DNA from: Halogranum gelatinilyticum
GTDB taxonomy: Archaea > Halobacteriota > Halobacteria > Halobacteriales > Haloferacaceae
DNA: 64,000 nt
NCBI RefSeq assembly: GCF_900103715.1
Contig: NZ_FNHL01000001.1
Span: forward strand, 62,001 to 126,000
Direction of reading: 5' to 3'
Shown here in pieces: positions 1 to 64,000 of the stretch. Made by a program: the position numbers and the translations under genes. Below the pieces are notes generated by a model, which was not told the DNA's origin, searched no databases, and saw only the letters and a program-made list of their open reading frames with translations. Within the stretch, counting starts at the first letter, position 1. Every line of letters begins with the position of its first letter.

Positions 1-1998
1 TACTTGATGCTCATCGTCTCGTCGTTCATCGTCTACGCGCGCTACGGCTATCTCATCCCGCTGGACGCGCCGTTCGTCGGCGTCCTCTCGATTCAGCCGG
101 GGCAGTGGTCGAGCATCATCACCGACCTCTGGTACAACACCAACAACGGGGTCTTCGGGATTCCCGTCACCGTCTCGGTGCAGTTCATCTACATCTTCAT
201 CCTCTTCGGGGCGTTCCTGGAGATGTCCGGGGCGGGCCAGTGGTTCATCGACCTCGCCTACGGCGCGACCGGCTCGCGGAAGGGCGGCCCCGCGAAGGCG
301 AGTATCCTCTCGTCGGGCTTCATGGGGACCATCTCCGGCTCCTCAATCGCCAACACCGTGACGACCGGCGCGTTCACCATTCCACTGATGAAACGCTCCG
401 GCTACCGGGCGGAGTTCGCGGGGGCCGTCGAGGCGTCGGCGTCCTCCGGCGGGCAGATTCTCCCGCCGGTCATGGGCGCGGCTGCGTTCCTCATCGTCGA
501 GTACACCGGGACGCCCTACAGCGACGTCATCACCGCCGCCGCCATCCCGGCTATCGTCTTCTTCTTCGGGGTCTGGGTCATGGTCCACCTCGAAGCCTCC
601 CGGGTCGGCATCGGCGGCATCGACCCGAGTGAACTGGTCAATCTCGGGTCGCACCTCAAGCGTGGCTGGTTCTACCTCGTCCCGCTCGGGCTGCTGCTCT
701 ACTACCTCATCGTCGCCCGCCTCTCCGTCGCGCGGTCGGCGTGGTTCACCATCGTCGCCATCATCGCACTCATCGCGCTCATGGCGGCGTACAACGAGCG
801 GACCCGGCTGCCCCTCTTTGCGGCCATCAGCGGCCTGTTCGTCGCCGAGACCGCCGCGTTCCTCGTCACCGGTGTCGACCTCGTCAGTGCGGTGACGGGC
901 ACTGGCGGTGCGGGGCTGGCACCGCTGGCCGCCGTCGAAGCGGCCGCGGGGACGCTCGGGACCATCATCCTCTTCGTCAGCTTCGCGACGCTCCTGTTCA
1001 GTCCGAAGAGCGGGTCGCCGCTGCTCGACTACGACGACCAGGTCGACGACACCGCCGAGTCGCTCATCCCGAATCTCGCCGACAACAAGGCCGCGAAGTT
1101 CACCACCTTCATCGTGAAGTCGATGGACTCCGGCGCGCGGACCGCGACGACCGTCGTCATCGCCGTCGCCGCCGCGGGGATCATCCCCGGCGTCATCTCC
1201 GTGACCGGTCTCGGCCCGAACCTCACCGCGCTGTTGCTCGACATCTCGGGCGGCTCGCTCGTCCTCCTGCTCGTGATTACGGCCATCTCCTCGATCATCC
1301 TCGGGATGGGGATGCCGACGACGGTGACGTACATCATCCTCGTCTCGATGCTCGCCGCCCCCATCTCGCAGGCGGCCGCGATTCCCATCCTCGCGGCCCA
1401 CCTGTTCATCCTTTACTTCGGCGTCATCGCCGACATCACGCCGCCCGTCGCCGTCGCGGCCTACGCCGCCTCCGGGGTCGCCAAGTCCGACCCCTTCGAG
1501 ACGGGCGTCGAGGCGTTCTCGCTCTCCCTGAACAAGGCCATCGTGCCCTTCGCGTTTGTCCTCTCGCCGGGTATCCTGCTCATCCGCGGAGTGGGAGACG
1601 GCGACGACGTGAACGTCCTGACGCTCGCGGACGTGGCTGACCTCGGCTTCTTCATCCCGGAGGTCCTCATCCCCATCGTCTGCGTCTTCGTCGGCGTTCT
1701 CGCGCTCGGGCCGACCATCATCGGCTACTTCTACACCCACGTGGGCCGGACCGAGCGCGTGCTCTTCGCCGTCTCGGCACTGCTGCTCATGGCACCCGCA
1801 CTCGTGTTCACGCCGGTGTTCACGCTCCTGTCGCTCAGCGGTGGCGGCATCGCCGACAACACGCTCGTCTACGACCTCGGCCTGCGCGCGGTCGGTGCCG
1901 TGCTGTTCGGCATCCTGACGCTGAAGAACCGCGACAGCAGCAAGCGGGGCGACCAGCCGAGTCCCGTCGGTGGGTCCGCAGAAGCGACTGCCGAGTAA
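1..1998 (+). CDS. TRAP transporter fused permease (4TM/12TM type), 5' end missing
   Basis: Membrane permease of a tripartite ATP-independent periplasmic (TRAP) transporter, in which the small (DctQ) and large (DctM) membrane subunits are fused. It is expected to import an organic acid with a separate binding protein. About 665 codons are visible, open from the first base of the window, so the true start lies upstream. Nearly the whole protein is hydrophobic helices. Family-type segments are SSGGQILPPVMGAAAFLI early in the visible part, MGMPTTVTYIILVSMLAAP near the middle and ADITPPVAVAAYAASGVA after it. The C-terminus is a short charged tail. Fused permeases usually pair with a TAXI-type binding protein, which would lie before this window. 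The substrate cannot be read from the sequence. Confidence 0.9.
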   Translation, partial: YLMLIVSSFIVYARYGYLIPLDAPFVGVLSIQPGQWSSIITDLWYNTNNGVFGIPVTVSVQFIYIFILFGAFLEMSGAGQWFIDLAYGATGSRKGGPAKASILSSGFMGTISGSSIANTVTTGAFTIPLMKRSGYRAEFAGAVEASASSGGQILPPVMGAAAFLIVEYTGTPYSDVITAAAIPAIVFFFGVWVMVHLEASRVGIGGIDPSELVNLGSHLKRGWFYLVPLGLLLYYLIVARLSVARSAWFTIVAIIALIALMAAYNERTRLPLFAAISGLFVAETAAFLVTGVDLVSAVTGTGGAGLAPLAAVEAAAGTLGTIILFVSFATLLFSPKSGSPLLDYDDQVDDTAESLIPNLADNKAAKFTTFIVKSMDSGARTATTVVIAVAAAGIIPGVISVTGLGPNLTALLLDISGGSLVLLLVITAISSIILGMGMPTTVTYIILVSMLAAPISQAAAIPILAAHLFILYFGVIADITPPVAVAAYAASGVAKSDPFETGVEAFSLSLNKAIVPFAFVLSPGILLIRGVGDGDDVNVLTLADVADLGFFIPEVLIPIVCVFVGVLALGPTIIGYFYTHVGRTERVLFAVSALLLMAPALVFTPVFTLLSLSGGGIADNTLVYDLGLRAVGAVLFGILTLKNRDSSKRGDQPSPVGGSAEATAE

Positions 1999-2010
1999 GC
2001 GTCCAGCCGA

Positions 2011-2640
2011 CTACTCGATTTTTACGCGACCACTCGTCGCACTCCGCAGCCGGTCGCGGAGTTCGTCTGCGTCGTCTACGGGGACGCGCACCGCGAAGCG
2101 GACGTCGGACTCGTAGGCCGCCTCGAACTCGACGCCTGTACTCTCCAGAATCCCGCGAACCGTGCCCGAGTCGTCGTACTCGGTGACGAGTTCGAGGCGT
2201 TCGTGGGGAACCTCCTCGACGACGCCCGCGGCCTCGACTGCCTCCTTGACGGCGCGGGAGTAGGCCCGAGCCAACCCGCCGACGCCGAGGTTCGTCCCGC
2301 CGTAATAGCGCGTGACGACGACGGCGACGTTACGGATGTCCTGCTGGACGAGGACGTTCAGAGCCGGTTTCCCGGACGACCCGGTCGGTTCGCCGTCGTC
2401 GCTCTGATACTCTCGGAGCATGACATCGCCGGGTGCTCGCTTGCTCGATGCCTCACCGGCGGGGACGCGGTAGGCGGGGACGTTGTGGGTCGCGTCGGGA
2501 TGCAACTCCTCGATCTCGTCGATGAACGCCTCCGCCTCCGCGACGGTGTCGGCGGGGGCGACGTAGCCGATGAACTCGGAGCCTTGGACCTCGAAGGAGG
2601 CCTCGGCGCGGTCGGCGACGGTCCGGTAGGCGTCGGTCAT
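2011..2640 (-). CDS. IMPACT/YigZ family protein
   Basis: A 209-residue member of the UPF0029/IMPACT (YigZ) family, linked in other organisms to translation control, exact role unknown. The first 120 or so residues carry the family core: a QGSEFIGY segment, then DDGEPTGSSGKPAL and VVTRYYGGTNLGVGGLARAYS. The last 70 residues resemble the DUF1949 domain that follows it in bacterial YigZ. The start chosen is the ATG before TDAYRTVADRAE; an upstream in-frame start would add 13 residues with no family match. It stands alone, convergent with the TRAP permease, with a 12-base gap. Confidence 0.9.
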   Translation of the reverse strand: MTDAYRTVADRAEASFEVQGSEFIGYVAPADTVAEAEAFIDEIEELHPDATHNVPAYRVPAGEASSKRAPGDVMLREYQSDDGEPTGSSGKPALNVLVQQDIRNVAVVVTRYYGGTNLGVGGLARAYSRAVKEAVEAAGVVEEVPHERLELVTEYDDSGTVRGILESTGVEFEAAYESDVRFAVRVPVDDADELRDRLRSATSGRVKIE

Positions 2641-2694
2641 GTCACGGAGTGGTCGGTCGGACGGCAAAAGAATTCGCACACTCAGCCGTCCGCG

Positions 2695-3489
2695 TCAGGT
2701 GTCCACCTCGACCTCCTGACTCTCCTCGCTCCGGACGTAGCCGACGATGGCGACGAGTCCGGCCGCGAGGAGCGAGAGGACGCCGAGCGCGGAGGCGACG
2801 AGACCGACGAGGAGTCCGTCGGGGAAGTTGAAGTCGTCGACGGCGACGGGTGCCGCGACGGCGTAGGTAGTGTCGCCCTTCCGAACGAGCGGTTCGTCGG
2901 GGACCGGCTCGTCGGACCACGGCCGGTACCAGTCGTCGTGGACGGTCGCGTTCCGAATCGCGTCGAACGTCGCCTGCTCGTCGGTGGGAAGTGCCTCGTA
3001 GGAGACCAGCAGGTCGCGGCGGACGGCGTCGGCGACGGCCGAGTCGTTGGCGCGGGTCGCGCGGGCGACGGTCGTGCCCTCGTCGGTCGAGAGTTCGAGG
3101 GCGTACACGCCGTCTCTCGTACTCTCGTTCGCGACGAACGGATACTCCTCGTCGATGGCGACGAGGTCCGCGCGGACGGAGTCGTTGGAGGTCGTCGCAC
3201 GGCCCGTCTCGATAGCCTCGGCGAGGACGCGCCGGGTCTCGTTCGGCGCGGCGTAGTCGTCGGCGACGTGGCGATACCGGAGGGAGTCGGCACGGACAGT
3301 GAGCCGGCTGTCGTAGCGGTCGGCGAGCAGCGTGTCGTTCGAGACGTCGACCGGCGTCGCGGTGTAGCCGGACGACGACCGGTAGCGGTCCGGCCCGGTC
3401 AGGTCGTCGACGGCGAAGACGTACCAGACGCCGGGCGTGAGGAGCAGGCCGACGACCAGGAGGGCGAGGGCGGTTCGGCGGTAGTTCAC
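2695..3489 (-). CDS. Hypothetical membrane-anchored protein
   Basis: A 264-residue protein of unknown function. A hydrophobic helix lies at about residues 7-27 and a second at about 228-250, followed by a short acidic tail. The 200 residues between are polar, acidic and rich in Asp, Ser and Thr, so they probably face the outside, tethered at both ends. No catalytic motif or cysteine cluster was recognised. The following gene on the same strand starts 54 bases beyond the far end, so the two may not be co-transcribed. Codon use matches the neighbours. Confidence 0.7.
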   Translation of the reverse strand: MNYRRTALALLVVGLLLTPGVWYVFAVDDLTGPDRYRSSSGYTATPVDVSNDTLLADRYDSRLTVRADSLRYRHVADDYAAPNETRRVLAEAIETGRATTSNDSVRADLVAIDEEYPFVANESTRDGVYALELSTDEGTTVARATRANDSAVADAVRRDLLVSYEALPTDEQATFDAIRNATVHDDWYRPWSDEPVPDEPLVRKGDTTYAVAAPVAVDDFNFPDGLLVGLVASALGVLSLLAAGLVAIVGYVRSEESQEVEVDT

Positions 3490-3540
3490 GGGCGGCGAGA
3501 TGGCCGTCGGCGGTAAGTGTCTTGTCCGTCGTCAGTTGGG

Positions 3541-3984
3541 TCAATCTTGTCCGTACCCGCCGACCAGTAGTCCGACGAACGCGCTCGCACCGACCAGTTC
3601 GACGACGATAGCGAAGAAGGCCAGCGGGTCGTCGACGAAGTGCTCGACGACGAGCGAGACGGGCGAGGCGTGGCTGTGGCCGCCGGGGACGAAGCCGCCG
3701 TGGTCGCCGAGATGCCACCAGACGTAGCCGGCGACGTAGCCGAGGAGGACGACGACGCCGACGGCCAGCAGGGGCCGGACCGCTCGGTCGAAGTAGAGTC
3801 CGGCGAGCACGACGAGCAGAAGGAGTGCCGAGGGGACGAACAGATAGCCGCGCACGTCGGCGAACTCCCAGAGCGGGAGGTAGATCGCGAGCAGCGGAAG
3901 CCCTAGCCAGAGATGAATCAACGCCGAAACGAGGGTACCCTGCACGCCGAGAAAGTGCAGGACCGACTCGGTGGTTTCGTCCAT
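3541..3984 (-). CDS. Hypothetical multi-pass membrane protein
   Basis: A 147-residue integral membrane protein with four or five predicted helices and a short His/Gly-rich loop (WWHLGDHGGFVPGGHSH). That loop could bind metal, but this is only a guess from composition. The start is the ATG before DETTESVLHFLGVQG; upstream in-frame sequence is Ser/Pro/Thr-rich out-of-frame shadow of the next gene and is rejected. I do not recognise the family. Confidence 0.7.
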   Translation of the reverse strand: MDETTESVLHFLGVQGTLVSALIHLWLGLPLLAIYLPLWEFADVRGYLFVPSALLLLVVLAGLYFDRAVRPLLAVGVVVLLGYVAGYVWWHLGDHGGFVPGGHSHASPVSLVVEHFVDDPLAFFAIVVELVGASAFVGLLVGGYGQD

Positions 3985-4069
3985 GTCCGCGCTGGACGGA
4001 GGAGACCAAAGAAGCTGCCTATTCCGCCGAAATCCGGTGGTACAGTTTTCGAAAGCGGCGGTCGAGGGG

Positions 4070-4570
4070 TCAGAACTCGACCTTACGGACGAACGGGAGG
4101 TTGCGGATCTCGACGAGCAGGTCGCCGGGGACGGGGTCGTCGGTGACGAGGTAGAGTTTGGGGTCGTCGGTGAACTCGGGGTCTTCACTGATGGTCTGGC
4201 GGATACTGATACCGCCCTCGGCGAGCATCGTCGTCACCTTCGCGACGATGCCGGGTTCGTCGGCGTCCTCGACCTCGATGGTGAGGACGGTGAGGTCGAG
4301 CACCGGCGCGAGGTCCATCAGGCTCGGAATCGACGAGATGTTCTGGAAGATGCGTTTCAGTTCGGGGTCGTCGAGGATGGCGTTGGTCGTCGAGTCGACG
4401 ACGCGGCGGTCGACGCCGATCTCGCGGGCGATGCCCGTGTTGGGAATCTCGATGCCGCCGGAGACGACGCGGCCCTCGTCGTTGACCGAGAAGCCGCGTT
4501 CGAGGAGGAGGCGGATCACGGCCTGCTGGCTCGGACTCCCCTCGAACTTCCCCATTATCTCGTCGAACAT
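4070..4570 (-). CDS. ACT-domain regulator of amino acid metabolism (COG2150-like)
   Basis: A 166-residue protein with two parts. Residues 1-80 look like a helix-turn-helix module: a QQAVIRLLLERGFSV helix pair, then a segment GIAREIGVDRRVVDSTTNAIL. Residues 90-166 form an ACT domain, starting with LTVLTIEVEDADEPGIVAKVTTML. Such proteins are predicted to sense an amino acid and adjust gene expression; the ligand is unknown. The start is the ATG at MFDEIMGKFEG, since an upstream extension runs into the divergent promoter region. The gene is divergent from the zinc-finger gene with 96 bases between them. Confidence 0.85.
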   Translation of the reverse strand: MFDEIMGKFEGSPSQQAVIRLLLERGFSVNDEGRVVSGGIEIPNTGIAREIGVDRRVVDSTTNAILDDPELKRIFQNISSIPSLMDLAPVLDLTVLTIEVEDADEPGIVAKVTTMLAEGGISIRQTISEDPEFTDDPKLYLVTDDPVPGDLLVEIRNLPFVRKVEF

Positions 4571-4666
4571 GGTTTCGCTTTTCAGTGCGACAGCGGGCGG
4601 TTTAACGGTGTGGGTGTGTCCGGCCGACCCCCCACACTTTTCGCCCCGACCGACCATCTCCCGGCC

Positions 4667-5320
4667 ATGCGCGCAGTCCACTCCTGTGACTTCTGTGGCG
4701 ACGACGCGGTCGGGACCTACGAGGTCGTCCCCGACGAACGCATCCGAACCGACGCCGACCAGCGTCGCGTCGCCCTCTGTTCGCACTGCTACGACACGCT
4801 CGAAACCGTGCTCGAACCGTTCCTCGACGGCGCGAGCGCGACAGACGAGGACGCGGCTGCCGCCGAGGAGCCAGCCGACGACGATGACGGTGTCGACGGT
4901 GTCGGCGACGAGAGTGAAAACGACGCCGACGAACCGGCCACGAACGCCGCCATCGACACCGACGCCCGCGCCGAGGGAATCGCCATCGGCCGGAGTAAAG
5001 ACGACGAAGGTGACGAAGACGACCCGCTGGCCGCCAGCGACGCGATTCTCAACGGCCAGTCCGCGTCGGAGGAGTCAGCAGAGCCAGTAGAGCCAACGGA
5101 CGACGAACCAGCAGCGTCCGAGACGCCCACGGAACCCAAGCAGTTCCGGAAGGTGATGCGGCTCCTGAACAACCGACAGTTCCCCGTCGACCGCGCCGAG
5201 TTCGCCGAGCTCGCGGCGGGAGCCTACGAACTGGACGACGACCACGTCGCCGAGATCATCGACTACGCGGACGAACGTGGCGTCATCGTCGTCGACGGCG
5301 GCGTCCTGCGGAAGAACTAG
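4667..5320 (+). CDS. Zinc-finger protein with long acidic linker
   Basis: A 217-residue haloarchaeal protein. The N-terminus has two CxxC pairs (CDFC at residues 7-10 and CSHC about 30 residues later), the arrangement of a small treble-clef or zinc ribbon. A disordered linker of about 110 residues rich in Asp, Glu, Ala and Ser follows. The last 65 residues form a compact helical domain beginning at FRKVMRLLNNRQFPVDRAEF. The layout suggests a nucleic-acid or protein-binding adaptor, but no function is known to me. The ATG was chosen because the upstream frame overlaps the divergent ACT gene. Confidence 0.75.
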   Translation: MRAVHSCDFCGDDAVGTYEVVPDERIRTDADQRRVALCSHCYDTLETVLEPFLDGASATDEDAAAAEEPADDDDGVDGVGDESENDADEPATNAAIDTDARAEGIAIGRSKDDEGDEDDPLAASDAILNGQSASEESAEPVEPTDDEPAASETPTEPKQFRKVMRLLNNRQFPVDRAEFAELAAGAYELDDDHVAEIIDYADERGVIVVDGGVLRKN

Positions 5321-5325
5321 GTCGC

Positions 5326-5916
5326 TTACAACGCGCCCTTCGTACTCGGCGTGTCGTCGGCGCGACGCTCGTCGATGCGGGTCGCGTCGTCGAGGCTCCG
5401 GGCGAGTGCCTTGAACATCGCCTCGACCTCGTGGTGGGCGTTGTCGCCCTCGACGCCGATGTGGAGCGTCAGCCCGGCGTTCATCGCCAGCGACATGGCG
5501 AAATGTTCGGCCATGTGGCTCGTGAAGTCGCCGATAGAGGGTTGCGAAAAGTCGCCCGAGAACTCGAAGAACGGGCGACCCGAGATGTCGACGACGACCG
5601 AGGCGACGGCCTCGTCCAGCGGGACCTTCCGGTCGGCGTAGCGGACGATGCCCTTCTTGTCGCCCAAGGCTTCCGCGAAGGCCTCGCCGAGGACGATGGC
5701 GACGTCCTCGACGGTGTGGTGGTCGTCAATGTGGAGGTCGCCGTCGCAGGCGACCGTGAGGTCGAACAGGCCGTGTTTGGCGAACGCGTCGAGCATGTGG
5801 TCGAAGAAGCCGACGCCGGTCTCGGCGTCGCTCTCGCCGGACCCGTCGACGTCGAGCGTGACCTCGATGGTCGTCTCGGCCGTCTCGCGGGTGACGGAGG
5901 CGGTTCGGTCGGTCAT
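5326..5916 (-). CDS. hisB: Imidazoleglycerol-phosphate dehydratase
   Basis: HisB, 196 residues, the usual length for a monofunctional enzyme. It removes water from imidazole glycerol phosphate in histidine synthesis, in the cytoplasm. The two metal-binding signatures are present: DDHHTVED near residue 70 and [12 protein letters not shown] near residue 165, plus [14 protein letters not shown] near residue 40. A TATA-like box about 26 bases before the ATG suggests an mRNA with no leader. hisA lies 0.3 kb further, on the same strand but separated by a small gene on the other strand, so the two his genes are not one operon. Confidence 0.97.
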
Positions 5917-5938
5917 ATCTCAGGGTTGTCGCCCTGTG

Positions 5939-5946
5939 GTAATACG
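5939..5946 (-). promoter_or_regulatory. TATA box of hisB
   Basis: The minus strand reads GTATTAC, centred 26-27 bases before the hisB ATG. This fits a haloarchaeal TATA box serving a leaderless mRNA. Confidence 0.5.
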
Positions 5947-6011
5947 GTTGCGCTCGTTGTGAGCATGACAGCCCCCGTTATCGAACGTCAGACGCGCGTC
6001 TGCTTCGGATT

Positions 6012-6019
6012 GATATATC
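6012..6019 (+). promoter_or_regulatory. TATA box of small membrane protein gene
   Basis: GATATATC is centred 26 bases before the ATG at 6041. Transcription would then begin at that ATG, which rules out the in-frame ATG at 6020 lying inside the box. Confidence 0.65.
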
Positions 6020-6040
6020 ATGGTCCCGAACGGTCTGGAT

Positions 6041-6211
6041 ATGAAGCGGGTCGCCCTGACGGCGTTGACGTTCGTTGCCGGCGTTTTCTTCGTGAGCTCG
6101 CTCACGGTCGAGGGCGTCGTCTTCGGTCTCCCGCTCGTCGTGCTCGCAATCGCCTCGGTCGTCCCCGACCTCTCACAGCGCGTCTGGGAGTGGGTCTGGC
6201 GGACGGCCTGA
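6041..6211 (+). CDS. Small two-helix membrane protein
   Basis: A 56-residue protein beginning MKRVALTALTFVAG with two closely spaced hydrophobic segments (about residues 4-20 and 24-42) and the tail VWEWVWRTA. Function unknown. It sits between hisB and hisA but on the opposite strand, so it is unlikely to be part of histidine synthesis. An in-frame ATG seven codons upstream overlaps the TATA box and is rejected. A clear promoter and normal codon use support a real gene. Confidence 0.65.
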   Translation: MKRVALTALTFVAGVFFVSSLTVEGVVFGLPLVVLAIASVVPDLSQRVWEWVWRTA

Positions 6212-6224
6212 CCCTCCTCGCCGC

Positions 6225-6947
6225 TCAGACGGCAATCGCCTCGCGCAGCGTGAACCGTCCCTCGTAGAGTGCCGTCCCGACGACGACAGCGGCGGCTCCG
6301 GCCTCACGGAGCGCGGCGACGTCCTCCAGCGTCGCGACGCCGCCTGAGGCGACGACCGGGATGTCGACCGCCTCGGTGACTCGCTGGACAGTGTCGGTCT
6401 GGACGCCCTCTAACTGCCCCTCCACGTCGACGTCGGTGAACAGAATCGCGCCAGCACCGAGGTCCTCGTAGCGTTCGGCGGCCTCCGCGGGGTCGAGACC
6501 CGTCGACTCGGTCCAGCCCGAGACGAGGACTTCGCCGTCCTTCGCGTCGAGAGAGACCATCACGCTGTCGGGATGAGCGTCCGAAATCTCCTCGACGATG
6601 TCGGGGTTCTCGATGGCAGCAGTACCCAAAATCACGCGGTCGACGCCGCGGTCCAAGAGGTCGATGGCGTCCTCGGCAGTACGGATGCCGCCACCCAGCT
6701 GGACGTCGACGGCGACGGCGTCGAGGATGGCGTCGACGGCGGGAGCGTTCTTCCGCTCGCCTTCGAACGCGCCGTCGAGGTCGACGAGGTGGAGGGTTTC
6801 GGCGCCTTCGTCGACCCAGCGTTCGGCCGCCTCGACCGGGTCGCCGTAGGTCTTCTCGGTGCCGCGCTCGCCCTGGACGAGTTGGACGACCTCGCCGTCC
6901 TGCATGTCGACGGCGGGGATGACTTCGAACTCGGGGAAGTGGCTCAT
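6225..6947 (-). CDS. hisA: HisA: ProFAR isomerase
   Basis: 1-(5-phosphoribosyl)-5-[(5-phosphoribosylamino)methylideneamino]imidazole-4-carboxamide isomerase, 240 residues, a (beta/alpha)8 barrel of histidine synthesis. The first catalytic Asp is residue 14 in VIPAVD and the second lies in the segment FTDVDVEGQLEG near residue 135. Phosphate-binding Gly motifs are seen in LGGGIRTAED and ASGGVATLED. A TATA-like CTTTACTC is centred about 26 bases before the ATG. The gene converges on the small membrane protein gene with a 13-base gap. Confidence 0.97.
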   Translation of the reverse strand: MSHFPEFEVIPAVDMQDGEVVQLVQGERGTEKTYGDPVEAAERWVDEGAETLHLVDLDGAFEGERKNAPAVDAILDAVAVDVQLGGGIRTAEDAIDLLDRGVDRVILGTAAIENPDIVEEISDAHPDSVMVSLDAKDGEVLVSGWTESTGLDPAEAAERYEDLGAGAILFTDVDVEGQLEGVQTDTVQRVTEAVDIPVVASGGVATLEDVAALREAGAAAVVVGTALYEGRFTLREAIAV

Positions 6948-7038
6948 ATCCCTGTCTGTGCGAGTCGGCGAGTAAAGAGAACCGGTTGCGGCAGGTGGTC
7001 GGCCGAGTTCGCCGGTGTCGAACCCGGCTGATCGGTGT

Positions 7039-8343
7039 CTACTGCGTTGCCGTGGCGATTGCCTGCTCCAGGTCCGCGACGATGTCTTCGACGTCCTCGA
7101 TACCGACCGAGAGGCGGATCATGTCGCTGGTGACGCCCGCGGCGGCCAGTTCATCGTCGCTGAGCTGCTGGTGGGTCGTCGACGCCGGATGGATGACGAG
7201 CGTCTTCGCGTCGCCGACGTTGGCTAGCATACTCGCGAGGTCGACGTTGTTGACGGTGGCCTTCGCGGCCTCGTAGCCGTCGGCGAGACCGAAGGTGATC
7301 ATGCCGCCGTAGCCGCCGTCGAGATACTCGCTGGCTTCCTCGTGGGTCTCGTGGGATTCCAGGCCGGGGTAGTTGACCCACGACACCTTCTCGTGGTCCT
7401 CCAGGAACTCCGCGACGACCTGGGCGTTCTCACAGTGCTGGCGCATCCGCATCGGCAGCGTCTCCAGCTTCTGCATCGTGATCCAGGCGTCGAACGGCGA
7501 CTGCTGGTTCCCGAGGTCGCGCAGGCCGCGGGCGATTCCGGCGTAGGTGAACGCCGCCGCGCCGAAGCGTTCCGAGAAGTTGACGCCGTGGTAGGCCGGG
7601 TTCGGCTTCGCGATTTCGGGGTAGTCGTCGGCGTACTCGTCCCACGGGAACTCGCCGCCGTCGACGACGACGCCACCGACGGTGGTGCCCGAGCCGTGAA
7701 TCCACTTCGTCGTCGACTCCCAGACGAGGTCCGCGCCGTGCTCCAACGGGTTGCAGAGATACGGCGTCGCGAAGGTGTTGTCGACGACGAGCGGTGTGCC
7801 GTGCTCGTGGGCGATGTCGGCGATGCGCTGGATGTCGGGCGTCACGAGCGCCGGGTTGCCGATGGTTTCGAGATGGACGTAGGCGGTGTCGTCGTCGATG
7901 GCCTCCTCGTAGGCCTCGTAGTCGAGCGTGTCGACGAAGCGCGTGTGGACGCCGCGACGTTCGACGGTGTGGGTGAGGTAGGTGTAGGTCCCGCCGTAGA
8001 GCGACGAGGCCGAGACGATGTTGTCGCCGACGGAGGCGAGCAGGAAGGTCAAGAGGTCGAGCGACGCCATCCCGGAGGCCGTCGTGAGCGCGCCGATGCC
8101 GCCCTCCAGCGACGCGAGACGCTCCTGCAGCATCGACGACGTGGGGTTCATCAGCCGCGAGTAGATGTTGCCCGGTTCTTCGAGCGCGAACAGGCTGGCG
8201 GCGTGGTCAGCGTCGTCGAAGACGTACGAGGTCGTCTGGTAGAGCGGCGGTGCGCGGGCGTTCGTCGCCGAGTCGGGCTTCTCCTGACCGGCGTGCAGGC
8301 TCCGGGTCGCGAAGCCACGAGTGTCGGGTTCGTCGTCGGACAT
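7039..8343 (-). CDS. metY: O-acetylhomoserine sulfhydrylase family enzyme, copy 1
   Basis: A PLP-dependent trans-sulfuration enzyme of about 434 residues (Cys/Met metabolism family). It should make homocysteine from O-acetylhomoserine and sulfide. The PLP lysine lies in WESTTKWIHGSGTT near residue 220, and the family N-terminus RSLHAGQ and [12 protein letters not shown]-like segments are present. An in-frame GTG four codons upstream is possible. The gene follows metX on the same strand after about 110 bases and may be in the same transcript. It is about as long as, and closely similar to, the copy on the other side of metX. Which paralog carries the main flux cannot be told; the name cystathionine gamma-synthase is also possible for either. 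Confidence 0.9.
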   Translation of the reverse strand: MSDDEPDTRGFATRSLHAGQEKPDSATNARAPPLYQTTSYVFDDADHAASLFALEEPGNIYSRLMNPTSSMLQERLASLEGGIGALTTASGMASLDLLTFLLASVGDNIVSASSLYGGTYTYLTHTVERRGVHTRFVDTLDYEAYEEAIDDDTAYVHLETIGNPALVTPDIQRIADIAHEHGTPLVVDNTFATPYLCNPLEHGADLVWESTTKWIHGSGTTVGGVVVDGGEFPWDEYADDYPEIAKPNPAYHGVNFSERFGAAAFTYAGIARGLRDLGNQQSPFDAWITMQKLETLPMRMRQHCENAQVVAEFLEDHEKVSWVNYPGLESHETHEEASEYLDGGYGGMITFGLADGYEAAKATVNNVDLASMLANVGDAKTLVIHPASTTHQQLSDDELAAAGVTSDMIRLSVGIEDVEDIVADLEQAIATATQ

Positions 8344-8453
8344 ACGCGACGACACACACCGGGAGAGTGTAAAACCGTAGCACAGACACAGGTGCTGCCA
8401 CTATCTGCGACGGCAGGAAGTCGCGGTGGCGGTGGCGACCGTGAGCCGCCCGC

Positions 8454-9671
8454 TCACCCCGAGAAGAGGCTGTTGTGGACCGGCGCGAAGTCGGGTTCCT
8501 CGCCAGCGTCGTCGTCCTTTTCGGTGTCCGTCACCGCCCGGCCGCGAACGCCCGACTGCAGGAAGTCCCGCAGCGGCGGGCCGACGTTCTCGGGTTCGAC
8601 GAGGAAGGCGTCGTGGCCGTGGTCGGACTCGACGACGTGGTGGGCGACGGGGACGTCGTCAGTGCGGAAGGCCTCGGCGACGGATTCGGACTGGTCGGTC
8701 GTGAAATGCCAGTCGGCGGTAAAGGACATCAAGAGTGCCTCGCCCTCGAATGCCGCGAGCGCGGCGGCGTCGGACTCGTAGCCCTCCGAGAGGTCGTAGT
8801 CGTCCATCGCCCGCGTCAAGTAGAGATACGAGTTGGCGTCGAACCGCTCGACGAACTTCTCCGACTGGTAGTCGAGATACGACTCCACGTCGCGGTACGG
8901 GAAGAAGTCCGCCGCGGGGTCCGCGGGGAAGGCGTCGCGCACCATGTCGCGACCGGCCGACCGGCGGCCGAACTTCTGATCCATCGACTCCTTCGAGAGA
9001 TACATGACGTGGCCGATCTGTCGGGCGAGGCCCAGCCCGTCTTTCGGTTTCTCTCCAGTTCCGTAGTAGTCGCCACCCTGCCAGTCGGGGTCGGTCGTGA
9101 TGGCGCGGCGGGCGATGCCGTCGAGCGCGAGACACTGCGGGTCGAGGCGCGCGGCGGCGGCGACGGAGACGACGCGCTGGACGTCGTCGGGGTAGCGGAC
9201 GGCCCAGTCGAGCGCGTTCATCCCGCCGACGCTGCCGCCGACGACGGCGTGGAGTCGGCCCACGCCGAGATGGTCGAGCAGAGCACGCTGGGCGCGCGTC
9301 CAGTCACCGATGGTAACCGGCGGGAATCGCGTGCCGTAGGGTTCGCCGTCCGGCGCGTCGCTGGCTGGGCCGGAGGTACCGTAACACGACCCCGGCACGT
9401 TCGCGCAGACGACGTAGTACTCCGTGGTGTCGATGGCCTTGCCGGGACCGACGATGTCGGACCACCAGGCTCGCGCCTGTCCGGCCGTGCCCTGCGTCCG
9501 GTGGCTGGCGACGTTCTGGCTCCCGGTGAGCGCGTGGCAGACGAGGACGGCGTTCGACCCATTGAACTCGCCGTAGGCCTCGTAGGCGACTTCCAGTTCG
9601 TCGATGGATTCCCCGCACTCGAAGCGGAACTCACCCAACTCGGCGACGTCGGCGACGGCGTCGACCGGCAT
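8454..9671 (-). CDS. metX: Homoserine O-acetyltransferase
   Basis: MetX, about 405 residues, an alpha/beta hydrolase that acetylates homoserine from acetyl-CoA, the first step to methionine. The nucleophile elbow is [12 protein letters not shown] near residue 145. The Asp and His of the triad are seen in [13 protein letters not shown] and [10 protein letters not shown] near the C-terminus. The usual start region LGEFRFECG and [13 protein letters not shown] are intact. An in-frame GTG two codons upstream overlaps the stop codon of the preceding metY copy (GTGA), so the two genes are clearly translationally linked. The C-terminal tail of about 35 residues is longer than in many relatives. Confidence 0.96.
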
Positions 9672-9673
9672 GG

Positions 9674-10954
9674 TCACTCCGTCGCCCGCTCGATGCCCCG
9701 AGCGAGGTCGTCGATGATGTCGTCTGCGTCTTCGATACCGACCGAGAGTCGAAGCATATCAGGCCGGACGCCGCCGGCACGCTGCTCCTCCTCGCTCAAC
9801 TGGGCGTGCGTCGTCGACGCCGGATGGATGATGAGGGTCTTCGCGTCGCCGATGTTGGCGAGGAAGGAGGCGAGTTCGACCTGCTCGCACAGCTGCTTCG
9901 AGGCCTCGAACCCGTCCGCGAGACCGAACGTAATCATACCACCGTAGCCGCCGTCCAGGTATTTAGAAGCGTTGTCGTGGGTCTGGTGGTCCTCGAAGCC
10001 GGGATAGAGCACCCAGCCGACCTCGTCGTGGTCGCGGAGGAACTCGGCGACTGTTCTTGCATTTTCGCAGTGTTGGCGCATCCGCAACGGAAGCGTCTCG
10101 ATGCCCTGCATCGTCACCCAGGCGTCGAACGGCGACTGCTGGTTCCCCAGCGAGCGGACGGCGCGCTGGCGGACGGTCATCGCGAAGGCCCGCTCGCCGA
10201 AGCGTTCGGTGAAGTCGATGCCGAAGGCGGGGTTCTCGCCCGAAATCTCGGGGTAGTCGGCCTCAGGATGGTCCCAGGGGAAGGTGCCGCCGTCGACGAC
10301 GACGCCGCCGAGGGTCGTCCCCGACCCGTGGAGCCACTTCGTCGTCGACTCCCAGACGATGTCCGCGCCGTGTTCGATGGGTCGGCAGAGCGCGGGCGTG
10401 CCGAAGGTGTTGTCGACGACGAGCGGGACGGCGTGCTCGTGGGCGATTTCGGCGACGCGCTCGAAGTCCGGCGTCACGAGCGACGGGTTGGCGATGGTCT
10501 CGACGTGGACGAACGCGGTGTCCTCGTCGATGGCTTTCTCGTACTGGTCGTAGTCGAGGGTCTCGACGACGCGCGTCTCGATGCCACGCCGCGAGGACAT
10601 CTTCGTGAAGTAGGTGGAGGTGCCGCCGTACATATCGGCGGATGCGACGATGTTGTCGCCGACAGATGCGAGAATGCTCGTCAGCGAGTCGAGCGCGCCC
10701 ATCCCGGCGGCGGTGGCGACGGCGTCGACGCCGCCCTCAAGCGAGGCGAGTCGCCCTTCGAGCATCCGGGTCGTCGGGTTCGAAATCCGCGAGTAGACGT
10801 CACCCTCCTCGTCGAGCGCGTACAGGGCAGCCGCGTGGTCGGCGTCGTCGAAGACGTACGACGACGTCTGATAGATGGGCGGGGCTCGCGCCCCTGTGGC
10901 GGGGTCCGGGTCCTGTCCGGCGTGGAGGCTCCGGGTGTGGAAGCCGCGAGTCAT
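9674..10954 (-). CDS. metY: O-acetylhomoserine sulfhydrylase family enzyme, copy 2
   Basis: A 426-residue paralog of the enzyme at 7.0-8.3 kb, first gene of the metY-metX operon. The PLP lysine is in [14 protein letters not shown]. It differs from copy 1 mostly in the middle (for example [20 protein letters not shown] against ERFGAAAFTYAGIARGLRDL). It is probably the sulfhydrylase that acts on the MetX product, because of the overlap with metX. A TATA box lies just upstream. Confidence 0.92.
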
Positions 10955-10981
10955 GTACCAGACGCATATTTCTGAAGTGAC

Positions 10982-10989
10982 TTATAACC
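10982..10989 (-). promoter_or_regulatory. TATA box of metY-metX operon
   Basis: The minus strand reads GGTTATAAG, centred about 31 bases before the ATG. That gives a leader of about five bases. Confidence 0.6.
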
Positions 10990-11023
10990 CGTAGTTACGG
11001 CAACGGCTGCGGGTGGTCGTCAC

Positions 11024-11479
11024 TCAGTCGGAGAGCGTCGCCGACCCGTGCCACTCGGTCGCCCTGCCGTCCTCACCGACGAGATACGTCGCCTGCGAGG
11101 CTCCGTCGGCCTCGTCGCGTACTGTGGTGTTGCCCCCTTGTTCGTAGGTGGCCGTGTACCAGTAGGCGACCTGCACGTCGACGAGATAGTGCGTCGCGTT
11201 CGCGTCGACGACGGTCGCTTCGGTCGAAGCCGTACAGCAGCCGAGACCGTACTCGTCGTACTCGTCGAGACGGTCGCGAATTGCCGCGCGTTCGGCGTCG
11301 AGGGCGAGTGTCTGCACATCGTCTTCGGTAAGTTCGCTGGGCGTGGTCGGTGCGGCTGTCGTCGTCGAGACGTCGGTCGTCTGGGAACTCGTCTGGTCGG
11401 TCGGCGAGCCGACCGGGCCACCGAGACAGCCGCCGAGGACGACCGCGAGAACGAACAGCAGGAGGAGGGCGCGTCGCAT
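11024..11479 (-). CDS. Predicted secreted lipoprotein
   Basis: A 151-residue protein with a signal peptide (MRRALLLLFVLAVVLGGC) and a lipobox ending at Cys18. A Ser/Thr-rich stretch of about 30 residues follows, as in many haloarchaeal lipoproteins. The rest (about residues 50-151) is a small folded domain with adjacent cysteines (GLGCCTAS) and a beta-rich pattern YLVDVQVAYWYTATY. The function is unknown. It stands alone between the met operon and ligA. Confidence 0.75.
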   Translation of the reverse strand: MRRALLLLFVLAVVLGGCLGGPVGSPTDQTSSQTTDVSTTTAAPTTPSELTEDDVQTLALDAERAAIRDRLDEYDEYGLGCCTASTEATVVDANATHYLVDVQVAYWYTATYEQGGNTTVRDEADGASQATYLVGEDGRATEWHGSATLSD

Positions 11480-11507
11480 ACGACAGCTGTCAGTGAGTTC
11501 GGAATAA

Positions 11508-13655
<2,148 letters not shown>

Positions 13656-13684
13656 AAGCGGTTACCGAGCGGGCGTTCCGCCGA

Positions 13685-14509
13685 CTACAGATCAGCCCGT
13701 TCGAACTTCCAGAGGCCCAGAAGCGGCGGCAGGAGCAGCCAGCCGACGAGCATCGTCGCCGCCGCGACGTGCAGGTTCGCGCTCCCGCCAGTGAACAGCT
13801 GGCCGTTGAGGAACGCGCCGGAGACGATCTTGAACGACCCCGTCGGATTGAGGAGTCGGAGCAGTCGGAATATCTCCGGGCCGGTCAACGGTAGCCAGCC
13901 GGGGACGCCGCCGCTGAGTTGCAGGTAGATCTGGAGTGGGAACTGCACCGCGCCCCACAGCGGGACGAAGAGCAGGTAGAGACCCATCGCGCCCGCCATC
14001 GCGAGTCGCTGTGAGGCCATCGCGGCCGAGAAGCCGACGGCGATACCGACGAAGACGCAGCCGAGGAACGCCGTGAGCAGAGTGTAGCCGACGTAGGAGC
14101 CGACCGCGAAATTCAGCGGGCCGAGTGCCAAGAGCAGCGCCGGGAGGAGGAATCCGACGACGACCGGCAGCGCGATGGCTCCCGAGCGACCCAGTACCTT
14201 CCCGAACACGACGTCCGCGCGGGAGTGCGGCAGTGAGAGCAGCAGTTTCAGGCTCCCGCTGGCGCGCTCGCCGACGACGGCACTATAGGCCATGACGAGC
14301 GCGATGAGCGGGATCAGCGTCGTCGTCACGCCGTCCTTGACGACGATAGAGTTGAGGACGGCGTTGGAGCTGAACGTCCCGCCGCCCGCGGGTCGGACGA
14401 TGTAGACTGCCAGCGAGACGAGCAGCGTAAAGAGCGTCGTCAGCCCGAGGAGCCACCGCGAGCGGACGGCGTCCTCGAAGTCCTTGCGGGCGACGGCCTG
14501 CCAGCTCAT
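13685..14509 (-). CDS. ABC-2 type transporter permease
   Basis: A 274-residue membrane protein with about six helices, the typical length for an ABC-2 or NosY-like permease. The N-terminus (MSWQAVARKDFEDAVRSRWL) is a cytoplasmic amphipathic segment often seen in this family. A loop with VVGERASGSLKLLLSLPHSR is the family signature. The start codon overlaps the stop of the ATPase gene by four bases, so the pair forms one exporter. Substrate unknown. Confidence 0.88.
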   Translation of the reverse strand: MSWQAVARKDFEDAVRSRWLLGLTTLFTLLVSLAVYIVRPAGGGTFSSNAVLNSIVVKDGVTTTLIPLIALVMAYSAVVGERASGSLKLLLSLPHSRADVVFGKVLGRSGAIALPVVVGFLLPALLLALGPLNFAVGSYVGYTLLTAFLGCVFVGIAVGFSAAMASQRLAMAGAMGLYLLFVPLWGAVQFPLQIYLQLSGGVPGWLPLTGPEIFRLLRLLNPTGSFKIVSGAFLNGQLFTGGSANLHVAAATMLVGWLLLPPLLGLWKFERADL

Positions 14510-15450
14510 GCCGTCACCTCCTCTTCGTCTTCGGCGTCCGCGTCGACGCGGTCCTCCGTGTACGAGAGGAACAAGTCTTCGAGAGAGGCTTCGACGGTCT
14601 CGAAGTCCTTCACGGTCACACCGCGGTCTTCCAGCGTCGAGAGCACCTTGGTCTTCACACCGCCCTCACAGGAGACGGTGAGACTGCCGCCATCGCCCGA
14701 CGCGGAGACGACGCCGTCGAGTTCGCGGACGGCGTCGACGTCCTCGGTCGACGCGCTGTCGACCGTGATCTCCAGCGTCTCCTCGCCGCCTGCGGCCTCG
14801 CGGAGGCCTTCGATGCTGTCCTCGGCGACGAGCGACCCTTCGCGCATGATGCCGACGCGGTCACAGACCGCCTCGACCTGCCCGAGGACGTGGCTGGAGA
14901 AGAACACCGTCGCACCGCGGTCGGCCTCGGTGCGGACGATGTCACGCATCTCTTTTGCGCCCGCGGGGTCGAGTCCGGAGGAGGGCTCGTCGAGGATGAG
15001 CAGGTCCGGGTCGCCGACGAGCGCCATCCCGAGTGCGAGCCGCTGGCGCATCCCCTTCGAGTAGCCGCCCGCTTTCCGGTCGGCGGCGTCAGCGATACCG
15101 ACGCGTTCGAGGATAGCGTCGGGGTCGTCGTCGGCATCTTTCGAGTCGATGGCGAACTCGACGTGCTTGCGGCCGGTGAGGCGGTTGTAGACGTCGAACC
15201 CCTCCGGGAGGACGCCGGTCCGCTGGCGGACCGCCACGCTGTCTCGGCGGGCGTCGAGTCCGAGGACGGTCAGGTCGCCCTCGGTCGGCCCGACGAAGTC
15301 CAGGATCATGTTGATCGTCGTCGACTTCCCGGCCCCGTTGGGACCGAGAAAGCCGAACACCTCGCCCTCGGAGACCGTGAGGTCGAGGCCGTCGACGGCG
15401 GTGACGTCGCCGTAGCGTTTCGTCACGCCGGTGAGTTCGATAGCGGCCAT
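14506..15450 (-). CDS. ABC-2 type transporter ATP-binding protein
   Basis: A 314-residue ATPase that powers the permease encoded just downstream. Walker A is GPNGAGKST near residue 40, the signature motif is YSKGMRQRLALG, and Walker B is LLILDEPSSGLDP. The last 90 residues form the regulatory domain common in multidrug or CcmA-like exporters, with an acidic tail. An in-frame start seven codons upstream is rejected because the ATG before AAIELTGVTKRYG matches the family start. Confidence 0.92.
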   Translation of the reverse strand: MAAIELTGVTKRYGDVTAVDGLDLTVSEGEVFGFLGPNGAGKSTTINMILDFVGPTEGDLTVLGLDARRDSVAVRQRTGVLPEGFDVYNRLTGRKHVEFAIDSKDADDDPDAILERVGIADAADRKAGGYSKGMRQRLALGMALVGDPDLLILDEPSSGLDPAGAKEMRDIVRTEADRGATVFFSSHVLGQVEAVCDRVGIMREGSLVAEDSIEGLREAAGGEETLEITVDSASTEDVDAVRELDGVVSASGDGGSLTVSCEGGVKTKVLSTLEDRGVTVKDFETVEASLEDLFLSYTEDRVDADAEDEEEVTA

Positions 15451-15570
15451 GGATGCCGGTTGTCCCACCACCGCATAAAGAGTTTAGGTCTCTACAGAGC
15501 CAACAGATTGATAGCGTTCTACGGGCCGAGACGGTGGAAAACGGCTGCTGTCCGGTGGGTTGGTCGAGCG

Positions 15571-15840
15571 TTAGACCTCGTCGTCGGGGTCGTGCTGCTC
15601 GGCCATCCGGGCGGCCTCGGTGGCGTAGCGTTCGCGGTCCGCCTCGTCGGCGACGTCGTCGACGCGGTCGGGTTCGACGTCGATGGCCGCGGTGGCGGCC
15701 GAGCCGCGCTGGTGCATGATGGTCGCCGCGATCTCTTTCTGGAGCATCCCGTCACCCTCGGGCGTCGCGTAGACGAGGGTGATGAGGTTCCGGTCGTCGT
15801 AGCTGCGCTCCACGAGCCACAGGCGGACGGTGTCGGTCAT
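15571..15840 (-). CDS. Conserved haloarchaeal small protein
   Basis: An 89-residue acidic, soluble protein starting MTDTVRLWLVERSYDD. It has one strand-rich N-terminal half (NLITLVYATPEGDG) and a helical, charged C-terminal half (ADEADRERYATEAARMAEQH). No function is recognised. It lies alone between the ABC pair and the unusual intergenic block that follows. The ATG chosen avoids six extra residues read from an upstream in-frame start. Confidence 0.65.
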   Translation of the reverse strand: MTDTVRLWLVERSYDDRNLITLVYATPEGDGMLQKEIAATIMHQRGSAATAAIDVEPDRVDDVADEADRERYATEAARMAEQHDPDDEV

Positions 15841-16260
15841 GGGAAGGGGTTGGGGCATCGGGCACTTAGCGACGTTGATGCTGGGAGTCGAACGAACTGT
15901 TTTCTCAGTTGGGAATGACGAGTTTCAGAATACCTCGAAAGCCCACGCGTTCTCGGCTCGCGCGTCTGGCGAGACCTGCGGTCTCGCTGAGTCCCGTTCG
16001 CTCCGCTCACGAGACCCTCGCTGTGCTTATCGTCTCGTTTCACTCGGCTGCGGTGCTTGCATCGTCGTGCTTCGCCGAGAACGCGTCCCCTTTCAGTCCT
16101 CCCCGACAGCAACAGCCACGTCCTCCCCAGCCGACTCCTTCGCTCGTTGCACTCGCTCACTCGTCCCTCGCGTGCGTGTCTCGCGGCCGTCGCCGCGAAG
16201 CCACGCGCCACGCTGGCTGGTGCATCAGTCGAATCCGGTAGAAAGGTCAGCAGTCGCCGC
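15841..16260. other. Noncoding block of 420 bases with short inverted repeats
   Basis: No supported gene on either strand. From about 15.96 kb the sequence has CTC/GCT-rich words such as CTCGCTCAC and TTCGCTCGTTGCACTCGCTC, and small inverted repeats around 16.00 kb (GTCTCGC and GAGACC words). Third-position bias is lost in all frames. It resembles the repetitive intergenic filler found after haloarchaeal genes and may be the remains of a dispersed repeat. Confidence 0.5.
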
Positions 16261-17949
16261 TCAGTACGACGTCTCGCCGCGCAGTTCTTTGACGGTCGCG
16301 CTCAGTTCGTCGATGGCCGCGGTCCCGTCGTCCGTCGCGTCGACGATGTGGCCCGTCGCGTCCTCCGTCTCCTCGGCGCGCTCCTGGACGTTCTCGATGG
16401 TCGCGGTCAGTTCCTCGACCGTCGTCGCCTGGTCGTCGGTGGCCCGCGAGACCTCCGCGATGCCGTCGGCGGCCTCGTCGATGGAGGCCGCAATCTCCTC
16501 GAAGGCTTCGAGCACGTCGCCGATCTGCTCGCCCGCGTGGTCGATGCGCTGGTGGGACTCCTCGGCGGCGTCGACCGTCGAGTCCGTCTGCGCCTGGAGT
16601 TCCTCGATGCTCCTCGTGATCTGTTCGGTGTGGCTCCGCGTCTCGTCGGCGAGGTTCTTGACCTCCTCGGCGACGACCGCGAAGCCGTCGCCGTCCTCGC
16701 CCGCGCGGGCGGCCTCGATGTTGGCGTTCAGCGCGAGGAGGTTCGTCTGGTCGGCCACGTCCGAGATGACTTCGACGACGGATTCGATGTCGTCCATCCG
16801 GTCGCCGAGGTCGGTGACGCTGTCGACCAGCTCGTCGCCGATGTCGACGACTTCCTCGGTCGCCTCCCGGGCACCCTCGCTGGCGTCGAGGCCGTCGGTG
16901 GCGGCGTCACGTGCCTGCGTCGCCGCGGCGTCGACCTGATTGGCCGTGGCCGCGACCTCCTCCATGCTGGCACTGAACCGCTGCATCTCGCTGGCTCCCT
17001 CCGCGAGCAGGTCGTTCTGCTCCTCGACGTTGCGGGCGATCTGGTTTGCGGCCGTCGCGGTCCGTTCGACGGCCTGCGCGAGCGACTGGGTCTCGTCGTC
17101 AACGCGGATGGCGACGTCCTCGAACCCTTCGGCCATCCGGTTGAGTTCGTCGACGACGAGGAGCAGTGTGTCGTCGACGACGCGGCCGTCGGCGTCGTAG
17201 GAGGCCCGCGCGTCGAGATGGCCGTCGACCAGCGCGTGCAGCGTCTGTTGGACCTCGTCGACGAGTTCTTCGACGTCGCGGTGTCGCCGGACTTCGTCGG
17301 TCCGGTCGCGGACGGTCTGGACGACCGCGACGAGGTCGCCGTCCTCGTACAGCGGCATCGAGGTGTAGCGGAGATACCGGTCCTCGCCGGAGCGGTCGGT
17401 CAGCGTCTCCTCGTCGACGAACAGCGGCGCGCCGCCCTCGTCGTAGGCGGCCGAGGTGCCAGCCTCGCGGTCGACGCCGAACCGCCGGTCGGCCGACTCG
17501 GGTGCTTCGAGCACCTTCTGCGCGAGCGTCCGCGTGCCGCCCCGTTCGGAGTAGAAGACCCGACTGGCGTCCGTCGAGCCGAGCGCGTCGGCTGCGGAGA
17601 CGCCCGTCAACTGTTCCATGTCGTAGTTCCAGGCGACGACCGCGCCGTCGACGTCGAGCATGAAGACCGGCATCCCGACGCTGTCGAGGAGAATCTCGTC
17701 GTCGACGTCGAAGTCGGCGGCGGTCTCGGCGTCCGGGTCGCCAGCGGCCGCGGCGTCGTCGGGGAACTCGAAGCCGCTCTCGGCGGCCGCCGTCGCGTCG
17801 TCGGTGGCGGAGTTGGCGGTAGCAGAGCCGTCGGACGAAGAGCCGCCTGCGGGCTCAGAGACGGTGACGCCACCGTCGGTCATCGAGGCTGTCGTCGGGT
17901 CACGCAACCCGAGTCGGGAGAACAACTGGCGGACCGATTCGCGGAGCAT
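16261..17949 (-). CDS. Soluble methyl-accepting transducer with PAS domain
   Basis: A 562-residue chemotaxis or phototaxis transducer without a membrane helix, so probably cytoplasmic. After an acidic N-terminus a PAS domain spans about residues 85-215 ([23 protein letters not shown] at its start). The C-terminal half is a long coiled coil with the highly conserved hairpin tip [18 protein letters not shown], and glutamate-rich flanks that could be methylated. It should signal through CheW to CheA; no che genes are nearby. The PAS ligand is unknown. A TATA-like box 26-29 bases upstream suggests a leaderless mRNA. Confidence 0.92.
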
Positions 17950-17974
17950 GTTGCCGTATCGATGCGACCCGACC

Positions 17975-17981
17975 CTTAACC
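17975..17981 (-). promoter_or_regulatory. TATA box of the transducer gene
   Basis: The minus strand reads GGTTAAG, centred about 29 bases before the ATG. Confidence 0.45.
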
Positions 17982-18063
17982 TTTCGCGGCAAATTTCAGT
18001 GCTGATAATCGCAGGCAGGCGAGGACGTCAGCCTCAAGCGTCCGCGGACACAACTGTGCACAG

Positions 18064-19800
18064 ATGGACGTCAGCGAGGTCCGCGCCCGTGCGAGCGAGT
18101 TCCCCCGAGACCCCGGTGTTTACCAGTTCCACGAGGGCGATACCGTCCTCTACGTCGGCAAGGCCGTCGACCTCCGAAGTCGGGTCCGCTCCTACGCCGA
18201 CCCCCGCAGCGACCGCATCCGCCGGATGGTCGCCCGCGCCGACCGGCTGGACTTCGCCGTCACCGACACCGAGACGCAGGCACTGCTGCTCGAAGCGAAC
18301 CTCATCAAACGCCACCAGCCGCGCTACAACGTCCGGCTGAAGGACGACAAGTCCTACCCGCTGGTCCAGCTCACCGCCCACCCCGTTCCCCGCATCGAAG
18401 TCACCCGCGACCCCGACGAGGCCGCGACGGTCTTCGGGCCGTTCACCGACAAGGGACGCGTCGAAGTCGTCGTCAAGGCGATTAGGGAAACCTACGGCCT
18501 GCGGGGCTGTTCGGACCACAAGTACGCGAACCGCGACCGACCCTGTCTGGACTACGAGATGGGTCTCTGCACTGCGCCCTGCACGGGCGAGATTACGGAG
18601 GCCAGCTACGGGGAGGACGTCGAGAGCGCGGTGCGGTTCTTCGAGGGCGAGACGGGCGTGCTCTCGGACCCGCTCCGCCGGGAGATGGAGGCGGCCGCGC
18701 AGGCCCAAGAGTTCGAGCGCGCCGCCAATTTGCGCGACCGACTCGACGTCGTGGAATCCTTCCACGGCGGCGGTGGCGAGGCCGTCGCCTCCCAGTCCGG
18801 CGAGCGCGCCGTCGACGTCTTGGGGGCCGCCGTCGAGGGCGAGAAGGCCACCGTCGCCCGCCTCCACAGCGAGCGCGGCCAGCTCGTCGACCGCTCGCGC
18901 CACCGCCTCGACGCACCCGAGGGCAGCGAGGAGGGCGTCGCCGAGGTCTTGGCCGCCTTCGTCGCACAGTACTACGCCGAACGCGAGTTGCCCGACGCGC
19001 TTCTCCTCTCGGAACGCCCCGACGACGAGGAACTCCTGGCGTGGCTCGACAGCGAGGGCGTCGCGGTGCGGGTGCCCGGTGCGGGCCGGGAGGCCAAGCT
19101 GGTCGAGTTGGCACTCAAGAACGCCCGTCGCGGTCCCGCCCGCGGCGACGAACTCGGCGCGCTCTCCGACGCGCTCGGACTGCCCCGCATCGAACGCATC
19201 GAGGGCTTCGACGTGAGCCACGCCCAAGGGAAGTCCGTCGTCGGCAGCGACGTCTGTTTCGTCGGCGGGTCCGCAGAAAAGTCCGGCTACCGCAGAAAGA
19301 AACTCACCGAGCGTAACGACGACTACGCCAATATGCGCGAGCTGATTCGGTGGCGGGCCGAGCGCGCGGTCTCGGGGCGCGACGACCGACCCGACCCGGA
19401 CCTGCTTCTCATCGACGGGGGCGACGGCCAACTCGCCGCGGCACAGGACGCCCTCGACGAGGTCGGCTGGGACGTGCCCGCCATCGCGCTGGCGAAGGAC
19501 GAGGAGCTCGTCATCACCGACTCACGGGTCTACGACTGGCCCAAGGACGCGCCCCATCTCCACGTCCTCCAGCGTGTCCGCGACGAGGCCCACCGCTTCG
19601 CGGTCCAGTACCACCAGACCCTCCGCGACGACGTGAAGACCGTCCTTGACGACGTACCCGGCGTCGGTCCCGAGACCCGAAAACGGCTGCTCCGACGGTT
19701 CGGCAGCGTCGACGGCGTGCGAGGGGCGTCGGTCGATGACCTCCGGGACGTCGAGGGCGTCGGCGAGAAGACGGCCGAGGCACTCAAGTCGCGGCTGTAG
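18064..19800 (+). CDS. uvrC: UvrC, nucleotide excision repair nuclease subunit
   Basis: UvrC of 578 residues, which makes both cuts around a DNA lesion with UvrB. The N-terminal GIY-YIG domain ([18 protein letters not shown], residues 17-34) makes the 3' cut. A UvrB-binding coiled coil follows near residue 205 ([20 protein letters not shown]). The RNase-H-like nuclease domain begins around residue 375 with [19 protein letters not shown], and two helix-hairpin-helix motifs end the protein ([33 protein letters not shown]). The partner uvrB is in the same window, 39 kb away, and is not co-transcribed. Confidence 0.97.
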
Positions 19801-19839
19801 GCGAACGGTTTATTCCGCCACCACGAGTTTGCAAAGCCG

Positions 19840-20091
19840 ATGCCCTCCACCGAACCCACCGAAGACGAGATACGCGCTATCGCCCGCGACGAGATCCGGC
19901 GGAGCGTCCGGTCGGTACTGACCTCGCTCGGCTATCTCGTCGCGGCGGTCCTGCTCGTTATCCTCGGAATCAACGCCGCCTCGCTCGCCCTGTTCGCGAT
20001 CGGACCGCTGCGGTACGTCGGCGTCGTCTCGCTCGCACTCGTGGCCCTCGGGACCGCGTTTCTCGTCTCGGATCTGTGGCCGTCCCGCTGA
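19840..20091 (+). CDS. Small membrane protein, paralog A
   Basis: An 83-residue protein with an acidic amphipathic N-terminus (EDEIRAIARDEIRRSVRSVL) and two hydrophobic helices (about residues 30-48 and 55-77). It is clearly related to the next gene in the N-terminal 35 residues, so the pair arose by duplication. A TATA-like GTTTATT lies 30 bases before the ATG. Function unknown. Confidence 0.65.
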   Translation: MPSTEPTEDEIRAIARDEIRRSVRSVLTSLGYLVAAVLLVILGINAASLALFAIGPLRYVGVVSLALVALGTAFLVSDLWPSR

Positions 20092-20130
20092 GCGACGCGC
20101 TTTTCACCTGTCTCCGCGTTGTCGACTCCG

Positions 20131-20358
20131 ATGCCCTCCAGCGACCTGTCGGACGACGAACTGCGCGACATCGTACGCGAGGAGTCACAGCGAGCGGTTC
20201 GCTCGGAACTCAAGAGCTACGGCTACGGCGTCGTCGGTCTCGTGGTCGGCTTCGTCGGCCTCCCGCTCGTCCTCGGAGCGGTCTTCACTGGGAACTCGGT
20301 CTTGGTCGGCGTCGCCGTCCTCGCCGTCGCCGTGCTCACCGCATTTCTGCTGTGGTAG
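20131..20358 (+). CDS. Small membrane protein, paralog B
   Basis: A 75-residue protein with the same design as the preceding gene: an N-terminal helix DDELRDIVREESQRAVRSEL followed by two membrane helices. The ATG was chosen over a TTG four codons upstream because a TATA-like GCTTTTC is centred 28 bases before it. The last 23 bases overlap the end of the convergent CPBP gene. Function unknown. Confidence 0.62.
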   Translation: MPSSDLSDDELRDIVREESQRAVRSELKSYGYGVVGLVVGFVGLPLVLGAVFTGNSVLVGVAVLAVAVLTAFLLW

Positions 20359-21328
20359 CGTCGCCGGTCACCTCGCCAGCCGTCTCGGCCAGCGGCGGCG
20401 ACGCCGTGAAGACCTCGCTCCGCCAGAGCAGCCACGCCGCGAGGACGGTCCAGCCGACGCCGCCGACGACGCCCAAGGGAGTCGGCCCGAGCAGCGGGTT
20501 CGGCTGCCCGGCGACGAACAGCGCGCCGATGGCGGCGACGGCGTTGATGGCTCCGTGGGCGATGGCGGCGGGCCAGACGCTCTCACTCTTGAGCGTCACC
20601 CACGCGAGGAAGACGCCCGTCGTGAGCGTGAACCAGCACATCGCGAGGAAGCCGGTCCACGGCGCGCCCGGATAGCTGAAGCCGTAGTTGTAGCCCATCG
20701 CGATGAGCGGCCAGTGCCACGCCCCCCAGACGAGACCGACGACGAGCGTCGCCTGCCGTCGGCCGAGCGGGAGCAGTTTCGGCAGGAGATAGCCGCGCCA
20801 GCCGAGCTCTTCGCCGAAGGCGAACAGCGCGTTGATGAGCGGGGCGATGGTGACCGCCGCGACGAGCTGGATGGCGACGAGCGTCCACGGGTCGAGCGGG
20901 AGTTCGCCGCCGGAGGCCGCCCGAACCGCCTCGGTGAAGGCCGTCAGCTCGGGGTCGAAGGTCGCCGAGAAGACGGCGAAGTAGACCGCCGCGCCGACGA
21001 GCGTCAAGAGCGCGGGCACGAACCACGCGAGGGCGTAGGTCCGCCACGAGGGTCTGAAACGGGGACGGACCCCGAGGTTCGCCCAGCCCTCGCCGGTCGC
21101 GAGGCGCGTGACGACGGTGCCGACGGCGGGGGCAAACATATACGCCGTCGGCAGGAGGACGGTCGCGAGCGTGATGCCGAGACCGGGGAGGAGTTCGGGG
21201 CTGTCGACGAGACCGCCGGTGGCGTAGATGGTGAGGCCCGTGGCCCACGCGACGCCGTAGGCGACGGCGAGAAAAACCCCGATACGCCGCGTTTCGACGG
21301 ACTCGTCGGGAGAGACGGGGAGGGACAT
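20336..21328 (-). CDS. CPBP family intramembrane protease
   Basis: A 330-residue multi-pass membrane protein of the CPBP (CAAX prenyl endopeptidase/bacteriocin-processing) family. The family motifs are present: EELGWRGYLLPKL near residue 170 (the EExxxR motif) and a HWP motif in VWGAWHWPLIAMG about 35 residues later. Eight or so helices are predicted. In other organisms members cleave prenylated or membrane peptides; the substrate here is unknown. Confidence 0.88.
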   Translation of the reverse strand: MSLPVSPDESVETRRIGVFLAVAYGVAWATGLTIYATGGLVDSPELLPGLGITLATVLLPTAYMFAPAVGTVVTRLATGEGWANLGVRPRFRPSWRTYALAWFVPALLTLVGAAVYFAVFSATFDPELTAFTEAVRAASGGELPLDPWTLVAIQLVAAVTIAPLINALFAFGEELGWRGYLLPKLLPLGRRQATLVVGLVWGAWHWPLIAMGYNYGFSYPGAPWTGFLAMCWFTLTTGVFLAWVTLKSESVWPAAIAHGAINAVAAIGALFVAGQPNPLLGPTPLGVVGGVGWTVLAAWLLWRSEVFTASPPLAETAGEVTGDATTAEMR

Positions 21329-21452
21329 ACCACTACCGAGGACGGCAGCGGCGAAAAAACGTCGGGTGCGTCGGGTCGCGACCGCCCGCGTGCAGGCGAG
21401 ACGGCCGCGGTGCGGTGTCGTCGCCGTAGTGCGGTGTCGTCCGGTCGCCCGG

Positions 21453-22367
21453 TTACGCGATCTTGTTGTACTGGTCGCGGAGCTTCTCGGCGGCGTCGTC
21501 CATCAGTTCCTGCTCGTAGTCGTCGAGGTCCCACTCGACGACCTCCTCGATACCGTTCGAGCCGAGCTTGACCGGGACGCCGAAGGCGGTGTCCTCGTAG
21601 CCGTACTCGCCGTCGAGGACGAGCGAGCCGGGGAGCACTTCGCCGGTGTCGCGGAGGATGGCTTCGGTCATGTGGGCGACGCCCGTCGCCGGACCCCACT
21701 GCGTCGCGCCCTTGCGGCTGATGACGTCCATCGCGGACTCCTGCAGGTCGCCGAGGATCTCTTCTCGCTCGTCCTCGCTGAACTCAGGGTCGCGGCCGTC
21801 GACGCGGACCTTCGAGAACACGGGGACCTGTGCGTCGCCGTGCTCGCCGAGAATCGTCGCTTCGACGTTCTTGACGGGCGCGTCGAACCGCTCGGAGAGG
21901 ACGTAGCGGAAGCGCGCGGAGTCGAGGCGGCCGCCGAAGCCGACGACCTTGTGGCGGTCGCGGTCGCCCGCTTCGTAGAGATGGCGGTTGAGCAGGTCGA
22001 CCGGGTTCGACGTCGTCACGGAGACGAAGTCGTCGTTGTACTCCGCGAGCGAGGAGCCGATATCGGCCATGATGGGCGCGTTGTCGCCCGCGAGGTCGAT
22101 ACGGGTCTGGCCCTCCTTGCGCGGAATCCCGGCCGTGATGATGACGACGTCCGAGCCCTCGGTGGCCGAGTAGTCGCCCTGTACGACCGTCGTGTTCGAG
22201 TCGTAGGCGATCCCGTGGTTCGTGTCGGCGGCCTGCCCGACCGTCTTGTCCTCCATCTTCGGGATGTCCACGAAGACGAGTTCGTCCACGACGTCACGAA
22301 GCGCGAGATTGTAACCTGCGGCGGCACCGACCGTCCCTGCGGCACCGACCACGCTAACTTTCGACAT
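21453..22367 (-). CDS. mdh: Malate dehydrogenase (LDH-like)
   Basis: A 304-residue NAD-dependent malate dehydrogenase, the same length as the well-studied enzyme of Haloarcula marismortui. It interconverts malate and oxaloacetate in the citric acid cycle. The nucleotide-binding loop is [16 protein letters not shown] at residues 6-21, the substrate-binding Arg region is [12 protein letters not shown], and the catalytic His lies in ILGEHGD near residue 175. The protein is very acidic. A much longer upstream frame exists by chance; the ATG before [10 protein letters not shown] is the family start, with a TATA-like box about 30 bases before it. Confidence 0.97.
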
Positions 22368-22508
22368 ACCACGTAAACCTGCCCTGCGATGCTGATTAAA
22401 CGCTTCGGAACGGCCGTCTCTCGCCCCCTCTGACGTCATGAGGGTTCGACAGACGTCGAACAAATGCGTGCCGTGGTCTTTTTCGACGCGAAGAACGAGT
22501 GATGAGAC

Positions 22509-23255
22509 ATGAGCGAGTTCGACAAGGAGGCCGAACGGGAGAAGTTGCGAGAGAAGTTCGCCAAGGACGAGGAGAAACGCCAGAGCACGAAGCGGATGAG
22601 CGAACTGCTGCTCAAGGGCGCGACGATGACCAACAGCCACTGCAACCGCTGTGGCGACCCGGTCTTCCGCTTCGACGGCCAGGAGTTCTGTCCCTCCTGC
22701 CAAGACGCGACCGTCGCGGGCGGGCAGATTCAGCTCCGCAACCCCGAGGGCCGACAGCAAGAGCAGGGGCCCGAGTCGGCACAGGCCGCAGAGCCAGCGC
22801 AGACGACACAGGCGACGCAGGCCACGCAAGCGACGGGAACCGGCCAATCCGAGCACGCCCAATCCGCCGAGTCGCCGACGACCGAGGCAGCGACAGCCGA
22901 CGCGACGACGACCGAGGCGGCGACAGCCGACGCGACGGCGACCGAAGCGACGACAGCCGACGCGACGACGACCGAACCGGCGGCTGGCGGCACAGACGAC
23001 GCGGCGCGGAACACCGAAGCCGACGTCGAGCCGACGCAGCCGCCGGTGCCAGCGACGGAGTCCGAGTCGGCCGAGCCGCCGACGACGCAACCGAATACAG
23101 GCACCGCGGACCTCGACGCCGCCCGCGCGTCGCTCCGGCGGACGGTGACGCGCTACGCCGAGGAAGCAGAACAGACCGACGACCCACGACGTGCTCGCGA
23201 GTTGCTCGCGGCCGCCCACGAGGCCGCCGAGACGTTGGCCGCGCTGCGTCGGTAG
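22509..23255 (+). CDS. Sjogren/scleroderma autoantigen 1 (p27)-like zinc-ribbon protein
   Basis: A 248-residue protein. Residues 1-70 form the conserved part: a charged helix ([20 protein letters not shown]), then a zinc ribbon CNRC...CPSC in [23 protein letters not shown] disordered middle of about 120 residues contains three and a half copies of a ten-residue repeat of the type [10 protein letters not shown]. The last 45 residues form a helix pair ([20 protein letters not shown]). Homologues are widespread in archaea, with no agreed function. Upstream a T-rich TATA-like box is seen. Confidence 0.85.
22878..22982 (+). repeat. 30-base coding tandem repeat in the p27-like gene
   Basis: Three full units and half a unit of 30 bases, each coding for (T/A)TEA(A/T)TADAT. 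Units differ by only a few bases, so the expansion is recent. It lies in the disordered linker and keeps the frame. Confidence 0.85.
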
Positions 23256-23272
23256 AGAACTCTCCGCGCCAA

Positions 23273-25819
23273 CTATTCGTAGTCGCTGCCGATTATCTCG
23301 CGAATCCGGTCGGCCGTGACCTTCCCGACGCCCGAGACCTCCAGGAGGTCGTCTTTCGGCGCGATCATCACGGCCTCGACGCTGCCGAAGTGCTCCAGGA
23401 GCGACTGGGCCGTGACAGGCCCGATGTCGGCGATTGACTCGACGACGTACTCTTGCTGTTCGGAGAGCGTCTTCGCGCTCTTCTCGCCGTGGGCACTCAC
23501 GGTCCGCTGGCGTTTCGTCTGCTCCCGGGAGGCGATGACCTCCAAGAGGTCGGCCGTGTCGCCCTCGTTCTCGGTCCGAAGGACGCTCGCGCCGTAGTCC
23601 ACAGCCAAGGAGGCGATGGCCCCCCGAATCGCGTTCGGGTGGACGTTGCGCTCGCCGTAGAGGTCCTCGCCCTCGATGATGACGACCGGCCGCGAGTAGT
23701 GTCGCGACATGTCGCGGACCTGCTCGAACATCGAGCGGTCGCCGCCGGTCAGCGTGTCGAGGAAGTCCGAGACCGACTTGCGCTCGACGGCGACGCGGTC
23801 CGAGAGGATGTAGTCGCCGACGGCCAGCGTCTCCAGCCGGGTGTGGACGCCGTCGCGCTGCGAGAGGTCCCGCGCAATGTTGGAGTCGAGTTCCCGCTGG
23901 TCGACGACGATCTCGACCGTCTCCTCCTCGGGGTCGCTCTCGGCGGTGGCGACGACGCTGTCGGCGTCGGTCGTATTGTCAGCGTCGGTGTCGGTACTGT
24001 CGGCATCGGCGTCAGCAACGTCGCTGTCGGCAACGTCGGTCTCGCCGTCGCTCGCAGTCTCGGTGTCGTCGACGGCTTCGGCCGCCATCTCCGTCGCCTG
24101 TGCGGTCGCGGTCTCGTCCGTCTCGATGGCGGCTTCAGCGTCGTCCTCGCTCTCACCGTCCCGGCCGTCGAAGTCAGCCAGTCCGGGCTGCATCCGCTTC
24201 TGTCGGCTCTCGCCGCCCCCGTCGCCGTTACTGAACTCACCCAGTGACTTCTGGCTCTTGTCGAGCTGTTGCTCCAACTCGTCGGCGGCGGTCTTGAGCT
24301 TCTGGAGTTCGTTCTCCATCTTCGATTCCCGGCGGCGCGAGATCCAGAAGTAGACCTCGTCGCGGGTGTCCTCGGCCATGAGGACGATGACCTTGCCCTC
24401 GGTCTGGCGGCCGGTCCGGCCCTTCCGCTGGATGGAGCGGATGGCCGTCGGGACGGGTTCGTAGAAGAGCACGAGGTCGACCTCGGGGACGTCCAGCCCC
24501 TCCTCGGCAACAGAGGTCGAGACGAGCACCTCGAACTCGCCGTTGCGGAAGGCGTTGAGGGTCTCCTGTTGCTCTTTCTGACTCATCCCGTCGGAGCCTT
24601 CCTTGTTGCCCTGCCCGACGAACCGCTGGGTCGAGAAGGACTGCGAGAGGAACTCGGTGAGGGCTTCGGCGGTGTCGCGAGACTCGGTAAAGACGATGAC
24701 GCGCTCACCGTCGTTGATGCCGAGGGTCTCGGCGAGCAGGATGCGCGTCTTCGAGAACTTCGGGTGCAGCGCGTCGAACGACTCGGCTTTCCGCATCGCC
24801 TCGCGGACTTTCGGCTCCGAAACGAGCCGCTGGCTGGCCTTCGAGGCTCCCGACGAGCGGGCGGCGTTGCGCTGTCGCTCGAAGTATCGGCGGACCGATT
24901 CGACGCTCTGGGTCTCGACCAGTTCGACGGCCCGGCGGAGCTTCATCACTTCGGCGTGGATGGACATCCCCTTGTAGCCCTTCGACTGGTCGTTGTCCAT
25001 CATCTTCCGCAATTTGCCGCGCATCGCGTTGAGCTTCTTCTGTGAGAGGTCCGGACTCGTCGTGCCGCTGACGCCCAGTTCCTTCAGCTGCTCCAGGCGG
25101 TCGACGATGACCTCGTTGATGGCGTCGCGGATCTCCAGAATCTCGTCGGGAAGCTGGATCTTCTCCCACCGGACGTCGGTGTCGTAGGTGTGTTCGGCGA
25201 CGTCGGCGTCGTCCTCTGTCATCACCGCGACTTCGGTCAGCCCGAGGTTCTCACAGACTTCGAGGATGGACTCCTCGTCGCCGCCGGGCGAGGCACTCAT
25301 CCCGGTCACGAGCGGGTCGGCGGCGTCGGCGTGGTAGCGTTCGGCGATGTAGACGTAGGCGTAGTCGCCGGTGCCGCGGTGACACTCGTCGAACGTGAGG
25401 TGGGTGACGTCGCGGAGGCTGATGCGGTTGCCGACGAGGTCGTTCTCGACGACCTGGGGGGTGGCGATGACGATACGGGCCGACTCCCAGAGTTCCGCGC
25501 GGTCGTCGGGGCGGACCTCGCCGGTGAAGACGACGATGTCGTCGTCGGGGATTTCGAGGGCTTCGCGGTAGAACTCGGCGTGCTGCTGGACGAGCGGTTT
25601 GGTGGGGGCGAGAAAGAGCGACTTGCCGCCGACCTCGTGGAGGCGTTCGGCGGTCAGGAGGAGAGAGACGGTGGTCTTACCGAGACCCGTCGGGAGACAG
25701 ACGAGCGTGTGTTCGTCGCGGGCCGCGCCCGCGAGACGGAGTTGGTAGAGGCGACGCTCGATGAAGCCGGGGGCGAGGAGAGGATGCTCGACGTACGCGA
25801 CGTCGTCGGTGGCGGCCAT
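23273..25819 (-). CDS. hef: Hef: fused helicase/XPF-type nuclease
   Basis: An 848-residue archaeal Hef protein, which processes stalled replication forks. The N-terminal superfamily 2 helicase (about residues 1-500) has [14 protein letters not shown] (Walker A), FDECHRGTG (Walker B) and a C-terminal [11 protein letters not shown] motif. An acidic linker of about 100 residues contains repeated Asp-Ala/Thr-Asp units. The ERCC4/XPF nuclease domain follows (VDQREL... then [13 protein letters not shown], the conserved ERKxxxD), and two helix-hairpin-helix motifs end the protein. Hel308 lies 0.8 kb away, divergently oriented. Confidence 0.96.
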
Positions 25820-25936
25820 TAGGCCGTGTTCGTCGTCTTCGTGGATAAGAGTTGGCGAAGCGTGGTGAAACTAAAGACGTCGGTCGGGGTCGAACCGCCG
25901 TCGACGCGGCGACGGAACGCAGTTCGCTCGGCTCGC

Positions 25937-26047
25937 TCAGTTGAGTGGCTGTTCTGTGGCGGCGTCACCGTCGTCGGCGACGTCCGGAACCTCCGCACCG
26001 ACGAGGTCCGCCCACTCCGCGATTCGGTCTGGTGTATGCTCGCTCAT
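25937..26047 (-). CDS. Predicted 36-residue microprotein
   Basis: A short open frame starting MSEHTPDRIAEWADLVG and ending ATEQPLN. It has haloarchaeal codon use and an acidic composition like a real gene, and a strong TATA box (ATATATAAT) lies about 38 bases upstream. It sits 117 bases before hef on the same strand, so it may be co-transcribed or share the promoter. Function unknown. It could instead be part of the hef leader. Confidence 0.5.
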   Translation of the reverse strand: MSEHTPDRIAEWADLVGAEVPDVADDGDAATEQPLN

Positions 26048-26079
26048 AATCTCACCCTCAGACGGTGACTCTCAACCGA

Positions 26080-26090
26080 GATATATAATG
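26080..26090 (-). promoter_or_regulatory. TATA box upstream of the microprotein/hef
   Basis: GATATATAATG is nearly symmetric and is the best TATA box in the 340 bases between hef and the ferredoxin gene. On the minus strand it would start transcription about 10 bases before the microprotein ATG. No gene starts just after it on the plus strand. Confidence 0.55.
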
Positions 26091-26156
26091 GTTGTGTCGG
26101 TCAGAGGACAGACCGGCGTCTCCTGGGTGCTATCGCCCGTTGGCGACCCTTTCCGG

Positions 26157-26402
26157 TTACGGGATGAGCTGCTCGCCGTCGTCGTCGTAGACCGTGATGG
26201 CGTCGACGGGACAGACCCGCGCGGCGAACTCCGCGTCGAACTCGGCGTCCTCGGGGACCTCGCGCACGAAGACCTGCTCGTCGACTTCCTCGGCGTCGAC
26301 GAGGTCCGCCTTGCCGTCGTCGAGGTTCTTCTCGAAGGCGTCCCACTCGTCGACACATTGGAACATCCCGATGCAGGTCTCGCGGTCGTATTCGATTTTC
26401 AT
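26157..26402 (-). CDS. Ferredoxin with three cysteine ligands
   Basis: An 81-residue acidic ferredoxin for electron transfer. Cluster residues visible are Cys10, Cys16 and Cys64 (the last followed by Pro). The position of the usual second cysteine is Met13 (CIGMFQC), so a 3Fe-4S cluster or an unusual 4Fe-4S cluster is expected. Related single-cluster ferredoxins serve cytochromes P450 and other oxidoreductases; no partner enzyme is adjacent. It stands alone between hef and hel308. Confidence 0.9.
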   Translation of the reverse strand: MKIEYDRETCIGMFQCVDEWDAFEKNLDDGKADLVDAEEVDEQVFVREVPEDAEFDAEFAARVCPVDAITVYDDDGEQLIP

Positions 26403-26426
26403 GGGACAGGGTTGGGCGGTGGGTTA

Positions 26427-26520
26427 CATAGCGGTGGTGGATGGGGTGATGGATGAGTGGTGGGTGGTAGTAGATGGGTGACGGACGGGTTAGTGGATGG
26501 ATGGTGGATGGATGGTGGAG
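26427..26520. repeat. GGAT/GGTGG-rich simple repeat
   Basis: A run of imperfect words (TGGATGGATGGTGG and similar) with little C, unlike anything nearby. It fills most of the gap between the ferredoxin gene and the hel308 promoter. Possibly replication slippage; no gene fits it. Confidence 0.7.
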
Positions 26521-26555
26521 TCAGGAGAACGACTACTGCCACCCCGTCCCGACAG

Positions 26556-26562
26556 TTTAAAC
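26556..26562 (+). promoter_or_regulatory. TATA box of hel308
   Basis: TTTAAAC is centred 29 bases before the hel308 ATG, giving a leader of about three bases. Confidence 0.55.
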
Positions 26563-26587
26563 CGAAGAACGACCCAACCTCGTTCCA

Positions 26588-29062
26588 ATGAAGACTGCGG
26601 ACCTACACGGTCTCCCGCCGGGGGTCCCCGAGCATCTCCAGTCGGAGGGCATCGAGGAACTCTACCCCCCGCAGGGCGCAGCCGTCGACGCCGGCATCCT
26701 CGACGGCGAGAGCGTCGTCGCCAGCATTCCAACCGCCTCTGGCAAGACGCTCATCGCCGAACTCGCCATGCTCTCGGCCGTCCAGCGCGGCGGGAAGGCC
26801 CTCTACATCGTCCCGCTTCGCGCGCTCGCCAGCGAGAAAAAGGCCGAGTTCGAGCGGTGGGCGGAGTACGGCGTCACCGTCGGCGTCTCGACCGGTAATT
26901 ACGACTCCTCGGGCGAGTGGCTCGGGTCGCGTGACATCATCGTCGCCACCTCGGAGAAGGTCGACTCGCTCGTCCGCAACGGCGCGCCGTGGGTCGACGA
27001 CCTCGACTGCGTCGTCTCCGACGAGGTCCATCTGGTCAACGACCGCCACCGCGGGCCGACGCTCGAAGTCACCCTCGCCAAGCTGCGGAAGATCAACCCT
27101 GGCCTCCAGACCGTCGCGCTCTCGGCGACCGTCGGCAACGCCGACGAGATCGCCGACTGGCTCGACGCCGAACTCGTCCAGTCGGACTGGCGGCCCATCG
27201 ACCTGAAGATGGGCGTCCACTACGGCAACGCGATCAACTTCGACGACGGCAGCCAACGCGAGGTGGAGGTCGAACGCGGCCAGAAGAAGACCGCCGCGCT
27301 CGTCGACGACACCCTGAGCGAGAAGGTCGACGGGCAGGGTGGGTCGTCGCTCGTCTTCGTCAACTCCCGGCGCAACGCCGAGTCCGAGGCACGCCGCCTC
27401 GCGGACGTGACGAAGGGACATCTGACGGACGACGAGCGGGCGAAGCTCCGGGAACTCGCCGCCGACCTCCGAGACGTCTCCGATACCGACACCAGCGACA
27501 CCCTCGCCAAAGCCGTCGCGAAGGGTGCCGCCTTCCACCACGCTGGCCTCGCCAGCGAACACCGCGCGCTCGTCGAGGAGGCCTTCCGCGACCGACTCAT
27601 CAAGGTCGTCTGCGCCACGCCAACGCTCGCCGCCGGGGTCAACACGCCCAGCCGACGCGTCATCGTCCGCGACTGGCGACGCTACGACGGCGAGTTCGGC
27701 GGCATGAAACCGCTCGACGTGCTCGAAATCCACCAGATGTGCGGCCGCGCGGGTCGGCCCGGTCTCGACCCCTACGGCGAGGCCGTCCTGCTCGCCAAGG
27801 ATTCGGAGACGATGGACGAACTCTTCGAGCGCTATATCTGGGCCGACGCCGAGGATGTCCGGTCCAAACTCGCCGCCGAACCCGCCCTCCGGACGCATCT
27901 CCTCGCCACCGTCGCCTCCGGCTTCGCCAACACCCGACAGGGTATCTTGGACTTCCTCGACCAGACGCTCTACGCGACGCAGACGACGGAGTCGGGGAGA
28001 TTAGAGACGGTCACCGACACCGTCCTCGCGTACTTGGAGGCCAACGAGTTCATCGAGCGCGAGGACGACACCATCCGCGCGACCAACATCGGCCACACGG
28101 TCTCGCGGCTCTATCTCGACCCGATGAGTGCCGCCGAGATCATCGACGGCCTGCGCTTCGCCGCCGACAAGCGCGTCGAGAAGCTGCGGGTCATCGAGGG
28201 CAAGGAGTCGACGTCGAGCGAGTCGAAGCAGCAGAAGCGGCAATCGCAAGAAGAACCCGATATGTCGGCGGGCTTCACCACCGCGAGCGACCTGCAAGCC
28301 GCGTCCAACGCCGCTGACGACGAGGGCGGGAGCGAGGCAGACGGCAGCGAAGAAGCAGACGACGAGGCCGACGAGTTCGAGACCACCTATCCGACGCCGC
28401 TCGGTCTCTACCATCTCGTCTCGCGCACGCCGGATATGTACGAACTCTACCTCAAATCCGGCGACCGCGAGACCTACACCGAACTCTGCTACGAGCGCGA
28501 GCCGGAGTTCCTCGGCCGCGTCCCCTCGGAGTACGAGGACGTCGCCTTCGAGGACTGGCTGGCCGCGTTGAAGACCGCCAAGCTGCTCGAAGACTGGGCG
28601 AGCGAGACGGACGAGGACCGCATCACCGACCGCTACGGCGTCGGTCCCGGCGACATCCGCGGGAAGGTCGACACCGCCGAGTGGCTCTTGGGTGCCGCTG
28701 AACAGCTCGCGGGTGACCTCGACCTCGGCAACAACGTGGCCGTCCGCGAGGCGAAGAAGCGCGTCGAGTACGGCGTCCGCGAGGAACTGCTCGACCTCGC
28801 GGGCGTCCGCGGCGTCGGCCGCAAGCGCGCTCGCCGGCTGTTCGAGGCGGGCATCGTCTCCCGTGCCGACTTGCGGGAGGCGGACAAGTCCGTCGTCCTC
28901 GCGGCTCTCCGGGGGCGGGAGAAGACCGCCGAGAAGATCCTGGAGAACGTCGGGCGGCGCGACCCCTCGATGGACGACGTCGAGGAGGACAGCGAAACCC
29001 GCGTCGCCACCGGCGCGAGTCAGGAGAACGACGGGCAGGCCAGCCTGGGTGATTTCCAGTGA
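26588..29062 (+). CDS. hel308: Hel308 repair helicase
   Basis: An 824-residue archaeal relative of human HELQ. It unwinds branched DNA at blocked forks with 3'-5' polarity. Walker A is [15 protein letters not shown] near residue 48 and the DExH box is [11 protein letters not shown] near residue 143. Motif VI is [13 protein letters not shown]. The ratchet and winged-helix domains follow, and a helix-hairpin-helix near the end is in [18 protein letters not shown] haloarchaeal acidic insertion of about 65 residues (rich in Ser, Glu and Asp) sits near residues 540-600. The stop codon overlaps the start of cgi121 (GTGA), so the two are co-translated. Confidence 0.97.
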
Positions 29063-29595
29063 GACTCGTCGAGGGCGTCGCCACCGTCGACGACGTGGGT
29101 GACTTCGTGGGCCGTATCGGCGACATCGCCGACGAGTCGGGGACGACGGTACAGGTGTTCGACGCACGGTACGTCGTGTCTCGAAGACATCTCGAACGCG
29201 CCGTCGAGTTGGCAGACAGAGCCATCGTTCGCGGGGAGAACGTCGCCCGCGACCGTGCGGTCGAGATCCTCTGCTACGCCGCCGGTCGCCGTCAGATCGA
29301 CCGCGCCCTGACGCTCGGCGTCGACGAGGGCGAAACACCCGTCGTCGCACTCGTCGATGCGGGTGGCGGTGGCACCGAAGGTAACGGCGACAGCAACGGT
29401 GACGGCGAAGGCGACGAAGCGGCCGCCGAGGCGGCACTCGCCGACCTGCTCGGCGAGCGTGAAACGCTCGGGACGTACGACGAGTCGTTGGTCAGCGAGT
29501 ATTTCGGAATCGGTGAGATGGAACTGCGAGCGGCCGACGGCGACCTCGAAGCCCTCGTCTTGGAACGCGTCGCGCTGCTCGACGTAGAAAAGTAA
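29059..29595 (+). CDS. cgi121: KEOPS complex subunit Cgi121
   Basis: A 178-residue protein of the Cgi121 family, the KEOPS subunit that recruits tRNA for the universal t6A modification at position 37. Family features are the segment [30 protein letters not shown] (residues 55-84) and the C-terminal [12 protein letters not shown] near residue 155. A Gly/Asn/Asp-rich loop of about 25 residues interrupts the last third. The start is GTG, overlapping the hel308 stop. The other KEOPS genes (kae1-bud32, pcc1) are not in this window. Confidence 0.85.
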
Positions 29596-29745
29596 GTTTC
29601 GGTTTCGGACAACCCCCTCGTTTCGACTGGAAACCGGAAGACATCATCGAGGTATGGCTGCAAGAGAAGGCCGAAACTGGCGTCGTGGGGAAGCTAACAG
29701 AGCGAACGCGACAGTGGTCTCGACGCTCGGTGACGACGTTAGGGG
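29596..29745. other. Intergenic 150 bases holding an ORB-like motif
   Basis: Between the convergent cgi121 and tupC genes. The only notable sequence is the origin-box-like word at 29611-29634. No gene was found. Confidence 0.6.
29611..29634 (-). promoter_or_regulatory. ORB-like motif
   Basis: On the minus strand the core reads TTCCAGTCGAAACGAGGGGG, close to the haloarchaeal origin recognition box seen at 42.25 and 42.45 kb, including the G-run. It is 12.6 kb from the core origin, in a noncoding gap. Confidence 0.5.
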
Positions 29746-30510
29746 TCAGTAGACCAGTTCGCCCGAGATGAACTTCCGCGTGCGTTCGTCTGTGGGATTG
29801 TCGAATATCCGCTCGGTGCTTCCGATCTCCGTGAAGCCGTCGCCCAAGAGTACGCCGACGCGGTCGGCGATACGTTCGGCCTGGTGCATATCGTGGGTCG
29901 CGACGACGACTCCGATACCGCGGTCGCGCGCTTCGAGCACCGCGTCCTCGATGAGTCCCGTGTTCCGCGGGTCGAGGTCGGAGGTCGGCTCGTCGAGCAG
30001 GAGATACGTCGGGTCGCACGCGAGGGCGCGGGCGAAGGAGACCCGCTGTGCTTCGCCGCCGGACAGCGAGTGTGCCTCCTGGTCGAGTTTGTCCGTCATG
30101 TCGACGACGTCCAGTGCCTCCGAGACGGCGTCGTGCGTGCCGTTCGACCCGAGGACCGACCGCAGTTGGTCCTGCAGACGCTCACGCCACGGCTGGCGTA
30201 CCCGCAGACCGTACTCGACGTTCCGCGCGACCGTCGCGTCGAACAGGCTCGCCTCCTGAAACACCATGCTGACGCGACGCCGAAGTGCGAGTCGGTCGCT
30301 CTCGTCGAGCGTCCACACCGCCTGCCCGTCGATGTCGACAGTCCCCGCAGTCGGCCGAGTGAACAGTGCCAGGATGCGAAGCAGCGTCGTCTTGCCGACA
30401 CCCGACGGGCCGATGATGCCGAGGACTTCGCCGGGGTCGACCGACAGCGACACGTCGGCGAGGACGTTTTCGTCGCCGTAGCTGTGCGAGACGTCCGAGA
30501 GCCGGATCAT
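29746..30510 (-). CDS. tupC: Tungstate-type ABC transporter ATP-binding protein
   Basis: A 254-residue ATPase of the oxyanion importer encoded in the tupA-tupB-tupC operon. Walker A is [13 protein letters not shown] near residue 38, the signature is [15 protein letters not shown], and Walker B is [13 protein letters not shown]. Its start overlaps the tupB stop by four bases. Given the binding protein, tungstate is the likely substrate, with molybdate as the alternative. Confidence 0.88.
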
Positions 30511-31223
30511 CGGTTCACCCCCTCCGTGTCGCCGAGGCGGACGACGACCGTGTTGACGGTCAGGACGAGCAGGACCAACACGCCACCGAGAATCATCGCC
30601 GTCTCGTACCGGCCCTGTCGGGCTTCGAGCTGGATAGCGGTGGTCAGCGTCCGGGTCTTCGAGATGCCGTCCGCGCTCGTGATGTTGCCACCGACGATGA
30701 GGACGGAGCCGACCTCACTGATGGCGCGGCCGAAGCCCGCCAAGACGGCCGTCGCGATGCCGTACCGCGCCTCCTTGATGACGACAAGTGCGACGTCGAG
30801 TCGCGTACCGCCGAGGACGCGGGCGGCGTCGCGGACGTTGTCGCCCACGCCGGTGATGGCCGCGAGGCTGATGGCCGTGATAGGCGGCGTCGCGAGGACG
30901 AACTGTGACATGATCATCGCCTCCTTGGTAAAGATCAGCTCCAGCGCGCCGAGCGGTCCCTGGTTCGAGACGGCGAAGAGCACGAGCAGGCCGACGACGA
31001 CGCTCGGAAAGCCCATCCCCGTGTTGATGACGGACTTCACGAGTTGCTTGCCGGGGAAGTCGGTGAAGCCCAGGACGATGGCCGTCGGGACGCTGAACAG
31101 CGTACTCAGCGTCACCGAGATGACGCTGACGTACAACGAGACGTAGATGATACTCGCGACGTAGCCGTCCCTGAACGGGAGGTCGACGAGTTGCAGAAGC
31201 GGTCCGACCGGTTCGAGTGGCAC
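30507..31223 (-). CDS. tupB: Tungstate-type ABC transporter permease
   Basis: A 238-residue inner membrane permease with about six helices. The ATPase-contact loop is seen in [21 protein letters not shown] near residue 135, and the [17 protein letters not shown] segment is typical of TupB/WtpB-type permeases. Only two bases separate it from the tupA stop. It pairs with TupC, probably as a homodimer. Confidence 0.9.
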
Positions 31224-31225
31224 GG

Positions 31226-32164
31226 CTACTCGTCGTCGGAGTCGCTACTCCAACCTTCCGGGACGTACTGCTGGAAGTCCGGATTCTCGGAGACCGCCTC
31301 GGGGAAGAACAGCTGTTCGCCGTTGACCTGATACTCCGAGATGGCGGTCTGGACGTCCGGGCTGGTGATCCAGCCGATGTACGCCATCGCGAGGTCGTAG
31401 TTGGCGTTGTCGTGGACGCCGGGGTTGACCGCCATCACGCCGTAGGGGTTCGCGAGGATCTCGGGACCGCCCTCGATGGGTCCCTGCACGAGGATGGTGA
31501 GGTCGATCTCCGACCGCTGGGAGATGTACGTCCCGCGGTCCGAGAGCGTGTAGGCACCCTGCTGGTTCGCGATGTTCAGGGCCTCGCCCATCCCGGTTCC
31601 GGTCTCCTGGTACCAGTCGCCACCGGGGTCGGTGCCTGCGGCCTCCCAGAGGTTCAGTTCCTTCGTGTGCGTTCCGGAGTTGTCGCCGCGGGAGACGAAC
31701 GTCGCCTCCGCCTCGGCGATGGTGGTGAGCGCTTCGGTCGCCGAGTCCATCCCCTCGATGCCCGCCGGGTCGCTCTCGGGACCGACGATGACGAAGTCGT
31801 TGAACATCAGGTCCCGGCGGTTGATACCGTAACCGTTCCGCATGAACTCGTCTTCGAGGCCGCGGGCATGGACCATCACCACGTCCGCGTCACCGTTGCG
31901 GGCGGATTCCAGGGCCGCGCCTGTCCCCTGTGCCACGGCGTCGACGGTGACCCCGTACATCTCCTCGAAGCCGGTGTGAATCTCGTCGAGCAGGCCGGTG
32001 TCGTACGTACTCGTCGTCGTCGTGAGCGTCAGGGTCTCACCCGCCACACCGGGCCGACCCGCCTGTGACCCCGCGTTGGCACTGGGTGCCCCCGTACAGC
32101 CGGCGATACTCGCGATACCACCGAGGCCGAGGGCCTTCATGAAATCCCGCCGTTGTATCGACAT
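31226..32164 (-). CDS. tupA: Tungstate-binding lipoprotein
   Basis: The 312-residue binding protein of the importer. The Tat signal RRDFMK is at residues 5-10 and a lipobox places Cys23 as the lipid anchor, so it is exported folded and tethered outside. The mature start carries the family signature [17 protein letters not shown], and later [12 protein letters not shown]. These are typical of TupA-like tungstate binders. A loosely TATA-like T-run lies 27 bases before the ATG. The operon is tupA-tupB-tupC. Confidence 0.9.
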
Positions 32165-32443
32165 AGGAACATCGACGGACGAGGAGCAAAAAGATGTTTC
32201 GCTCCGCCTGGGTGGGCAGTCGTCACGTCAAGAGGGCGACGACACGGCTCGGAGTCCACCGAGTCGGGTCAAAAGTACGGAAGGCATGGTGCTCAGGTAT
32301 ACGGAGGAAGACGATATGCGTAATCGTCGTGAGAACGTTCGTCGTGACCGTCGAGCGTCGAGACTGTCGGCCGATATGTGGGTAGAACAGGCGTCGGCAG
32401 ACGCTCCGGAGACGGCTCTCGGGATGAGGATTCGAGAGAAGTA

Positions 32444-32516
32444 TAGTTCCACCAGGATTCGAACCTGGGTCGTTGCCCCCAGAAGGCAACAGGATTGGCC
32501 ACTACCCCATGGAACT
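32444..32516 (-). tRNA. tRNA-Gln (anticodon CUG)
   Basis: Read on the minus strand, a 73-base cloverleaf with acceptor arms AGTTCCA and TGGAACT, discriminator A, anticodon stem TTGCC/GGCAA with loop TTCTGGG (anticodon CTG), and T arm CAGG-TTCGAAT-CCTG. CCA is not encoded. No intron is present. A TATA-like CTTAAG lies about 35 bases upstream. Confidence 0.95.
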
Positions 32517-32649
32517 TCGTTCGCATCCACAGATACCGCTCGGTTGTTCTTAAGCATTGCGTGATAGCTGGACTGTGTGATTTGCTGGCAAGCGAGCTAT
32601 ACGTGCATAAACCACCACGCTTTTGCCCTCAAATTGTACAGTTTCGTGT

Positions 32650-33225
32650 ATGTACGTCGGACGGTTCATCGTCATCGGTCCCGAGGTCGGCGCGTACCGC
32701 GTCTCCTCGCGTTCGTTCCCCAACCGCCAAGTCGTCGACCGCGACGGCACGCTCACCGTCGCGCCGACGGCCGACGCCCCGGAGACGGACAACCCCTACA
32801 TCTCGTACAACTGCGTCCGCGAAGTCGACGGCAAAGCCGTCGTCGGCAACGGCTCGCAGGTCGACCCCATTACTGAAAAGTTGGGCCTCGGCTACCCCGC
32901 CCGCGACGCCCTCGCCGAGACGCTGCTCGCGCTCGACTACGAGAAGGACGACTACGACACGCCGCGTATCGCCGGCGTCGTCGGTGCCGACGACGCCTTC
33001 ATCGGCATCGTCCGCGAAGACGCGCTGCTCGTGAAAGAGGTCGACGAGCCGACGCTCGTAGCGACCTACGAGGAGGACAGTCCCCGCGCGTTCGACTTCG
33101 AGGCCGAGACCGCCGCGGCGGCCGCCAGCGAGGCCTACGGCCAGGAGTTCGAGCACGCCGTCTGCGCCGCCGGCGTTCGGGTCACGGACGACGGCGTCGA
33201 GACCGCCATCGACAACGGCGAGTAA
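32650..33225 (+). CDS. purO: IMP cyclohydrolase, archaeal type
   Basis: PurO, 191 residues, which closes the ring to give IMP in the last step of purine synthesis in archaea that lack the PurH cyclohydrolase domain. The start [14 protein letters not shown] and the segments [11 protein letters not shown] and [12 protein letters not shown] match the family. The ATG at 32650 is preferred over a start nine codons upstream, which has no family similarity. Confidence 0.9.
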
Positions 33226-33276
33226 CACACCCCCAGAACTTCTAACACGGTTCCCGGCGAACGACGAGCCACAGCT

Positions 33277-33936
33277 ATGCGCCTCGGCGTGCTCTCGGAC
33301 GTTCACGCGAACCGTATCGCGCTCGACGCCGTCCTCGACGATATGCCGCCCGTCGACGGACTGGTCTGCGCTGGCGACGTCGTCGGCTACAACCCGTGGC
33401 CGGTGGAGTGCGTCGCCGCCGTTCGCGAGCGCGAGATACCGACCGTCCAGGGCAACCACGACCGGGCCGTTTCGACTGGAACCGCGTTCCGGTTCAACGG
33501 GATGGCCCGCGCTGGCGTCGACTACGCCCGCGAACAGCTCGACGACGAGAGCCTCGATTGGCTCGGGTCGCTACCAGAAGAACGGACCCTCGCCGACGGC
33601 CGGGTGAAGGTCGTCCACGGCCATCCGGACGACCCGGACCGCTACACGATGCCTCACGACTTCTCGCCGCGACTCCTCGACGACGAGGACGTGCTCGTCA
33701 TGGGCCACACCCACGTCCAGCACCACGAGCGGTACGGCGAGGGTATCGTCCTGAATCCGGGGAGCGTCGGCCAGCCGCGCGACGGCGACCCGCAGGCGGC
33801 CTACGCCGTCGTGGACCTCGACGCGATGGACGTCGAGGAGCGGCGCGTCGAGTACGACGTCGAGAGCGTCGTCGACGCCGTCGAGGCGGCGGGGCTACCG
33901 AGCCGAATCGGAACGCGACTGCGGAAGGGAGAGTGA
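33277..33936 (+). CDS. Metallophosphoesterase
   Basis: A 219-residue phosphodiesterase of the YfcE/MJ0936 type. The metal-binding motifs are all visible: SDVHANRIAL (residues 7-16), CAGDVVGYNPWP, QGNHDRA, VHGHP, and MGHTHVQHHE. Such enzymes hydrolyse phosphodiesters or nucleotides in vitro, with unknown natural substrates. It follows purO by about 50 bases and could be in one transcript. Confidence 0.9.
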   Translation: MRLGVLSDVHANRIALDAVLDDMPPVDGLVCAGDVVGYNPWPVECVAAVREREIPTVQGNHDRAVSTGTAFRFNGMARAGVDYAREQLDDESLDWLGSLPEERTLADGRVKVVHGHPDDPDRYTMPHDFSPRLLDDEDVLVMGHTHVQHHERYGEGIVLNPGSVGQPRDGDPQAAYAVVDLDAMDVEERRVEYDVESVVDAVEAAGLPSRIGTRLRKGE

Positions 33937-33990
33937 CACCGCTGGTCGGAACGAAAAGCGGAGAAACGTATCGAGGACGAGGCGCGCGCC

Positions 33991-35169
33991 TCAGAACTCG
34001 TCTTGGACGATTTTGAGTGTCTCTTCGCGGTCGTCCCAGGCGACGAACAGCGCGACCGACGTCGCGCTCGTGATGACGTCGTGGAGGTTGATGCCCGCCT
34101 CGGCGAGCGGCGTGACGATGTTCTGGAGGACGCCCGGCCGGTTCGGGAGTTCGCCGCCCGTCACGCGGACGACGGCGATGTCGTCTTCGACCGTCACCGA
34201 GGAGAGCAGCTCGTCGTTGACGACCTCGTCGTGCAGCACGGTCTCGGCCTCTTCGGCGTGGTCTTCGGCGACGTAGAAGGTGATGGAGTCCATGCCGCTG
34301 GCGACGGCCTCGACGTTGATCTCGGAGCCGCGGAGTGCCTTCGAGAGGTCCGCGAGGATTCCCGGTCGGTTCCGGATGGCTCGTCCCGCGACGGTGAGAC
34401 AGGCGAGTCGGTGCTCCTGCATATCGATGAGGTTGGTGAACTTCCCCTCGATGCGGGTGCCGCCGGAGAGCAGGTCGCCGTGCTGGTAGTGGACGACACG
34501 GACGTCGAGCGCGTCGTCCTTGTACGACAGCGCGGAGGGAGCGACGACCTCCGCGCCGCGGAACGAGAGGTTCCGGAGTTCGTCGACGGTGATGCGGCCG
34601 ACGTTGCGCGCGCCCTCGACGACGTGGGGGTCGCCGGTCATGACGCCCTCGACGTCGGTCACGATGACGACCTCGTCGGCGTTCATGTACTTGCCGAGCA
34701 TGACGGCGGTCGTGTCGGAGCCGCCGCGGCCGAGCGTCGTCACGTCGCCGTCGAGACTCTGCGCGAGGAAGCCGGTGATGACCGGGACGACGCCGTCGAG
34801 GTCCTCAGCCAGTTTGGCCGCTCGCTTCGAGGTCTCCTCGACGTCGACCTCGCCAACCGCGTTCGTGATGACCGGCCAGAGGTCGCTGCCGGGTTCGAGA
34901 AAGAGCGCGTTGACGCCGCGGGAGGTGAGGGCGGCCTTGAGCATCCGGACGGAGGTCCGTTCGCCCATGCTGACGATCTCCGCGCGGTCGGCGTCCGACG
35001 TATCGAACTTGATCTCGTCGAGCAGGTCGTCGGTCGTGCTGCCCATCGCGCTCGCGACGACCGCGATCTCGTGGCCCTGTTCGACGGCCGCCGCGATGGA
35101 GTCGGCGGCGCGGTTGATTCGGTCGCCGCTCCCGAGGGAGGTCCCCCCGAACTTGGCGACTACGCGCAT
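33991..35169 (-). CDS. lysC: Aspartate kinase
   Basis: A 392-residue aspartokinase that starts the pathway to Lys, Met, Thr and Ile. The phosphate-binding N-terminus is VVAKFGGTSLGSG (residues 3-15), with LGRGGSDTTAVMLG in the kinase domain. Two ACT domains follow near residues 265-325 and 335-385 (for example LPNRPGVLQNIVTPLAEAGIN), the usual site of feedback control. The ATG has a good ribosome site (GGAGGA, 5-6 bases away) on the minus strand. It supplies homoserine for the metX/metY cluster 24 kb away. Confidence 0.95.
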   Translation of the reverse strand: MRVVAKFGGTSLGSGDRINRAADSIAAAVEQGHEIAVVASAMGSTTDDLLDEIKFDTSDADRAEIVSMGERTSVRMLKAALTSRGVNALFLEPGSDLWPVITNAVGEVDVEETSKRAAKLAEDLDGVVPVITGFLAQSLDGDVTTLGRGGSDTTAVMLGKYMNADEVVIVTDVEGVMTGDPHVVEGARNVGRITVDELRNLSFRGAEVVAPSALSYKDDALDVRVVHYQHGDLLSGGTRIEGKFTNLIDMQEHRLACLTVAGRAIRNRPGILADLSKALRGSEINVEAVASGMDSITFYVAEDHAEEAETVLHDEVVNDELLSSVTVEDDIAVVRVTGGELPNRPGVLQNIVTPLAEAGINLHDVITSATSVALFVAWDDREETLKIVQDEF

Positions 35170-35321
35170 ACTGCTTCCTCCGATTCGACCGAGACTGCGA
35201 ACTGGTGCGTAAACATGCGACAGCGTAGCGTGGGGAGCCGCATAACTGTGTCCACTTTCCCAACGGTTGCCGATTGGACACGTCATCGCGGTTCGGCCGA
35301 CGAGAACCGGACAGCCGTGGA

Positions 35322-35328
35322 CTTTTAC
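35322..35328 (+). promoter_or_regulatory. TATA box of the GNAT-like gene
   Basis: CTTTTAC is centred 28 bases before the ATG at 35353, consistent with a near-leaderless mRNA. Confidence 0.45.
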
Positions 35329-35352
35329 CCGCAGTCGGCGACTGAATACGGT

Positions 35353-35799
35353 ATGGACGTTCGGGACGCAGTCGAAGCCGACGCCAGCGCGCTCGCCACA
35401 CTGGGAGACGCCCCCCAAGAGTCACTGCGGAACGCGATTCACGACCGGACGGTCCGCGTCGCCGAGGAGCCGTCGGCGGGGACCGACGGCGAAGGCAGCG
35501 AGGACGGTGAGGACGAGGAGAGCACGACGATTACAGGATTCGTCGGGTTCGACGCCCGTGACGGGACGGTCTACGTCACACAGTTCGGTGGCTCGCGCGC
35601 GGCCTGTGAGCTGCTCCTCGAGGAGCCGGTTCGCTTCGCCGAGCACGAGGGGATGGACGTCGAGGTCGTCGTCACTGCGACGGACGAGACGATGCGGGCT
35701 GCAGTGGAAGCGGTGGGGTTCGAGAAGAAGGGCAGCGGACCGATGTTCGACGGCGAGCGGACGGTCCGCTACCGGCTGAAGCCGGAGCCGGGGAGTTAG
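35353..35799 (+). CDS. GNAT-like acetyltransferase
   Basis: A 148-residue protein with a shortened N-acetyltransferase fold. The start MDVRDAVEADASALATLGD resembles the first strand and helix of GNAT enzymes, and the end (MRAAVEAVGFEKKGSGPMFDGERTVRYRL) resembles the last strands. The acetyl-CoA P-loop (Q/RxxGxG/A) is not clear: the segment GGSRAACELLLEE stands in its place. An acidic insert of about 20 residues interrupts the middle. It may be a degenerate or unusual family member. Confidence 0.6.
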   Translation: MDVRDAVEADASALATLGDAPQESLRNAIHDRTVRVAEEPSAGTDGEGSEDGEDEESTTITGFVGFDARDGTVYVTQFGGSRAACELLLEEPVRFAEHEGMDVEVVVTATDETMRAAVEAVGFEKKGSGPMFDGERTVRYRLKPEPGS

Positions 35800-36923
35800 T
35801 CGTCCGACGGAACGGCCTCGGCGTCCGGAACCTCGTGGTCGCTGATCGTCGCCTGCGGCAGCAGTGTCTTCTCGAAGTCGAAGTCGGCCAGCTCTTCGCC
35901 AGCCGCGACCTTCCGCGGCCAGTCGGGGTTCGCGAGCGCGCTCGTGCCGAGCGTGACGAGGTCGGCACCGTTCTCGACGGCCTGCCGGGCGGCGTCGGGG
36001 TCGCCGAGACCCCCGTTGGCGATGACCGCGGTGTCACTGTACTCGACGGCGAGGTCGGCCAGCGTCGGTCCCGCGTCGCCGAAGGCGGGTGCGGTGATGT
36101 CGGTCTCCGTGACGTGGATGTAGTCCGCACCGGCCGCCGAGAGTTCGGAGAAGACCACCTCGGCGTCGTTCTCGCCGCCGGGCCACTCGTATGCGTCGTC
36201 GTTGGCCTTCTCCTGTGAGATGCGGATTCCGACGACGAAGTCATCGGGCATCGCCTCGCGGACCGCGCCGAGGACCTCTCGCGGGAAGCGGACGCGGCTC
36301 TCGATGTCGCCGCCGTACTCGTCCTCGCGCTGGTTGGCGTCGGCCGCGAGGAACTCGTTGAGCAGGTAGCCGTTCGCGCCGTGGAGTTCGACGCCGTCGA
36401 ACCCGGCTTCGAGGGCGTTCTCGGCGGCATCGACGAATCCGGCTTTGGCCACGTCGAGATCGTCGAGGGTCAGCTCCTTCGGCGTCGGGAACTCGCCCTC
36501 ACCGCCGTAGAGCGGCGACTGTTCACCGACGGGCTGGACCGTCGAGGGACCGGCCGTCTCGTCGGCGTGGGGATTGCCCTGCGAGATGGCTCCGGCGTGC
36601 ATGAGCTGGGCGAAGATGGGCGCGCCTTCCTCGTGGACGGCGTCGGTAACCCGCGTCCAGGCCTCGATCTGCTCGTCGCTGACGAGGCCGGGCTGGTTCA
36701 GGTAGCCCTGGCTGTACTGGAAATCGGTGTAGACACCCTCGGTGATTAGGAACGAGAAGCCGCCACGGGCGAACTTGGCGTAGTAGCGGACCATCTCCTC
36801 GGTCGCGAGACCGTCGTCGGTCGCGCTCGTCCGGGTCATCGGTGCGAGACCGACACGGTTGTCGAGCGACACGCCTCCGAAGTCGAACGACTCGAACAGC
36901 ACGTCGTCGGGTGTCTCAGTCAT
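35796..36923 (-). CDS. NADH:flavin oxidoreductase (old yellow enzyme family)
   Basis: A 375-residue FMN-dependent barrel enzyme that reduces activated double bonds. Family markers are NRVGLAPMTRTSATDDGL near residue 22, LMHAGAISQGNPH near residue 107, and DGVELHGANGYLLNEFL near residue 177 (the His-Gly-Ala segment near the flavin). Only one FMN domain is present, with no Fe-S or second flavin domain. The real substrate is not evident. The stop codon overlaps the convergent GNAT-like gene by four bases. Confidence 0.9.
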   Translation of the reverse strand: MTETPDDVLFESFDFGGVSLDNRVGLAPMTRTSATDDGLATEEMVRYYAKFARGGFSFLITEGVYTDFQYSQGYLNQPGLVSDEQIEAWTRVTDAVHEEGAPIFAQLMHAGAISQGNPHADETAGPSTVQPVGEQSPLYGGEGEFPTPKELTLDDLDVAKAGFVDAAENALEAGFDGVELHGANGYLLNEFLAADANQREDEYGGDIESRVRFPREVLGAVREAMPDDFVVGIRISQEKANDDAYEWPGGENDAEVVFSELSAAGADYIHVTETDITAPAFGDAGPTLADLAVEYSDTAVIANGGLGDPDAARQAVENGADLVTLGTSALANPDWPRKVAAGEELADFDFEKTLLPQATISDHEVPDAEAVPSDD

Positions 36924-37077
36924 CAGCGGTCATTGTGAAAGGACGAATAAAGGCCGCCGCCGGATTTGCACGGGTCGCGCACTGTACGTGTGGTAGCGTA
37001 CGCCAGTCAGCGAGTAGATATGCCGGTGGGAAGACCGCCGCCGGAGTCGTCGCGGTGGTGGTTTGCGGCGGTGTCGT

Positions 37078-37283
37078 GCAGTGCAGTCGGTGCAGTCGGC
37101 GCGGTCGGTGCGGTCGGTGCGGTCGGTGTGGTCGGTGCGGTGCAGTTGCAGGAGAAGTCGAGGGGTCGTACCGCGAGCGAGGGTCGGAGACCCGAGCCTC
37201 GCGGGGCGGGTTTTTTGGCCGAGCTTTTTTAGTGGGGTCGAGGCCGCCGGAGGCGGCCGAGGCCCCACGCTGAAAAAAGGTCG
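37078..37283 (-). repeat. Composite 3' element following polD1 (copy 1)
   Basis: Read on the minus strand from the polD1 stop: CGACCTTTTTT, a hairpin, then AAAAAAGCTCGGCCAAAAAA, then a CGCGGTACGACCC-like segment, then seven or so copies of CACCGACCG-like 9-base units. The same order of parts follows the stop codon at 58228. The remaining bases to 36924 have no gene and no repeat I recognise. Confidence 0.75.
37232..37268 (-). terminator. Hairpin terminator of polD1
   Basis: Arms GTGGGG..GGCCGCC and GGCGGCC..CCCCAC with a three-base loop, flanked on one side by six T and on the other by six A. It could end transcription from either direction. Confidence 0.6.
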
Positions 37284-39038
37284 TCAGGAGAATTTCCGAA
37301 CCGTCATCTCCAGCGTGTCGAGGTCAAGAATGGGCGCGTAGCCCGCGTCGGGGTCGATGTTGACGGACTTCTGGAAGTCGGTCTGTGCCTGCCAACAGCC
37401 GGAATTGACGGCGAGGACGTTGTGGTACTTCCCCCAGCCGAGTTTGTGAACGTGGCCGGTGTGGAAGACGTCCGGTACGTCCTCGATGACGAGATAGTCC
37501 TTCTCTTCGGGTGCAACGCGGGTGTGGCCGCCGTACTGCGGGGCGACGTGACGCTTCTTGAGGAGTTGGTACATCGCCTTGTGCGGCTCGTCGTAGCTGG
37601 CCTTATCGGCCGGGAGTTCCGCGATGACCTCGTCGAGCGAGACGCCGTGGTACATGAGTACGGAGACGTTCTCGACGGTCACGGTCGAGGGGTTGCTCGT
37701 GATCTTCGCGTCGTGGGCGGACATGATCTCCCGAAGCTCCTCGTCGAAGCCGGGTTGGGGTTCCGCGAGGCGGACGGCGTCGTGGTTGCCCGGAATCATC
37801 ACGATCTCCATGTCGCCGGGCACCTGTTTGAGATACTCCGCGAACCGCTCGTACTGGTCGTAGATGTCGATGATGTCGAGTTCTTCGTCCTGGTTCGGAT
37901 AGATGCCGACGCCCTCGACCATGTCGCCAGCGATGAGGAGATACTCGACCGGGTCGGCCTCGGGAGTGTGCAGCCAGTCGGTAAAGCGGTTCCAGGCGTC
38001 GGCCATGAACTCCTGGCTGCCGACGTGGACGTCCGAGATGAGAGCCGCCTGCACGTGACGGTCGGCGGTGCTGGGGCGGTGCGTCCGCGGGATGTCGGGG
38101 AAGTGGATGCTGTCGGCGAAGAGGATGCCCGCGTCGTCGGCGAGCGTCCCCTGGATCGCGATACACTCGTCTTTGAGCATCTGGTCGACGAGTTCGGCGA
38201 TGTTCTTGTCCTTCATCACCAGACAGGGGAAGGTCCCGGTCGTGTCCTCCAGTTCGACGAGCCAGTGGCCCGACGCCGTCGACCGGATGTCGTTGACGAG
38301 ACCGATCATCTCCGCGTCGCTCCCGCCGGGCATCTGCTGGATTGCCTTGGCAGGACGGTGGTTGACACGGCCGCGAAGGAGTTTCGAGAGCCGCTCGTAG
38401 CGGTCTTTGAACGTCGTCACGAACTGCTTGTACTCGCCGGTTCCGGTGCTCGCACCGGTCATGTCGTTCGTGATGTGGGCTGGCGTCGGATTACGAGTGT
38501 GGCTGGACTGCGACGCCTCCGACGACAGCGTCGTATCCGTCGATACCGGCGGAGACGAGTCGCCGTCGCTGGAAGTGCTCGATGGGACGGCCTTCCCGGT
38601 ATCCCCGATATCAGTCGAGGGAACGGTCTCTCCGGTATCGGTTGATGAGACGGTATCCTCGACATCGGCCGACGCCGACCCCTCCGTTTCGACTGGAGCG
38701 GACTGTGACGGTCGATTCGGTTTCGGTTCGGCCGTTTGGTCGGTCTCTCCAGTCGAAACAGGGGGGTCTTGGGTCACCGACTCACGAGGAGGAGCGTCGG
38801 CCGACTCGTCGGAGGGTGGCTTCGTCGGGGCATCCGCAGAGAGTTTGTCGGTGTCGAGGACCGCCCGGACGTGGGCGACGGTGATGCGGAGGGCGTCGTC
38901 GGGGGCGTCTTCGACCGCCCGGTCGAGTGCGAGTGCCGGGTCGGCGGCGTTCGCGAGCAGCGTGATGGCCTCTCGCTCGGCGTTGTAGCCGCGGCGAGCG
39001 AGTTCCGTGACCAGACCCGACGGCGTCGAAAGCGGCAC
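37284..39038 (-). CDS. polD1: DNA polymerase D small subunit (DP1)
   Basis: The 584-residue small subunit of the archaeal replicative polymerase PolD. Residues 1-60 form the helical N-domain. Residues 65-200 are a disordered linker rich in Ser, Thr, Asp and Pro. The OB fold begins near 215 (HWLVELEDTTGTFPCL), and the calcineurin-like phosphodiesterase domain covers about 325-570, with SDVHVGSQEF, AGDMVEGVGIYPNQ, PGNHDAVR and TGHVHKLG intact. That would allow 3'-5' exonuclease activity. The start is GTG. Two ORB-like motifs lie inside the linker. It sits in the conserved origin cluster with sec11 and orc1. Confidence 0.95.
   Translation of the reverse strand: MPLSTPSGLVTELARRGYNAEREAITLLANAADPALALDRAVEDAPDDALRITVAHVRAVLDTDKLSADAPTKPPSDESADAPPRESVTQDPPVSTGETDQTAEPKPNRPSQSAPVETEGSASADVEDTVSSTDTGETVPSTDIGDTGKAVPSSTSSDGDSSPPVSTDTTLSSEASQSSHTRNPTPAHITNDMTGASTGTGEYKQFVTTFKDRYERLSKLLRGRVNHRPAKAIQQMPGGSDAEMIGLVNDIRSTASGHWLVELEDTTGTFPCLVMKDKNIAELVDQMLKDECIAIQGTLADDAGILFADSIHFPDIPRTHRPSTADRHVQAALISDVHVGSQEFMADAWNRFTDWLHTPEADPVEYLLIAGDMVEGVGIYPNQDEELDIIDIYDQYERFAEYLKQVPGDMEIVMIPGNHDAVRLAEPQPGFDEELREIMSAHDAKITSNPSTVTVENVSVLMYHGVSLDEVIAELPADKASYDEPHKAMYQLLKKRHVAPQYGGHTRVAPEEKDYLVIEDVPDVFHTGHVHKLGWGKYHNVLAVNSGCWQAQTDFQKSVNIDPDAGYAPILDLDTLEMTVRKFS
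38678..38699 (-). promoter_or_regulatory. ORB-like motif inside polD1
   Basis: On the minus strand: CTCCAGTCGAAACGGAGGGG, one arm of an inverted pair with the motif at 38745. It codes for APVETEGS in the linker. Confidence 0.4.
38745..38768 (+). promoter_or_regulatory. ORB-like motif inside polD1, opposite orientation
   Basis: CTCCAGTCGAAACAGGGGGG on the plus strand, with the G-run pointing away from the partner at 38678. In the polD1 frame it encodes PPVSTGE. Confidence 0.45.
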
Positions 39039-39118
39039 AGAGATGGCAGGGTTGGCGGGAGCAAAAAGGGTGCCGGAACCCAGAAGCTTGAAAGCCGGTC
39101 CTGTCCAACCACGGGTGA

Positions 39119-39973
39119 ATGAGCCAAGGTGACAGCCGCCCGCCCTCCGACGACTCCCCGCCGACGGCGACGGTTCGGTCGGGCGGTGAGTCCCGCGAGG
39201 CCGACGAGGACGGCTCGGAGGACTCGCTTCTCACGCGGTTCCGCACGGCCCAGACGGGCCCCCTGATGTTCGTCCGCGAACTGCTGACGAGCGTCGTCGC
39301 CGTCCTCCTCGTCGGACTCCTGTTGTTCTCTATCAGCGGCGTCTGGCCCCCGATGGTCGCCGTCGAGAGCGGCAGCATGGAGCCGCACATGGAGAAGGGC
39401 GACCTCATCTTCATCACCGAACCCGGACGGTTCGCCCCCGACGCCGCTCGCGACGAGACGGGCGTCGTGACCTACGAAGACGGCGAAGCCGCCGACTACC
39501 GCACCTTCGGGTCCTTCGGCTCGGTCGTCGTCTACGACAATCCCGAGCGGTTCGGGCCACCCATCATCCACCGCGCTCGCTTCTGGGTCGACGACGGGGA
39601 GAACTGGTACGACCAGGCCAATCCGGACTACATCCGCGCCGATAACTGCCAACAGCTCCTGAACTGCCCGGCCCCGCACGCGGGATTCATCACGAAGGGT
39701 GACGCCAACGCCGAGTACGACCAGGCCAACGGCATCAGTTCACCCGTCCGACCCGAGTGGGTGCAGGGCGTCGCTCGTGTCCGGATTCCGTATCTCGGCT
39801 GGGTCCGCCTCGGCTTCTCCGGCGCGGCGTTCGCGACGCCGCCGGCCGGTGGTGTGGAGATGGCGGCCGGATCGTCGGTCGCTGTCGCCGACGCGACCGC
39901 AGGTTCGACGCCAGCGAACGCGACCACGGTTTCGACAACAGCCCCAGCCAACGCGACAGCTGTCGGCGTATAG
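39119..39973 (+). CDS. sec11: Signal peptidase I (Sec11 type)
   Basis: A 284-residue membrane protease that removes signal peptides. After a charged N-terminal tail a single helix spans about residues 52-73. The catalytic Ser86 is in ESGSMEPHM, the His lies in PIIHRARFW, and Asp residues are in FITKGDANAEYDQAN, the Ser-His-Asp arrangement of archaeal Sec11 rather than the Ser-Lys dyad of bacteria. The C-terminal 50 residues are Ala/Thr-rich and probably disordered. It is divergent from polD1 and next to the origin, as in Haloferax. Confidence 0.93.
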   Translation: MSQGDSRPPSDDSPPTATVRSGGESREADEDGSEDSLLTRFRTAQTGPLMFVRELLTSVVAVLLVGLLLFSISGVWPPMVAVESGSMEPHMEKGDLIFITEPGRFAPDAARDETGVVTYEDGEAADYRTFGSFGSVVVYDNPERFGPPIIHRARFWVDDGENWYDQANPDYIRADNCQQLLNCPAPHAGFITKGDANAEYDQANGISSPVRPEWVQGVARVRIPYLGWVRLGFSGAAFATPPAGGVEMAAGSSVAVADATAGSTPANATTVSTTAPANATAVGV

Positions 39974-40234
39974 ACGGTCGTACCGCTCAGGTGACGGAGT
40001 CTGGTGAACGGCGGCAACCCCCTCTCTTTCGAGTGGAACTCACTCACAAACAGTAGCCAACTTCGCTTGTGAGACGGTGTCGTTTCGAGTGGAAACAGTG
40101 GCGTTGTGGCGGCATTGCGGCAGGACAGTCAAAAGTTCGGTGAGTGGAGAGGGACGGAACAGAGTTCAGTGAGCGGTGGACGGAACAGTGACTTCCGACG
40201 AGCACCCGATGACGGTGACCGCACCGATAGCCGC
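39974..40234. other. Intergenic 260 bases with two ORB-like motifs
   Basis: Between the convergent sec11 and orc1 genes. One motif with a C-run at 40016-40040 and one without (about 40079-40095), both in the same orientation. No gene was found. Confidence 0.6.
40016..40040 (-). promoter_or_regulatory. ORB-like motif downstream of orc1
   Basis: Minus strand: TTCCACTCGAAAGAGAGGGGG. The core TCCACTCGAAA and the G-run are as in the origin boxes; a single substitution sits between them. Confidence 0.5.
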
Positions 40235-41968
40235 TCAGTTGTCGAACCGCGCCTGCACGAACGGCTGGGCGTCCTCGATGTTGCCGAGTCGGGAGTCCGA
40301 GAGGAGGACGGCCTCGGTCTCGTCGATGGGGACCGAGAGGCTGATCTCCTTGGTACGGCCGTACCGACCCTTGCTGACGACGACGGCGTTGACGATGCCG
40401 AGCATGTCGAGTTCGCTGATGAGGTCGGTGACGCGTCGCTGGGTGAGGATGTCGGCGTCGATCTCCTCGCAGAGCCGTTTGTAGATGTTGAACACCTCGC
40501 CGGTGTTGATGTTGTGGACGCCGTTCTTCTCGAGGAGGATGATAGAGAAGAGGACGATCTTGCTCTGGGTCGGGAGCGTCCGGACCACCTCGACGACGCG
40601 GTCGAGTTCGATCTTGTCCTGGGCCTGTCGGACGTGGGTCTCCTCGACGGTGTCGGCCTGACTGCGCTCGGCGAGTTCGCCCGCGGTTCTGAGCAGGTCG
40701 AGCGCGCGCCGGGCGTCCCCGTGTTCCTGTGCGGCGAACGCGGCACACAGTGGGATGACGTCCTCGGTGAGCGCGTCGGTCTTGAACGCGATGTCCGCGC
40801 GGTGTTGGAGGATATCTCGGAGCTGGTTGGCGTCGTACGGCGGGAAGACGATCTCCTCTTCGCCGAGACTCGACTTCACGCGCGGGTCGAGGAAGTCGGT
40901 GAACTTCAGGTCGTTCGAGATGCCCATGATGGAGATGCGCGAGTTGTCGAGTTCGGAGTTCATCCGCGAGAGGTTGTAGAGCGTGTCGTCGCCGGACTTC
41001 TCGACGAGTTTGTCGATCTCGTCGAGCATGATGACGACCACGCGCTCGTTGTAGTCGACGGCCTCGAAGAAGGTGGAGTAGACGCGGTCGGTCGGCCACC
41101 CGGTCATCGGGACGGTCTCCATGTCGCTGCGGTCCCGTTCCAGTTCGGAGATGCGGTCGTCGACGGCGTCGAGGTCGGCGAAATCCGTGTCGTCGAGGCG
41201 GCCGGGATCGTCGCGTGCGGCCGACCGCAGGCTCCGAAGCGAGTCGAGTTCGTCGTCGATGACCTGGTGGTTCTTCTCGATGAACTTGTTCGCGAGTTGG
41301 GCGAGCACGCGGTACTGCGTGTCGGTCACCTCGCAGTTGATGTACTCGACCTCACACGGGACGTCGTACTTCTGGGACGTCGATTCGAGTTCCTGACTGA
41401 CGAACTTCGCACTCGCCGTCTTGCCGGTCCCCGTCTTCCCGTAGATGAGGATGTTCGACGGCGTCTCCCCCCGGAGTGCCGAGACGAGGATGGTCGCCAT
41501 CTGGTTGATCTGGTCCGTTCTGTGCGGGAGTTCGTGTGGCGTGTACGACGGTCGGAGGACCTCTTTGTTCTCGAAGATCGGCTCGCCGGAGAGCAGATCG
41601 TCGAAGAGTCCCTTGCTGTCGCCGGCAGTGTCGTCGAGAACGACTTCGTCGAGGTCGACGGTCGACGGCGTGTCCGTCGGTGATGCGTCCGCCACCGACG
41701 AACCCGTCAGGTCCGTCGCTGGCGTGTCTGTCGAATCAGTCGCCGGCGTCTCTGGTGGATCAGTCGCCGACACGTCTACTGAATCCGTCGCCGACAGGTC
41801 TACCGAGTCCATCGGTGTCGTGTCGTCGTCAGCTTCCTGAACCGAGTCGAGTCGGTCCGTCGACTCGCTCGCCTCGTCGTCCGTGGTCTGTTGGTCCGTC
41901 GGCTCAGCCGGCTCGTCCGGTTCGGCCGCCTCGTCGTCCGCGTCGATGTGTGTGTCTTCTCTGTTCAT
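40235..41968 (-). CDS. orc1: Orc1/Cdc6 replication initiator
   Basis: A 577-residue initiator that binds origin boxes and loads the MCM helicase. Residues 1-115 are a disordered acidic extension with repeats of the type (S/P)ATDS. The AAA+ domain has Walker A GKTGTGKTAS (Lys183), Walker B VVIMLDEIDKL and the sensor ISIMGISNDLKF. A winged-helix DNA-binding domain fills the last 110 residues. The ATG chosen (MNREDTHIDADD) lies just beside an origin box. The family carries initiator-specific residues for the adjacent origin, so this Orc1 probably governs the origin beside it. Confidence 0.96.
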   Translation of the reverse strand: MNREDTHIDADDEAAEPDEPAEPTDQQTTDDEASESTDRLDSVQEADDDTTPMDSVDLSATDSVDVSATDPPETPATDSTDTPATDLTGSSVADASPTDTPSTVDLDEVVLDDTAGDSKGLFDDLLSGEPIFENKEVLRPSYTPHELPHRTDQINQMATILVSALRGETPSNILIYGKTGTGKTASAKFVSQELESTSQKYDVPCEVEYINCEVTDTQYRVLAQLANKFIEKNHQVIDDELDSLRSLRSAARDDPGRLDDTDFADLDAVDDRISELERDRSDMETVPMTGWPTDRVYSTFFEAVDYNERVVVIMLDEIDKLVEKSGDDTLYNLSRMNSELDNSRISIMGISNDLKFTDFLDPRVKSSLGEEEIVFPPYDANQLRDILQHRADIAFKTDALTEDVIPLCAAFAAQEHGDARRALDLLRTAGELAERSQADTVEETHVRQAQDKIELDRVVEVVRTLPTQSKIVLFSIILLEKNGVHNINTGEVFNIYKRLCEEIDADILTQRRVTDLISELDMLGIVNAVVVSKGRYGRTKEISLSVPIDETEAVLLSDSRLGNIEDAQPFVQARFDN

Positions 41969-41970
41969 GG

Positions 41971-41993
41971 AACCCCCCTGTTTCGAGTGGAGC
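41971..41993 (-). promoter_or_regulatory. Origin recognition box beside the orc1 start
   Basis: Minus strand: CTCCACTCGAAACAGGGGGG. It begins three bases upstream of the orc1 ATG, so Orc1 binding could also repress its own gene. Confidence 0.7.
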
Positions 41994-42243
41994 ACGCAGC
42001 GCGCCGACCGTCTACAGCCGTGAAGGGCCGGATATCGAGAGGAAATCGGCGTCTCCGGTCGGACGGCGTGTCCAGTTGATGCAGACGAACCAGACGAACA
42101 GGTGGTACAAAAAGATTCTCCCTCTGAACGACGAGTCGGACCAGAGGCCCGGTGAACGGGGCGAAACGCCACAGTTTCAGGTGCAGACGATGTCGGTGTC
42201 TCGCTCCCTCAACGATGACGAACTCTTGTCACGAGTGGGACTA

Positions 42244-42272
42244 GCCCCCCACCCCTTCGTTTCGGGTGGAGA
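42244..42272 (-). promoter_or_regulatory. Origin recognition box with extended G-run (left)
   Basis: Minus strand: CTCCACCCGAAACGAAGGGG, followed by TGGGGGG. It is the inverted partner of the box at 42449. Confidence 0.8.
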
Positions 42273-42320
42273 GCCGTGTGAGAGGGGGTGGGGGTCTCGG
42301 GATGGCCTCCTAGAATGGCG

Positions 42321-42410
42321 AAGGCTTATTACAATCGTGCTAAAACAGAACCCGTACTGCAAGACAAAGAGATACATCTAGGGGAGAGTTGTTTGGTAAG
42401 AAACACGAGA
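42321..42410. other. AT-rich block, likely duplex unwinding element
   Basis: 53 of 90 bases are A or T by hand count, between two inverted origin boxes. It has no coding signal. Confidence 0.65.
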
Positions 42411-42448
42411 ACGGCCCAGCGACAGCCGACTACCCACCCCTTCGGGGG

Positions 42449-42479
42449 GTTCCACCCGAAACGAGGGGGTGGGGGGTGG
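42449..42479 (+). promoter_or_regulatory. Origin recognition box with extended G-run (right)
   Basis: Plus strand: TTCCACCCGAAACGAGGGGG followed by TGGGGGGTGG, the best match in the window. With the left box it frames the AT-rich block. Confidence 0.85.
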
Positions 42480-42847
42480 TCGGCCGACCCCCTGCCATTC
42501 GTGTGGGGCTCTCTCACGGCAACCTAGAACACCGTCCGACGACACCACCTCGGCTCATCCGACCGATGCAGACCCCCCTCGTCGCCCAAAACACCACGGA
42601 ACAGACACTTCTCACGGAGCCCTTGGTGACACACCTCCGACAACACTGGATTTACCGAGAGTTGGCGGCTATACAGCTGTCTGGTCGCTGCTCCTGACGA
42701 CACGTGTCCCGGCGGGCGGTTTTCTTCGACACACGTATCTAGTGGATGAAGGATGTCTGACGCAGTGTTTAAGTAAGCGCGGTAACGCTATACCCGCATA
42801 CGCCCCTCCACGGTAAACCGGTTACACGTGAGGAGCGGGAGGATAGG

Positions 42848-43489
42848 ATGGGACTGCTCACAGAACTTAGAGACAGTATTACACGGGTCACCGAAGGACT
42901 GTTCTCGGCCAGCGAACCGAAGCGGATCGGTATCTATGGGCCGCCGAACGCCGGAAAGACGACCCTCGCAAACCGTATCGCCCGCGACTGGACCGGTGAC
43001 GCCGTCGGCCCGGAGAGTCACATTCCACACGAAACGCGCCGTGCTCGCCGGAAGGAGAACGTCACTATCGAACGCAACGGCCGTTCGGTCACCATCGACG
43101 TCGTCGACACCCCCGGTGTGACGACCAAGGTCGACTACAACGAGTTCCTCGACCACGACATGGAGAAAGACGACGCCATCCGGCGCTCGCGCGAGGCCAC
43201 CGAAGGCGTCGCCGAGGCCATGCACTGGCTCCGCGAGGACGTCGACGGCGTCATCTACGTGCTCGACTCCTCGACCGACCCGTTCACGCAGGTGAACACG
43301 ATGCTCATCGGCATCATCGAGAGCCAGGACCTGCCCGTCTTGATCCTCGCCAACAAGGTCGACCTGGAGGATTCGAACATCCAGCGTATCGCCAACGCCT
43401 TCCCGCAGCACGAGACGATTCCGCTCTCGGCACTCGAGGGCGACAACATGGACGAGGTCTACGACAAGATCGCGGAGTACTTCGGGTGA
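42848..43489 (+). CDS. oapA: Origin-associated Era-like GTPase
   Basis: A 213-residue GTP-binding protein. G1 is GPPNAGKTT (residues 31-39), G3 DTPG and G4 NKVD. In other haloarchaea this gene sits at oriC1 and is named oapA (origin-associated protein). The role is not firmly established. A GGAGG site lies seven bases before the ATG, and a TATA-like TTTAAGTA lies about 77 bases upstream, giving a leader of roughly 50 bases. First gene of the oapA-oapB-oapC operon. Confidence 0.9.
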   Translation: MGLLTELRDSITRVTEGLFSASEPKRIGIYGPPNAGKTTLANRIARDWTGDAVGPESHIPHETRRARRKENVTIERNGRSVTIDVVDTPGVTTKVDYNEFLDHDMEKDDAIRRSREATEGVAEAMHWLREDVDGVIYVLDSSTDPFTQVNTMLIGIIESQDLPVLILANKVDLEDSNIQRIANAFPQHETIPLSALEGDNMDEVYDKIAEYFG

Positions 43490-43495
43490 GTTCCG

Positions 43496-43879
43496 ATGGC
43501 TGAAACGACACCAGACACCGACGGGGTCCAGATCGACCTCATCAGCGGCGCGCGCATGGACGGCCTGCGCAGCATGGAGAAGATCCGGCTCATCCTCGAC
43601 ACCGTCCGCGACGGCAACATCGTCATCCTCGAAGAGGGCCTGTCGCCCGACGAGGAATCGAAGCTCATCGAGGTCACGATGACCGAGATCAGCCCCGACG
43701 AGTTCAACGGGATCGAGATCGAGACCTATCCGAAGTCACAGACCGCCGACCAGAGCTTCCTCGGGCGGCTGATGGGCAAAGAGTCGACGAAGAAACTGAC
43801 CGTCATCGGTCCCGCGAACCAGATCGAGACGCTCCACAAGGACGAGAACCTCATCAGCGCGCTCGTCTCCCGGAAATAG
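43496..43879 (+). CDS. oapB: Origin-associated DUF2073 protein
   Basis: A 127-residue protein of the DUF2073 family, second gene of the oap operon, 6 bases after oapA. The conserved start is DGVQIDLISGARMDGLRSMEKIRLILD, then VRDGNIVILEEGLSPDEESKLIE. It is small, soluble and acidic, with no known catalytic motif. Its close linkage to the GTPase and the zinc-ribbon protein in many archaea suggests they act together; how is unknown. Confidence 0.88.
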   Translation: MAETTPDTDGVQIDLISGARMDGLRSMEKIRLILDTVRDGNIVILEEGLSPDEESKLIEVTMTEISPDEFNGIEIETYPKSQTADQSFLGRLMGKESTKKLTVIGPANQIETLHKDENLISALVSRK

Positions 43880-43882
43880 TCG

Positions 43883-44752
43883 ATGCCACACCAGTGTACG
43901 AACTGCGGGAAGACGTTCGACGACGGCTCGAAGCAGATGCTCTCGGGCTGTCCCGAATGCGGCGGCAACAAGTTCCAGTTCCAACCGAGCAGCGCGGCTC
44001 GTTCGGCCGCTGACGCCGGTGACTCCGCCGACGCACCCGACTCGGCGGCCTCGCCACAGCCGGTCGACCCGTCACCAGCCACGGACGACGAGTCGGAAGA
44101 CCGCGGCGGGGTCGCCGAGACGGCCGCGAAAGCTCGCTCCTCCGTCCGCGAATGGGTCGGCAACAGAACAGGTAGCAGTGACGAGACGGCTACTGCCGAC
44201 ACCGGCAGTGACGCCGGCGAGACTGCGACGACCGATACCGACGTGTCGTTCCCGGCGGACGAGCCGACCCCAGCCGACGAGCCGACCCCAGCCGACGAAC
44301 CGACCCCAGCGGACGACCCGACGACGGACAGGTCGTCTCCCGCGAATAAGTCGACGACGGACCCGTCCTCGCAGGCGTCGGAATCCCAACCTCCCGCTGC
44401 CGACGAGACCGAAGACCACGCCCAGGCGAGCGCGCGGAGCGACGTCGTGACCCCCGAGGAACTCTCGGCCGCACGCGACGAGGCAGAGGAGGCGGCAGCC
44501 CGGCAGCCTCCCGCGGACGAGGCCGACGGCACCGTCATCGAGCCGAGTTCGGACGACAGGCCGGACCTCTCGGAGCTACGCGAGGAGCTGAACGACCAGT
44601 TCGAGAGCATCAAGATCCTCTCACCCGGTCAGTACGAACTCAATCTGATGGAACTGTACGACCGCGACGAGTACATCATCTCGCTGCGTGAGGACGGCCG
44701 GTACGTCATCGAAGTCGCCGACAGTTGGAAAGGCGACGACGACGACCGCTGA
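43883..44752 (+). CDS. oapC: Origin-associated zinc-ribbon protein
   Basis: A 289-residue protein. A zinc ribbon at the N-terminus has CTNCG (residues 5-9) and CPECGG about 15 residues later. A disordered acidic middle of about 190 residues contains four copies of PADEPT. The last 60 residues are a conserved domain starting ELNDQFESIKILSPGQYELNL. The gene follows oapB by three bases. Codon use is native. Confidence 0.88.
   Translation: MPHQCTNCGKTFDDGSKQMLSGCPECGGNKFQFQPSSAARSAADAGDSADAPDSAASPQPVDPSPATDDESEDRGGVAETAAKARSSVREWVGNRTGSSDETATADTGSDAGETATTDTDVSFPADEPTPADEPTPADEPTPADDPTTDRSSPANKSTTDPSSQASESQPPAADETEDHAQASARSDVVTPEELSAARDEAEEAAARQPPADEADGTVIEPSSDDRPDLSELREELNDQFESIKILSPGQYELNLMELYDRDEYIISLREDGRYVIEVADSWKGDDDDR
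44252..44323 (+). repeat. 18-base coding repeat in oapC
   Basis: Four near-identical 18-base units encoding PADEPT (last one PADDPT). They keep the frame and lie in the disordered linker. Confidence 0.8.
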
Positions 44753-44861
44753 CCGCCCCTTCACTCTCGTAATCGCCGACTGTTTCCTTTGCTTTCGTCG
44801 TCACCGATTGTTCCCATTGCCCTCACAGTCGTCGACTGCCGTCCCCACCACAGATTGAAGG

Positions 44862-44868
44862 GTTTAAG
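44862..44868 (+). promoter_or_regulatory. TATA box of the 29-residue gene
   Basis: GTTTAAG is centred 28 bases before the ATG at 44893. Confidence 0.55.
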
Positions 44869-44892
44869 CGGACCGGTGCAGACCGTGACACC

Positions 44893-44982
44893 ATGAGCCA
44901 AGCGACCAAGATCGTGCTCGGAACCGTCGGCGTGTCTGGAATCATCGGTATCCTCATCCTGTTCGGTATCGTCTTCGCCTGA
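44893..44982 (+). CDS. Predicted 29-residue membrane microprotein
   Basis: A short frame MSQATKIVLG...FGIVFA, one charged N-terminal turn followed by a single hydrophobic helix. Its stop codon overlaps the ATG of the following gene (TGATG), and a TATA box lies at the usual distance, so it is very likely translated as the first gene of that operon. Function unknown. Confidence 0.75.
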   Translation: MSQATKIVLGTVGVSGIIGILILFGIVFA

Positions 44983-45767
44983 TGTTCGAGACACGGTCGC
45001 TCCCCGAGGACCTCGAGGCGGTGCGGGCGGCCCACGCCCCCGACTGTCTCGTCCTCGACGCAGCGGCCGATTTCGAGACGATCCCACCGGCGGCCGCCGA
45101 GGATCTCGGTCTCGTCGTCGACTCGCTCGACCCGGCGAGCTATCCGGCCGAGTGGTTACCCGACGACGCCCCGGTCCTGCTCGCGCGCTACGCCGGGGGA
45201 GACTTCACCATCGGGATGCCGGGCGACGGCACCGTCGTCTGGACGCGCCAGACCGTCCCGCCGACAGTCATCGCCAAGAAGCGCGCGGAGGGGACGCCCG
45301 AGGACTTCCTCGATTTCCTCTTCGCGGAGGCGTTCGTCCAGATCGGTCTCGACGCACCCGAACATTTTCTGCCGTTCTTCGGGGAGCAGTACCGCGCCCT
45401 CGACGCGGCCGTCCCGCTCGGTCCGGCCGACGTCTATCAAATCGCCGCCGCGCTCTACGAGGCGTGGCTGGGCCTACAGACCCGCGAGACGTTCGCCGCG
45501 TGGGACGACGACTCGCCGCGGCTCCACGCCGCCTGGGTCGATGCGGGCGAGCGTCTGGAGGGGCGACTCGCCGACCTGCCGGGAGCCGTCGCTCGCGGCG
45601 AGACCGACTTCGCCGACGCGACGGAGTTCGCCTGCTCGGCGGTCAAACACGGTCTTGACCTCCCCGCGCCGTTCTCGGCACTCGATACGGCTGCGTACGC
45701 CGAATACGGCCCGAGCTACGCGGTTCGGTGGGCCGAGAAGACGTTCGAGCAGTTGGTCGACGACTGA
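44982..45767 (+). CDS. Conserved haloarchaeal protein (DUF7089-like)
   Basis: A 261-residue soluble acidic protein, translationally coupled to the microprotein before it. It is mainly helical, with several aromatic conserved-looking segments (AEWLPDDAPVLLARYAGG, ALYEAWLGLQTRETF). No catalytic motif is evident. A gene of this type sits near the origin in related haloarchaea, which is the main clue to its identity. Confidence 0.7.
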   Translation: MFETRSLPEDLEAVRAAHAPDCLVLDAAADFETIPPAAAEDLGLVVDSLDPASYPAEWLPDDAPVLLARYAGGDFTIGMPGDGTVVWTRQTVPPTVIAKKRAEGTPEDFLDFLFAEAFVQIGLDAPEHFLPFFGEQYRALDAAVPLGPADVYQIAAALYEAWLGLQTRETFAAWDDDSPRLHAAWVDAGERLEGRLADLPGAVARGETDFADATEFACSAVKHGLDLPAPFSALDTAAYAEYGPSYAVRWAEKTFEQLVDD

Positions 45768-45824
45768 GTCGTCGCCAGCGGCGTCGTTTCTTTGCCTTTC
45801 GACTCTTCCCCCCGAGGCTCGTCG

Positions 45825-46403
45825 TTACCCGTCGTAGCTGACGCTGCCGTCTTGGTCGAGCGTGACGACGCCGTCGAATAGCTCGCGGAAGCGGTCGACG
45901 GTCGCGTCGTCGTGGACCTCGTTCGAGAGGTGGAACAGGCCGACGGCGTCGTGTTCCTTCAGCAGTTCGATGAGCTGTTCCGTCGCGTCGAGCGCGCGGT
46001 CGACGTCGGCGTAGTAGGCCATCTCGGTGACGGAGTCGACGCTGACACGGATCTTTCCGTCGTGGGTTTCGAGGAAGTCGCGCGTCTGAGCGACGATGCC
46101 GTCGAAGTCGTCGGGCGAGGAGACGTAGTGGACGTTCGGCGAACCGCGCCGCGAGTAGCCGCGTTCGACCGAGAGCGTGTCGAGGATGACGGCGCGGGAC
46201 TCGTCGACGTCGTAGTATTCGAGTTTCTGCTCGACCTCACGGGCGGTCGTCCGTGTCGAGATGACGAAGAAGGCGTCGGTGTCGGTCTTGAAGAACTCGG
46301 TGTCGATGCGGTCGGTCTCGCCGATACTCGGGTGCAGAAGCAGTAGGCACGTTCCACCGGAAATCGTGTCCGGTGCGTTCTCGATGGCGAGGTCGTATTC
46401 CAT
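45825..46403 (-). CDS. Conserved haloarchaeal protein (DUF7090-like), possible degenerate RecA fold
   Basis: A 192-residue protein with alternating strands and helices: GTCLLLLHPSIGE at the start, SRAVILDTLSVERG in the middle and KIRVSVDSVTEMAYYADVDRALD later. The pattern resembles the KaiC/RecA family, but no Walker A loop is seen, so it probably does not hydrolyse ATP. Regulatory or signalling use is a guess. It is convergent with the preceding gene. Confidence 0.65.
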   Translation of the reverse strand: MEYDLAIENAPDTISGGTCLLLLHPSIGETDRIDTEFFKTDTDAFFVISTRTTAREVEQKLEYYDVDESRAVILDTLSVERGYSRRGSPNVHYVSSPDDFDGIVAQTRDFLETHDGKIRVSVDSVTEMAYYADVDRALDATEQLIELLKEHDAVGLFHLSNEVHDDATVDRFRELFDGVVTLDQDGSVSYDG

Positions 46404-46487
46404 AAGCGACCAATCACGCGAACGAACTTAAGAATACAGGCCGCGGCGGTGTTCTCGTCTCACACGGACGTGTCGGTGATGGGTACG

Positions 46488-46592
46488 GTAAAACACGTTG
46501 TCGCCAACGGAGACCCGGAACACGCTGCCGACGACGAGGATTCGAAATACGCTGTCGACGACAGGAGTTAGAACACGCTGTCGGCGGTCGCC
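46488..46592 (-). repeat. 27-base tandem repeat over the end of the DUF2391 gene
   Basis: Four imperfect units with the core CGACAGCGTGTT. The first unit carries the stop codon and is one base shorter. The following units read VDSVFRIL-, VGSVFRVS- and GDNVF-like peptides in another frame. Confidence 0.7.
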
Positions 46593-47017
46593 GCGCCGAT
46601 GACGCTGAAGACCGAGCCGATGGTCATCGCCTTCAGCGTGACGAACACCTGCGTCCGGAAGGTGATGTCGGCGGCCTCCATGTGGTTCGGGATGAGCGTC
46701 GCGGGCGCGTCGAACGACAAGGCCAGAATCAACACCGAGAGGTAGGAGACGAGCACGAGCGAGATGAACCGCAGCGGAATCCCGCCCACCTCGACCTCGC
46801 GGTCGGGGTCGCGGTCCTCGTCGGCCTTGTAGAGCGCGCCGTAGCCGATGGCGAGGACGAGCACGGCACTGATGATGGCTTGATACCACTCCATGCCGAC
46901 CGCCAGCCCCCACACCTCGTCGGTGACGACGAACGGTCCCGCCAGTAGGAAGCCGCCGACGACCTGCTGGGCGGTGTCTGTGAGTTTGAATCGACGGTGT
47001 CTCCCGACGCGGACCAT
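46568..47017 (-). CDS. DUF2391-type integral membrane protein
   Basis: A 149-residue membrane protein with about four helices. The start region QQVVGGFLLAGPFVVTDEVWGLA matches the DUF2391 family of predicted membrane proteins. The C-terminus (ATADSVF) lies inside a tandem repeat that continues past the stop codon, so the end of the protein may vary between strains. Function unknown. Confidence 0.75.
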   Translation of the reverse strand: MVRVGRHRRFKLTDTAQQVVGGFLLAGPFVVTDEVWGLAVGMEWYQAIISAVLVLAIGYGALYKADEDRDPDREVEVGGIPLRFISLVLVSYLSVLILALSFDAPATLIPNHMEAADITFRTQVFVTLKAMTIGSVFSVIGAATADSVF

Positions 47018-47154
47018 GCCCCTCTCTACGTCCGGTCGTGGTTAAAAGGCGTTCGCCGTGACGACGGCGGCCGACTGCCATCTCCACCTGGCTTCCTTCA
47101 CTCCCCGTCAAACCGCTCCGAACCCGTTTTACCGCCCCCGACCGACCCTCCGGT

Positions 47155-47835
47155 ATGAGCGTTCGCGACGAGTTCGACGCCTGGGCGGCCGACGGCCGCG
47201 ACAAGGGCATGGAGGACCGCCACTGGCACACCGCCAAGCACGCACTGGCTCGGATGCCGGTCGAGGAGGGCGACGTCGTCCTCGACCTCGGCACCGGCAG
47301 CGGCTACGCGCTCCGCGCGCTTCGCGACACGAAGGGTGCGGGCCGCGGCTACGGGCTCGACGGCTCCCCCGAGATGGTCGGTAACGCACGCGGATACACG
47401 GAGGAGACGGACGTCGGCTTCCTCGTCGGCGACTTCGACGACCTGCCGTTCGCCGACGACAGCGTCGACCACGTCTGGTCGATGGAGGCGTTCTACTACG
47501 CCGCCGACCCCGAACACACGCTCTCGGAGATCGCTCGCGTGCTCAAGCCCGGCGGGACGTTCTTCTGTGCGGTCAACTACTACGAGGAGAACGTCCACTC
47601 CCACGAGTGGCAGGAGTTCATCGAGGTCGAGATGACCCGCTGGTCGGCCGCGGAGTACCGCGCGGCCTTCCGCGACGCTGGTTTCCACGTCGCCGAACAG
47701 GACAACATCCCCGACACGGACATCGACATCCCGCCCGCCAGTGCCTTCCCGACCGACGACTGGGAGACACGCGAGGACATGGTCGAACGCTATCGGACCT
47801 ACGGCACGCTGCTCACGGTCGGCGTCGTCCCGTAA
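47155..47835 (+). CDS. SAM-dependent methyltransferase
   Basis: A 226-residue class I methyltransferase. Motif I is VVLDLGTGSGYALRAL (residues 41-56), the acidic residue for the ribose is in GYGLDGSPEMV, and the post-motif DHVWSMEAFYYAADPEHTL is typical of methyltransferase type 11. The substrate is unknown. It stands as a single gene. Confidence 0.88.
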   Translation: MSVRDEFDAWAADGRDKGMEDRHWHTAKHALARMPVEEGDVVLDLGTGSGYALRALRDTKGAGRGYGLDGSPEMVGNARGYTEETDVGFLVGDFDDLPFADDSVDHVWSMEAFYYAADPEHTLSEIARVLKPGGTFFCAVNYYEENVHSHEWQEFIEVEMTRWSAAEYRAAFRDAGFHVAEQDNIPDTDIDIPPASAFPTDDWETREDMVERYRTYGTLLTVGVVP

Positions 47836-47860
47836 AAAGAGTCACACGAGCGAACCGGCA

Positions 47861-47951
47861 GTTCTCGTCGACCGAATCGGCCACTCTCGTCGACCGACCA
47901 AGCTGCTCCCGTCGACCGAACAGGCCGTCCCGTTCAGCCGAGGAACAGCCG
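47861..47951. repeat. 22-base tandem repeat at convergent gene ends
   Basis: Three copies and one poorer copy of a unit with the core TCGTCGACCGA, between the methyltransferase and the DoxX-like gene, covering the last codons of the latter. Confidence 0.6.
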
Positions 47952-48479
47952 GAGTGCCGGAGTCTGCTGGACGATATCCGTCTTCTCGATGATGCTGTCG
48001 AGCCCGAGCAGGCGGCCCGCACCGAACGCGCCCAGCCCGAACAGCAGCATCGCGTAGACGATGTGGCTGTCGATGATGAGGCCGTTCGCCAGCGGCAGGC
48101 TGGCCGCCCAGTAGAAGACCATCATCACCGCGCCCCACAGCGCCGCCCAGCGGACGAACGCGCCGACGAGCAGCGCGAGGCCGACGAGGGTCAGCCCCCA
48201 GGCGTTCAGCGGGTCGATGATGGCGACGTAGTTGTTCGCCAGCATCGGCCAGAACCCGGCGAACGGGTTACCCTGGGGAATCGCGTTCATGAGGAACCCC
48301 GCGGCGGTCCAGTCGGGGTTCAACACCTTCGTGATGCCCGCGTAGAAGAACGTCCAGCCCATCACGAGCCGGAGTCCGAGCAGAGCGTAGCCGAACCACT
48401 GCTCCGAGTAATCGAACTCCACGGTTCTCCCGAACAACTCGGCGTCCAACTGTCTCGTCGTCATTGGTGCTTCCTCCAT
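47934..48479 (-). CDS. DoxX family membrane protein
   Basis: A 181-residue membrane protein of the DoxX/DoxD family with four or five helices. The segments LLGLRLVMGWTFFYAGITKV and LNAWGLTLVGLALLVGAFVRWAA are characteristic. Relatives are subunits of quinone-reducing oxidases or sulfur-related complexes, but many are of unknown function. The upstream ATG was chosen because a TATA box sits exactly 26-27 bases before it; an ATG five codons later is possible. Confidence 0.85.
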   Translation of the reverse strand: MEEAPMTTRQLDAELFGRTVEFDYSEQWFGYALLGLRLVMGWTFFYAGITKVLNPDWTAAGFLMNAIPQGNPFAGFWPMLANNYVAIIDPLNAWGLTLVGLALLVGAFVRWAALWGAVMMVFYWAASLPLANGLIIDSHIVYAMLLFGLGAFGAGRLLGLDSIIEKTDIVQQTPALRLFLG

Positions 48480-48502
48480 TTGGGCGTAGGGCAGGAATGC
48501 CG

Positions 48503-48509
48503 TTATAAC
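48503..48509 (-). promoter_or_regulatory. TATA box of the DoxX-like gene
   Basis: Minus strand GTTATAA, centred 27 bases before the chosen ATG. Confidence 0.6.
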
Positions 48510-48585
48510 TGCAGCCCGGTTTTCACAGACTGGGATTCACGCCGGTCCGGCGTGTAAACTGCCAACTGCCGTTGGCTCCGAACGG

Positions 48586-49755
48586 CTAGCCGAGCCAGTG
48601 GACCGCGTCCGCGTCGAAGCCGACTTGGACGTCGGCCCCCTCGACATCGGTTACCTCGCTGTCGGCTGCCTCAACACCGACCACTTCGCTGTCGGCCGCC
48701 TCAACACCAGCCACCTCGCTGTCGGCCGCCTCGACATCGCCTGCTGCTACGCCGCCGGTCGTCCGGAGCAGCACCGACCGACCGTCCCAGTCGAGATGAA
48801 CCCGTGTCGCCTCGCCGAGGAACTCCGTGCGCTCGACGGTCGCCGTGAAGCGGTTCTCCCCGCTGCCGACCCGCAGCTGCTCGGGTCGGACGCAGAAGGT
48901 GACGGCGTCGCCAACGGCGGGTGGCTCCGCGGGGTCGACGCCGAGTCTAACCGTCTCGCCGCCGACGTTGACACGGACGGCCGACCCCTCTGTTTCGTCT
49001 GGAGAAACTGATAACTCGGTCACTGTTCCTTCGAAGACGTTGTTGTCGCCGACGAACTCGGCGACGAACCGGGTCTCCGGCCGGTGATAGACGTCCCGCG
49101 GCGTGCCGACCTGTTCGACCCGTCCGTCGTGCATGACGGCGACACGGTCGGAGACGGCGAGTGCCTCCTCCTGGTCGTGGGTGACGTAGAGCGTCGTGAT
49201 TCCCAACTCCGACTGGATCTCCTTGACCTGCAGCCGCAGCCGCTCGCGCAACTGGGCGTCGAGCGCGCTCATCGGTTCGTCGAGAAGCAGGAGCCGCGGA
49301 CCCGGTGCGAGCGCGCGGGCGAGTGCGACCCGTTGCTGTTGGCCGCCCGAGAGCTGCCCCGGCTCGCGGTCGCCCATGCCGTCGAGGTCGACGAGGTCCA
49401 AGAGATGTTCGACGCGCTCGGCCTTCGACTCGTCGCCCGGCGGGTCTGAGAACCGCAGGCCGTAGCCGACGTTTTCGGCGACGCTCATGTGCGGGAACAG
49501 CGCGTAGTTCTGGAAGACGACGCCGACCCCCCGCGCTTCGGGTGGAACTCCCGAGACGTCCTCGTCGTCGAAGCGGACGCGTCCCTCGGTGGGCGACTCG
49601 AAGCCAGCGACGAGTCGGAGTGTCGTCGTCTTGCCGCAGCCGGAGGGACCGACGAGCGTGAAGAACTCGCCGTCGGCGACGTCGAGGTCGACGTCGCGCA
49701 GCGCGGTCGTCTCGCCGTAGCGTTTCGACACCGCATCGAGGTGAATCTCGGACAT
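48586..49755 (-). CDS. thiQ: Thiamine-type ABC transporter ATP-binding protein
   Basis: A 389-residue ATPase of the PotA-like group, last gene of the thiB-thiP-thiQ operon. Walker A is VGPSGCGKTTTLRL near residue 38, the signature LSGGQQQRVALARAL, Walker B LLLLDEPMSALD. A C-terminal TOBE domain follows (about residues 240-330). The last 55 residues contain four copies of a ten-residue repeat of type VEAADSEV(A/V/T)(G/D), which is not a family feature. Two ORB-like motifs lie in the coding sequence. The thiamine assignment comes from the binding protein; iron or another cation is the alternative. Confidence 0.82.
   Translation of the reverse strand: MSEIHLDAVSKRYGETTALRDVDLDVADGEFFTLVGPSGCGKTTTLRLVAGFESPTEGRVRFDDEDVSGVPPEARGVGVVFQNYALFPHMSVAENVGYGLRFSDPPGDESKAERVEHLLDLVDLDGMGDREPGQLSGGQQQRVALARALAPGPRLLLLDEPMSALDAQLRERLRLQVKEIQSELGITTLYVTHDQEEALAVSDRVAVMHDGRVEQVGTPRDVYHRPETRFVAEFVGDNNVFEGTVTELSVSPDETEGSAVRVNVGGETVRLGVDPAEPPAVGDAVTFCVRPEQLRVGSGENRFTATVERTEFLGEATRVHLDWDGRSVLLRTTGGVAAGDVEAADSEVAGVEAADSEVVGVEAADSEVTDVEGADVQVGFDADAVHWLG
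48631..48740 (-). repeat. 30-base coding repeat in thiQ
   Basis: Three and two-thirds units of exactly 30 bases, encoding VEAADSEVAG-type peptides at the C-terminus. Neighbouring units are almost identical. Confidence 0.85.
48984..49008 (-). promoter_or_regulatory. ORB-like motif inside thiQ (1)
   Basis: Minus strand: TCCAGACGAAACAGAGGGG, one base off the core. In frame it encodes SPDETEGS. Confidence 0.35.
49526..49552 (-). promoter_or_regulatory. ORB-like motif inside thiQ (2)
   Basis: Minus strand: TTCCACCCGAAGCGCGGGGG, two bases different from the right origin box. Confidence 0.35.
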
Positions 49756-49779
49756 GGTCAGACAGTCTCCCTCCGGCGT

Positions 49780-51564
49780 TCAGACATCGCCCCACCGACC
49801 TCCGTAGCGTTCGATGACGACGAAACTCAGACTCGTGACGAGGAGCAGCACACAGCCCATCGCCGTCGCTGGGCCGAGACGGCGACCGAGGAAGCGTTCG
49901 ACGGCGACGGGCATCGTGTAGCTGCCCGACCCGGAGGCCAATATCACCGTCGCATCGAACTCGCCGATGCTGATGGCGAAGGCGAAGGCCGCCCCGGCGA
50001 CGACGCCCGCCCACACCAGCGGCAACTCGACGTCCCAGAGTGCCCGCGTCCGCGACGCGCCGAGGCTCCGGGCCGACTCGACGAGCCGCGAGTCCAAACT
50101 GCCGAGCAGCGGCGCGACGTTGCGCGTGACGAAGGGATACGCGGCGACGGCGTGGGCGGCGACGACGGCGACCGTGCCCGTCACTTGAATCCGCGTCCCG
50201 CCGACTTCCAGCCCGAAGACCAGCCCTCTGAGCATCCCGAGACCGACGACGATGCCGCTCACCGCGAGCGGGGCCATCGCCAAGGCGTCGATGAGCTTCC
50301 GGCCGCGGAACCGTCGCGTCGTCAACACGGCCATGACGACGCCCATCGGCAGCGCGACTGCGAGCGACCCGAACGCGTAGACCAGCGAGTTCCGAATCGC
50401 GGGCAACGGCTTGACTTGGTAGCTCGCACCCGTCGCCTGTCGCTGGAGGAGAAACTCGTAGTGTCGGAGCGTCAGCCCGCCGTTCGGCCCGGTCACGCTC
50501 GCGAGCACCATGCTCGCGATCGGCCCGACGAAGACGACGAGGATGACGAGACCGTAGCCGACGACGGCGAGGCGGGTCCCCACCTCTCGGAGCGACGCCA
50601 CAAGCGACGAGCGCGACGACCCCGACAGCGGGCCGGGCAGCAGCGACCGTCGCGGCTGGGTGTGTGCCCCTTCGCCGGCGGCCGTCTGTCGCCCCTCGTA
50701 GCGGAGGTAGGCGTAGGTCAGCCCGAGGGAGATGGCCGTCTCGACCGCCGCCAGCGCGGCGGCTTCGGCGTAGTTCAACTCCCCGACGAGCTTGTAGATC
50801 CAGACTTCCACCGTCGCCAACTGGAAGCCGCCGAGCGCGAGGACGATGGGGAAGGAGGCGAAGGTGAAGACGAACGTCAGCGTCGCGCCGACGAGTATCG
50901 CGGGCAGCAGCTGTGGTACCACCACGTCGCGAAACGCTCGGAACGGGCTCGCGCCGAGGCTGCGGGCCGTCTCGACGGTCCGGGCGTCGACGCTCTCCCA
51001 CGCCGCGGTCGTCACGCGCGTCACGAGCGGCGCGTTGTAGAACGCGTGGGCGACGACGATGGCCTCCAGGGTGTAGAGCAGTTCGACCGGCCCGAGACCG
51101 ACGGCGGCGAGCGCGGCGTTGAGCGTTCCGTTCCGGCCGAACATGGCGACGAAGCCGATGGCGACCATGATGGATGGCATGACGAACGGGAGGATGGTCA
51201 GCGAGCGCAGCGTCTCTCGGCCCCGGAACTCGAAGCGTGAGAGTATCCACGCGCCCGGCAGGCCGAGTGCGACGCTGGCGACCGTCGACAGCGCGGCCTG
51301 TTTGGCGGTGAACCAGAGGATGTCGACGAGGTAGAACCGGTCGGAGAGCACGTCGAGGAGCGGCGCGGCCGAGAGCGCGCCGTCGACGAGCACCGCGTCG
51401 GCGAAGACCGTCGCGATGGGATAGTAGAAGAGGACGAGCAGGACGACCGCAGTCACTCCGGCGACGAGCGTCAGCGCGCGTCGCTCGGCGTGGTCGCGGG
51501 CGGCTGCCAGCAGCCCCCCCGGCCCCGTCGGCCGCGCCGATTCGTTCCGTGACTCGTCCGTCAC
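49780..51564 (-). CDS. thiP: Thiamine-type ABC transporter permease (two fused permease domains)
   Basis: A 594-residue permease with two homologous halves, about twelve helices, as in ThiP and iron(III) permeases. Each half has the ATPase-contact loop: VETARSLGASPFRAFRDVV near residue 180 and VESARSLGASRTRALWDVE near residue 490. Five bases separate it from the binding protein gene and 24 from thiQ, so all three are one operon. The N-terminus is a 35-residue cytoplasmic stretch. Confidence 0.88.
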   Translation of the reverse strand: MTDESRNESARPTGPGGLLAAARDHAERRALTLVAGVTAVVLLVLFYYPIATVFADAVLVDGALSAAPLLDVLSDRFYLVDILWFTAKQAALSTVASVALGLPGAWILSRFEFRGRETLRSLTILPFVMPSIMVAIGFVAMFGRNGTLNAALAAVGLGPVELLYTLEAIVVAHAFYNAPLVTRVTTAAWESVDARTVETARSLGASPFRAFRDVVVPQLLPAILVGATLTFVFTFASFPIVLALGGFQLATVEVWIYKLVGELNYAEAAALAAVETAISLGLTYAYLRYEGRQTAAGEGAHTQPRRSLLPGPLSGSSRSSLVASLREVGTRLAVVGYGLVILVVFVGPIASMVLASVTGPNGGLTLRHYEFLLQRQATGASYQVKPLPAIRNSLVYAFGSLAVALPMGVVMAVLTTRRFRGRKLIDALAMAPLAVSGIVVGLGMLRGLVFGLEVGGTRIQVTGTVAVVAAHAVAAYPFVTRNVAPLLGSLDSRLVESARSLGASRTRALWDVELPLVWAGVVAGAAFAFAISIGEFDATVILASGSGSYTMPVAVERFLGRRLGPATAMGCVLLLVTSLSFVVIERYGGRWGDV

Positions 51565-51568
51565 GGCG

Positions 51569-52699
51569 TCACTTGCTCGCGAACTGTCGCGCCCACGCGT
51601 CGGTCCACTCGGTGAGGTTGCCCTTCAGTTCCTCGTAGGTGAACGTGACGGGCTCTTCGGGCTGGCGGGCGTACTGCGCGAACGACTCCGGCAACTCGGC
51701 CGTCGTCGTCGCCGGGAACTGGACGTTGCGGACGGCGATCTCGGCTTGGACCTCCGGGCGGAGCACGAAGTCCATGAACTGGTTTGCGAGTTCGACGCGC
51801 TCGCTCGCGGCGAAGCGCGCCATCCCCTCGGGGTTGGCGTAGCCCTGCCCGTTCAGGAACCGGATCTGGTGTTCGCTGAGATCCTCGCCCTCGGCGTTGG
51901 CGTAGACCTGGTCGGTGGAGTAGGAGACGACCATCGGGGCCTCGCCGTTGGAGTACGCGGCGTAGGCGTCGGACCACGTCCCGAGGACGCGCACGTCGTT
52001 GTCCTGTAACCGCCGCCAGTAGTCGAGATAGCCGTCCTCGCCCTTCGCCTTGATCGTGTGGAGGAGGAAGGCCCGCCCGGTCGTGCTCGACGTGGGGTTC
52101 TGGGCGATGAGGCCGCCCGAGAACTCCGGGTCGAGGAGACCGTCGAAGGTCTCGGGAGCCGTGGCTTGGTTCTCGTCGTAGACCAGAGAGATGTAGCCCG
52201 TGTCGTACGGGACCGCCCGGTTCTGCGGGTCGAACTCCAGGCCCGACTTCACCTCGTCGCGTCGTGAGAGCGCGCCGGACTCGACGGGCGCGAAGAGCGG
52301 CTCGTCCAGCCGCTCGTCGAGGCGGATGAGCGTGTTGGTGTCGAGTCCGACGTAGAGGTCCGCGCCCGGTTCGACGCCCTGCAGCTGCCGCTCGATGAAG
52401 TAGTTGAGGTCGTTCTCGGGCGTCTGCCACTCGATGGTCGCGTCCGTCTCGGCCTCGAACTGCTCTTTCAGCCACGGGCCGGGGCTGGAACTCGGGGCGT
52501 CGACGAAGGCACTGTAGGTGGCGACCGTCAGCGTCTCTCCACCGTCGCCTCCACCCGTCGTCGTCCCCGTCGGCTCCGCCGTCGTCCCGGTGTTCTCGGC
52601 CGTCCCGTCGCCGGAACTGCCGTCTTGCTGTGCCGTACAGCCCGCGACGAGCGCGGCCGCGCCGAGACCTGTCGACCGCAGGAACGTCCGTCGTCTCAT
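51569..52699 (-). CDS. thiB: Thiamine-type ABC transporter binding protein
   Basis: A 376-residue binding lipoprotein. It has a Tat motif RRRTFLRS at residues 2-9 and a lipobox with Cys21, then a Ser/Thr/Gly-rich tether. The mature part resembles thiamine-binding proteins (LTVATYSAFVDAPSSSPG, VPYDTGYISLVYDENQ, NPTSSTTGRAFLLH). It captures its ligand outside and delivers it to the permease. A TATA box lies 26 bases before the ATG, suggesting a leaderless mRNA. No riboswitch-like leader fits in that gap. Confidence 0.85.
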   Translation of the reverse strand: MRRRTFLRSTGLGAAALVAGCTAQQDGSSGDGTAENTGTTAEPTGTTTGGGDGGETLTVATYSAFVDAPSSSPGPWLKEQFEAETDATIEWQTPENDLNYFIERQLQGVEPGADLYVGLDTNTLIRLDERLDEPLFAPVESGALSRRDEVKSGLEFDPQNRAVPYDTGYISLVYDENQATAPETFDGLLDPEFSGGLIAQNPTSSTTGRAFLLHTIKAKGEDGYLDYWRRLQDNDVRVLGTWSDAYAAYSNGEAPMVVSYSTDQVYANAEGEDLSEHQIRFLNGQGYANPEGMARFAASERVELANQFMDFVLRPEVQAEIAVRNVQFPATTTAELPESFAQYARQPEEPVTFTYEELKGNLTEWTDAWARQFASK

Positions 52700-52721
52700 T
52701 ACCCCGTGATTGTACCGAGTG

Positions 52722-52728
52722 ATACTTA
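52722..52728 (-). promoter_or_regulatory. TATA box of thiB operon
   Basis: Minus strand TAAGTAT centred 26 bases before the thiB ATG. Confidence 0.6.
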
Positions 52729-52852
52729 GGCGGCGTGGTTGGGAAGCGTGGTCGGACCGACCCGTCACGCGCCGCTTCGCTCCGACTGTTTCCGTCGAAC
52801 CGGACAGTCTGTCCGGGGGAACCGTTTTTGCCCCACGTCTCCACCAGGAGGT

Positions 52853-53926
52853 GTGAAAGCCTCCCGGCAGTACGTCCTCGGCGGATTGGTCGTCTTCACG
52901 GCAGTCGTCGCTGCGGCGCTCCTCTCGGGCGTTCTCGGGACGGTCTTCTTCGCTATCACTGTCGCCTACCTCCTGTTGCCGCTCCGTCACCAGCTGACCG
53001 CTCGGGGACTGTCGCCCCGGGTGGCCAGCCTGCTCGCGACGCTCGCGGCGTTTCTCGCCACCGTCGTCCTCGCCACCCCGCTGGTCGTCATCCTCGCCGT
53101 CCGGCTCGACGGCGTCATCGCCGTCCTCGAATCGGTCCCCGACGAGATACTCGTCGAACTGTTCGGGTTCACCTACAGCGTCACGCTCGACGAGGTGTCG
53201 GCCGTCCTCGTCGGCTTCGGACGGTCGGTCGCGCGGACCGTCGCGACGGCCGCGCCCGTGCTCCTGATCAAGCTGATGCTGTTCGGGCTGCTCGTCTACT
53301 CGCTCGTCTACCACCAGGCCGAGGCACGCGCGGCCATGCTCGCGCTCGTCCCGGCGGAGTACCACGACGTCGCCGAGGCACTCGACCGCCGGACGCGCGA
53401 GACGCTCTTCGCCATCTACGTCCTCCAGGCGGCGACCGCAGTCGGGACGTTCCTCATCGCGCTCCCGATCTTCTTCCTGCTCGGCTACGACTTCCCGCTC
53501 ACGCTCGCGACCATCGCGGCCGTCCTCCAGTTCATCCCCGTCGTCGGCCCGAGCGTCCTGCTCGCGGTGCTCGCGGGCTGGCATGTCGTCGTCGGCGATA
53601 TCGTCCAAGCCATCCTCGTCTTCGTCGCCGGCGGGGTGCTCATCGCCTCGCTCCCCGACCTCCTCATCCGACCGCGGCTGGCGCGTGAGACCGCGAACCT
53701 CCCGGGGAGTCTCTACTTCATCGGCTTCGTCGGCGGCGTGTTGAGCCTCGGACCCATCGGCTTCATCGCCGGGCCGCTCGCCGTCGCGCTCGTCGTCGAG
53801 CTGACGAACCTGCTGGCGGCCGAACTCGACCCGGCGCAGTCGGCACCATCGGCACCGTCGACACCGACGACACCGACGGAACCCGACGCCGGAACGGGGT
53901 CGGAGTCCACGGAGACGACGGAGTGA
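52853..53926 (+). CDS. AI-2E family transporter-like membrane protein
   Basis: A 357-residue membrane protein of the AI-2E (UPF0118) family with about seven or eight helices. The family segments ITVAYLLLPLRHQL, QFIPVVGPSVLLAVLAG and LPDLLIRPRLARETANLPG are present. Related proteins have been linked to signal export or sodium/proton exchange, so the substrate is open. The start is GTG in VKASRQYVLGG, preceded by AGGAGG; upstream in-frame ATG adds 38 residues without family match. The C-terminus is a Pro/Thr-rich tail. Confidence 0.85.
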   Translation: MKASRQYVLGGLVVFTAVVAAALLSGVLGTVFFAITVAYLLLPLRHQLTARGLSPRVASLLATLAAFLATVVLATPLVVILAVRLDGVIAVLESVPDEILVELFGFTYSVTLDEVSAVLVGFGRSVARTVATAAPVLLIKLMLFGLLVYSLVYHQAEARAAMLALVPAEYHDVAEALDRRTRETLFAIYVLQAATAVGTFLIALPIFFLLGYDFPLTLATIAAVLQFIPVVGPSVLLAVLAGWHVVVGDIVQAILVFVAGGVLIASLPDLLIRPRLARETANLPGSLYFIGFVGGVLSLGPIGFIAGPLAVALVVELTNLLAAELDPAQSAPSAPSTPTTPTEPDAGTGSESTETTE

Positions 53927-53927
53927 C

Positions 53928-54743
53928 TTACGCCTCGCGCTCGACCGGGCCGCCGCGCTCTTGCCACTCGGTCAGGCTGCCCTCGTAGAACGCGACGTGC
54001 TCGTAGCCGAGCTGTCGGAGGACGACGTAGGTGTGGCTGATACGGCGGGCCGTGTTGCAGTAGAGGACGACCTCCTTGTCGGGTGTGATTCCGCGGTCGG
54101 CGAGGATGGATTCGAGTTCCGCACGTGGCTTCAGTCCGCGCGAGTCGTCGTCGACGAGTTCGAGCCAGTCGAGTTGGACCGCGCCGGGGACGTGGCTCTC
54201 CGCGTACTCCTCCGGCTCGCGGGTGTCGACGATGACGACGTCGTCTCCGGCTCCGTCGCCTGCCGCGTCGGCGTCGGCGACGCGGTCGACGGCGTCCAAC
54301 ACGTACTCGTAGCCGACGAGCGGCGAGTGCTCGGGGTCGCGGACCGCGTACTCCGACTCGGGAAACTCCCGAGCCTCGCGTTCGACCTCGTGTTCGCGGC
54401 TCCAGGCACTGAAGTCGCCGTTCAGGAGATGGAGGTCGCGGTGGCCGTAGAGTTCGGCGGTGACGAGGAAGCGCGCGGCGAAGACCCCGTGGGTATCGTC
54501 GTAGGCGACGATGGTGTCGTCCTCGTCGATACCGGCCTCGTTCATCAGGTCGGTCCAGACAGCAGTCCCAGGAAGCATCCCCTCGTCGCCGACGTCGCTG
54601 CGGAAGGAGTCGAACGGGATACTGACCGCGCCGGGGACGTGGCCGATGCCGTCGAACTCCCAGGCGTCGCGGACGTCGACGACGCGGACGTCGTCGAGAT
54701 GGTCGGCCAGCCAGTCGGCCGACACGACGAGGTTCTCGTACAT
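53928..54743 (-). CDS. Rhodanese-type sulfurtransferase 1
   Basis: A 271-residue tandem rhodanese that moves a sulfane sulfur between donors and acceptors. The first domain (residues 1-125) is the structural, inactive one (VRVVDVRDAWEFDGIGHVPGA). The second (about 150-271) has the catalytic loop VVLYCNTARRISHT, where the Cys forms the persulfide. The loop CNTARR differs from CRIGER of the divergent partner, so donor preference may differ. Upstream in-frame sequence is chance extension; ATG at MYENLVVSAD is the family start. Confidence 0.9.
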   Translation of the reverse strand: MYENLVVSADWLADHLDDVRVVDVRDAWEFDGIGHVPGAVSIPFDSFRSDVGDEGMLPGTAVWTDLMNEAGIDEDDTIVAYDDTHGVFAARFLVTAELYGHRDLHLLNGDFSAWSREHEVEREAREFPESEYAVRDPEHSPLVGYEYVLDAVDRVADADAAGDGAGDDVVIVDTREPEEYAESHVPGAVQLDWLELVDDDSRGLKPRAELESILADRGITPDKEVVLYCNTARRISHTYVVLRQLGYEHVAFYEGSLTEWQERGGPVEREA

Positions 54744-54808
54744 ACTCCCGGCTACTCCACGGTCGGCCTTAGCGTTCGGGCTTTCGACACCACGAGCCAG
54801 CTGTCGGA

Positions 54809-54833
54809 GATAGCGGCAAAATTGTGCGCTATC
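54809..54833. promoter_or_regulatory. Inverted repeat between the divergent rhodaneses
   Basis: Perfect 7-base arms GATAGCG and CGCTATC around an 11-base AT-rich spacer, 66 bases upstream of sulfurtransferase 1 and 170 bases upstream of sulfurtransferase 2. It could be a regulator site. Confidence 0.4.
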
Positions 54834-54971
54834 GCTCGCGTCGCTGTGGTATCCGTTCGTGTCGTTTATCCCTGAACCGAGCCAGCGAGTCCCGAACGCT
54901 GCCGTCGACAACGATGCGGCAACATTGACCGGGAGTCGGCAGGTGAGGCGAACTATGCCCTGGCTAATGGG

Positions 54972-54978
54972 CTTATAC
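54972..54978 (+). promoter_or_regulatory. TATA box of sulfurtransferase 2
   Basis: CTTATAC centred 30 bases before the ATG at 55005. Confidence 0.55.
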
Positions 54979-55004
54979 GGCCTTGTGCTGTATGTGTGGC
55001 TGCA

Positions 55005-55859
55005 ATGTCTGATTACGCCAACGACGTCCTCGTCACCGCGGAGTGGGTCGAGGACCATCTCGACGAGTTCCAGAGCGACGACTCCGGCTACCGGCTGGTA
55101 GAAGTCGACGTGGACACCGAGGCCTACGAGGAGAGCCACGCGCCCGGTGCCATCGGCTTCAACTGGGAGACACAGCTGCAGGACCAGGACACCCGTGACA
55201 TCCTCTCGAAGGAGGACTTCGAGGATCTCCTCGGCTCTCACGGTATCAGTGACGACGACACCGTCGTCCTCTACGGCGACAACTCCAACTGGTTCGCCGC
55301 CTACACCTACTGGCAGTTCAAGTACTACGGCCACGACGAAGTCAAGCTGCTCGACGGCGGTCGCGACTACTGGCTCGACAACGACTATCCGACCACGGAC
55401 GAGGTCCCGGAGTTCTCGGCGACCGACTACACCGCACGCGGTCCGTTCGAGGACATCCGTGCCTACCGCGACGACGTCGAGAAGGCCATCGACCGCGGCA
55501 TTCCGCTGGTCGACGTCCGCTCGCCCGAGGAGTTCTCCGGCGAGATCCTCGCACCCCCGGGCCTGCAGGAGACCGCCCAGCGCGGCGGCCACGTCCCCGG
55601 CGCGAAGAACATCTCGTGGGCCGCAGTCACGAACGACGACGGGACGTTCAAGTCCTTCGACGAGCTGCAGGAACTCTACGCAGACGAAGGCATCACCGGC
55701 GACAACAGCGTCGTCGCCTACTGCCGCATCGGCGAGCGCTCGTCGGTCGCCTGGTTCGCGCTGCACGAACTGCTCGGCTACGACTCGGCCGTGAACTACG
55801 ACGGCTCGTGGACGGAGTGGGGCAACCTCGTCGGCGCGCCCATCGAGAAGGGCAACTAA
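55005..55859 (+). CDS. Rhodanese-type thiosulfate sulfurtransferase 2
   Basis: A 284-residue tandem rhodanese. The second domain carries the active loop VVAYCRIGERSSVAW, the CRxGxR(S/T) form typical of thiosulfate sulfurtransferase. The first domain has an Asp-rich variant (VVLYGDNSNWFAAY) where the Cys is replaced, so it is inactive. The two rhodaneses are divergent and share 260 bases of promoter region, probably for cyanide, thiosulfate or sulfur-carrier use. ATG chosen over an in-frame GTG three codons upstream. Confidence 0.92.
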   Translation: MSDYANDVLVTAEWVEDHLDEFQSDDSGYRLVEVDVDTEAYEESHAPGAIGFNWETQLQDQDTRDILSKEDFEDLLGSHGISDDDTVVLYGDNSNWFAAYTYWQFKYYGHDEVKLLDGGRDYWLDNDYPTTDEVPEFSATDYTARGPFEDIRAYRDDVEKAIDRGIPLVDVRSPEEFSGEILAPPGLQETAQRGGHVPGAKNISWAAVTNDDGTFKSFDELQELYADEGITGDNSVVAYCRIGERSSVAWFALHELLGYDSAVNYDGSWTEWGNLVGAPIEKGN

Positions 55860-55934
55860 CTCGTCGAGTCGCGGATTCTGTCTTTTTCTCTCACCCGCGA
55901 GCGACAGCTCCGGCCTCCCCGGAGCCATCCAACC

Positions 55935-57497
55935 TCAGCCGCCCAGCACGAACGCCGCGATGCGCGGCGTCAGAAAGGCCTCGATGAACGAGGCGACGAC
56001 GAACACGACGGCCAGTCCGACGAGCACCTCGAACGCCCGGCCGAGTTCGTCGCCCACGTCGGCCGCCGACAGCCGTCCGCGCAGGCCGTCGAAGCCGACA
56101 CGGCCGAGATGGAGTCCGAGTCCTCCAGCGACTGCCAATGCCGGCAACTCGATGACGCCGTGCGGAGCCACGAGCGCGAGGAACGCGAGTCGGTCGAACA
56201 GCCCCGCGAGCGCGCCGATGAGGACGCCGTTGAACACGACCGAGGCGACCGTCGGCACGCCCAGCGCGAGACCGCCGTAGCTGCCGCCCGCGGCGACGAG
56301 CCAGTTGTTGGCCGCGATGTTGAGGAACGGGCCGACTGCGATGGTCCCGAAGACCCCCGCGACATCACCCGGCGGGTCGAACGCGACACCGTAGGGTGCG
56401 GTCAGGAACCAGCCGACGGCGACGCTTCCGGCCAACAGCACGGCCGACAGCAGGTTCGCGGTCGGATGGCCGACGACGAACGCGCCGAGCGCGCGCCAGC
56501 CGCGACCGAGACCGACTCCGACGCGCTCGCGGACCGACGGCCGACTGTCGGCACCGGTAGCACCTGTGGGGTCTTCCCACTCTTCGCGCGCCGTCTCACC
56601 ATCCGTAGCTGCGTCTACGGCCGTGTCGCCACGCTCGCCAGCGTAGAGTGCCATCTGGAAGCCGCCGAGCACCGGGCCGACGACGAGCGGCGTTCCGGCG
56701 GCGACGAGCTGTGGCGTTCCGACGACGTTGGCCAGCCCCGCGGCCGTCGCGAACGCGAGTCCGACGCCGAGGCTGACGACGACGTAGCCGAGGAAGTCCA
56801 GCGGGTTGCGCCGGATGAATCCGAGACTCGCCCGGACGCTCCCGAGGACGCCCACGTCGTCGACGACGACGGCCGGGCCGACGAACGACAGCCCGAGCCA
56901 GACGACGAGGAGGAAGACGAAGGCGAGCCCACCGACGACGACGCCGACGAGGATGCCTGCAACGCCGCCGGCGGCGGCACCGAGACCCACGCCCAGCGCG
57001 AGCAGCCCGCCGCCGACGAGGAAGACGCCCGCACGCAGCAGCGTCAGACCGAGGAACGTTCGCCAACGGCTCATGCCGGCGACGCCCTCGGTCAGCGGTG
57101 CTCGCCCGTCGAAGGCGGCGTGGAGTGCCGAGAGGGTCGCTGCGGTCGTGACGCTCTGCAGCACCACGAAGAGCACCACGGAGGCGAGGACCCCCAAGCC
57201 GAGGATGGCGAAGACGGTCGGCGACGCCAGATTGGCGAGCGCGTCGGTCAACTCCGGCGGGAGCGATTGGGGGCTCGCCGGATCGAGCTGGTCGGGTTCG
57301 ATGCTGTCGGCGGCGCGGACGAGGGCTTCGAGTCTGCCGTCGACCCGGAGGAGACCGACGACGACGCCGAGTGCGGCGAGAAACGGGACCCGTCCCGCGA
57401 CGGCCGCGCCGGTCGTCAACAGGTAAAACGGGAGGACGTTCCATGCGTAGCGGACGGGGAGGGCGACCCCGAAGCGGAGGGCGGAGGCGAGTGTCAC
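55935..57497 (-). CDS. SpoIIM-type membrane protein with N-terminal membrane domain
   Basis: A 520-residue membrane protein, mostly helices. The C-terminal 200 residues match the SpoIIM (stage II sporulation protein M) family: PTANLLSAVLLAGSVAVGWF, NIAANNWLVAAGG, GLFDRLAFLALVAPHGVIELPA. The N-terminal half is a second, helix-rich domain of unknown type. In archaea such proteins have no sporulation role; membrane remodelling is only inferred. The start is GTG at VTLASALRFGV. Confidence 0.75.
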   Translation of the reverse strand: MTLASALRFGVALPVRYAWNVLPFYLLTTGAAVAGRVPFLAALGVVVGLLRVDGRLEALVRAADSIEPDQLDPASPQSLPPELTDALANLASPTVFAILGLGVLASVVLFVVLQSVTTAATLSALHAAFDGRAPLTEGVAGMSRWRTFLGLTLLRAGVFLVGGGLLALGVGLGAAAGGVAGILVGVVVGGLAFVFLLVVWLGLSFVGPAVVVDDVGVLGSVRASLGFIRRNPLDFLGYVVVSLGVGLAFATAAGLANVVGTPQLVAAGTPLVVGPVLGGFQMALYAGERGDTAVDAATDGETAREEWEDPTGATGADSRPSVRERVGVGLGRGWRALGAFVVGHPTANLLSAVLLAGSVAVGWFLTAPYGVAFDPPGDVAGVFGTIAVGPFLNIAANNWLVAAGGSYGGLALGVPTVASVVFNGVLIGALAGLFDRLAFLALVAPHGVIELPALAVAGGLGLHLGRVGFDGLRGRLSAADVGDELGRAFEVLVGLAVVFVVASFIEAFLTPRIAAFVLGG

Positions 57498-57607
57498 AGT
57501 TGTCTCCCTCTCGTGGCAGCCGCCTATCTCTTTCCCCCGGCTCCCAGCTCTCGGCGAATCCCACCCGTGCCGATGGCTACAAGCGACCGGCGGGAGTACG
57601 CCGGTGT

Positions 57608-58228
57608 ATGAACGCATCCGCCTTCGCCGAGACGCTTCGCGACGACCACGAGACCGCCCTCTCCCGACTCGGTTCCTCGAAAGCCCTCTACGCGCTCACC
57701 GGCGGCGAGATGGACGCCCCGAACGTCCGACGGGCCGCCCACGACGAGGCGACCACCGCCGCCCGCGTCTTCGCCGAGTGGGCCGACAGCGAGGACGACG
57801 CAGCCGCTGCCGACGTCTTCGCCGACGTCGCCGCCGACGCCGAGTCTCACCTCGATGCCATCGGTGCCGACGCCGGTGACCCGGACGCGACACGGCCGCT
57901 CTACGAGACGCTCGAGGGCTTCGACGACACGCACGCCCGCCTCGGCGGCCTCGTCGGCCGGACGCTCGCGACCAAGAAGACCGCAGAACAGCTCGTCGGC
58001 TTCTTCGTCGGCGACGCCGACCCCCAGTCGGCCTCGACGTTCCGCGGGCTGCGCGACGACTACGACGACCATCTGGACGCCGCGCTCGCCGCACTCGACG
58101 ACGCCTGCGAGACCGACGAGGAGTGGGACGCAGCCAAAGCCGCCGCTGACGCCACTATCGAGGCTGCCTACGGCCACTACGTCGAGACGTTGGAAAGCAT
58201 GGGCGTGAAGCCGAAGAACGTCTGCTGA
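57608..58228 (+). CDS. Conserved haloarchaeal protein, ferritin-like helical fold
   Basis: A 206-residue acidic, all-helical protein starting MNASAFAETLRDDHETAL. It has conserved-looking motifs (SRLGSSKALYALTGGEMD) and many Ala residues. The pattern of four long helices resembles rubrerythrin or ferritin-like bundles, but no clear diiron motif (ExxH pairs) is visible. Some haloarchaeal genomes name this family a transcription antitermination protein; I cannot confirm that. The composite 3' element starts at its stop codon. Confidence 0.7.
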   Translation: MNASAFAETLRDDHETALSRLGSSKALYALTGGEMDAPNVRRAAHDEATTAARVFAEWADSEDDAAAADVFADVAADAESHLDAIGADAGDPDATRPLYETLEGFDDTHARLGGLVGRTLATKKTAEQLVGFFVGDADPQSASTFRGLRDDYDDHLDAALAALDDACETDEEWDAAKAAADATIEAAYGHYVETLESMGVKPKNVC

Positions 58229-58440
58229 ACGACCTTTTTCTACGTCGGGTCGCCTTCGGCGACCGCTCCTTGAAAAAGCTCGGCCAAAAAAGCCGCAAAG
58301 CTCGGCCTGACGGCCTCGTTTGCGGTACAACACGGGATCCGACTTCCGCATCCGCACCGCGACCGCACCGGCTTCCGCACCGCGACCGCAACGCACGACG
58401 ACGCACGGCTCACTCCGCACCGCCACCGCGACACGGCTAC
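58229..58440 (+). repeat. Composite 3' element (copy 2)
   Basis: Directly after the stop codon: ACGACCTTTTTC, hairpin, GAAAAAGCTCGGCCAAAAAA, TGCGGTACAACAC, then repeats of CCGCACCGCGACCGCA type. The order of parts is the same as after polD1 on the other strand. Confidence 0.75.
58234..58278 (+). terminator. Hairpin terminator after the 57.6 kb gene
   Basis: GGTCGCC-TTC-GGCGACC hairpin, enclosed by CTTTTTC and GAAAAAG, which could extend the stem. The T-run precedes the hairpin and an A-run follows it. Confidence 0.5.
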
Positions 58441-58460
58441 TCACAATTCAGTGAATGAAT

Positions 58461-58484
58461 AGTTCCACTCGAAACAGGGGGGTT
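58461..58484 (+). promoter_or_regulatory. ORB-like motif at 58.5 kb
   Basis: Plus strand: GTTCCACTCGAAACAGGGGG followed by GTT. It matches the origin boxes near orc1 closely (core TTCCACTCGAAACAGGGGG identical in type), but 16 kb away. Confidence 0.55.
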
Positions 58485-58519
58485 GTCGCGCTTTCGTCGC
58501 TCGGTTTCCGGTGCTCTGC

Positions 58520-58789
58520 TCAGACGCCGGGGACCGTCTTGCGGTACTCTTTGACCGAGTTTCGGGCGTCGCGGACGAGTTCTTCGGCCTCGCCGTCGAG
58601 GTCGCCGGCGAGTTCGTAGAGCGCGTTCATATGGCGGTCGAGGCGGCCGTGGTCCGGGTCGGCGTCGCGGACCGCCAGCGTCGCCAGCTGCTCGGACTGC
58701 TCGTGCAGCCGTTTCTGTGTTTCCTCGTCGACGTGTTCGGCGGCCTGTCGGAGAGTGTCGCTCGCTGTCTGGAGTTCTTCGCGTGGCAT
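58520..58789 (-). CDS. Conserved haloarchaeal protein (DUF7553-like)
   Basis: An 89-residue acidic, all-helical protein (REELQTASDTLRQAAEHVDE and later LVRDARNSVKEYRKTVPGV), probably a two- or three-helix coiled coil. A longer upstream frame exists, but its N-terminus is not conserved-looking; the ATG at MPREELQTAS is preferred. Function unknown. It is divergent from uvrB. Confidence 0.7.
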   Translation of the reverse strand: MPREELQTASDTLRQAAEHVDEETQKRLHEQSEQLATLAVRDADPDHGRLDRHMNALYELAGDLDGEAEELVRDARNSVKEYRKTVPGV

Positions 58790-58986
58790 AGTGGCCACTA
58801 CAGCACCCAGAAGGAAAGTGGTTCGTCGCTGGCGAGGTTCGCCGCGGTCTGTGACAGTCGGCCGTGAGGACAGTCCGGCGAAACGACCCGTGAGTGCCGC
58901 TCTGCCTTCGGCCGACGTGCGTCCGTTCGCGCGGTGACTCGCACAAGCGAGCGGGTCAAGTGGTTCCGGTTCCAACGTCGGTCAAC

Positions 58987-61047
<2,061 letters not shown>

Positions 61048-61050
61048 TTC

Positions 61051-61434
61051 GTGGTCACCTTCGCTGCCGGCGGCTTGCTCCGTCGTGACGACGGCGCGCT
61101 CTGTGTCGTCCACCGGCCGCGTTACGACGACTGGTCGCTGCCGAAAGGAAAGCTCGAAGACGGCGAGACGCTGGTCGAGACCGCGGTTCGCGAGGTCCGT
61201 GAGGAGACCGGTTGCACGGTCGACTGCGGCCGATATGCCGGTCGGTACCAGTACGACGCAGGGAGCCAAGGGACCAAAGGGGTCTTCATCTGGCATATGG
61301 ACGTCGCCGACGAGCGAGCCGTCGACCCCGACGACGAGGTCGACGACCGTGCGTGGCTGACGCCCGAGGCCGCGCTCGACCGACTGACGTACGAGAACGA
61401 ACGCGGACTCGTCGCGCGGGCGTTCGTGGACTGA
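61051..61434 (+). CDS. Nudix hydrolase
   Basis: A 127-residue Nudix enzyme. The Nudix box is complete: GKLEDGETLVETAVREVREETG (residues 33-54). The small size, without extra domains, fits the Ap4A or MutT type. It may cleanse damaged nucleotides, which would fit its place behind uvrB, but substrate is unknown. Start GTG, three bases after the uvrB stop. Confidence 0.9.
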   Translation: MVTFAAGGLLRRDDGALCVVHRPRYDDWSLPKGKLEDGETLVETAVREVREETGCTVDCGRYAGRYQYDAGSQGTKGVFIWHMDVADERAVDPDDEVDDRAWLTPEAALDRLTYENERGLVARAFVD

Positions 61435-61768
61435 GTCGTTTTGCAAAAACCCGGCAAAAACGCCGTTTTGCCGGCAATCGTTGTGTGATTCCGCATCACA
61501 TGGCCCGGGCTAATACCAAGACTTTTTACTACGGAGTGGAACCTCCGTGTACGACCGTGACCCGCGACTCGGCGGACGAGTGCGACGGCCACGACTGTCA
61601 CCGCTCCTGTTCTCTCGGAAATTCTGCCCGATTGATCATCCGAGAGACCGTGGTGAGAGCACGTGTGTGGTTCGCCTCCGCTGGTGCACCGGTAAACGGC
61701 TCGACTTCTGCACTGCACTCTCTCGCGTCGAGTGCAGCCGACAACTGAGCATCACTAGAACCACAACC
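61435..61768. other. Intergenic 330 bases
   Basis: Apart from the terminator at the left, the block holds a TATA-like TTTTTACTA at about 61532-61540 and a small inverted repeat ACGGAG/CTCCGT just after. A frame of 63-82 codons ending at 61748 is open, but its codon use degrades after the first 20 codons; I do not call it a gene. Confidence 0.4.
61451..61474 (+). terminator. Terminator after the Nudix gene
   Basis: Perfect 9-base arms CCGGCAAAA and TTTTGCCGG with a 6-base loop, starting 17 bases after the stop codon. It is probably the end of the uvrB-nudix transcript. Confidence 0.65.
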
Positions 61769-62848
61769 ATGAGTTCTCACCGCTACAGTCACGTTCAGAA
61801 GGCGTTCCTGAAGTATCAACACGTGTTCGTCCTGCTCGCGCCGGTGCTGTTCGTCGTAGGTGTGTTCTTCGCGGCACCGACACCAGCAGACGTGGGCACG
61901 AACTACTGGCTCGAATTCTGGTGGCTCTTCCCGGCGTTCCTGCTCGGGGCGACCATCGTCAACACCGTGGGAATCAGTGGGTCGGCGCTGTTCGTGCCGT
62001 TCCTCATCTTCATCTTCCCGGTGTTCTCCGAGCCACTCGGCCCGGCGACCATCGTGAAGGTCGGCCTCATCAGCGAGGCGTTCGGCCTCTCCAGCTCTTC
62101 GGTCGCGTTCATCCAGTACGGTCTCGTCGACCGCCGACTGGCGTTGAGCATCGTCGCCGGTGCGGTGCCGTTCGTCGTCGCCGGCGCGCTGCTCTCGTTC
62201 GTCATCCCCGAGGTCATCTTCCACGCGCTGCTCGGCCTCGCGCTGCTCGCCGCGTCGTATCTGCTGTTCAAGACCGACCTCAGCCACGGTGAGTCGAGCG
62301 GTGACGAAGACGCAGTCGCCGCCGACGGCGGCGTCGCCGCCAACCTCCCGGACGACGCCGGCAAACTCGGTCCCGCGGGCGTCCGCACGGACGAGGACGG
62401 GACGGTCACCCGCGTCGACCGTGAGGGCGGTGATTACGAGTACACCCGCCAGGGCTACCTCAAGCGGTTCGCCAACTACAGCATCGGTGGGACGTTCCAA
62501 GGGCTCGCCGGCTTCGGTGCAGGCGAACTCGGCATCATCTCGATGCTCTCGACGAAGGTTCCCGTCCGCGTCGCTATCGGCACGAACCACATCGTCGTCG
62601 CGCTCACGGCCATCCTGGCCTCGCTCGTCCACGTCTTCGGCGGCGGCCTCGTCGGTGGCCACTCGCTGAGCCTTGCCTCGACGCCGTGGAACATGGTCGT
62701 CTTCACCGTCCCCGCGACGGTCATCGGCGGCCAGATCGCGCCGTACGTCTCGAACGCACTCGACACGGACACGCTCAAGAACTTCGTCGGCGTCCTGTTC
62801 GCCGTCATCTCGCTCGCGCTGTTCCTGATGGCCGCCGGTATCGCGTAA
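61769..62848 (+). CDS. TauE/SafE family permease
   Basis: A 359-residue membrane protein of the sulfite exporter TauE/SafE family with about eight helices in two halves. The first half begins WWLFPAFLLGATIVNTVGISGSA and the second LKRFANYSIGGTFQGLAGFGAGELG, the two related family motifs. An acidic loop of about 60 residues joins them. Relatives export sulfite, sulfoacetate or other organosulfur anions. Rhodaneses in the same window might supply such compounds, but they are not linked. Confidence 0.88.
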   Translation: MSSHRYSHVQKAFLKYQHVFVLLAPVLFVVGVFFAAPTPADVGTNYWLEFWWLFPAFLLGATIVNTVGISGSALFVPFLIFIFPVFSEPLGPATIVKVGLISEAFGLSSSSVAFIQYGLVDRRLALSIVAGAVPFVVAGALLSFVIPEVIFHALLGLALLAASYLLFKTDLSHGESSGDEDAVAADGGVAANLPDDAGKLGPAGVRTDEDGTVTRVDREGGDYEYTRQGYLKRFANYSIGGTFQGLAGFGAGELGIISMLSTKVPVRVAIGTNHIVVALTAILASLVHVFGGGLVGGHSLSLASTPWNMVVFTVPATVIGGQIAPYVSNALDTDTLKNFVGVLFAVISLALFLMAAGIA

Positions 62849-62967
62849 CGGCGCGGTTCCGCGGTTCCGCGGTTCACTCCGACGTTTTTCGAAGACTGTC
62901 CGACGAGCGTTGTCACCCGTTGCACCGAAACTGTCTTTCGGCCGGTGGCCGACCGTCGGGCCGTCGA

Positions 62968-63153
62968 ATGAACACCTCCGAACTGATTCAGGCCCTCATC
63001 CTGTTTCTCGTCGCTGTCAACGTCCTCCAAGGCCCGTCGACGGGCATGAACGGTACTGTCGAGACCGCAATCGGACTGCTCTGTATCGCCATCCTCTGGC
63101 TCGTCCCGGTCTATCTCGTGGTCGAGACCGTCACCCACGTGACGAGCGACTGA
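62968..63153 (+). CDS. Small membrane protein
   Basis: A 61-residue protein with two hydrophobic segments (LIQALILFLVAVNVL and TAIGLLCIAILWLVPVYLVV). Native codon use, one gene with no neighbours in its strand within 115 bases. Function unknown. Confidence 0.55.
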   Translation: MNTSELIQALILFLVAVNVLQGPSTGMNGTVETAIGLLCIAILWLVPVYLVVETVTHVTSD

Positions 63154-63303
63154 GCCACAACCGCGACAGCCGACGCCGTCGCCGTTCCGTCGGCTGCCCC
63201 CTCCATCACCCGCGACTCCTGTCACGCCGAGCACCGCCGCCACGTCGTCGGCCGGGCTGCCACACAAAACAAGTTCAATTGTACTACTGAAACCAGCGTT
63301 GGA

Positions 63304-63312
63304 AAAATTTAT
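63304..63312 (+). promoter_or_regulatory. TATA box of the ribonucleotide reductase gene
   Basis: AAAATTTAT, the AT-richest promoter word in the last kilobase. Transcription would start near 63334, giving a leader of about 110 bases. Confidence 0.6.
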
Positions 63313-63322
63313 CCCGGTCGGA

Positions 63323-63335
63323 CCGAACAGTTCGG
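63323..63335. promoter_or_regulatory. Palindrome at the transcription start of the nrd gene
   Basis: CCGAACAGTTCGG, perfect 6-base arms around one base. It falls between the TATA box and the predicted start site, a good position for a repressor. Confidence 0.45.
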
Positions 63336-63446
63336 ACCACGCCCGACCGACGGATCTGCCGCGTCGACGGCTGAGACCCGTCATCTCCCGTGAGTGGCGA
63401 CGCTGTCGACGCCGACGGTCCGGGTCGGACGACACACCGACACACC

Positions 63447-64000
63447 ATGAGCCAGACTACGACACCACAACGAACGGACGTCCGAGCGGTTCTGGACCGT
63501 GCCCGGACGGGACACGAATCCGTCGTCGACGACGACGCGCTCGACCGACTTGCAGACGAGGTCGAACGGAACCTGTACGACGGGGCAACCCGCGAGGAGA
63601 CGTACGAGGCGGTCGTCGACGCAGCGAGTGCCCGCATCGAGCGCGACCCGGCGTACGACGCCGTCGCCGCCCGCGCCTTCCGCGAAGGCTACGAACACGA
63701 GGTGCTCGGCGACCACGACCGTGAGGACCGCGAGCAGGCCTACCGCGACTCCCTGCACGACCTCGTCGCCCGCGGCGTCGAGGCCGACCTGCTCGACGAG
63801 CGGATGGCCGACTACGACCTCGACCGCCTCGCCGACGCGCTCGTCCTCTCTCGAGACGACGACTTCGACTATCTCGCGATGGAGACGCTCTCCCAGCGGT
63901 ACTTCCTGAAGACGAACGACGGCGAACGCCTCGAACTGCCGCAGGTCTTCTGGATGCGCGTCGCCATGGGCGTCGCCCTCCGCGAGGACCCCGACGAGCG
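63447..64000 (+). CDS. Ribonucleotide reductase large subunit, 3' end missing
   Basis: The first 184 codons of a ribonucleoside-diphosphate reductase alpha chain, which makes deoxynucleotides for replication. The start (VLDRARTGHESVVDDDALDRLADEVERNL) is like an ATP-cone regulatory domain. From residue 160 the core begins with TLSQRYFLKTNDGERLELPQ and FWMRVAMGVAL, the start of the barrel in class I and II enzymes. Class I or II cannot be told because the catalytic part lies beyond the window. ATG at 63447 with a promoter 110 bases upstream. Confidence 0.88.
   Translation, partial: MSQTTTPQRTDVRAVLDRARTGHESVVDDDALDRLADEVERNLYDGATREETYEAVVDAASARIERDPAYDAVAARAFREGYEHEVLGDHDREDREQAYRDSLHDLVARGVEADLLDERMADYDLDRLADALVLSRDDDFDYLAMETLSQRYFLKTNDGERLELPQVFWMRVAMGVALREDPDE

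Follow-up and report, generated by a model that had tools for sequence, protein, structure and literature searches.

An array of oriC1-type boxes, centred on the origin and thinning out over about 200–300 kb, is a trait common to haloarchaea. In Halogranum gelatinilyticum, the window (the whole 64,000-nt stretch analysed, C1:62001-126000 of a 3.77-Mb genome in 11 contigs) carries the core pair of boxes beside orc1 together with further boxes inside, behind and ahead of neighbouring genes. The identity of the motif, and the match of the adjacent Orc1 to the solved archaeal Cdc6-1 homologues 2qby and 2v1u, suggest that these are origin recognition boxes (ORBs) of the oriC1 type and that Orc1 would bind them. 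The features of the window are:

29612-29633, minus strand: box behind the hel308-CGI121 operon, 16 bp from its stop codon (35.5 bits)
35698-35719, plus strand: weak intergenic box (15.1 bits)
37284-39038, minus strand: polD small-subunit (DP1) gene, its GTG start at 39038 deduced from the conserved N-terminus
38678-38699, minus strand: box in the polD small-subunit gene, on the sense strand, encoding the linker APVETEG (34.8 bits)
38746-38767, plus strand: second polD small-subunit box, partner of the first on the opposite strand, encoding DPPVSTG (32.5 bits)
40018-40039, minus strand: intergenic box at the orc1 3′ end, between convergent genes (26.2 bits)
40083-40104, plus strand: degenerate palindromic box GTTTCGAGTGGAAAC, without G-run (13.2 bits)
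40235-41968, minus strand: orc1, encoding an oriC1-type Orc1/Cdc6 with AAA+, lid and Cdc6_C winged helix
41972-41993, minus strand: orc1-start box, spanning -4 to -25 relative to the orc1 ATG (31.8 bits)
42251-42272, minus strand: core oriC1 box 1, G-run pointing outward, with extended G-string (36.6 bits)
42449-42470, plus strand: core oriC1 box 2, the inverted partner about 200 bp off across an AT-rich stretch (33.2 bits)
42848-43489, plus strand: oapA-type GTPase gene at the origin, followed by oapB and oapC
48984-49005, minus strand: box in an ABC-transporter ATPase gene, encoding SPDETEGS in a variable linker (33.2 bits)
49527-49548, minus strand: second box of that ABC ATPase gene, weaker and doubtful (17.4 bits)
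58462-58483, plus strand: box 432 bp upstream of uvrB (32.5 bits)

The original prediction had listed, by eye, seven such motifs outside the core, some of them within genes. Pattern matching in the window recovers all seven at the positions given, those within genes being the boxes of the polD small subunit and of the ABC ATPase, and the G-run, which had been claimed for several, is present in seven out of seven; the strong box 41972(-) had been overlooked. Distal sites included, the boxes conform to the ORB consensus YTCCAnnnGAAAC followed by a G-run. At up to two mismatches, TTCCASTCGAAAC gives 16 matches in the window versus 2.7 ± 1.7 in shuffles. The exact 20-mer YTCCASNCGAAACRRRGGGG occurs eight times in the genome, every time within 29 kb around oriC1, and when one mismatch is allowed 9 of the 11 genome-wide matches fall in C1:91613-120482 (window 29.6–58.5 kb), which amounts to around 310 per Mb in this 29-kb stretch versus around 0.5 per Mb elsewhere. 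A uniform density, the outcome that the prediction had named as its refutation, is thus not seen genome-wide, and the enrichment at the origin stands. Weaker boxes with one or two mismatches also occur in this genome, at C1 50134, 57274 and 59582 to the left of the window and at 183827 and 255847, reaching 152 kb from the origin; the one at 255847 (30.7 bits) sits in a convergent gap. No proper G-run accompanies the doubtful matches at 33461 (11.4 bits) and 40074/40083 (8.3/13.2 bits).

The core pair adjoins orc1 and is inverted around the AT-rich element, an arrangement that the distal boxes do not have. The genome encodes many further Orc/Cdc6 homologues; only this orc1 is close to the oriC1-type initiator. 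A box comparable to that at the orc1 start is found beside orc1 in many relatives, and boxes in the region of the orc1 3′ end are present in several relatives too.

A sample of 40 haloarchaeal genomes from 37 genera and 11 families, searched at up to one mismatch, contains 284 sites, against one match for the reversed control pattern, with two to thirteen near-exact sites per genome. A 22-bp position weight matrix at 10 bits or more finds 299 sites and none in reversed sequence (1459 kb); because the matrix was trained on the scanned regions, partly picked for holding sites, it is the contrast with the control that counts here and not the density. Columns outside the search pattern are also conserved at sites more than 30 kb away from the origin, with T in 76% of them at -1, in 71% at +20 and in 68% at +21, versus a background of about 18%. 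In the aligned sites no conservation was seen beyond the box borders, so the sites are not part of a longer repeat. Core and distal boxes differ at their 3′ ends, which carry the extended G-string GGGGTGGG in the former and GGGGTT in the latter.

The distance profile was taken from the 17 complete chromosomes of the sample, to which the far distances are limited by the draft contigs of the others. Counted from the core origin, there are 565 sites per Mb at 0–2.5 kb, 141 at 2.5–5 kb, 18 at 5–10 kb, about 21 at 10–30 kb, 3.8 at 30–100 kb, 3.5 at 100–200 kb (half of these sites being supplied by a single genome, G037, in which orc1 and polD sit 156–161 kb from the core pair), 0.88 at 200–300 kb, 0.29 at 300–600 kb and 0.03 beyond 600 kb. 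Around orc1, to a distance of about 10 kb, the same boxes are present in Haloferax, Haloarcula, Halorubrum, Natrinema, Halococcus, Haladaptatus and others. Two perfect boxes are outliers, one 737 kb from oriC1 (G024:C1:1987993) and the other at 414 kb (G007:C11:479115). In two genomes the locus itself is split, orc1 and polD being separated from the core pair and oapA by about 156–161 kb in G037 (C1 1724894-1730005 vs 1885604-1885959) and by about 9 kb in G015 (C2 start vs 3004203), and boxes have remained with each separated part. Methanosarcinales loci have core boxes for the most part. On two Methanosarcinaceae loci (L105 and L129) a box of 21 bits lies at +4171 and +6362 from the orc1 match, and the array may extend outside haloarchaea there.

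Some of the boxes are written into protein-coding sequence. The polD small-subunit gene bears boxes in 35 of 38 genomes, in the linker between conserved domains, and its two boxes are 68 bp apart here, start to start, and mostly 56 bp (inverted) in relatives. The pair at 38.68/38.75 kb was considered as promoter boxes and this was ruled out, as the gene start at 39038 makes the pair intragenic. The sense box typically encodes [SAT]PVET[KE]GS. When polD linkers were chosen by the peptide P-x-E-T-x-G/A, and not by their DNA, the proline codon was CCA in 27 of 31 (10% in gene usage), the glutamate codon GAA in 25 of 31 (34%) and the glycine codon GGG in 23 of 24 (25%), with p values from 1e-7 to 1e-23 and with exceptions coming mainly from an unrelated N-terminal VPLETPAR. 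The ABC ATPase carries its linker box in the same frame as polD, reading SPDETEGS, SPHETKGV, SPVETEGS or APVETEGC, and several orthologues without the box are also without the peptide. Coding boxes that keep to one frame and use non-preferred codons show selection on the DNA, and it is because of the box that two unrelated proteins have this linker peptide in common. The peptide xPVET(K/E)GS (38678-38767, 48984-49005) thus has the look of a protein motif and is really a DNA one. The polD boxes persist where polD lies 56 kb away (G019) and where it lies 156 kb away, beside orc1 (G037).

Other boxes recur at fixed places beside genes. The position behind the hel308-CGI121 operon (26588-29595, plus strand) is conserved in 20 of 37 genomes, 6–76 bp beyond the CGI121 stop codon, and two loci, L306 (G013) and L301 (G023), have two successive boxes there. 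The box ahead of uvrB (58894-61047, plus strand) is also found in G001, G002, G004, G007, G008, G017 and G023. Both appear to be lost with distance: the hel308-CGI121 box is present in 18 of the 26 genomes whose operon lies no more than 70 kb from the origin versus 2 of 10 beyond (p=0.011; inside family f1, 15/17 near versus 2/6 far, p=0.021), and the uvrB box in 9 of 24 genomes, one of the nine being weak and at a different position, versus 0 of 13 beyond 81 kb (one-sided p=0.011), figures which are suggestive of loss once either gene is far from the origin and which come from post hoc cut-offs in few rearranged, related and phylogenetically non-independent genomes. More generally, 81 of the 111 strong distal boxes (at least 20 bits; 73%) are non-coding by heuristic ORF calls, as against about 20% of the sequence. 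Among the boxes in 47 tandem gaps, 19 are no more than 60 bp from the upstream gene's stop codon (about 9 expected), and one is that near to the start of the next gene. This placement near 3′ ends and away from starts makes promoter control unlikely for the distal boxes. A terminator or 3′-UTR element was ruled out, the boxes being confined to the origin region, on both strands, and also present in the core. The G-run points outward from the origin in 64 of the 111, which is a weak bias.

What might such an array do? The leading proposal, for which we see an evenly balanced case, is that it titrates or concentrates the initiator, with autorepression at the orc1-start box. Boxes close to oriC1 would be duplicated soon after firing, so that the sink for Orc1 would double, free Orc1 would fall and re-initiation would be delayed. 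The box at -4 to -25, a candidate autorepression site, would cover the promoter of a presumably leaderless orc1 transcript, and Orc1 could in this way repress its own synthesis. In archaea, the whole would be a dispersed equivalent of DnaA-box titration combined with autoregulation. The enrichment of extra boxes toward the origin that a titration system predicts is what we find in the 17 chromosomes; local concentration and chromosome organisation each predict such a gradient as well. Unless Orc1 is scarce, two to thirteen near-exact sites per genome would be a small sink. Several boxes also stand at fixed places relative to genes, beyond the need of a pure sink. Haloarchaea, moreover, are often polyploid, which counts against titration by few boxes. 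Precedents for titration exist: in Haloarcula hispanica, oriC2 is repressed by a region rich in ORBs that lies downstream of oriC2-cdc6E, a repression attributed to titration (PMC3936714), and in Escherichia coli DnaA boxes accumulate toward oriC in a manner favourable for titration (PMC12371093).

The main rival of titration, possible though rather unlikely in our estimate, is organisation or segregation of an origin domain, in which Orc1 on dispersed boxes would gather the origin region in the manner of ParB/parS, as a centromere-like mark. The gradient over about 200 kb, the single dispersed boxes and their intergenic placement at 3′ ends all suit it, as do the loss of boxes where the host gene sits far off and the 63 of 111 strong distal sites that adjoin genes outside the recurrent set, which indicates little gene specificity. 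The same data fit titration, however, and we know of no spreading or bridging activity of Orc1. In Har. hispanica, oriC1 is dispensable whereas cdc6A is nearly essential, and the study concerned deduces that Cdc6A does something vital away from oriC1 (PMC3936714), which would fit a role of this kind. Both titrating the initiator and marking an origin domain, then, fit the data.

That Orc1 acts through these boxes as a transcriptional regulator of orc1, the polD small subunit, the hel308 operon and uvrB appears to us clearly unlikely. The box at the orc1 start and the recurrent link to polD, hel308-CGI121 and uvrB speak for it, and in Sulfolobus Orc1-2 regulates the damage response, albeit from another motif (PMC9738581). 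However, the polD boxes lie about 270–340 bp inside the gene, the hel308 box lies past the operon stop codon, the uvrB box lies 320–790 bp upstream, only 1 of the 47 tandem-gap boxes comes within 60 bp of a start, and the hel308 and uvrB boxes are mostly absent when these genes are far from the origin. Transcription control is reasonable for the orc1-start box only. Less probable again is a local reservoir, in which nearby boxes would raise the Orc1 concentration at oriC1 and favour firing instead of limiting it; that density peaks in the first 10 kb and that polD has a conserved close pair agree with it, but isolated boxes 100–300 kb away are not readily explained and the oriC2 precedent is one of negative control.

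That the distal boxes serve as satellite origins, as the original prediction had also suggested, or as dormant ones is highly improbable. A core-type box is present at these sites and polD has an inverted pair, but the distal boxes, most of them single or tightly spaced, have no AT-rich unwinding element, and the polD pair is just about 34 bp apart within coding DNA. The lowest GC content within 300 bp is 0.52 at distal boxes, 0.57 at polD, 0.55 at random positions and 0.37 at the core, so that the distal boxes resemble random positions and not the core. Chance, repeats or coding by-products, to which we give next to no probability, are refuted, as far as the whole set is concerned, by the reversed controls (one match across 40 genomes, none in 1459 kb), by conservation that extends outside the search pattern and ends with the box, and by the codon test, even if the match at 49527, which overlaps a VPPEARG codon run in the ABC ATPase gene, may be such a by-product.

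Taken together, we think it somewhat probable that haloarchaea have a conserved origin domain of about 200–300 kb whose dispersed initiator boxes, some of them in-frame in protein linkers, would tie initiator dosage, and perhaps also origin positioning or segregation, to the copy number of the origin. To our knowledge, no such origin-centred ORB array has been described in archaea, and a search of the open-access literature found no description of dispersed ORBs around oriC1. The array touches on how archaea limit re-initiation and on whether their chromosomes bear an origin domain or a centromere-like mark; a conserved and countable set of boxes, some of which can be removed silently, makes both questions accessible to direct test in genera that are easy to work with, such as Haloferax and Haloarcula. 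The near-indispensability of Cdc6A in Har. hispanica despite a dispensable oriC1 (PMC3936714) may be related to the array as well.

How does the array compare with known systems? The ORBs of archaeal oriC1-type origins are like the boxes described here in core, polarity and G-run, and the core pair likewise flanks an AT-rich stretch beside orc1; most of our boxes, in contrast, lie 2–300 kb from the origin, have no AT-rich element and end in GGGGTT. Bacterial parS sites are also few, single and clustered around the origin, some of them within genes. However, parS is a palindrome bound by ParB, whereas the box here is predicted to be the origin's own initiator site. In oriC2D of Har. hispanica, for which titration of Cdc6E has been proposed, there are likewise extra ORBs near an origin that are not an origin themselves (PMC3936714), but these are packed into a single cluster immediately downstream of cdc6E, at oriC2, whereas the boxes here are single, dispersed, located at oriC1 and conserved across families. 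Finally, the DnaA-box gradient and datA of E. coli resemble the array in that initiator boxes become denser toward the origin (PMC12371093), although protein and box are different and hundreds of boxes occur chromosome-wide in E. coli, whereas here there are almost none beyond 300 kb.

Follow-up and report, generated by a model that had tools for sequence, protein, structure and literature searches.

An element of the general form CGACC-T4-6, hairpin 1, A4-6-GCTCGRYC-A4-6 and hairpin 2 ending in CTCGCGG(TAC) was found at gene borders of Halogranum gelatinilyticum and of other members of the class Halobacteria. It appears to be real and widespread, and apparently undescribed in the open literature searched: no description of the composite was found in open-access papers (subscription papers lying outside this coverage), and a comparison of ten element loci with 4227 Rfam models placed it in no family, the only matches being to a tRNA and, below threshold, to one other model at a distance from the element. 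Judging from its sequence, it is rather probably a transcription-unit boundary element, i.e., a two-way U-tract terminator that would spread by copying; its anatomy, placement, compensatory pairing, stem replacement and spread over the class were shown, whereas termination in both directions and the copying mechanism are what we infer from its arrangement and distribution.

The window, i.e., the whole stretch of 64,000 nucleotides that was analysed, contains two copies of the element. The original prediction had described the same parts following the stop codons of two unrelated genes in one order, and direct reading of both strands bore this out, as follows.

37284..39038, minus strand: host gene of the first copy, the archaeal polD small subunit (DNA_pol_E_B, Pfam)
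37286-37284, minus strand: TGA stop codon of polD1, immediately before the left arm of the first copy
37279..37283, minus strand: left arm CGACC of the first copy, directly abutting the polD1 stop
37273..37278, minus strand: T6 then C (T6C), sense-strand U-tract of the first copy
37231..37272, minus strand: hairpin 1 of the first copy, type A stem, GTGGGG..CCCCAC with inner GGCCGCC..GGCGGCC
37211..37230, minus strand: core of the first copy, A6-GCTCGGCC-A6; the plus strand reads as a double U-tract, TTTTTTGGCCGAGCTTTTTT
37171..37204, minus strand: hairpin 2 of the first copy, CCGCGAG..CTCGCGG
37174-37165, minus strand: GCGGTACGAC of the first copy, running past the end of hairpin 2
37081..37141, minus strand: 9-bp tandem array beside the first copy, a neighbour and no constant part
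57608..58228, plus strand: host gene of the second copy, without Pfam match, protein end GVKPKNVC
58226-58228, plus strand: TGA stop codon of the second host gene
58230..58234, plus strand: left arm CGACC of the second copy, 1 nt past the TGA
58235..58239, plus strand: T5 then C (T5C), sense-strand U-tract of the second copy
58240..58272, plus strand: hairpin 1 of the second copy, type B stem, CGTCGGGTCGCC..GGCGACCGCTCC
58273..58291, plus strand: core of the second copy, A5-GCTCGGCC-A6; the minus strand reads as a double U-tract
58293..58325, plus strand: hairpin 2 of the second copy, CCGCAAA..TTTGCGG
58322-58331, plus strand: GCGGTACAAC of the second copy, running past the end of hairpin 2
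58339..58396, plus strand: 11/29-bp tandem array beside the second copy (11-bp repeat), a neighbour and no constant part
37010-58520: the 21-kb segment bearing the two copies, corresponding to G001:C12:113600-134330 and G002:C29:403560-424850 in two sister species

Allowing for at most 3 mismatches, the 19-base core had these 2 matches in the window and none in 100 shuffles. The GCGGTAC segment, which had been listed as a separate part, is indeed present at both loci but corresponds to the closing side of the second hairpin. Likewise, a CACCG-type array follows both reported copies, but it is clear beside only 3 of 12 copies in the genome and does not belong to the module. Another short A/T run cluster (GTTTTGCAAAAACCCGGCAAAAACGCCGTTTTGCC), just past a predicted gene at 61430-61530 of the window, resembles a further bidirectional tract.

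In the whole genome (3.77 Mb, 11 contigs), the 19-base core occurs at 11 places with at most 3 mismatches, against 0 for a reversed-pattern control, and the composite GACCTTTT-N18-48-AAAAG at 12 distinct places (control: 2). One variant (L008), whose arm reads CCACC, was recovered with the 19-base core; together with an additional copy from a still looser search, lying about 40 nt from a divergent start codon (L279), it brings the total to about 14. This falls short of the dozens of copies that had been foreseen for the genome, whereas hundreds exist across the class. The hosts identified by Pfam encode the polD small subunit, EF-1 beta, NifU-like, PAPS reductase, semialdehyde dehydrogenase, PdxS-type SOR_SNZ, YlbF and radical SAM proteins; a tRNA-Ala gene is another, and two more, recognised from their sequence only, presumably encode a CDC48-like ATPase and a nitrite/sulfite-reductase-like protein. 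The host genes are ordinary core genes.

The composite CGACCTTTT-N18-48-AAAAGCTC was present in 19 of 60 relatives and, when the same class was scanned, in 78 of 294 genomes belonging to 30 of 78 genera (the control gave about 12 matches in total). With 0 to 27 copies per genome, the distribution within Halobacteria is patchy; the matches listed include Halolamina, Halorussus, Halegenticoccus, Halarchaeum, Halomarina, Halorientalis, Halobium, Natrinema and Natribaculum. Among about 240 genomes from the rest of the phylum, a handful of hairpin-less matches turned up, at or below the control level. A scan of named genomes, consulted for names and context only, gave outside Halobacteria, among the matches listed, numbers close to chance (by estimate, about 230 would be expected for 18 fixed bases). 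Neither viruses nor plasmids are supported as a vehicle, since the phage records held no match to the composite and the plasmid records one partial match, which is haloarchaeal.

The second A-run of the core, which the search did not require, directly follows in 75 of 87 copies (a few have a run of three A), and the spacer between the antisense U-tracts is usually 8 nt. Most of the remaining ones have an extra hairpin set inserted exactly in the core. Such sets, of at least two hairpins between GCTC and the second A-run, were seen at L018, L030, L086, L034, L045, L053, L194 and L255, and one of the inserts (TCTTCGCGGTTYCACCGCGAAGG...) recurs almost unchanged at three different genes, in the three genomes of the genus studied here (L018, L030, L086).

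The stems of hairpin 1 had been thought free to drift. Instead, they fall into recurring types and their pairing is kept through compensatory change: among 18 copies of the same length, 99.3% of cells are paired, with 39 double changes vs 10.8 in shuffles, while slid controls fail; 7 type A copies give the same picture. According to these alignments, it is the pairing of hairpin 1, more than its sequence, that is maintained. G-U pairs are very scarce (2 cells in the 18-copy set), hence both DNA and RNA could be the level at which selection or repair acts, and compensatory change would also be expected of a DNA palindrome lacking any RNA function. The arms CGACC and GCTCG pair as well, apart from a constant C-C mismatch, but the T and A arms were a requirement in most searches, which leaves their constancy only partly informative. 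Downstream of polD1 in another genome (L072, G041), a variant has symmetrical arms CGAAATTTT..AAAATTTCG followed by ATCAAAAG, indicating that the arm sequence itself can change yet stay paired. Besides, several genera share a conserved flank, TAGTGTTCCGGGCGTACA, in front of the element (L027, L185, L243, L248, L254, L257 and L260), often in two copies; it had no match in an Rfam search and may represent a further repeat or a small RNA that has escaped annotation.

Placement was assessed on 68 copies, with a codon-usage gene caller trained on the 64-kb window. None of the 68 lies inside a gene. The upstream gene is on the same strand in 47, and in 42 of these CGACC starts 0-5 nt past the stop codon or tRNA end, the T4-6 run beginning about 5-10 nt past it; one copy counted outside the 42 (L040) also directly follows a tRNA. 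Rather than being confined to two copies or unrelated to stop codons, the element thus occurs genome-wide with the tight stop linkage that had been anticipated. In the other 21 copies the left gene is on the opposite strand, and 13 of them sit 33-46 nt from its start codon. Leaderless transcripts are common among haloarchaea, and these 13 start-side copies lie at the upstream edge of a leaderless haloarchaeal promoter. Hence, the description as a 3'-UTR module fits the gene-end copies but not the approximately one third with an opposite-strand left gene, most of which are promoter-side. Where such promoter-side copies lie in a tandem arrangement, the element may reach with its right end to the stop codon of the other gene (L128, L014, L043) and then fills the whole gap. 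Of 44 same-strand copies whose right neighbour is known, 28 face a convergent gene; in the window, 47% of gene ends do so (p about 0.02), which makes for a weak excess with a single window as baseline. Seven of the 68 copies lie between divergent genes, where a terminator is needless unless antisense transcripts matter. Other T-runs of the window are generally farther from stops. At polD1 itself, 25 of 30 orthologues are devoid of a T4+ run within 60 nt of the stop, and no element follows the gene in the sister species G001 and G002; the element is therefore not essential at a given gene.

Under the favoured two-way reading, CGACC-T4-6-(C) right past the stop would end the upstream transcript on the sense strand. 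On the other strand, transcription coming in would pass hairpin 2 and then be stopped by two U-tracts 8 nt apart (UUUU-GRYCGAGC-UUUU), the core reading there as a putative double U-tract, TTTT(TT)GRYCGAGCTTTT(TT), behind hairpin 2. Sense transcripts are predicted to end at the C that follows the T4-6 run, and antisense transcripts within TTTTGRYCGAGCTTTT; in either orientation the adjoining gene end or promoter would be shielded from read-through. This would explain the conserved A-runs with their fixed spacing, the occurrence of both orientations at gene ends and the promoter-side placement. CTTTTTC and CTTTTTTC, within about 10 nt of the stop, resemble the T5C signal of Haloferax volcanii, an intergenic terminator that ended 95% of transcripts in a reporter (PMC7237163). 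In Methanococcus maripaludis, two U4 tracts are the smallest RNA to which the termination factor aCPSF1 binds efficiently, and two-tract terminators performed best (PMC8716108). The classical hairpin-then-U termination of bacteria is inapplicable to the sense strand because the first U-tract precedes hairpin 1 (T-run then hairpin, i.e., the reverse order), whereas the antisense strand has hairpin 2 and then a T-run. What hairpin 1 contributes is the weakest step of this reading: it may keep the opposing tracts apart, serve as a backup for termination after read-through or be the part that is copied. It would act as an exchangeable cartridge between constant arms, whole stems being sometimes replaced from copies elsewhere.

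Such exchange is supported by the orthologous genes, at which stem types switch, and by the recurrence of one stem at non-orthologous genes. After the PAPS reductase gene, the stem is of type A in H. gelatinilyticum and of type B in G001; the latter, together with its arms, matches the copy following the 58228 gene of H. gelatinilyticum in 50 of 52 bases. At the 58228 gene, the three genomes of the genus carry three different stems, that of G002 being type A in inverted order. In several other orthologue pairs, hairpin 1 and its arms are identical or nearly so (51/51, 50/51, 61/61 and 48/48, for instance) while the upstream 300 bases differ by 10-20%. Stems are thus both conserved and sometimes replaced as units. 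Flanking direct duplications accompany 6 of 88 copies, whereas a control with mixed flanks gave 1 in 419, and 4 of the 6 correspond to neighbouring gene ends; no target-site duplication of fixed length and no linked transposase were found. At L008, L014, L043 and L050, the last 29-60 coding bases of the neighbour are duplicated across the element, both duplicates encoding the complete protein end, usually with different stop codons. At L050, the last residues are identical but the codons and stop codons differ, which rules out a simple target-site duplication there; this duplicate probably came from a related gene, by recombination with DNA of a related organism. At L128 (2534-2717, Halegenticoccus tardaugens), the element and the last bases of the neighbouring gene are tandemly duplicated as a 131-bp unit. 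Copying by gene conversion or homologous recombination, rather than by a dedicated transposase, is the mechanism these patterns favour. The terminator module spread by copying of the original prediction is therefore sustained by the many stop-linked copies, the stem exchange and the duplicated gene ends, but it had overlooked the promoter-side copies and the two-way reading.

Several other explanations have to be set against these data. Hairpins directly downstream of stop codons, with compensatory changes in their stems, are in line with a 3' RNA stabiliser that shields transcript ends from the exosome, a role proposed for bacterial REPs. However, copies beside promoters or between divergent genes have no transcript entering from upstream on the strand in question, the RNA would already be released at the U-tract by the time a hairpin could form, and G-U pairs are rare, which makes this explanation very improbable. 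A non-autonomous mobile palindromic DNA of the PATE or REP kind, surviving at gene borders because insertions at other sites do harm, and without any benefit to the host, would account for the patchy distribution of 0-27 copies per genome, the two palindromes of non-coding length, the nested left ends CGACCTT-CGACCTTTT (L020, L032), the double left end of L140, the tandem duplication at L128, the extra hairpin inserts in the core at three different genes of one genus, and the excess of flanking duplications over the control. Yet tolerated insertions should scatter over the gap instead of lying within 5 nt of the stop in 42 of 47 cases. The core and hairpin 1 are, besides, often better conserved between orthologues than their surroundings, target-site duplications of fixed length are lacking and the three Y1 transposases of the genome have no similar adjoining palindromes. 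We therefore hold this origin to be rather unlikely.

The apparent recombination around the element could also be its primary property, i.e., a site enabling harmless swaps of whole genes, the terminator-like sequence being secondary. The two reported copies point outward from the 21-kb segment, which is inverted in G001 and G002 relative to H. gelatinilyticum, G008 and G012, and both inversion breakpoints fall in the two gaps holding these inverted copies, an event with a chance of about 1 in 1300 (52 window gaps) that was noticed post hoc. Recombination between the inverted copies would explain the inversion, and G008 has elements at both genes, which indicates that the pair may be old. The duplicated gene ends of L050, L043 and L008, encoding the full protein end with different stops, point in the same direction. 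However, one inversion junction is without element in G001 and G002, which simple recombination between copies does not predict, and the case consists of a single inversion, found after looking at this pair; as the main function of the element, recombination appears improbable. The two-way terminator thus remains the preferred reading. It is possible, although we put this forward tentatively and as a conjecture of lower likelihood, that all these properties belong to a self-spreading boundary module found throughout Halobacteria, a two-way terminator with copied cartridges that carries gene ends along and guides rearrangements to gene borders.

Archaeal terminators are usually described as plain T stretches, and the element is built from known principles. 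A conserved composite that reads as a terminator on both strands, adjoins stops or promoters and swaps its hairpin between loci would render two questions testable: the way haloarchaea separate adjoining transcription units, and the way regulatory modules spread without an evident transposase. It would moreover supply halophile genetics with insulators ready for use and might explain why rearrangements fall at gene borders.

Among known systems, the T5C terminators of H. volcanii share with the element a T run followed by C just past genes of Halobacteria (PMC7237163). They consist of plain T runs, and the median 3' UTR there is 97 nt, whereas the run of the element lies no more than about 10 nt from the stop, within a conserved composite of two hairpins and an antisense double tract. 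The aCPSF1 terminators of M. maripaludis (PMC8716108) have two close U4+ tracts, as has the antisense core of the element, but in the available part of that report they appear without conserved spacer or flanking hairpins and in a single direction, and they belong to another archaeal class. Bacterial REP, BIME and RPE sequences are likewise dispersed palindromes, some of them at stops, that were proposed to end or stabilise transcripts (PMC3733652). They are defined by a GTAG or CGTC tag and a link to RAYT, while the element has variable stems between constant arms; no such tag was found at the hairpin foot, the constant arms being CGACC and GCTCG. The PATEs and other small mobile repeats of Haloquadratum (PMC3119063), likewise from Halobacteria, are short, non-coding, palindromic and dispersed, and other small repeats insert into them much as hairpins do into the element. 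PATEs are related to the ends of IS605-type transposons, and the available text of that study mentions no link to stop codons, whereas the element is tied to stops and no such ends were found at it. An IS200/IS605 origin was discarded, as no IS605-type end palindromes or related ones lie beside the three Y1_Tnp genes of the genome. With regard to the lack of inverted terminal repeats and of target duplications that marks PATEs, the arms CGACC-T and A-GCTCG of the element form imperfect inverted repeats around hairpin 1, and 6 of 88 copies have flanking duplications. On the features compared, the element is a member of neither the REPs nor the PATEs, but its likeness to both in lifestyle is clear.
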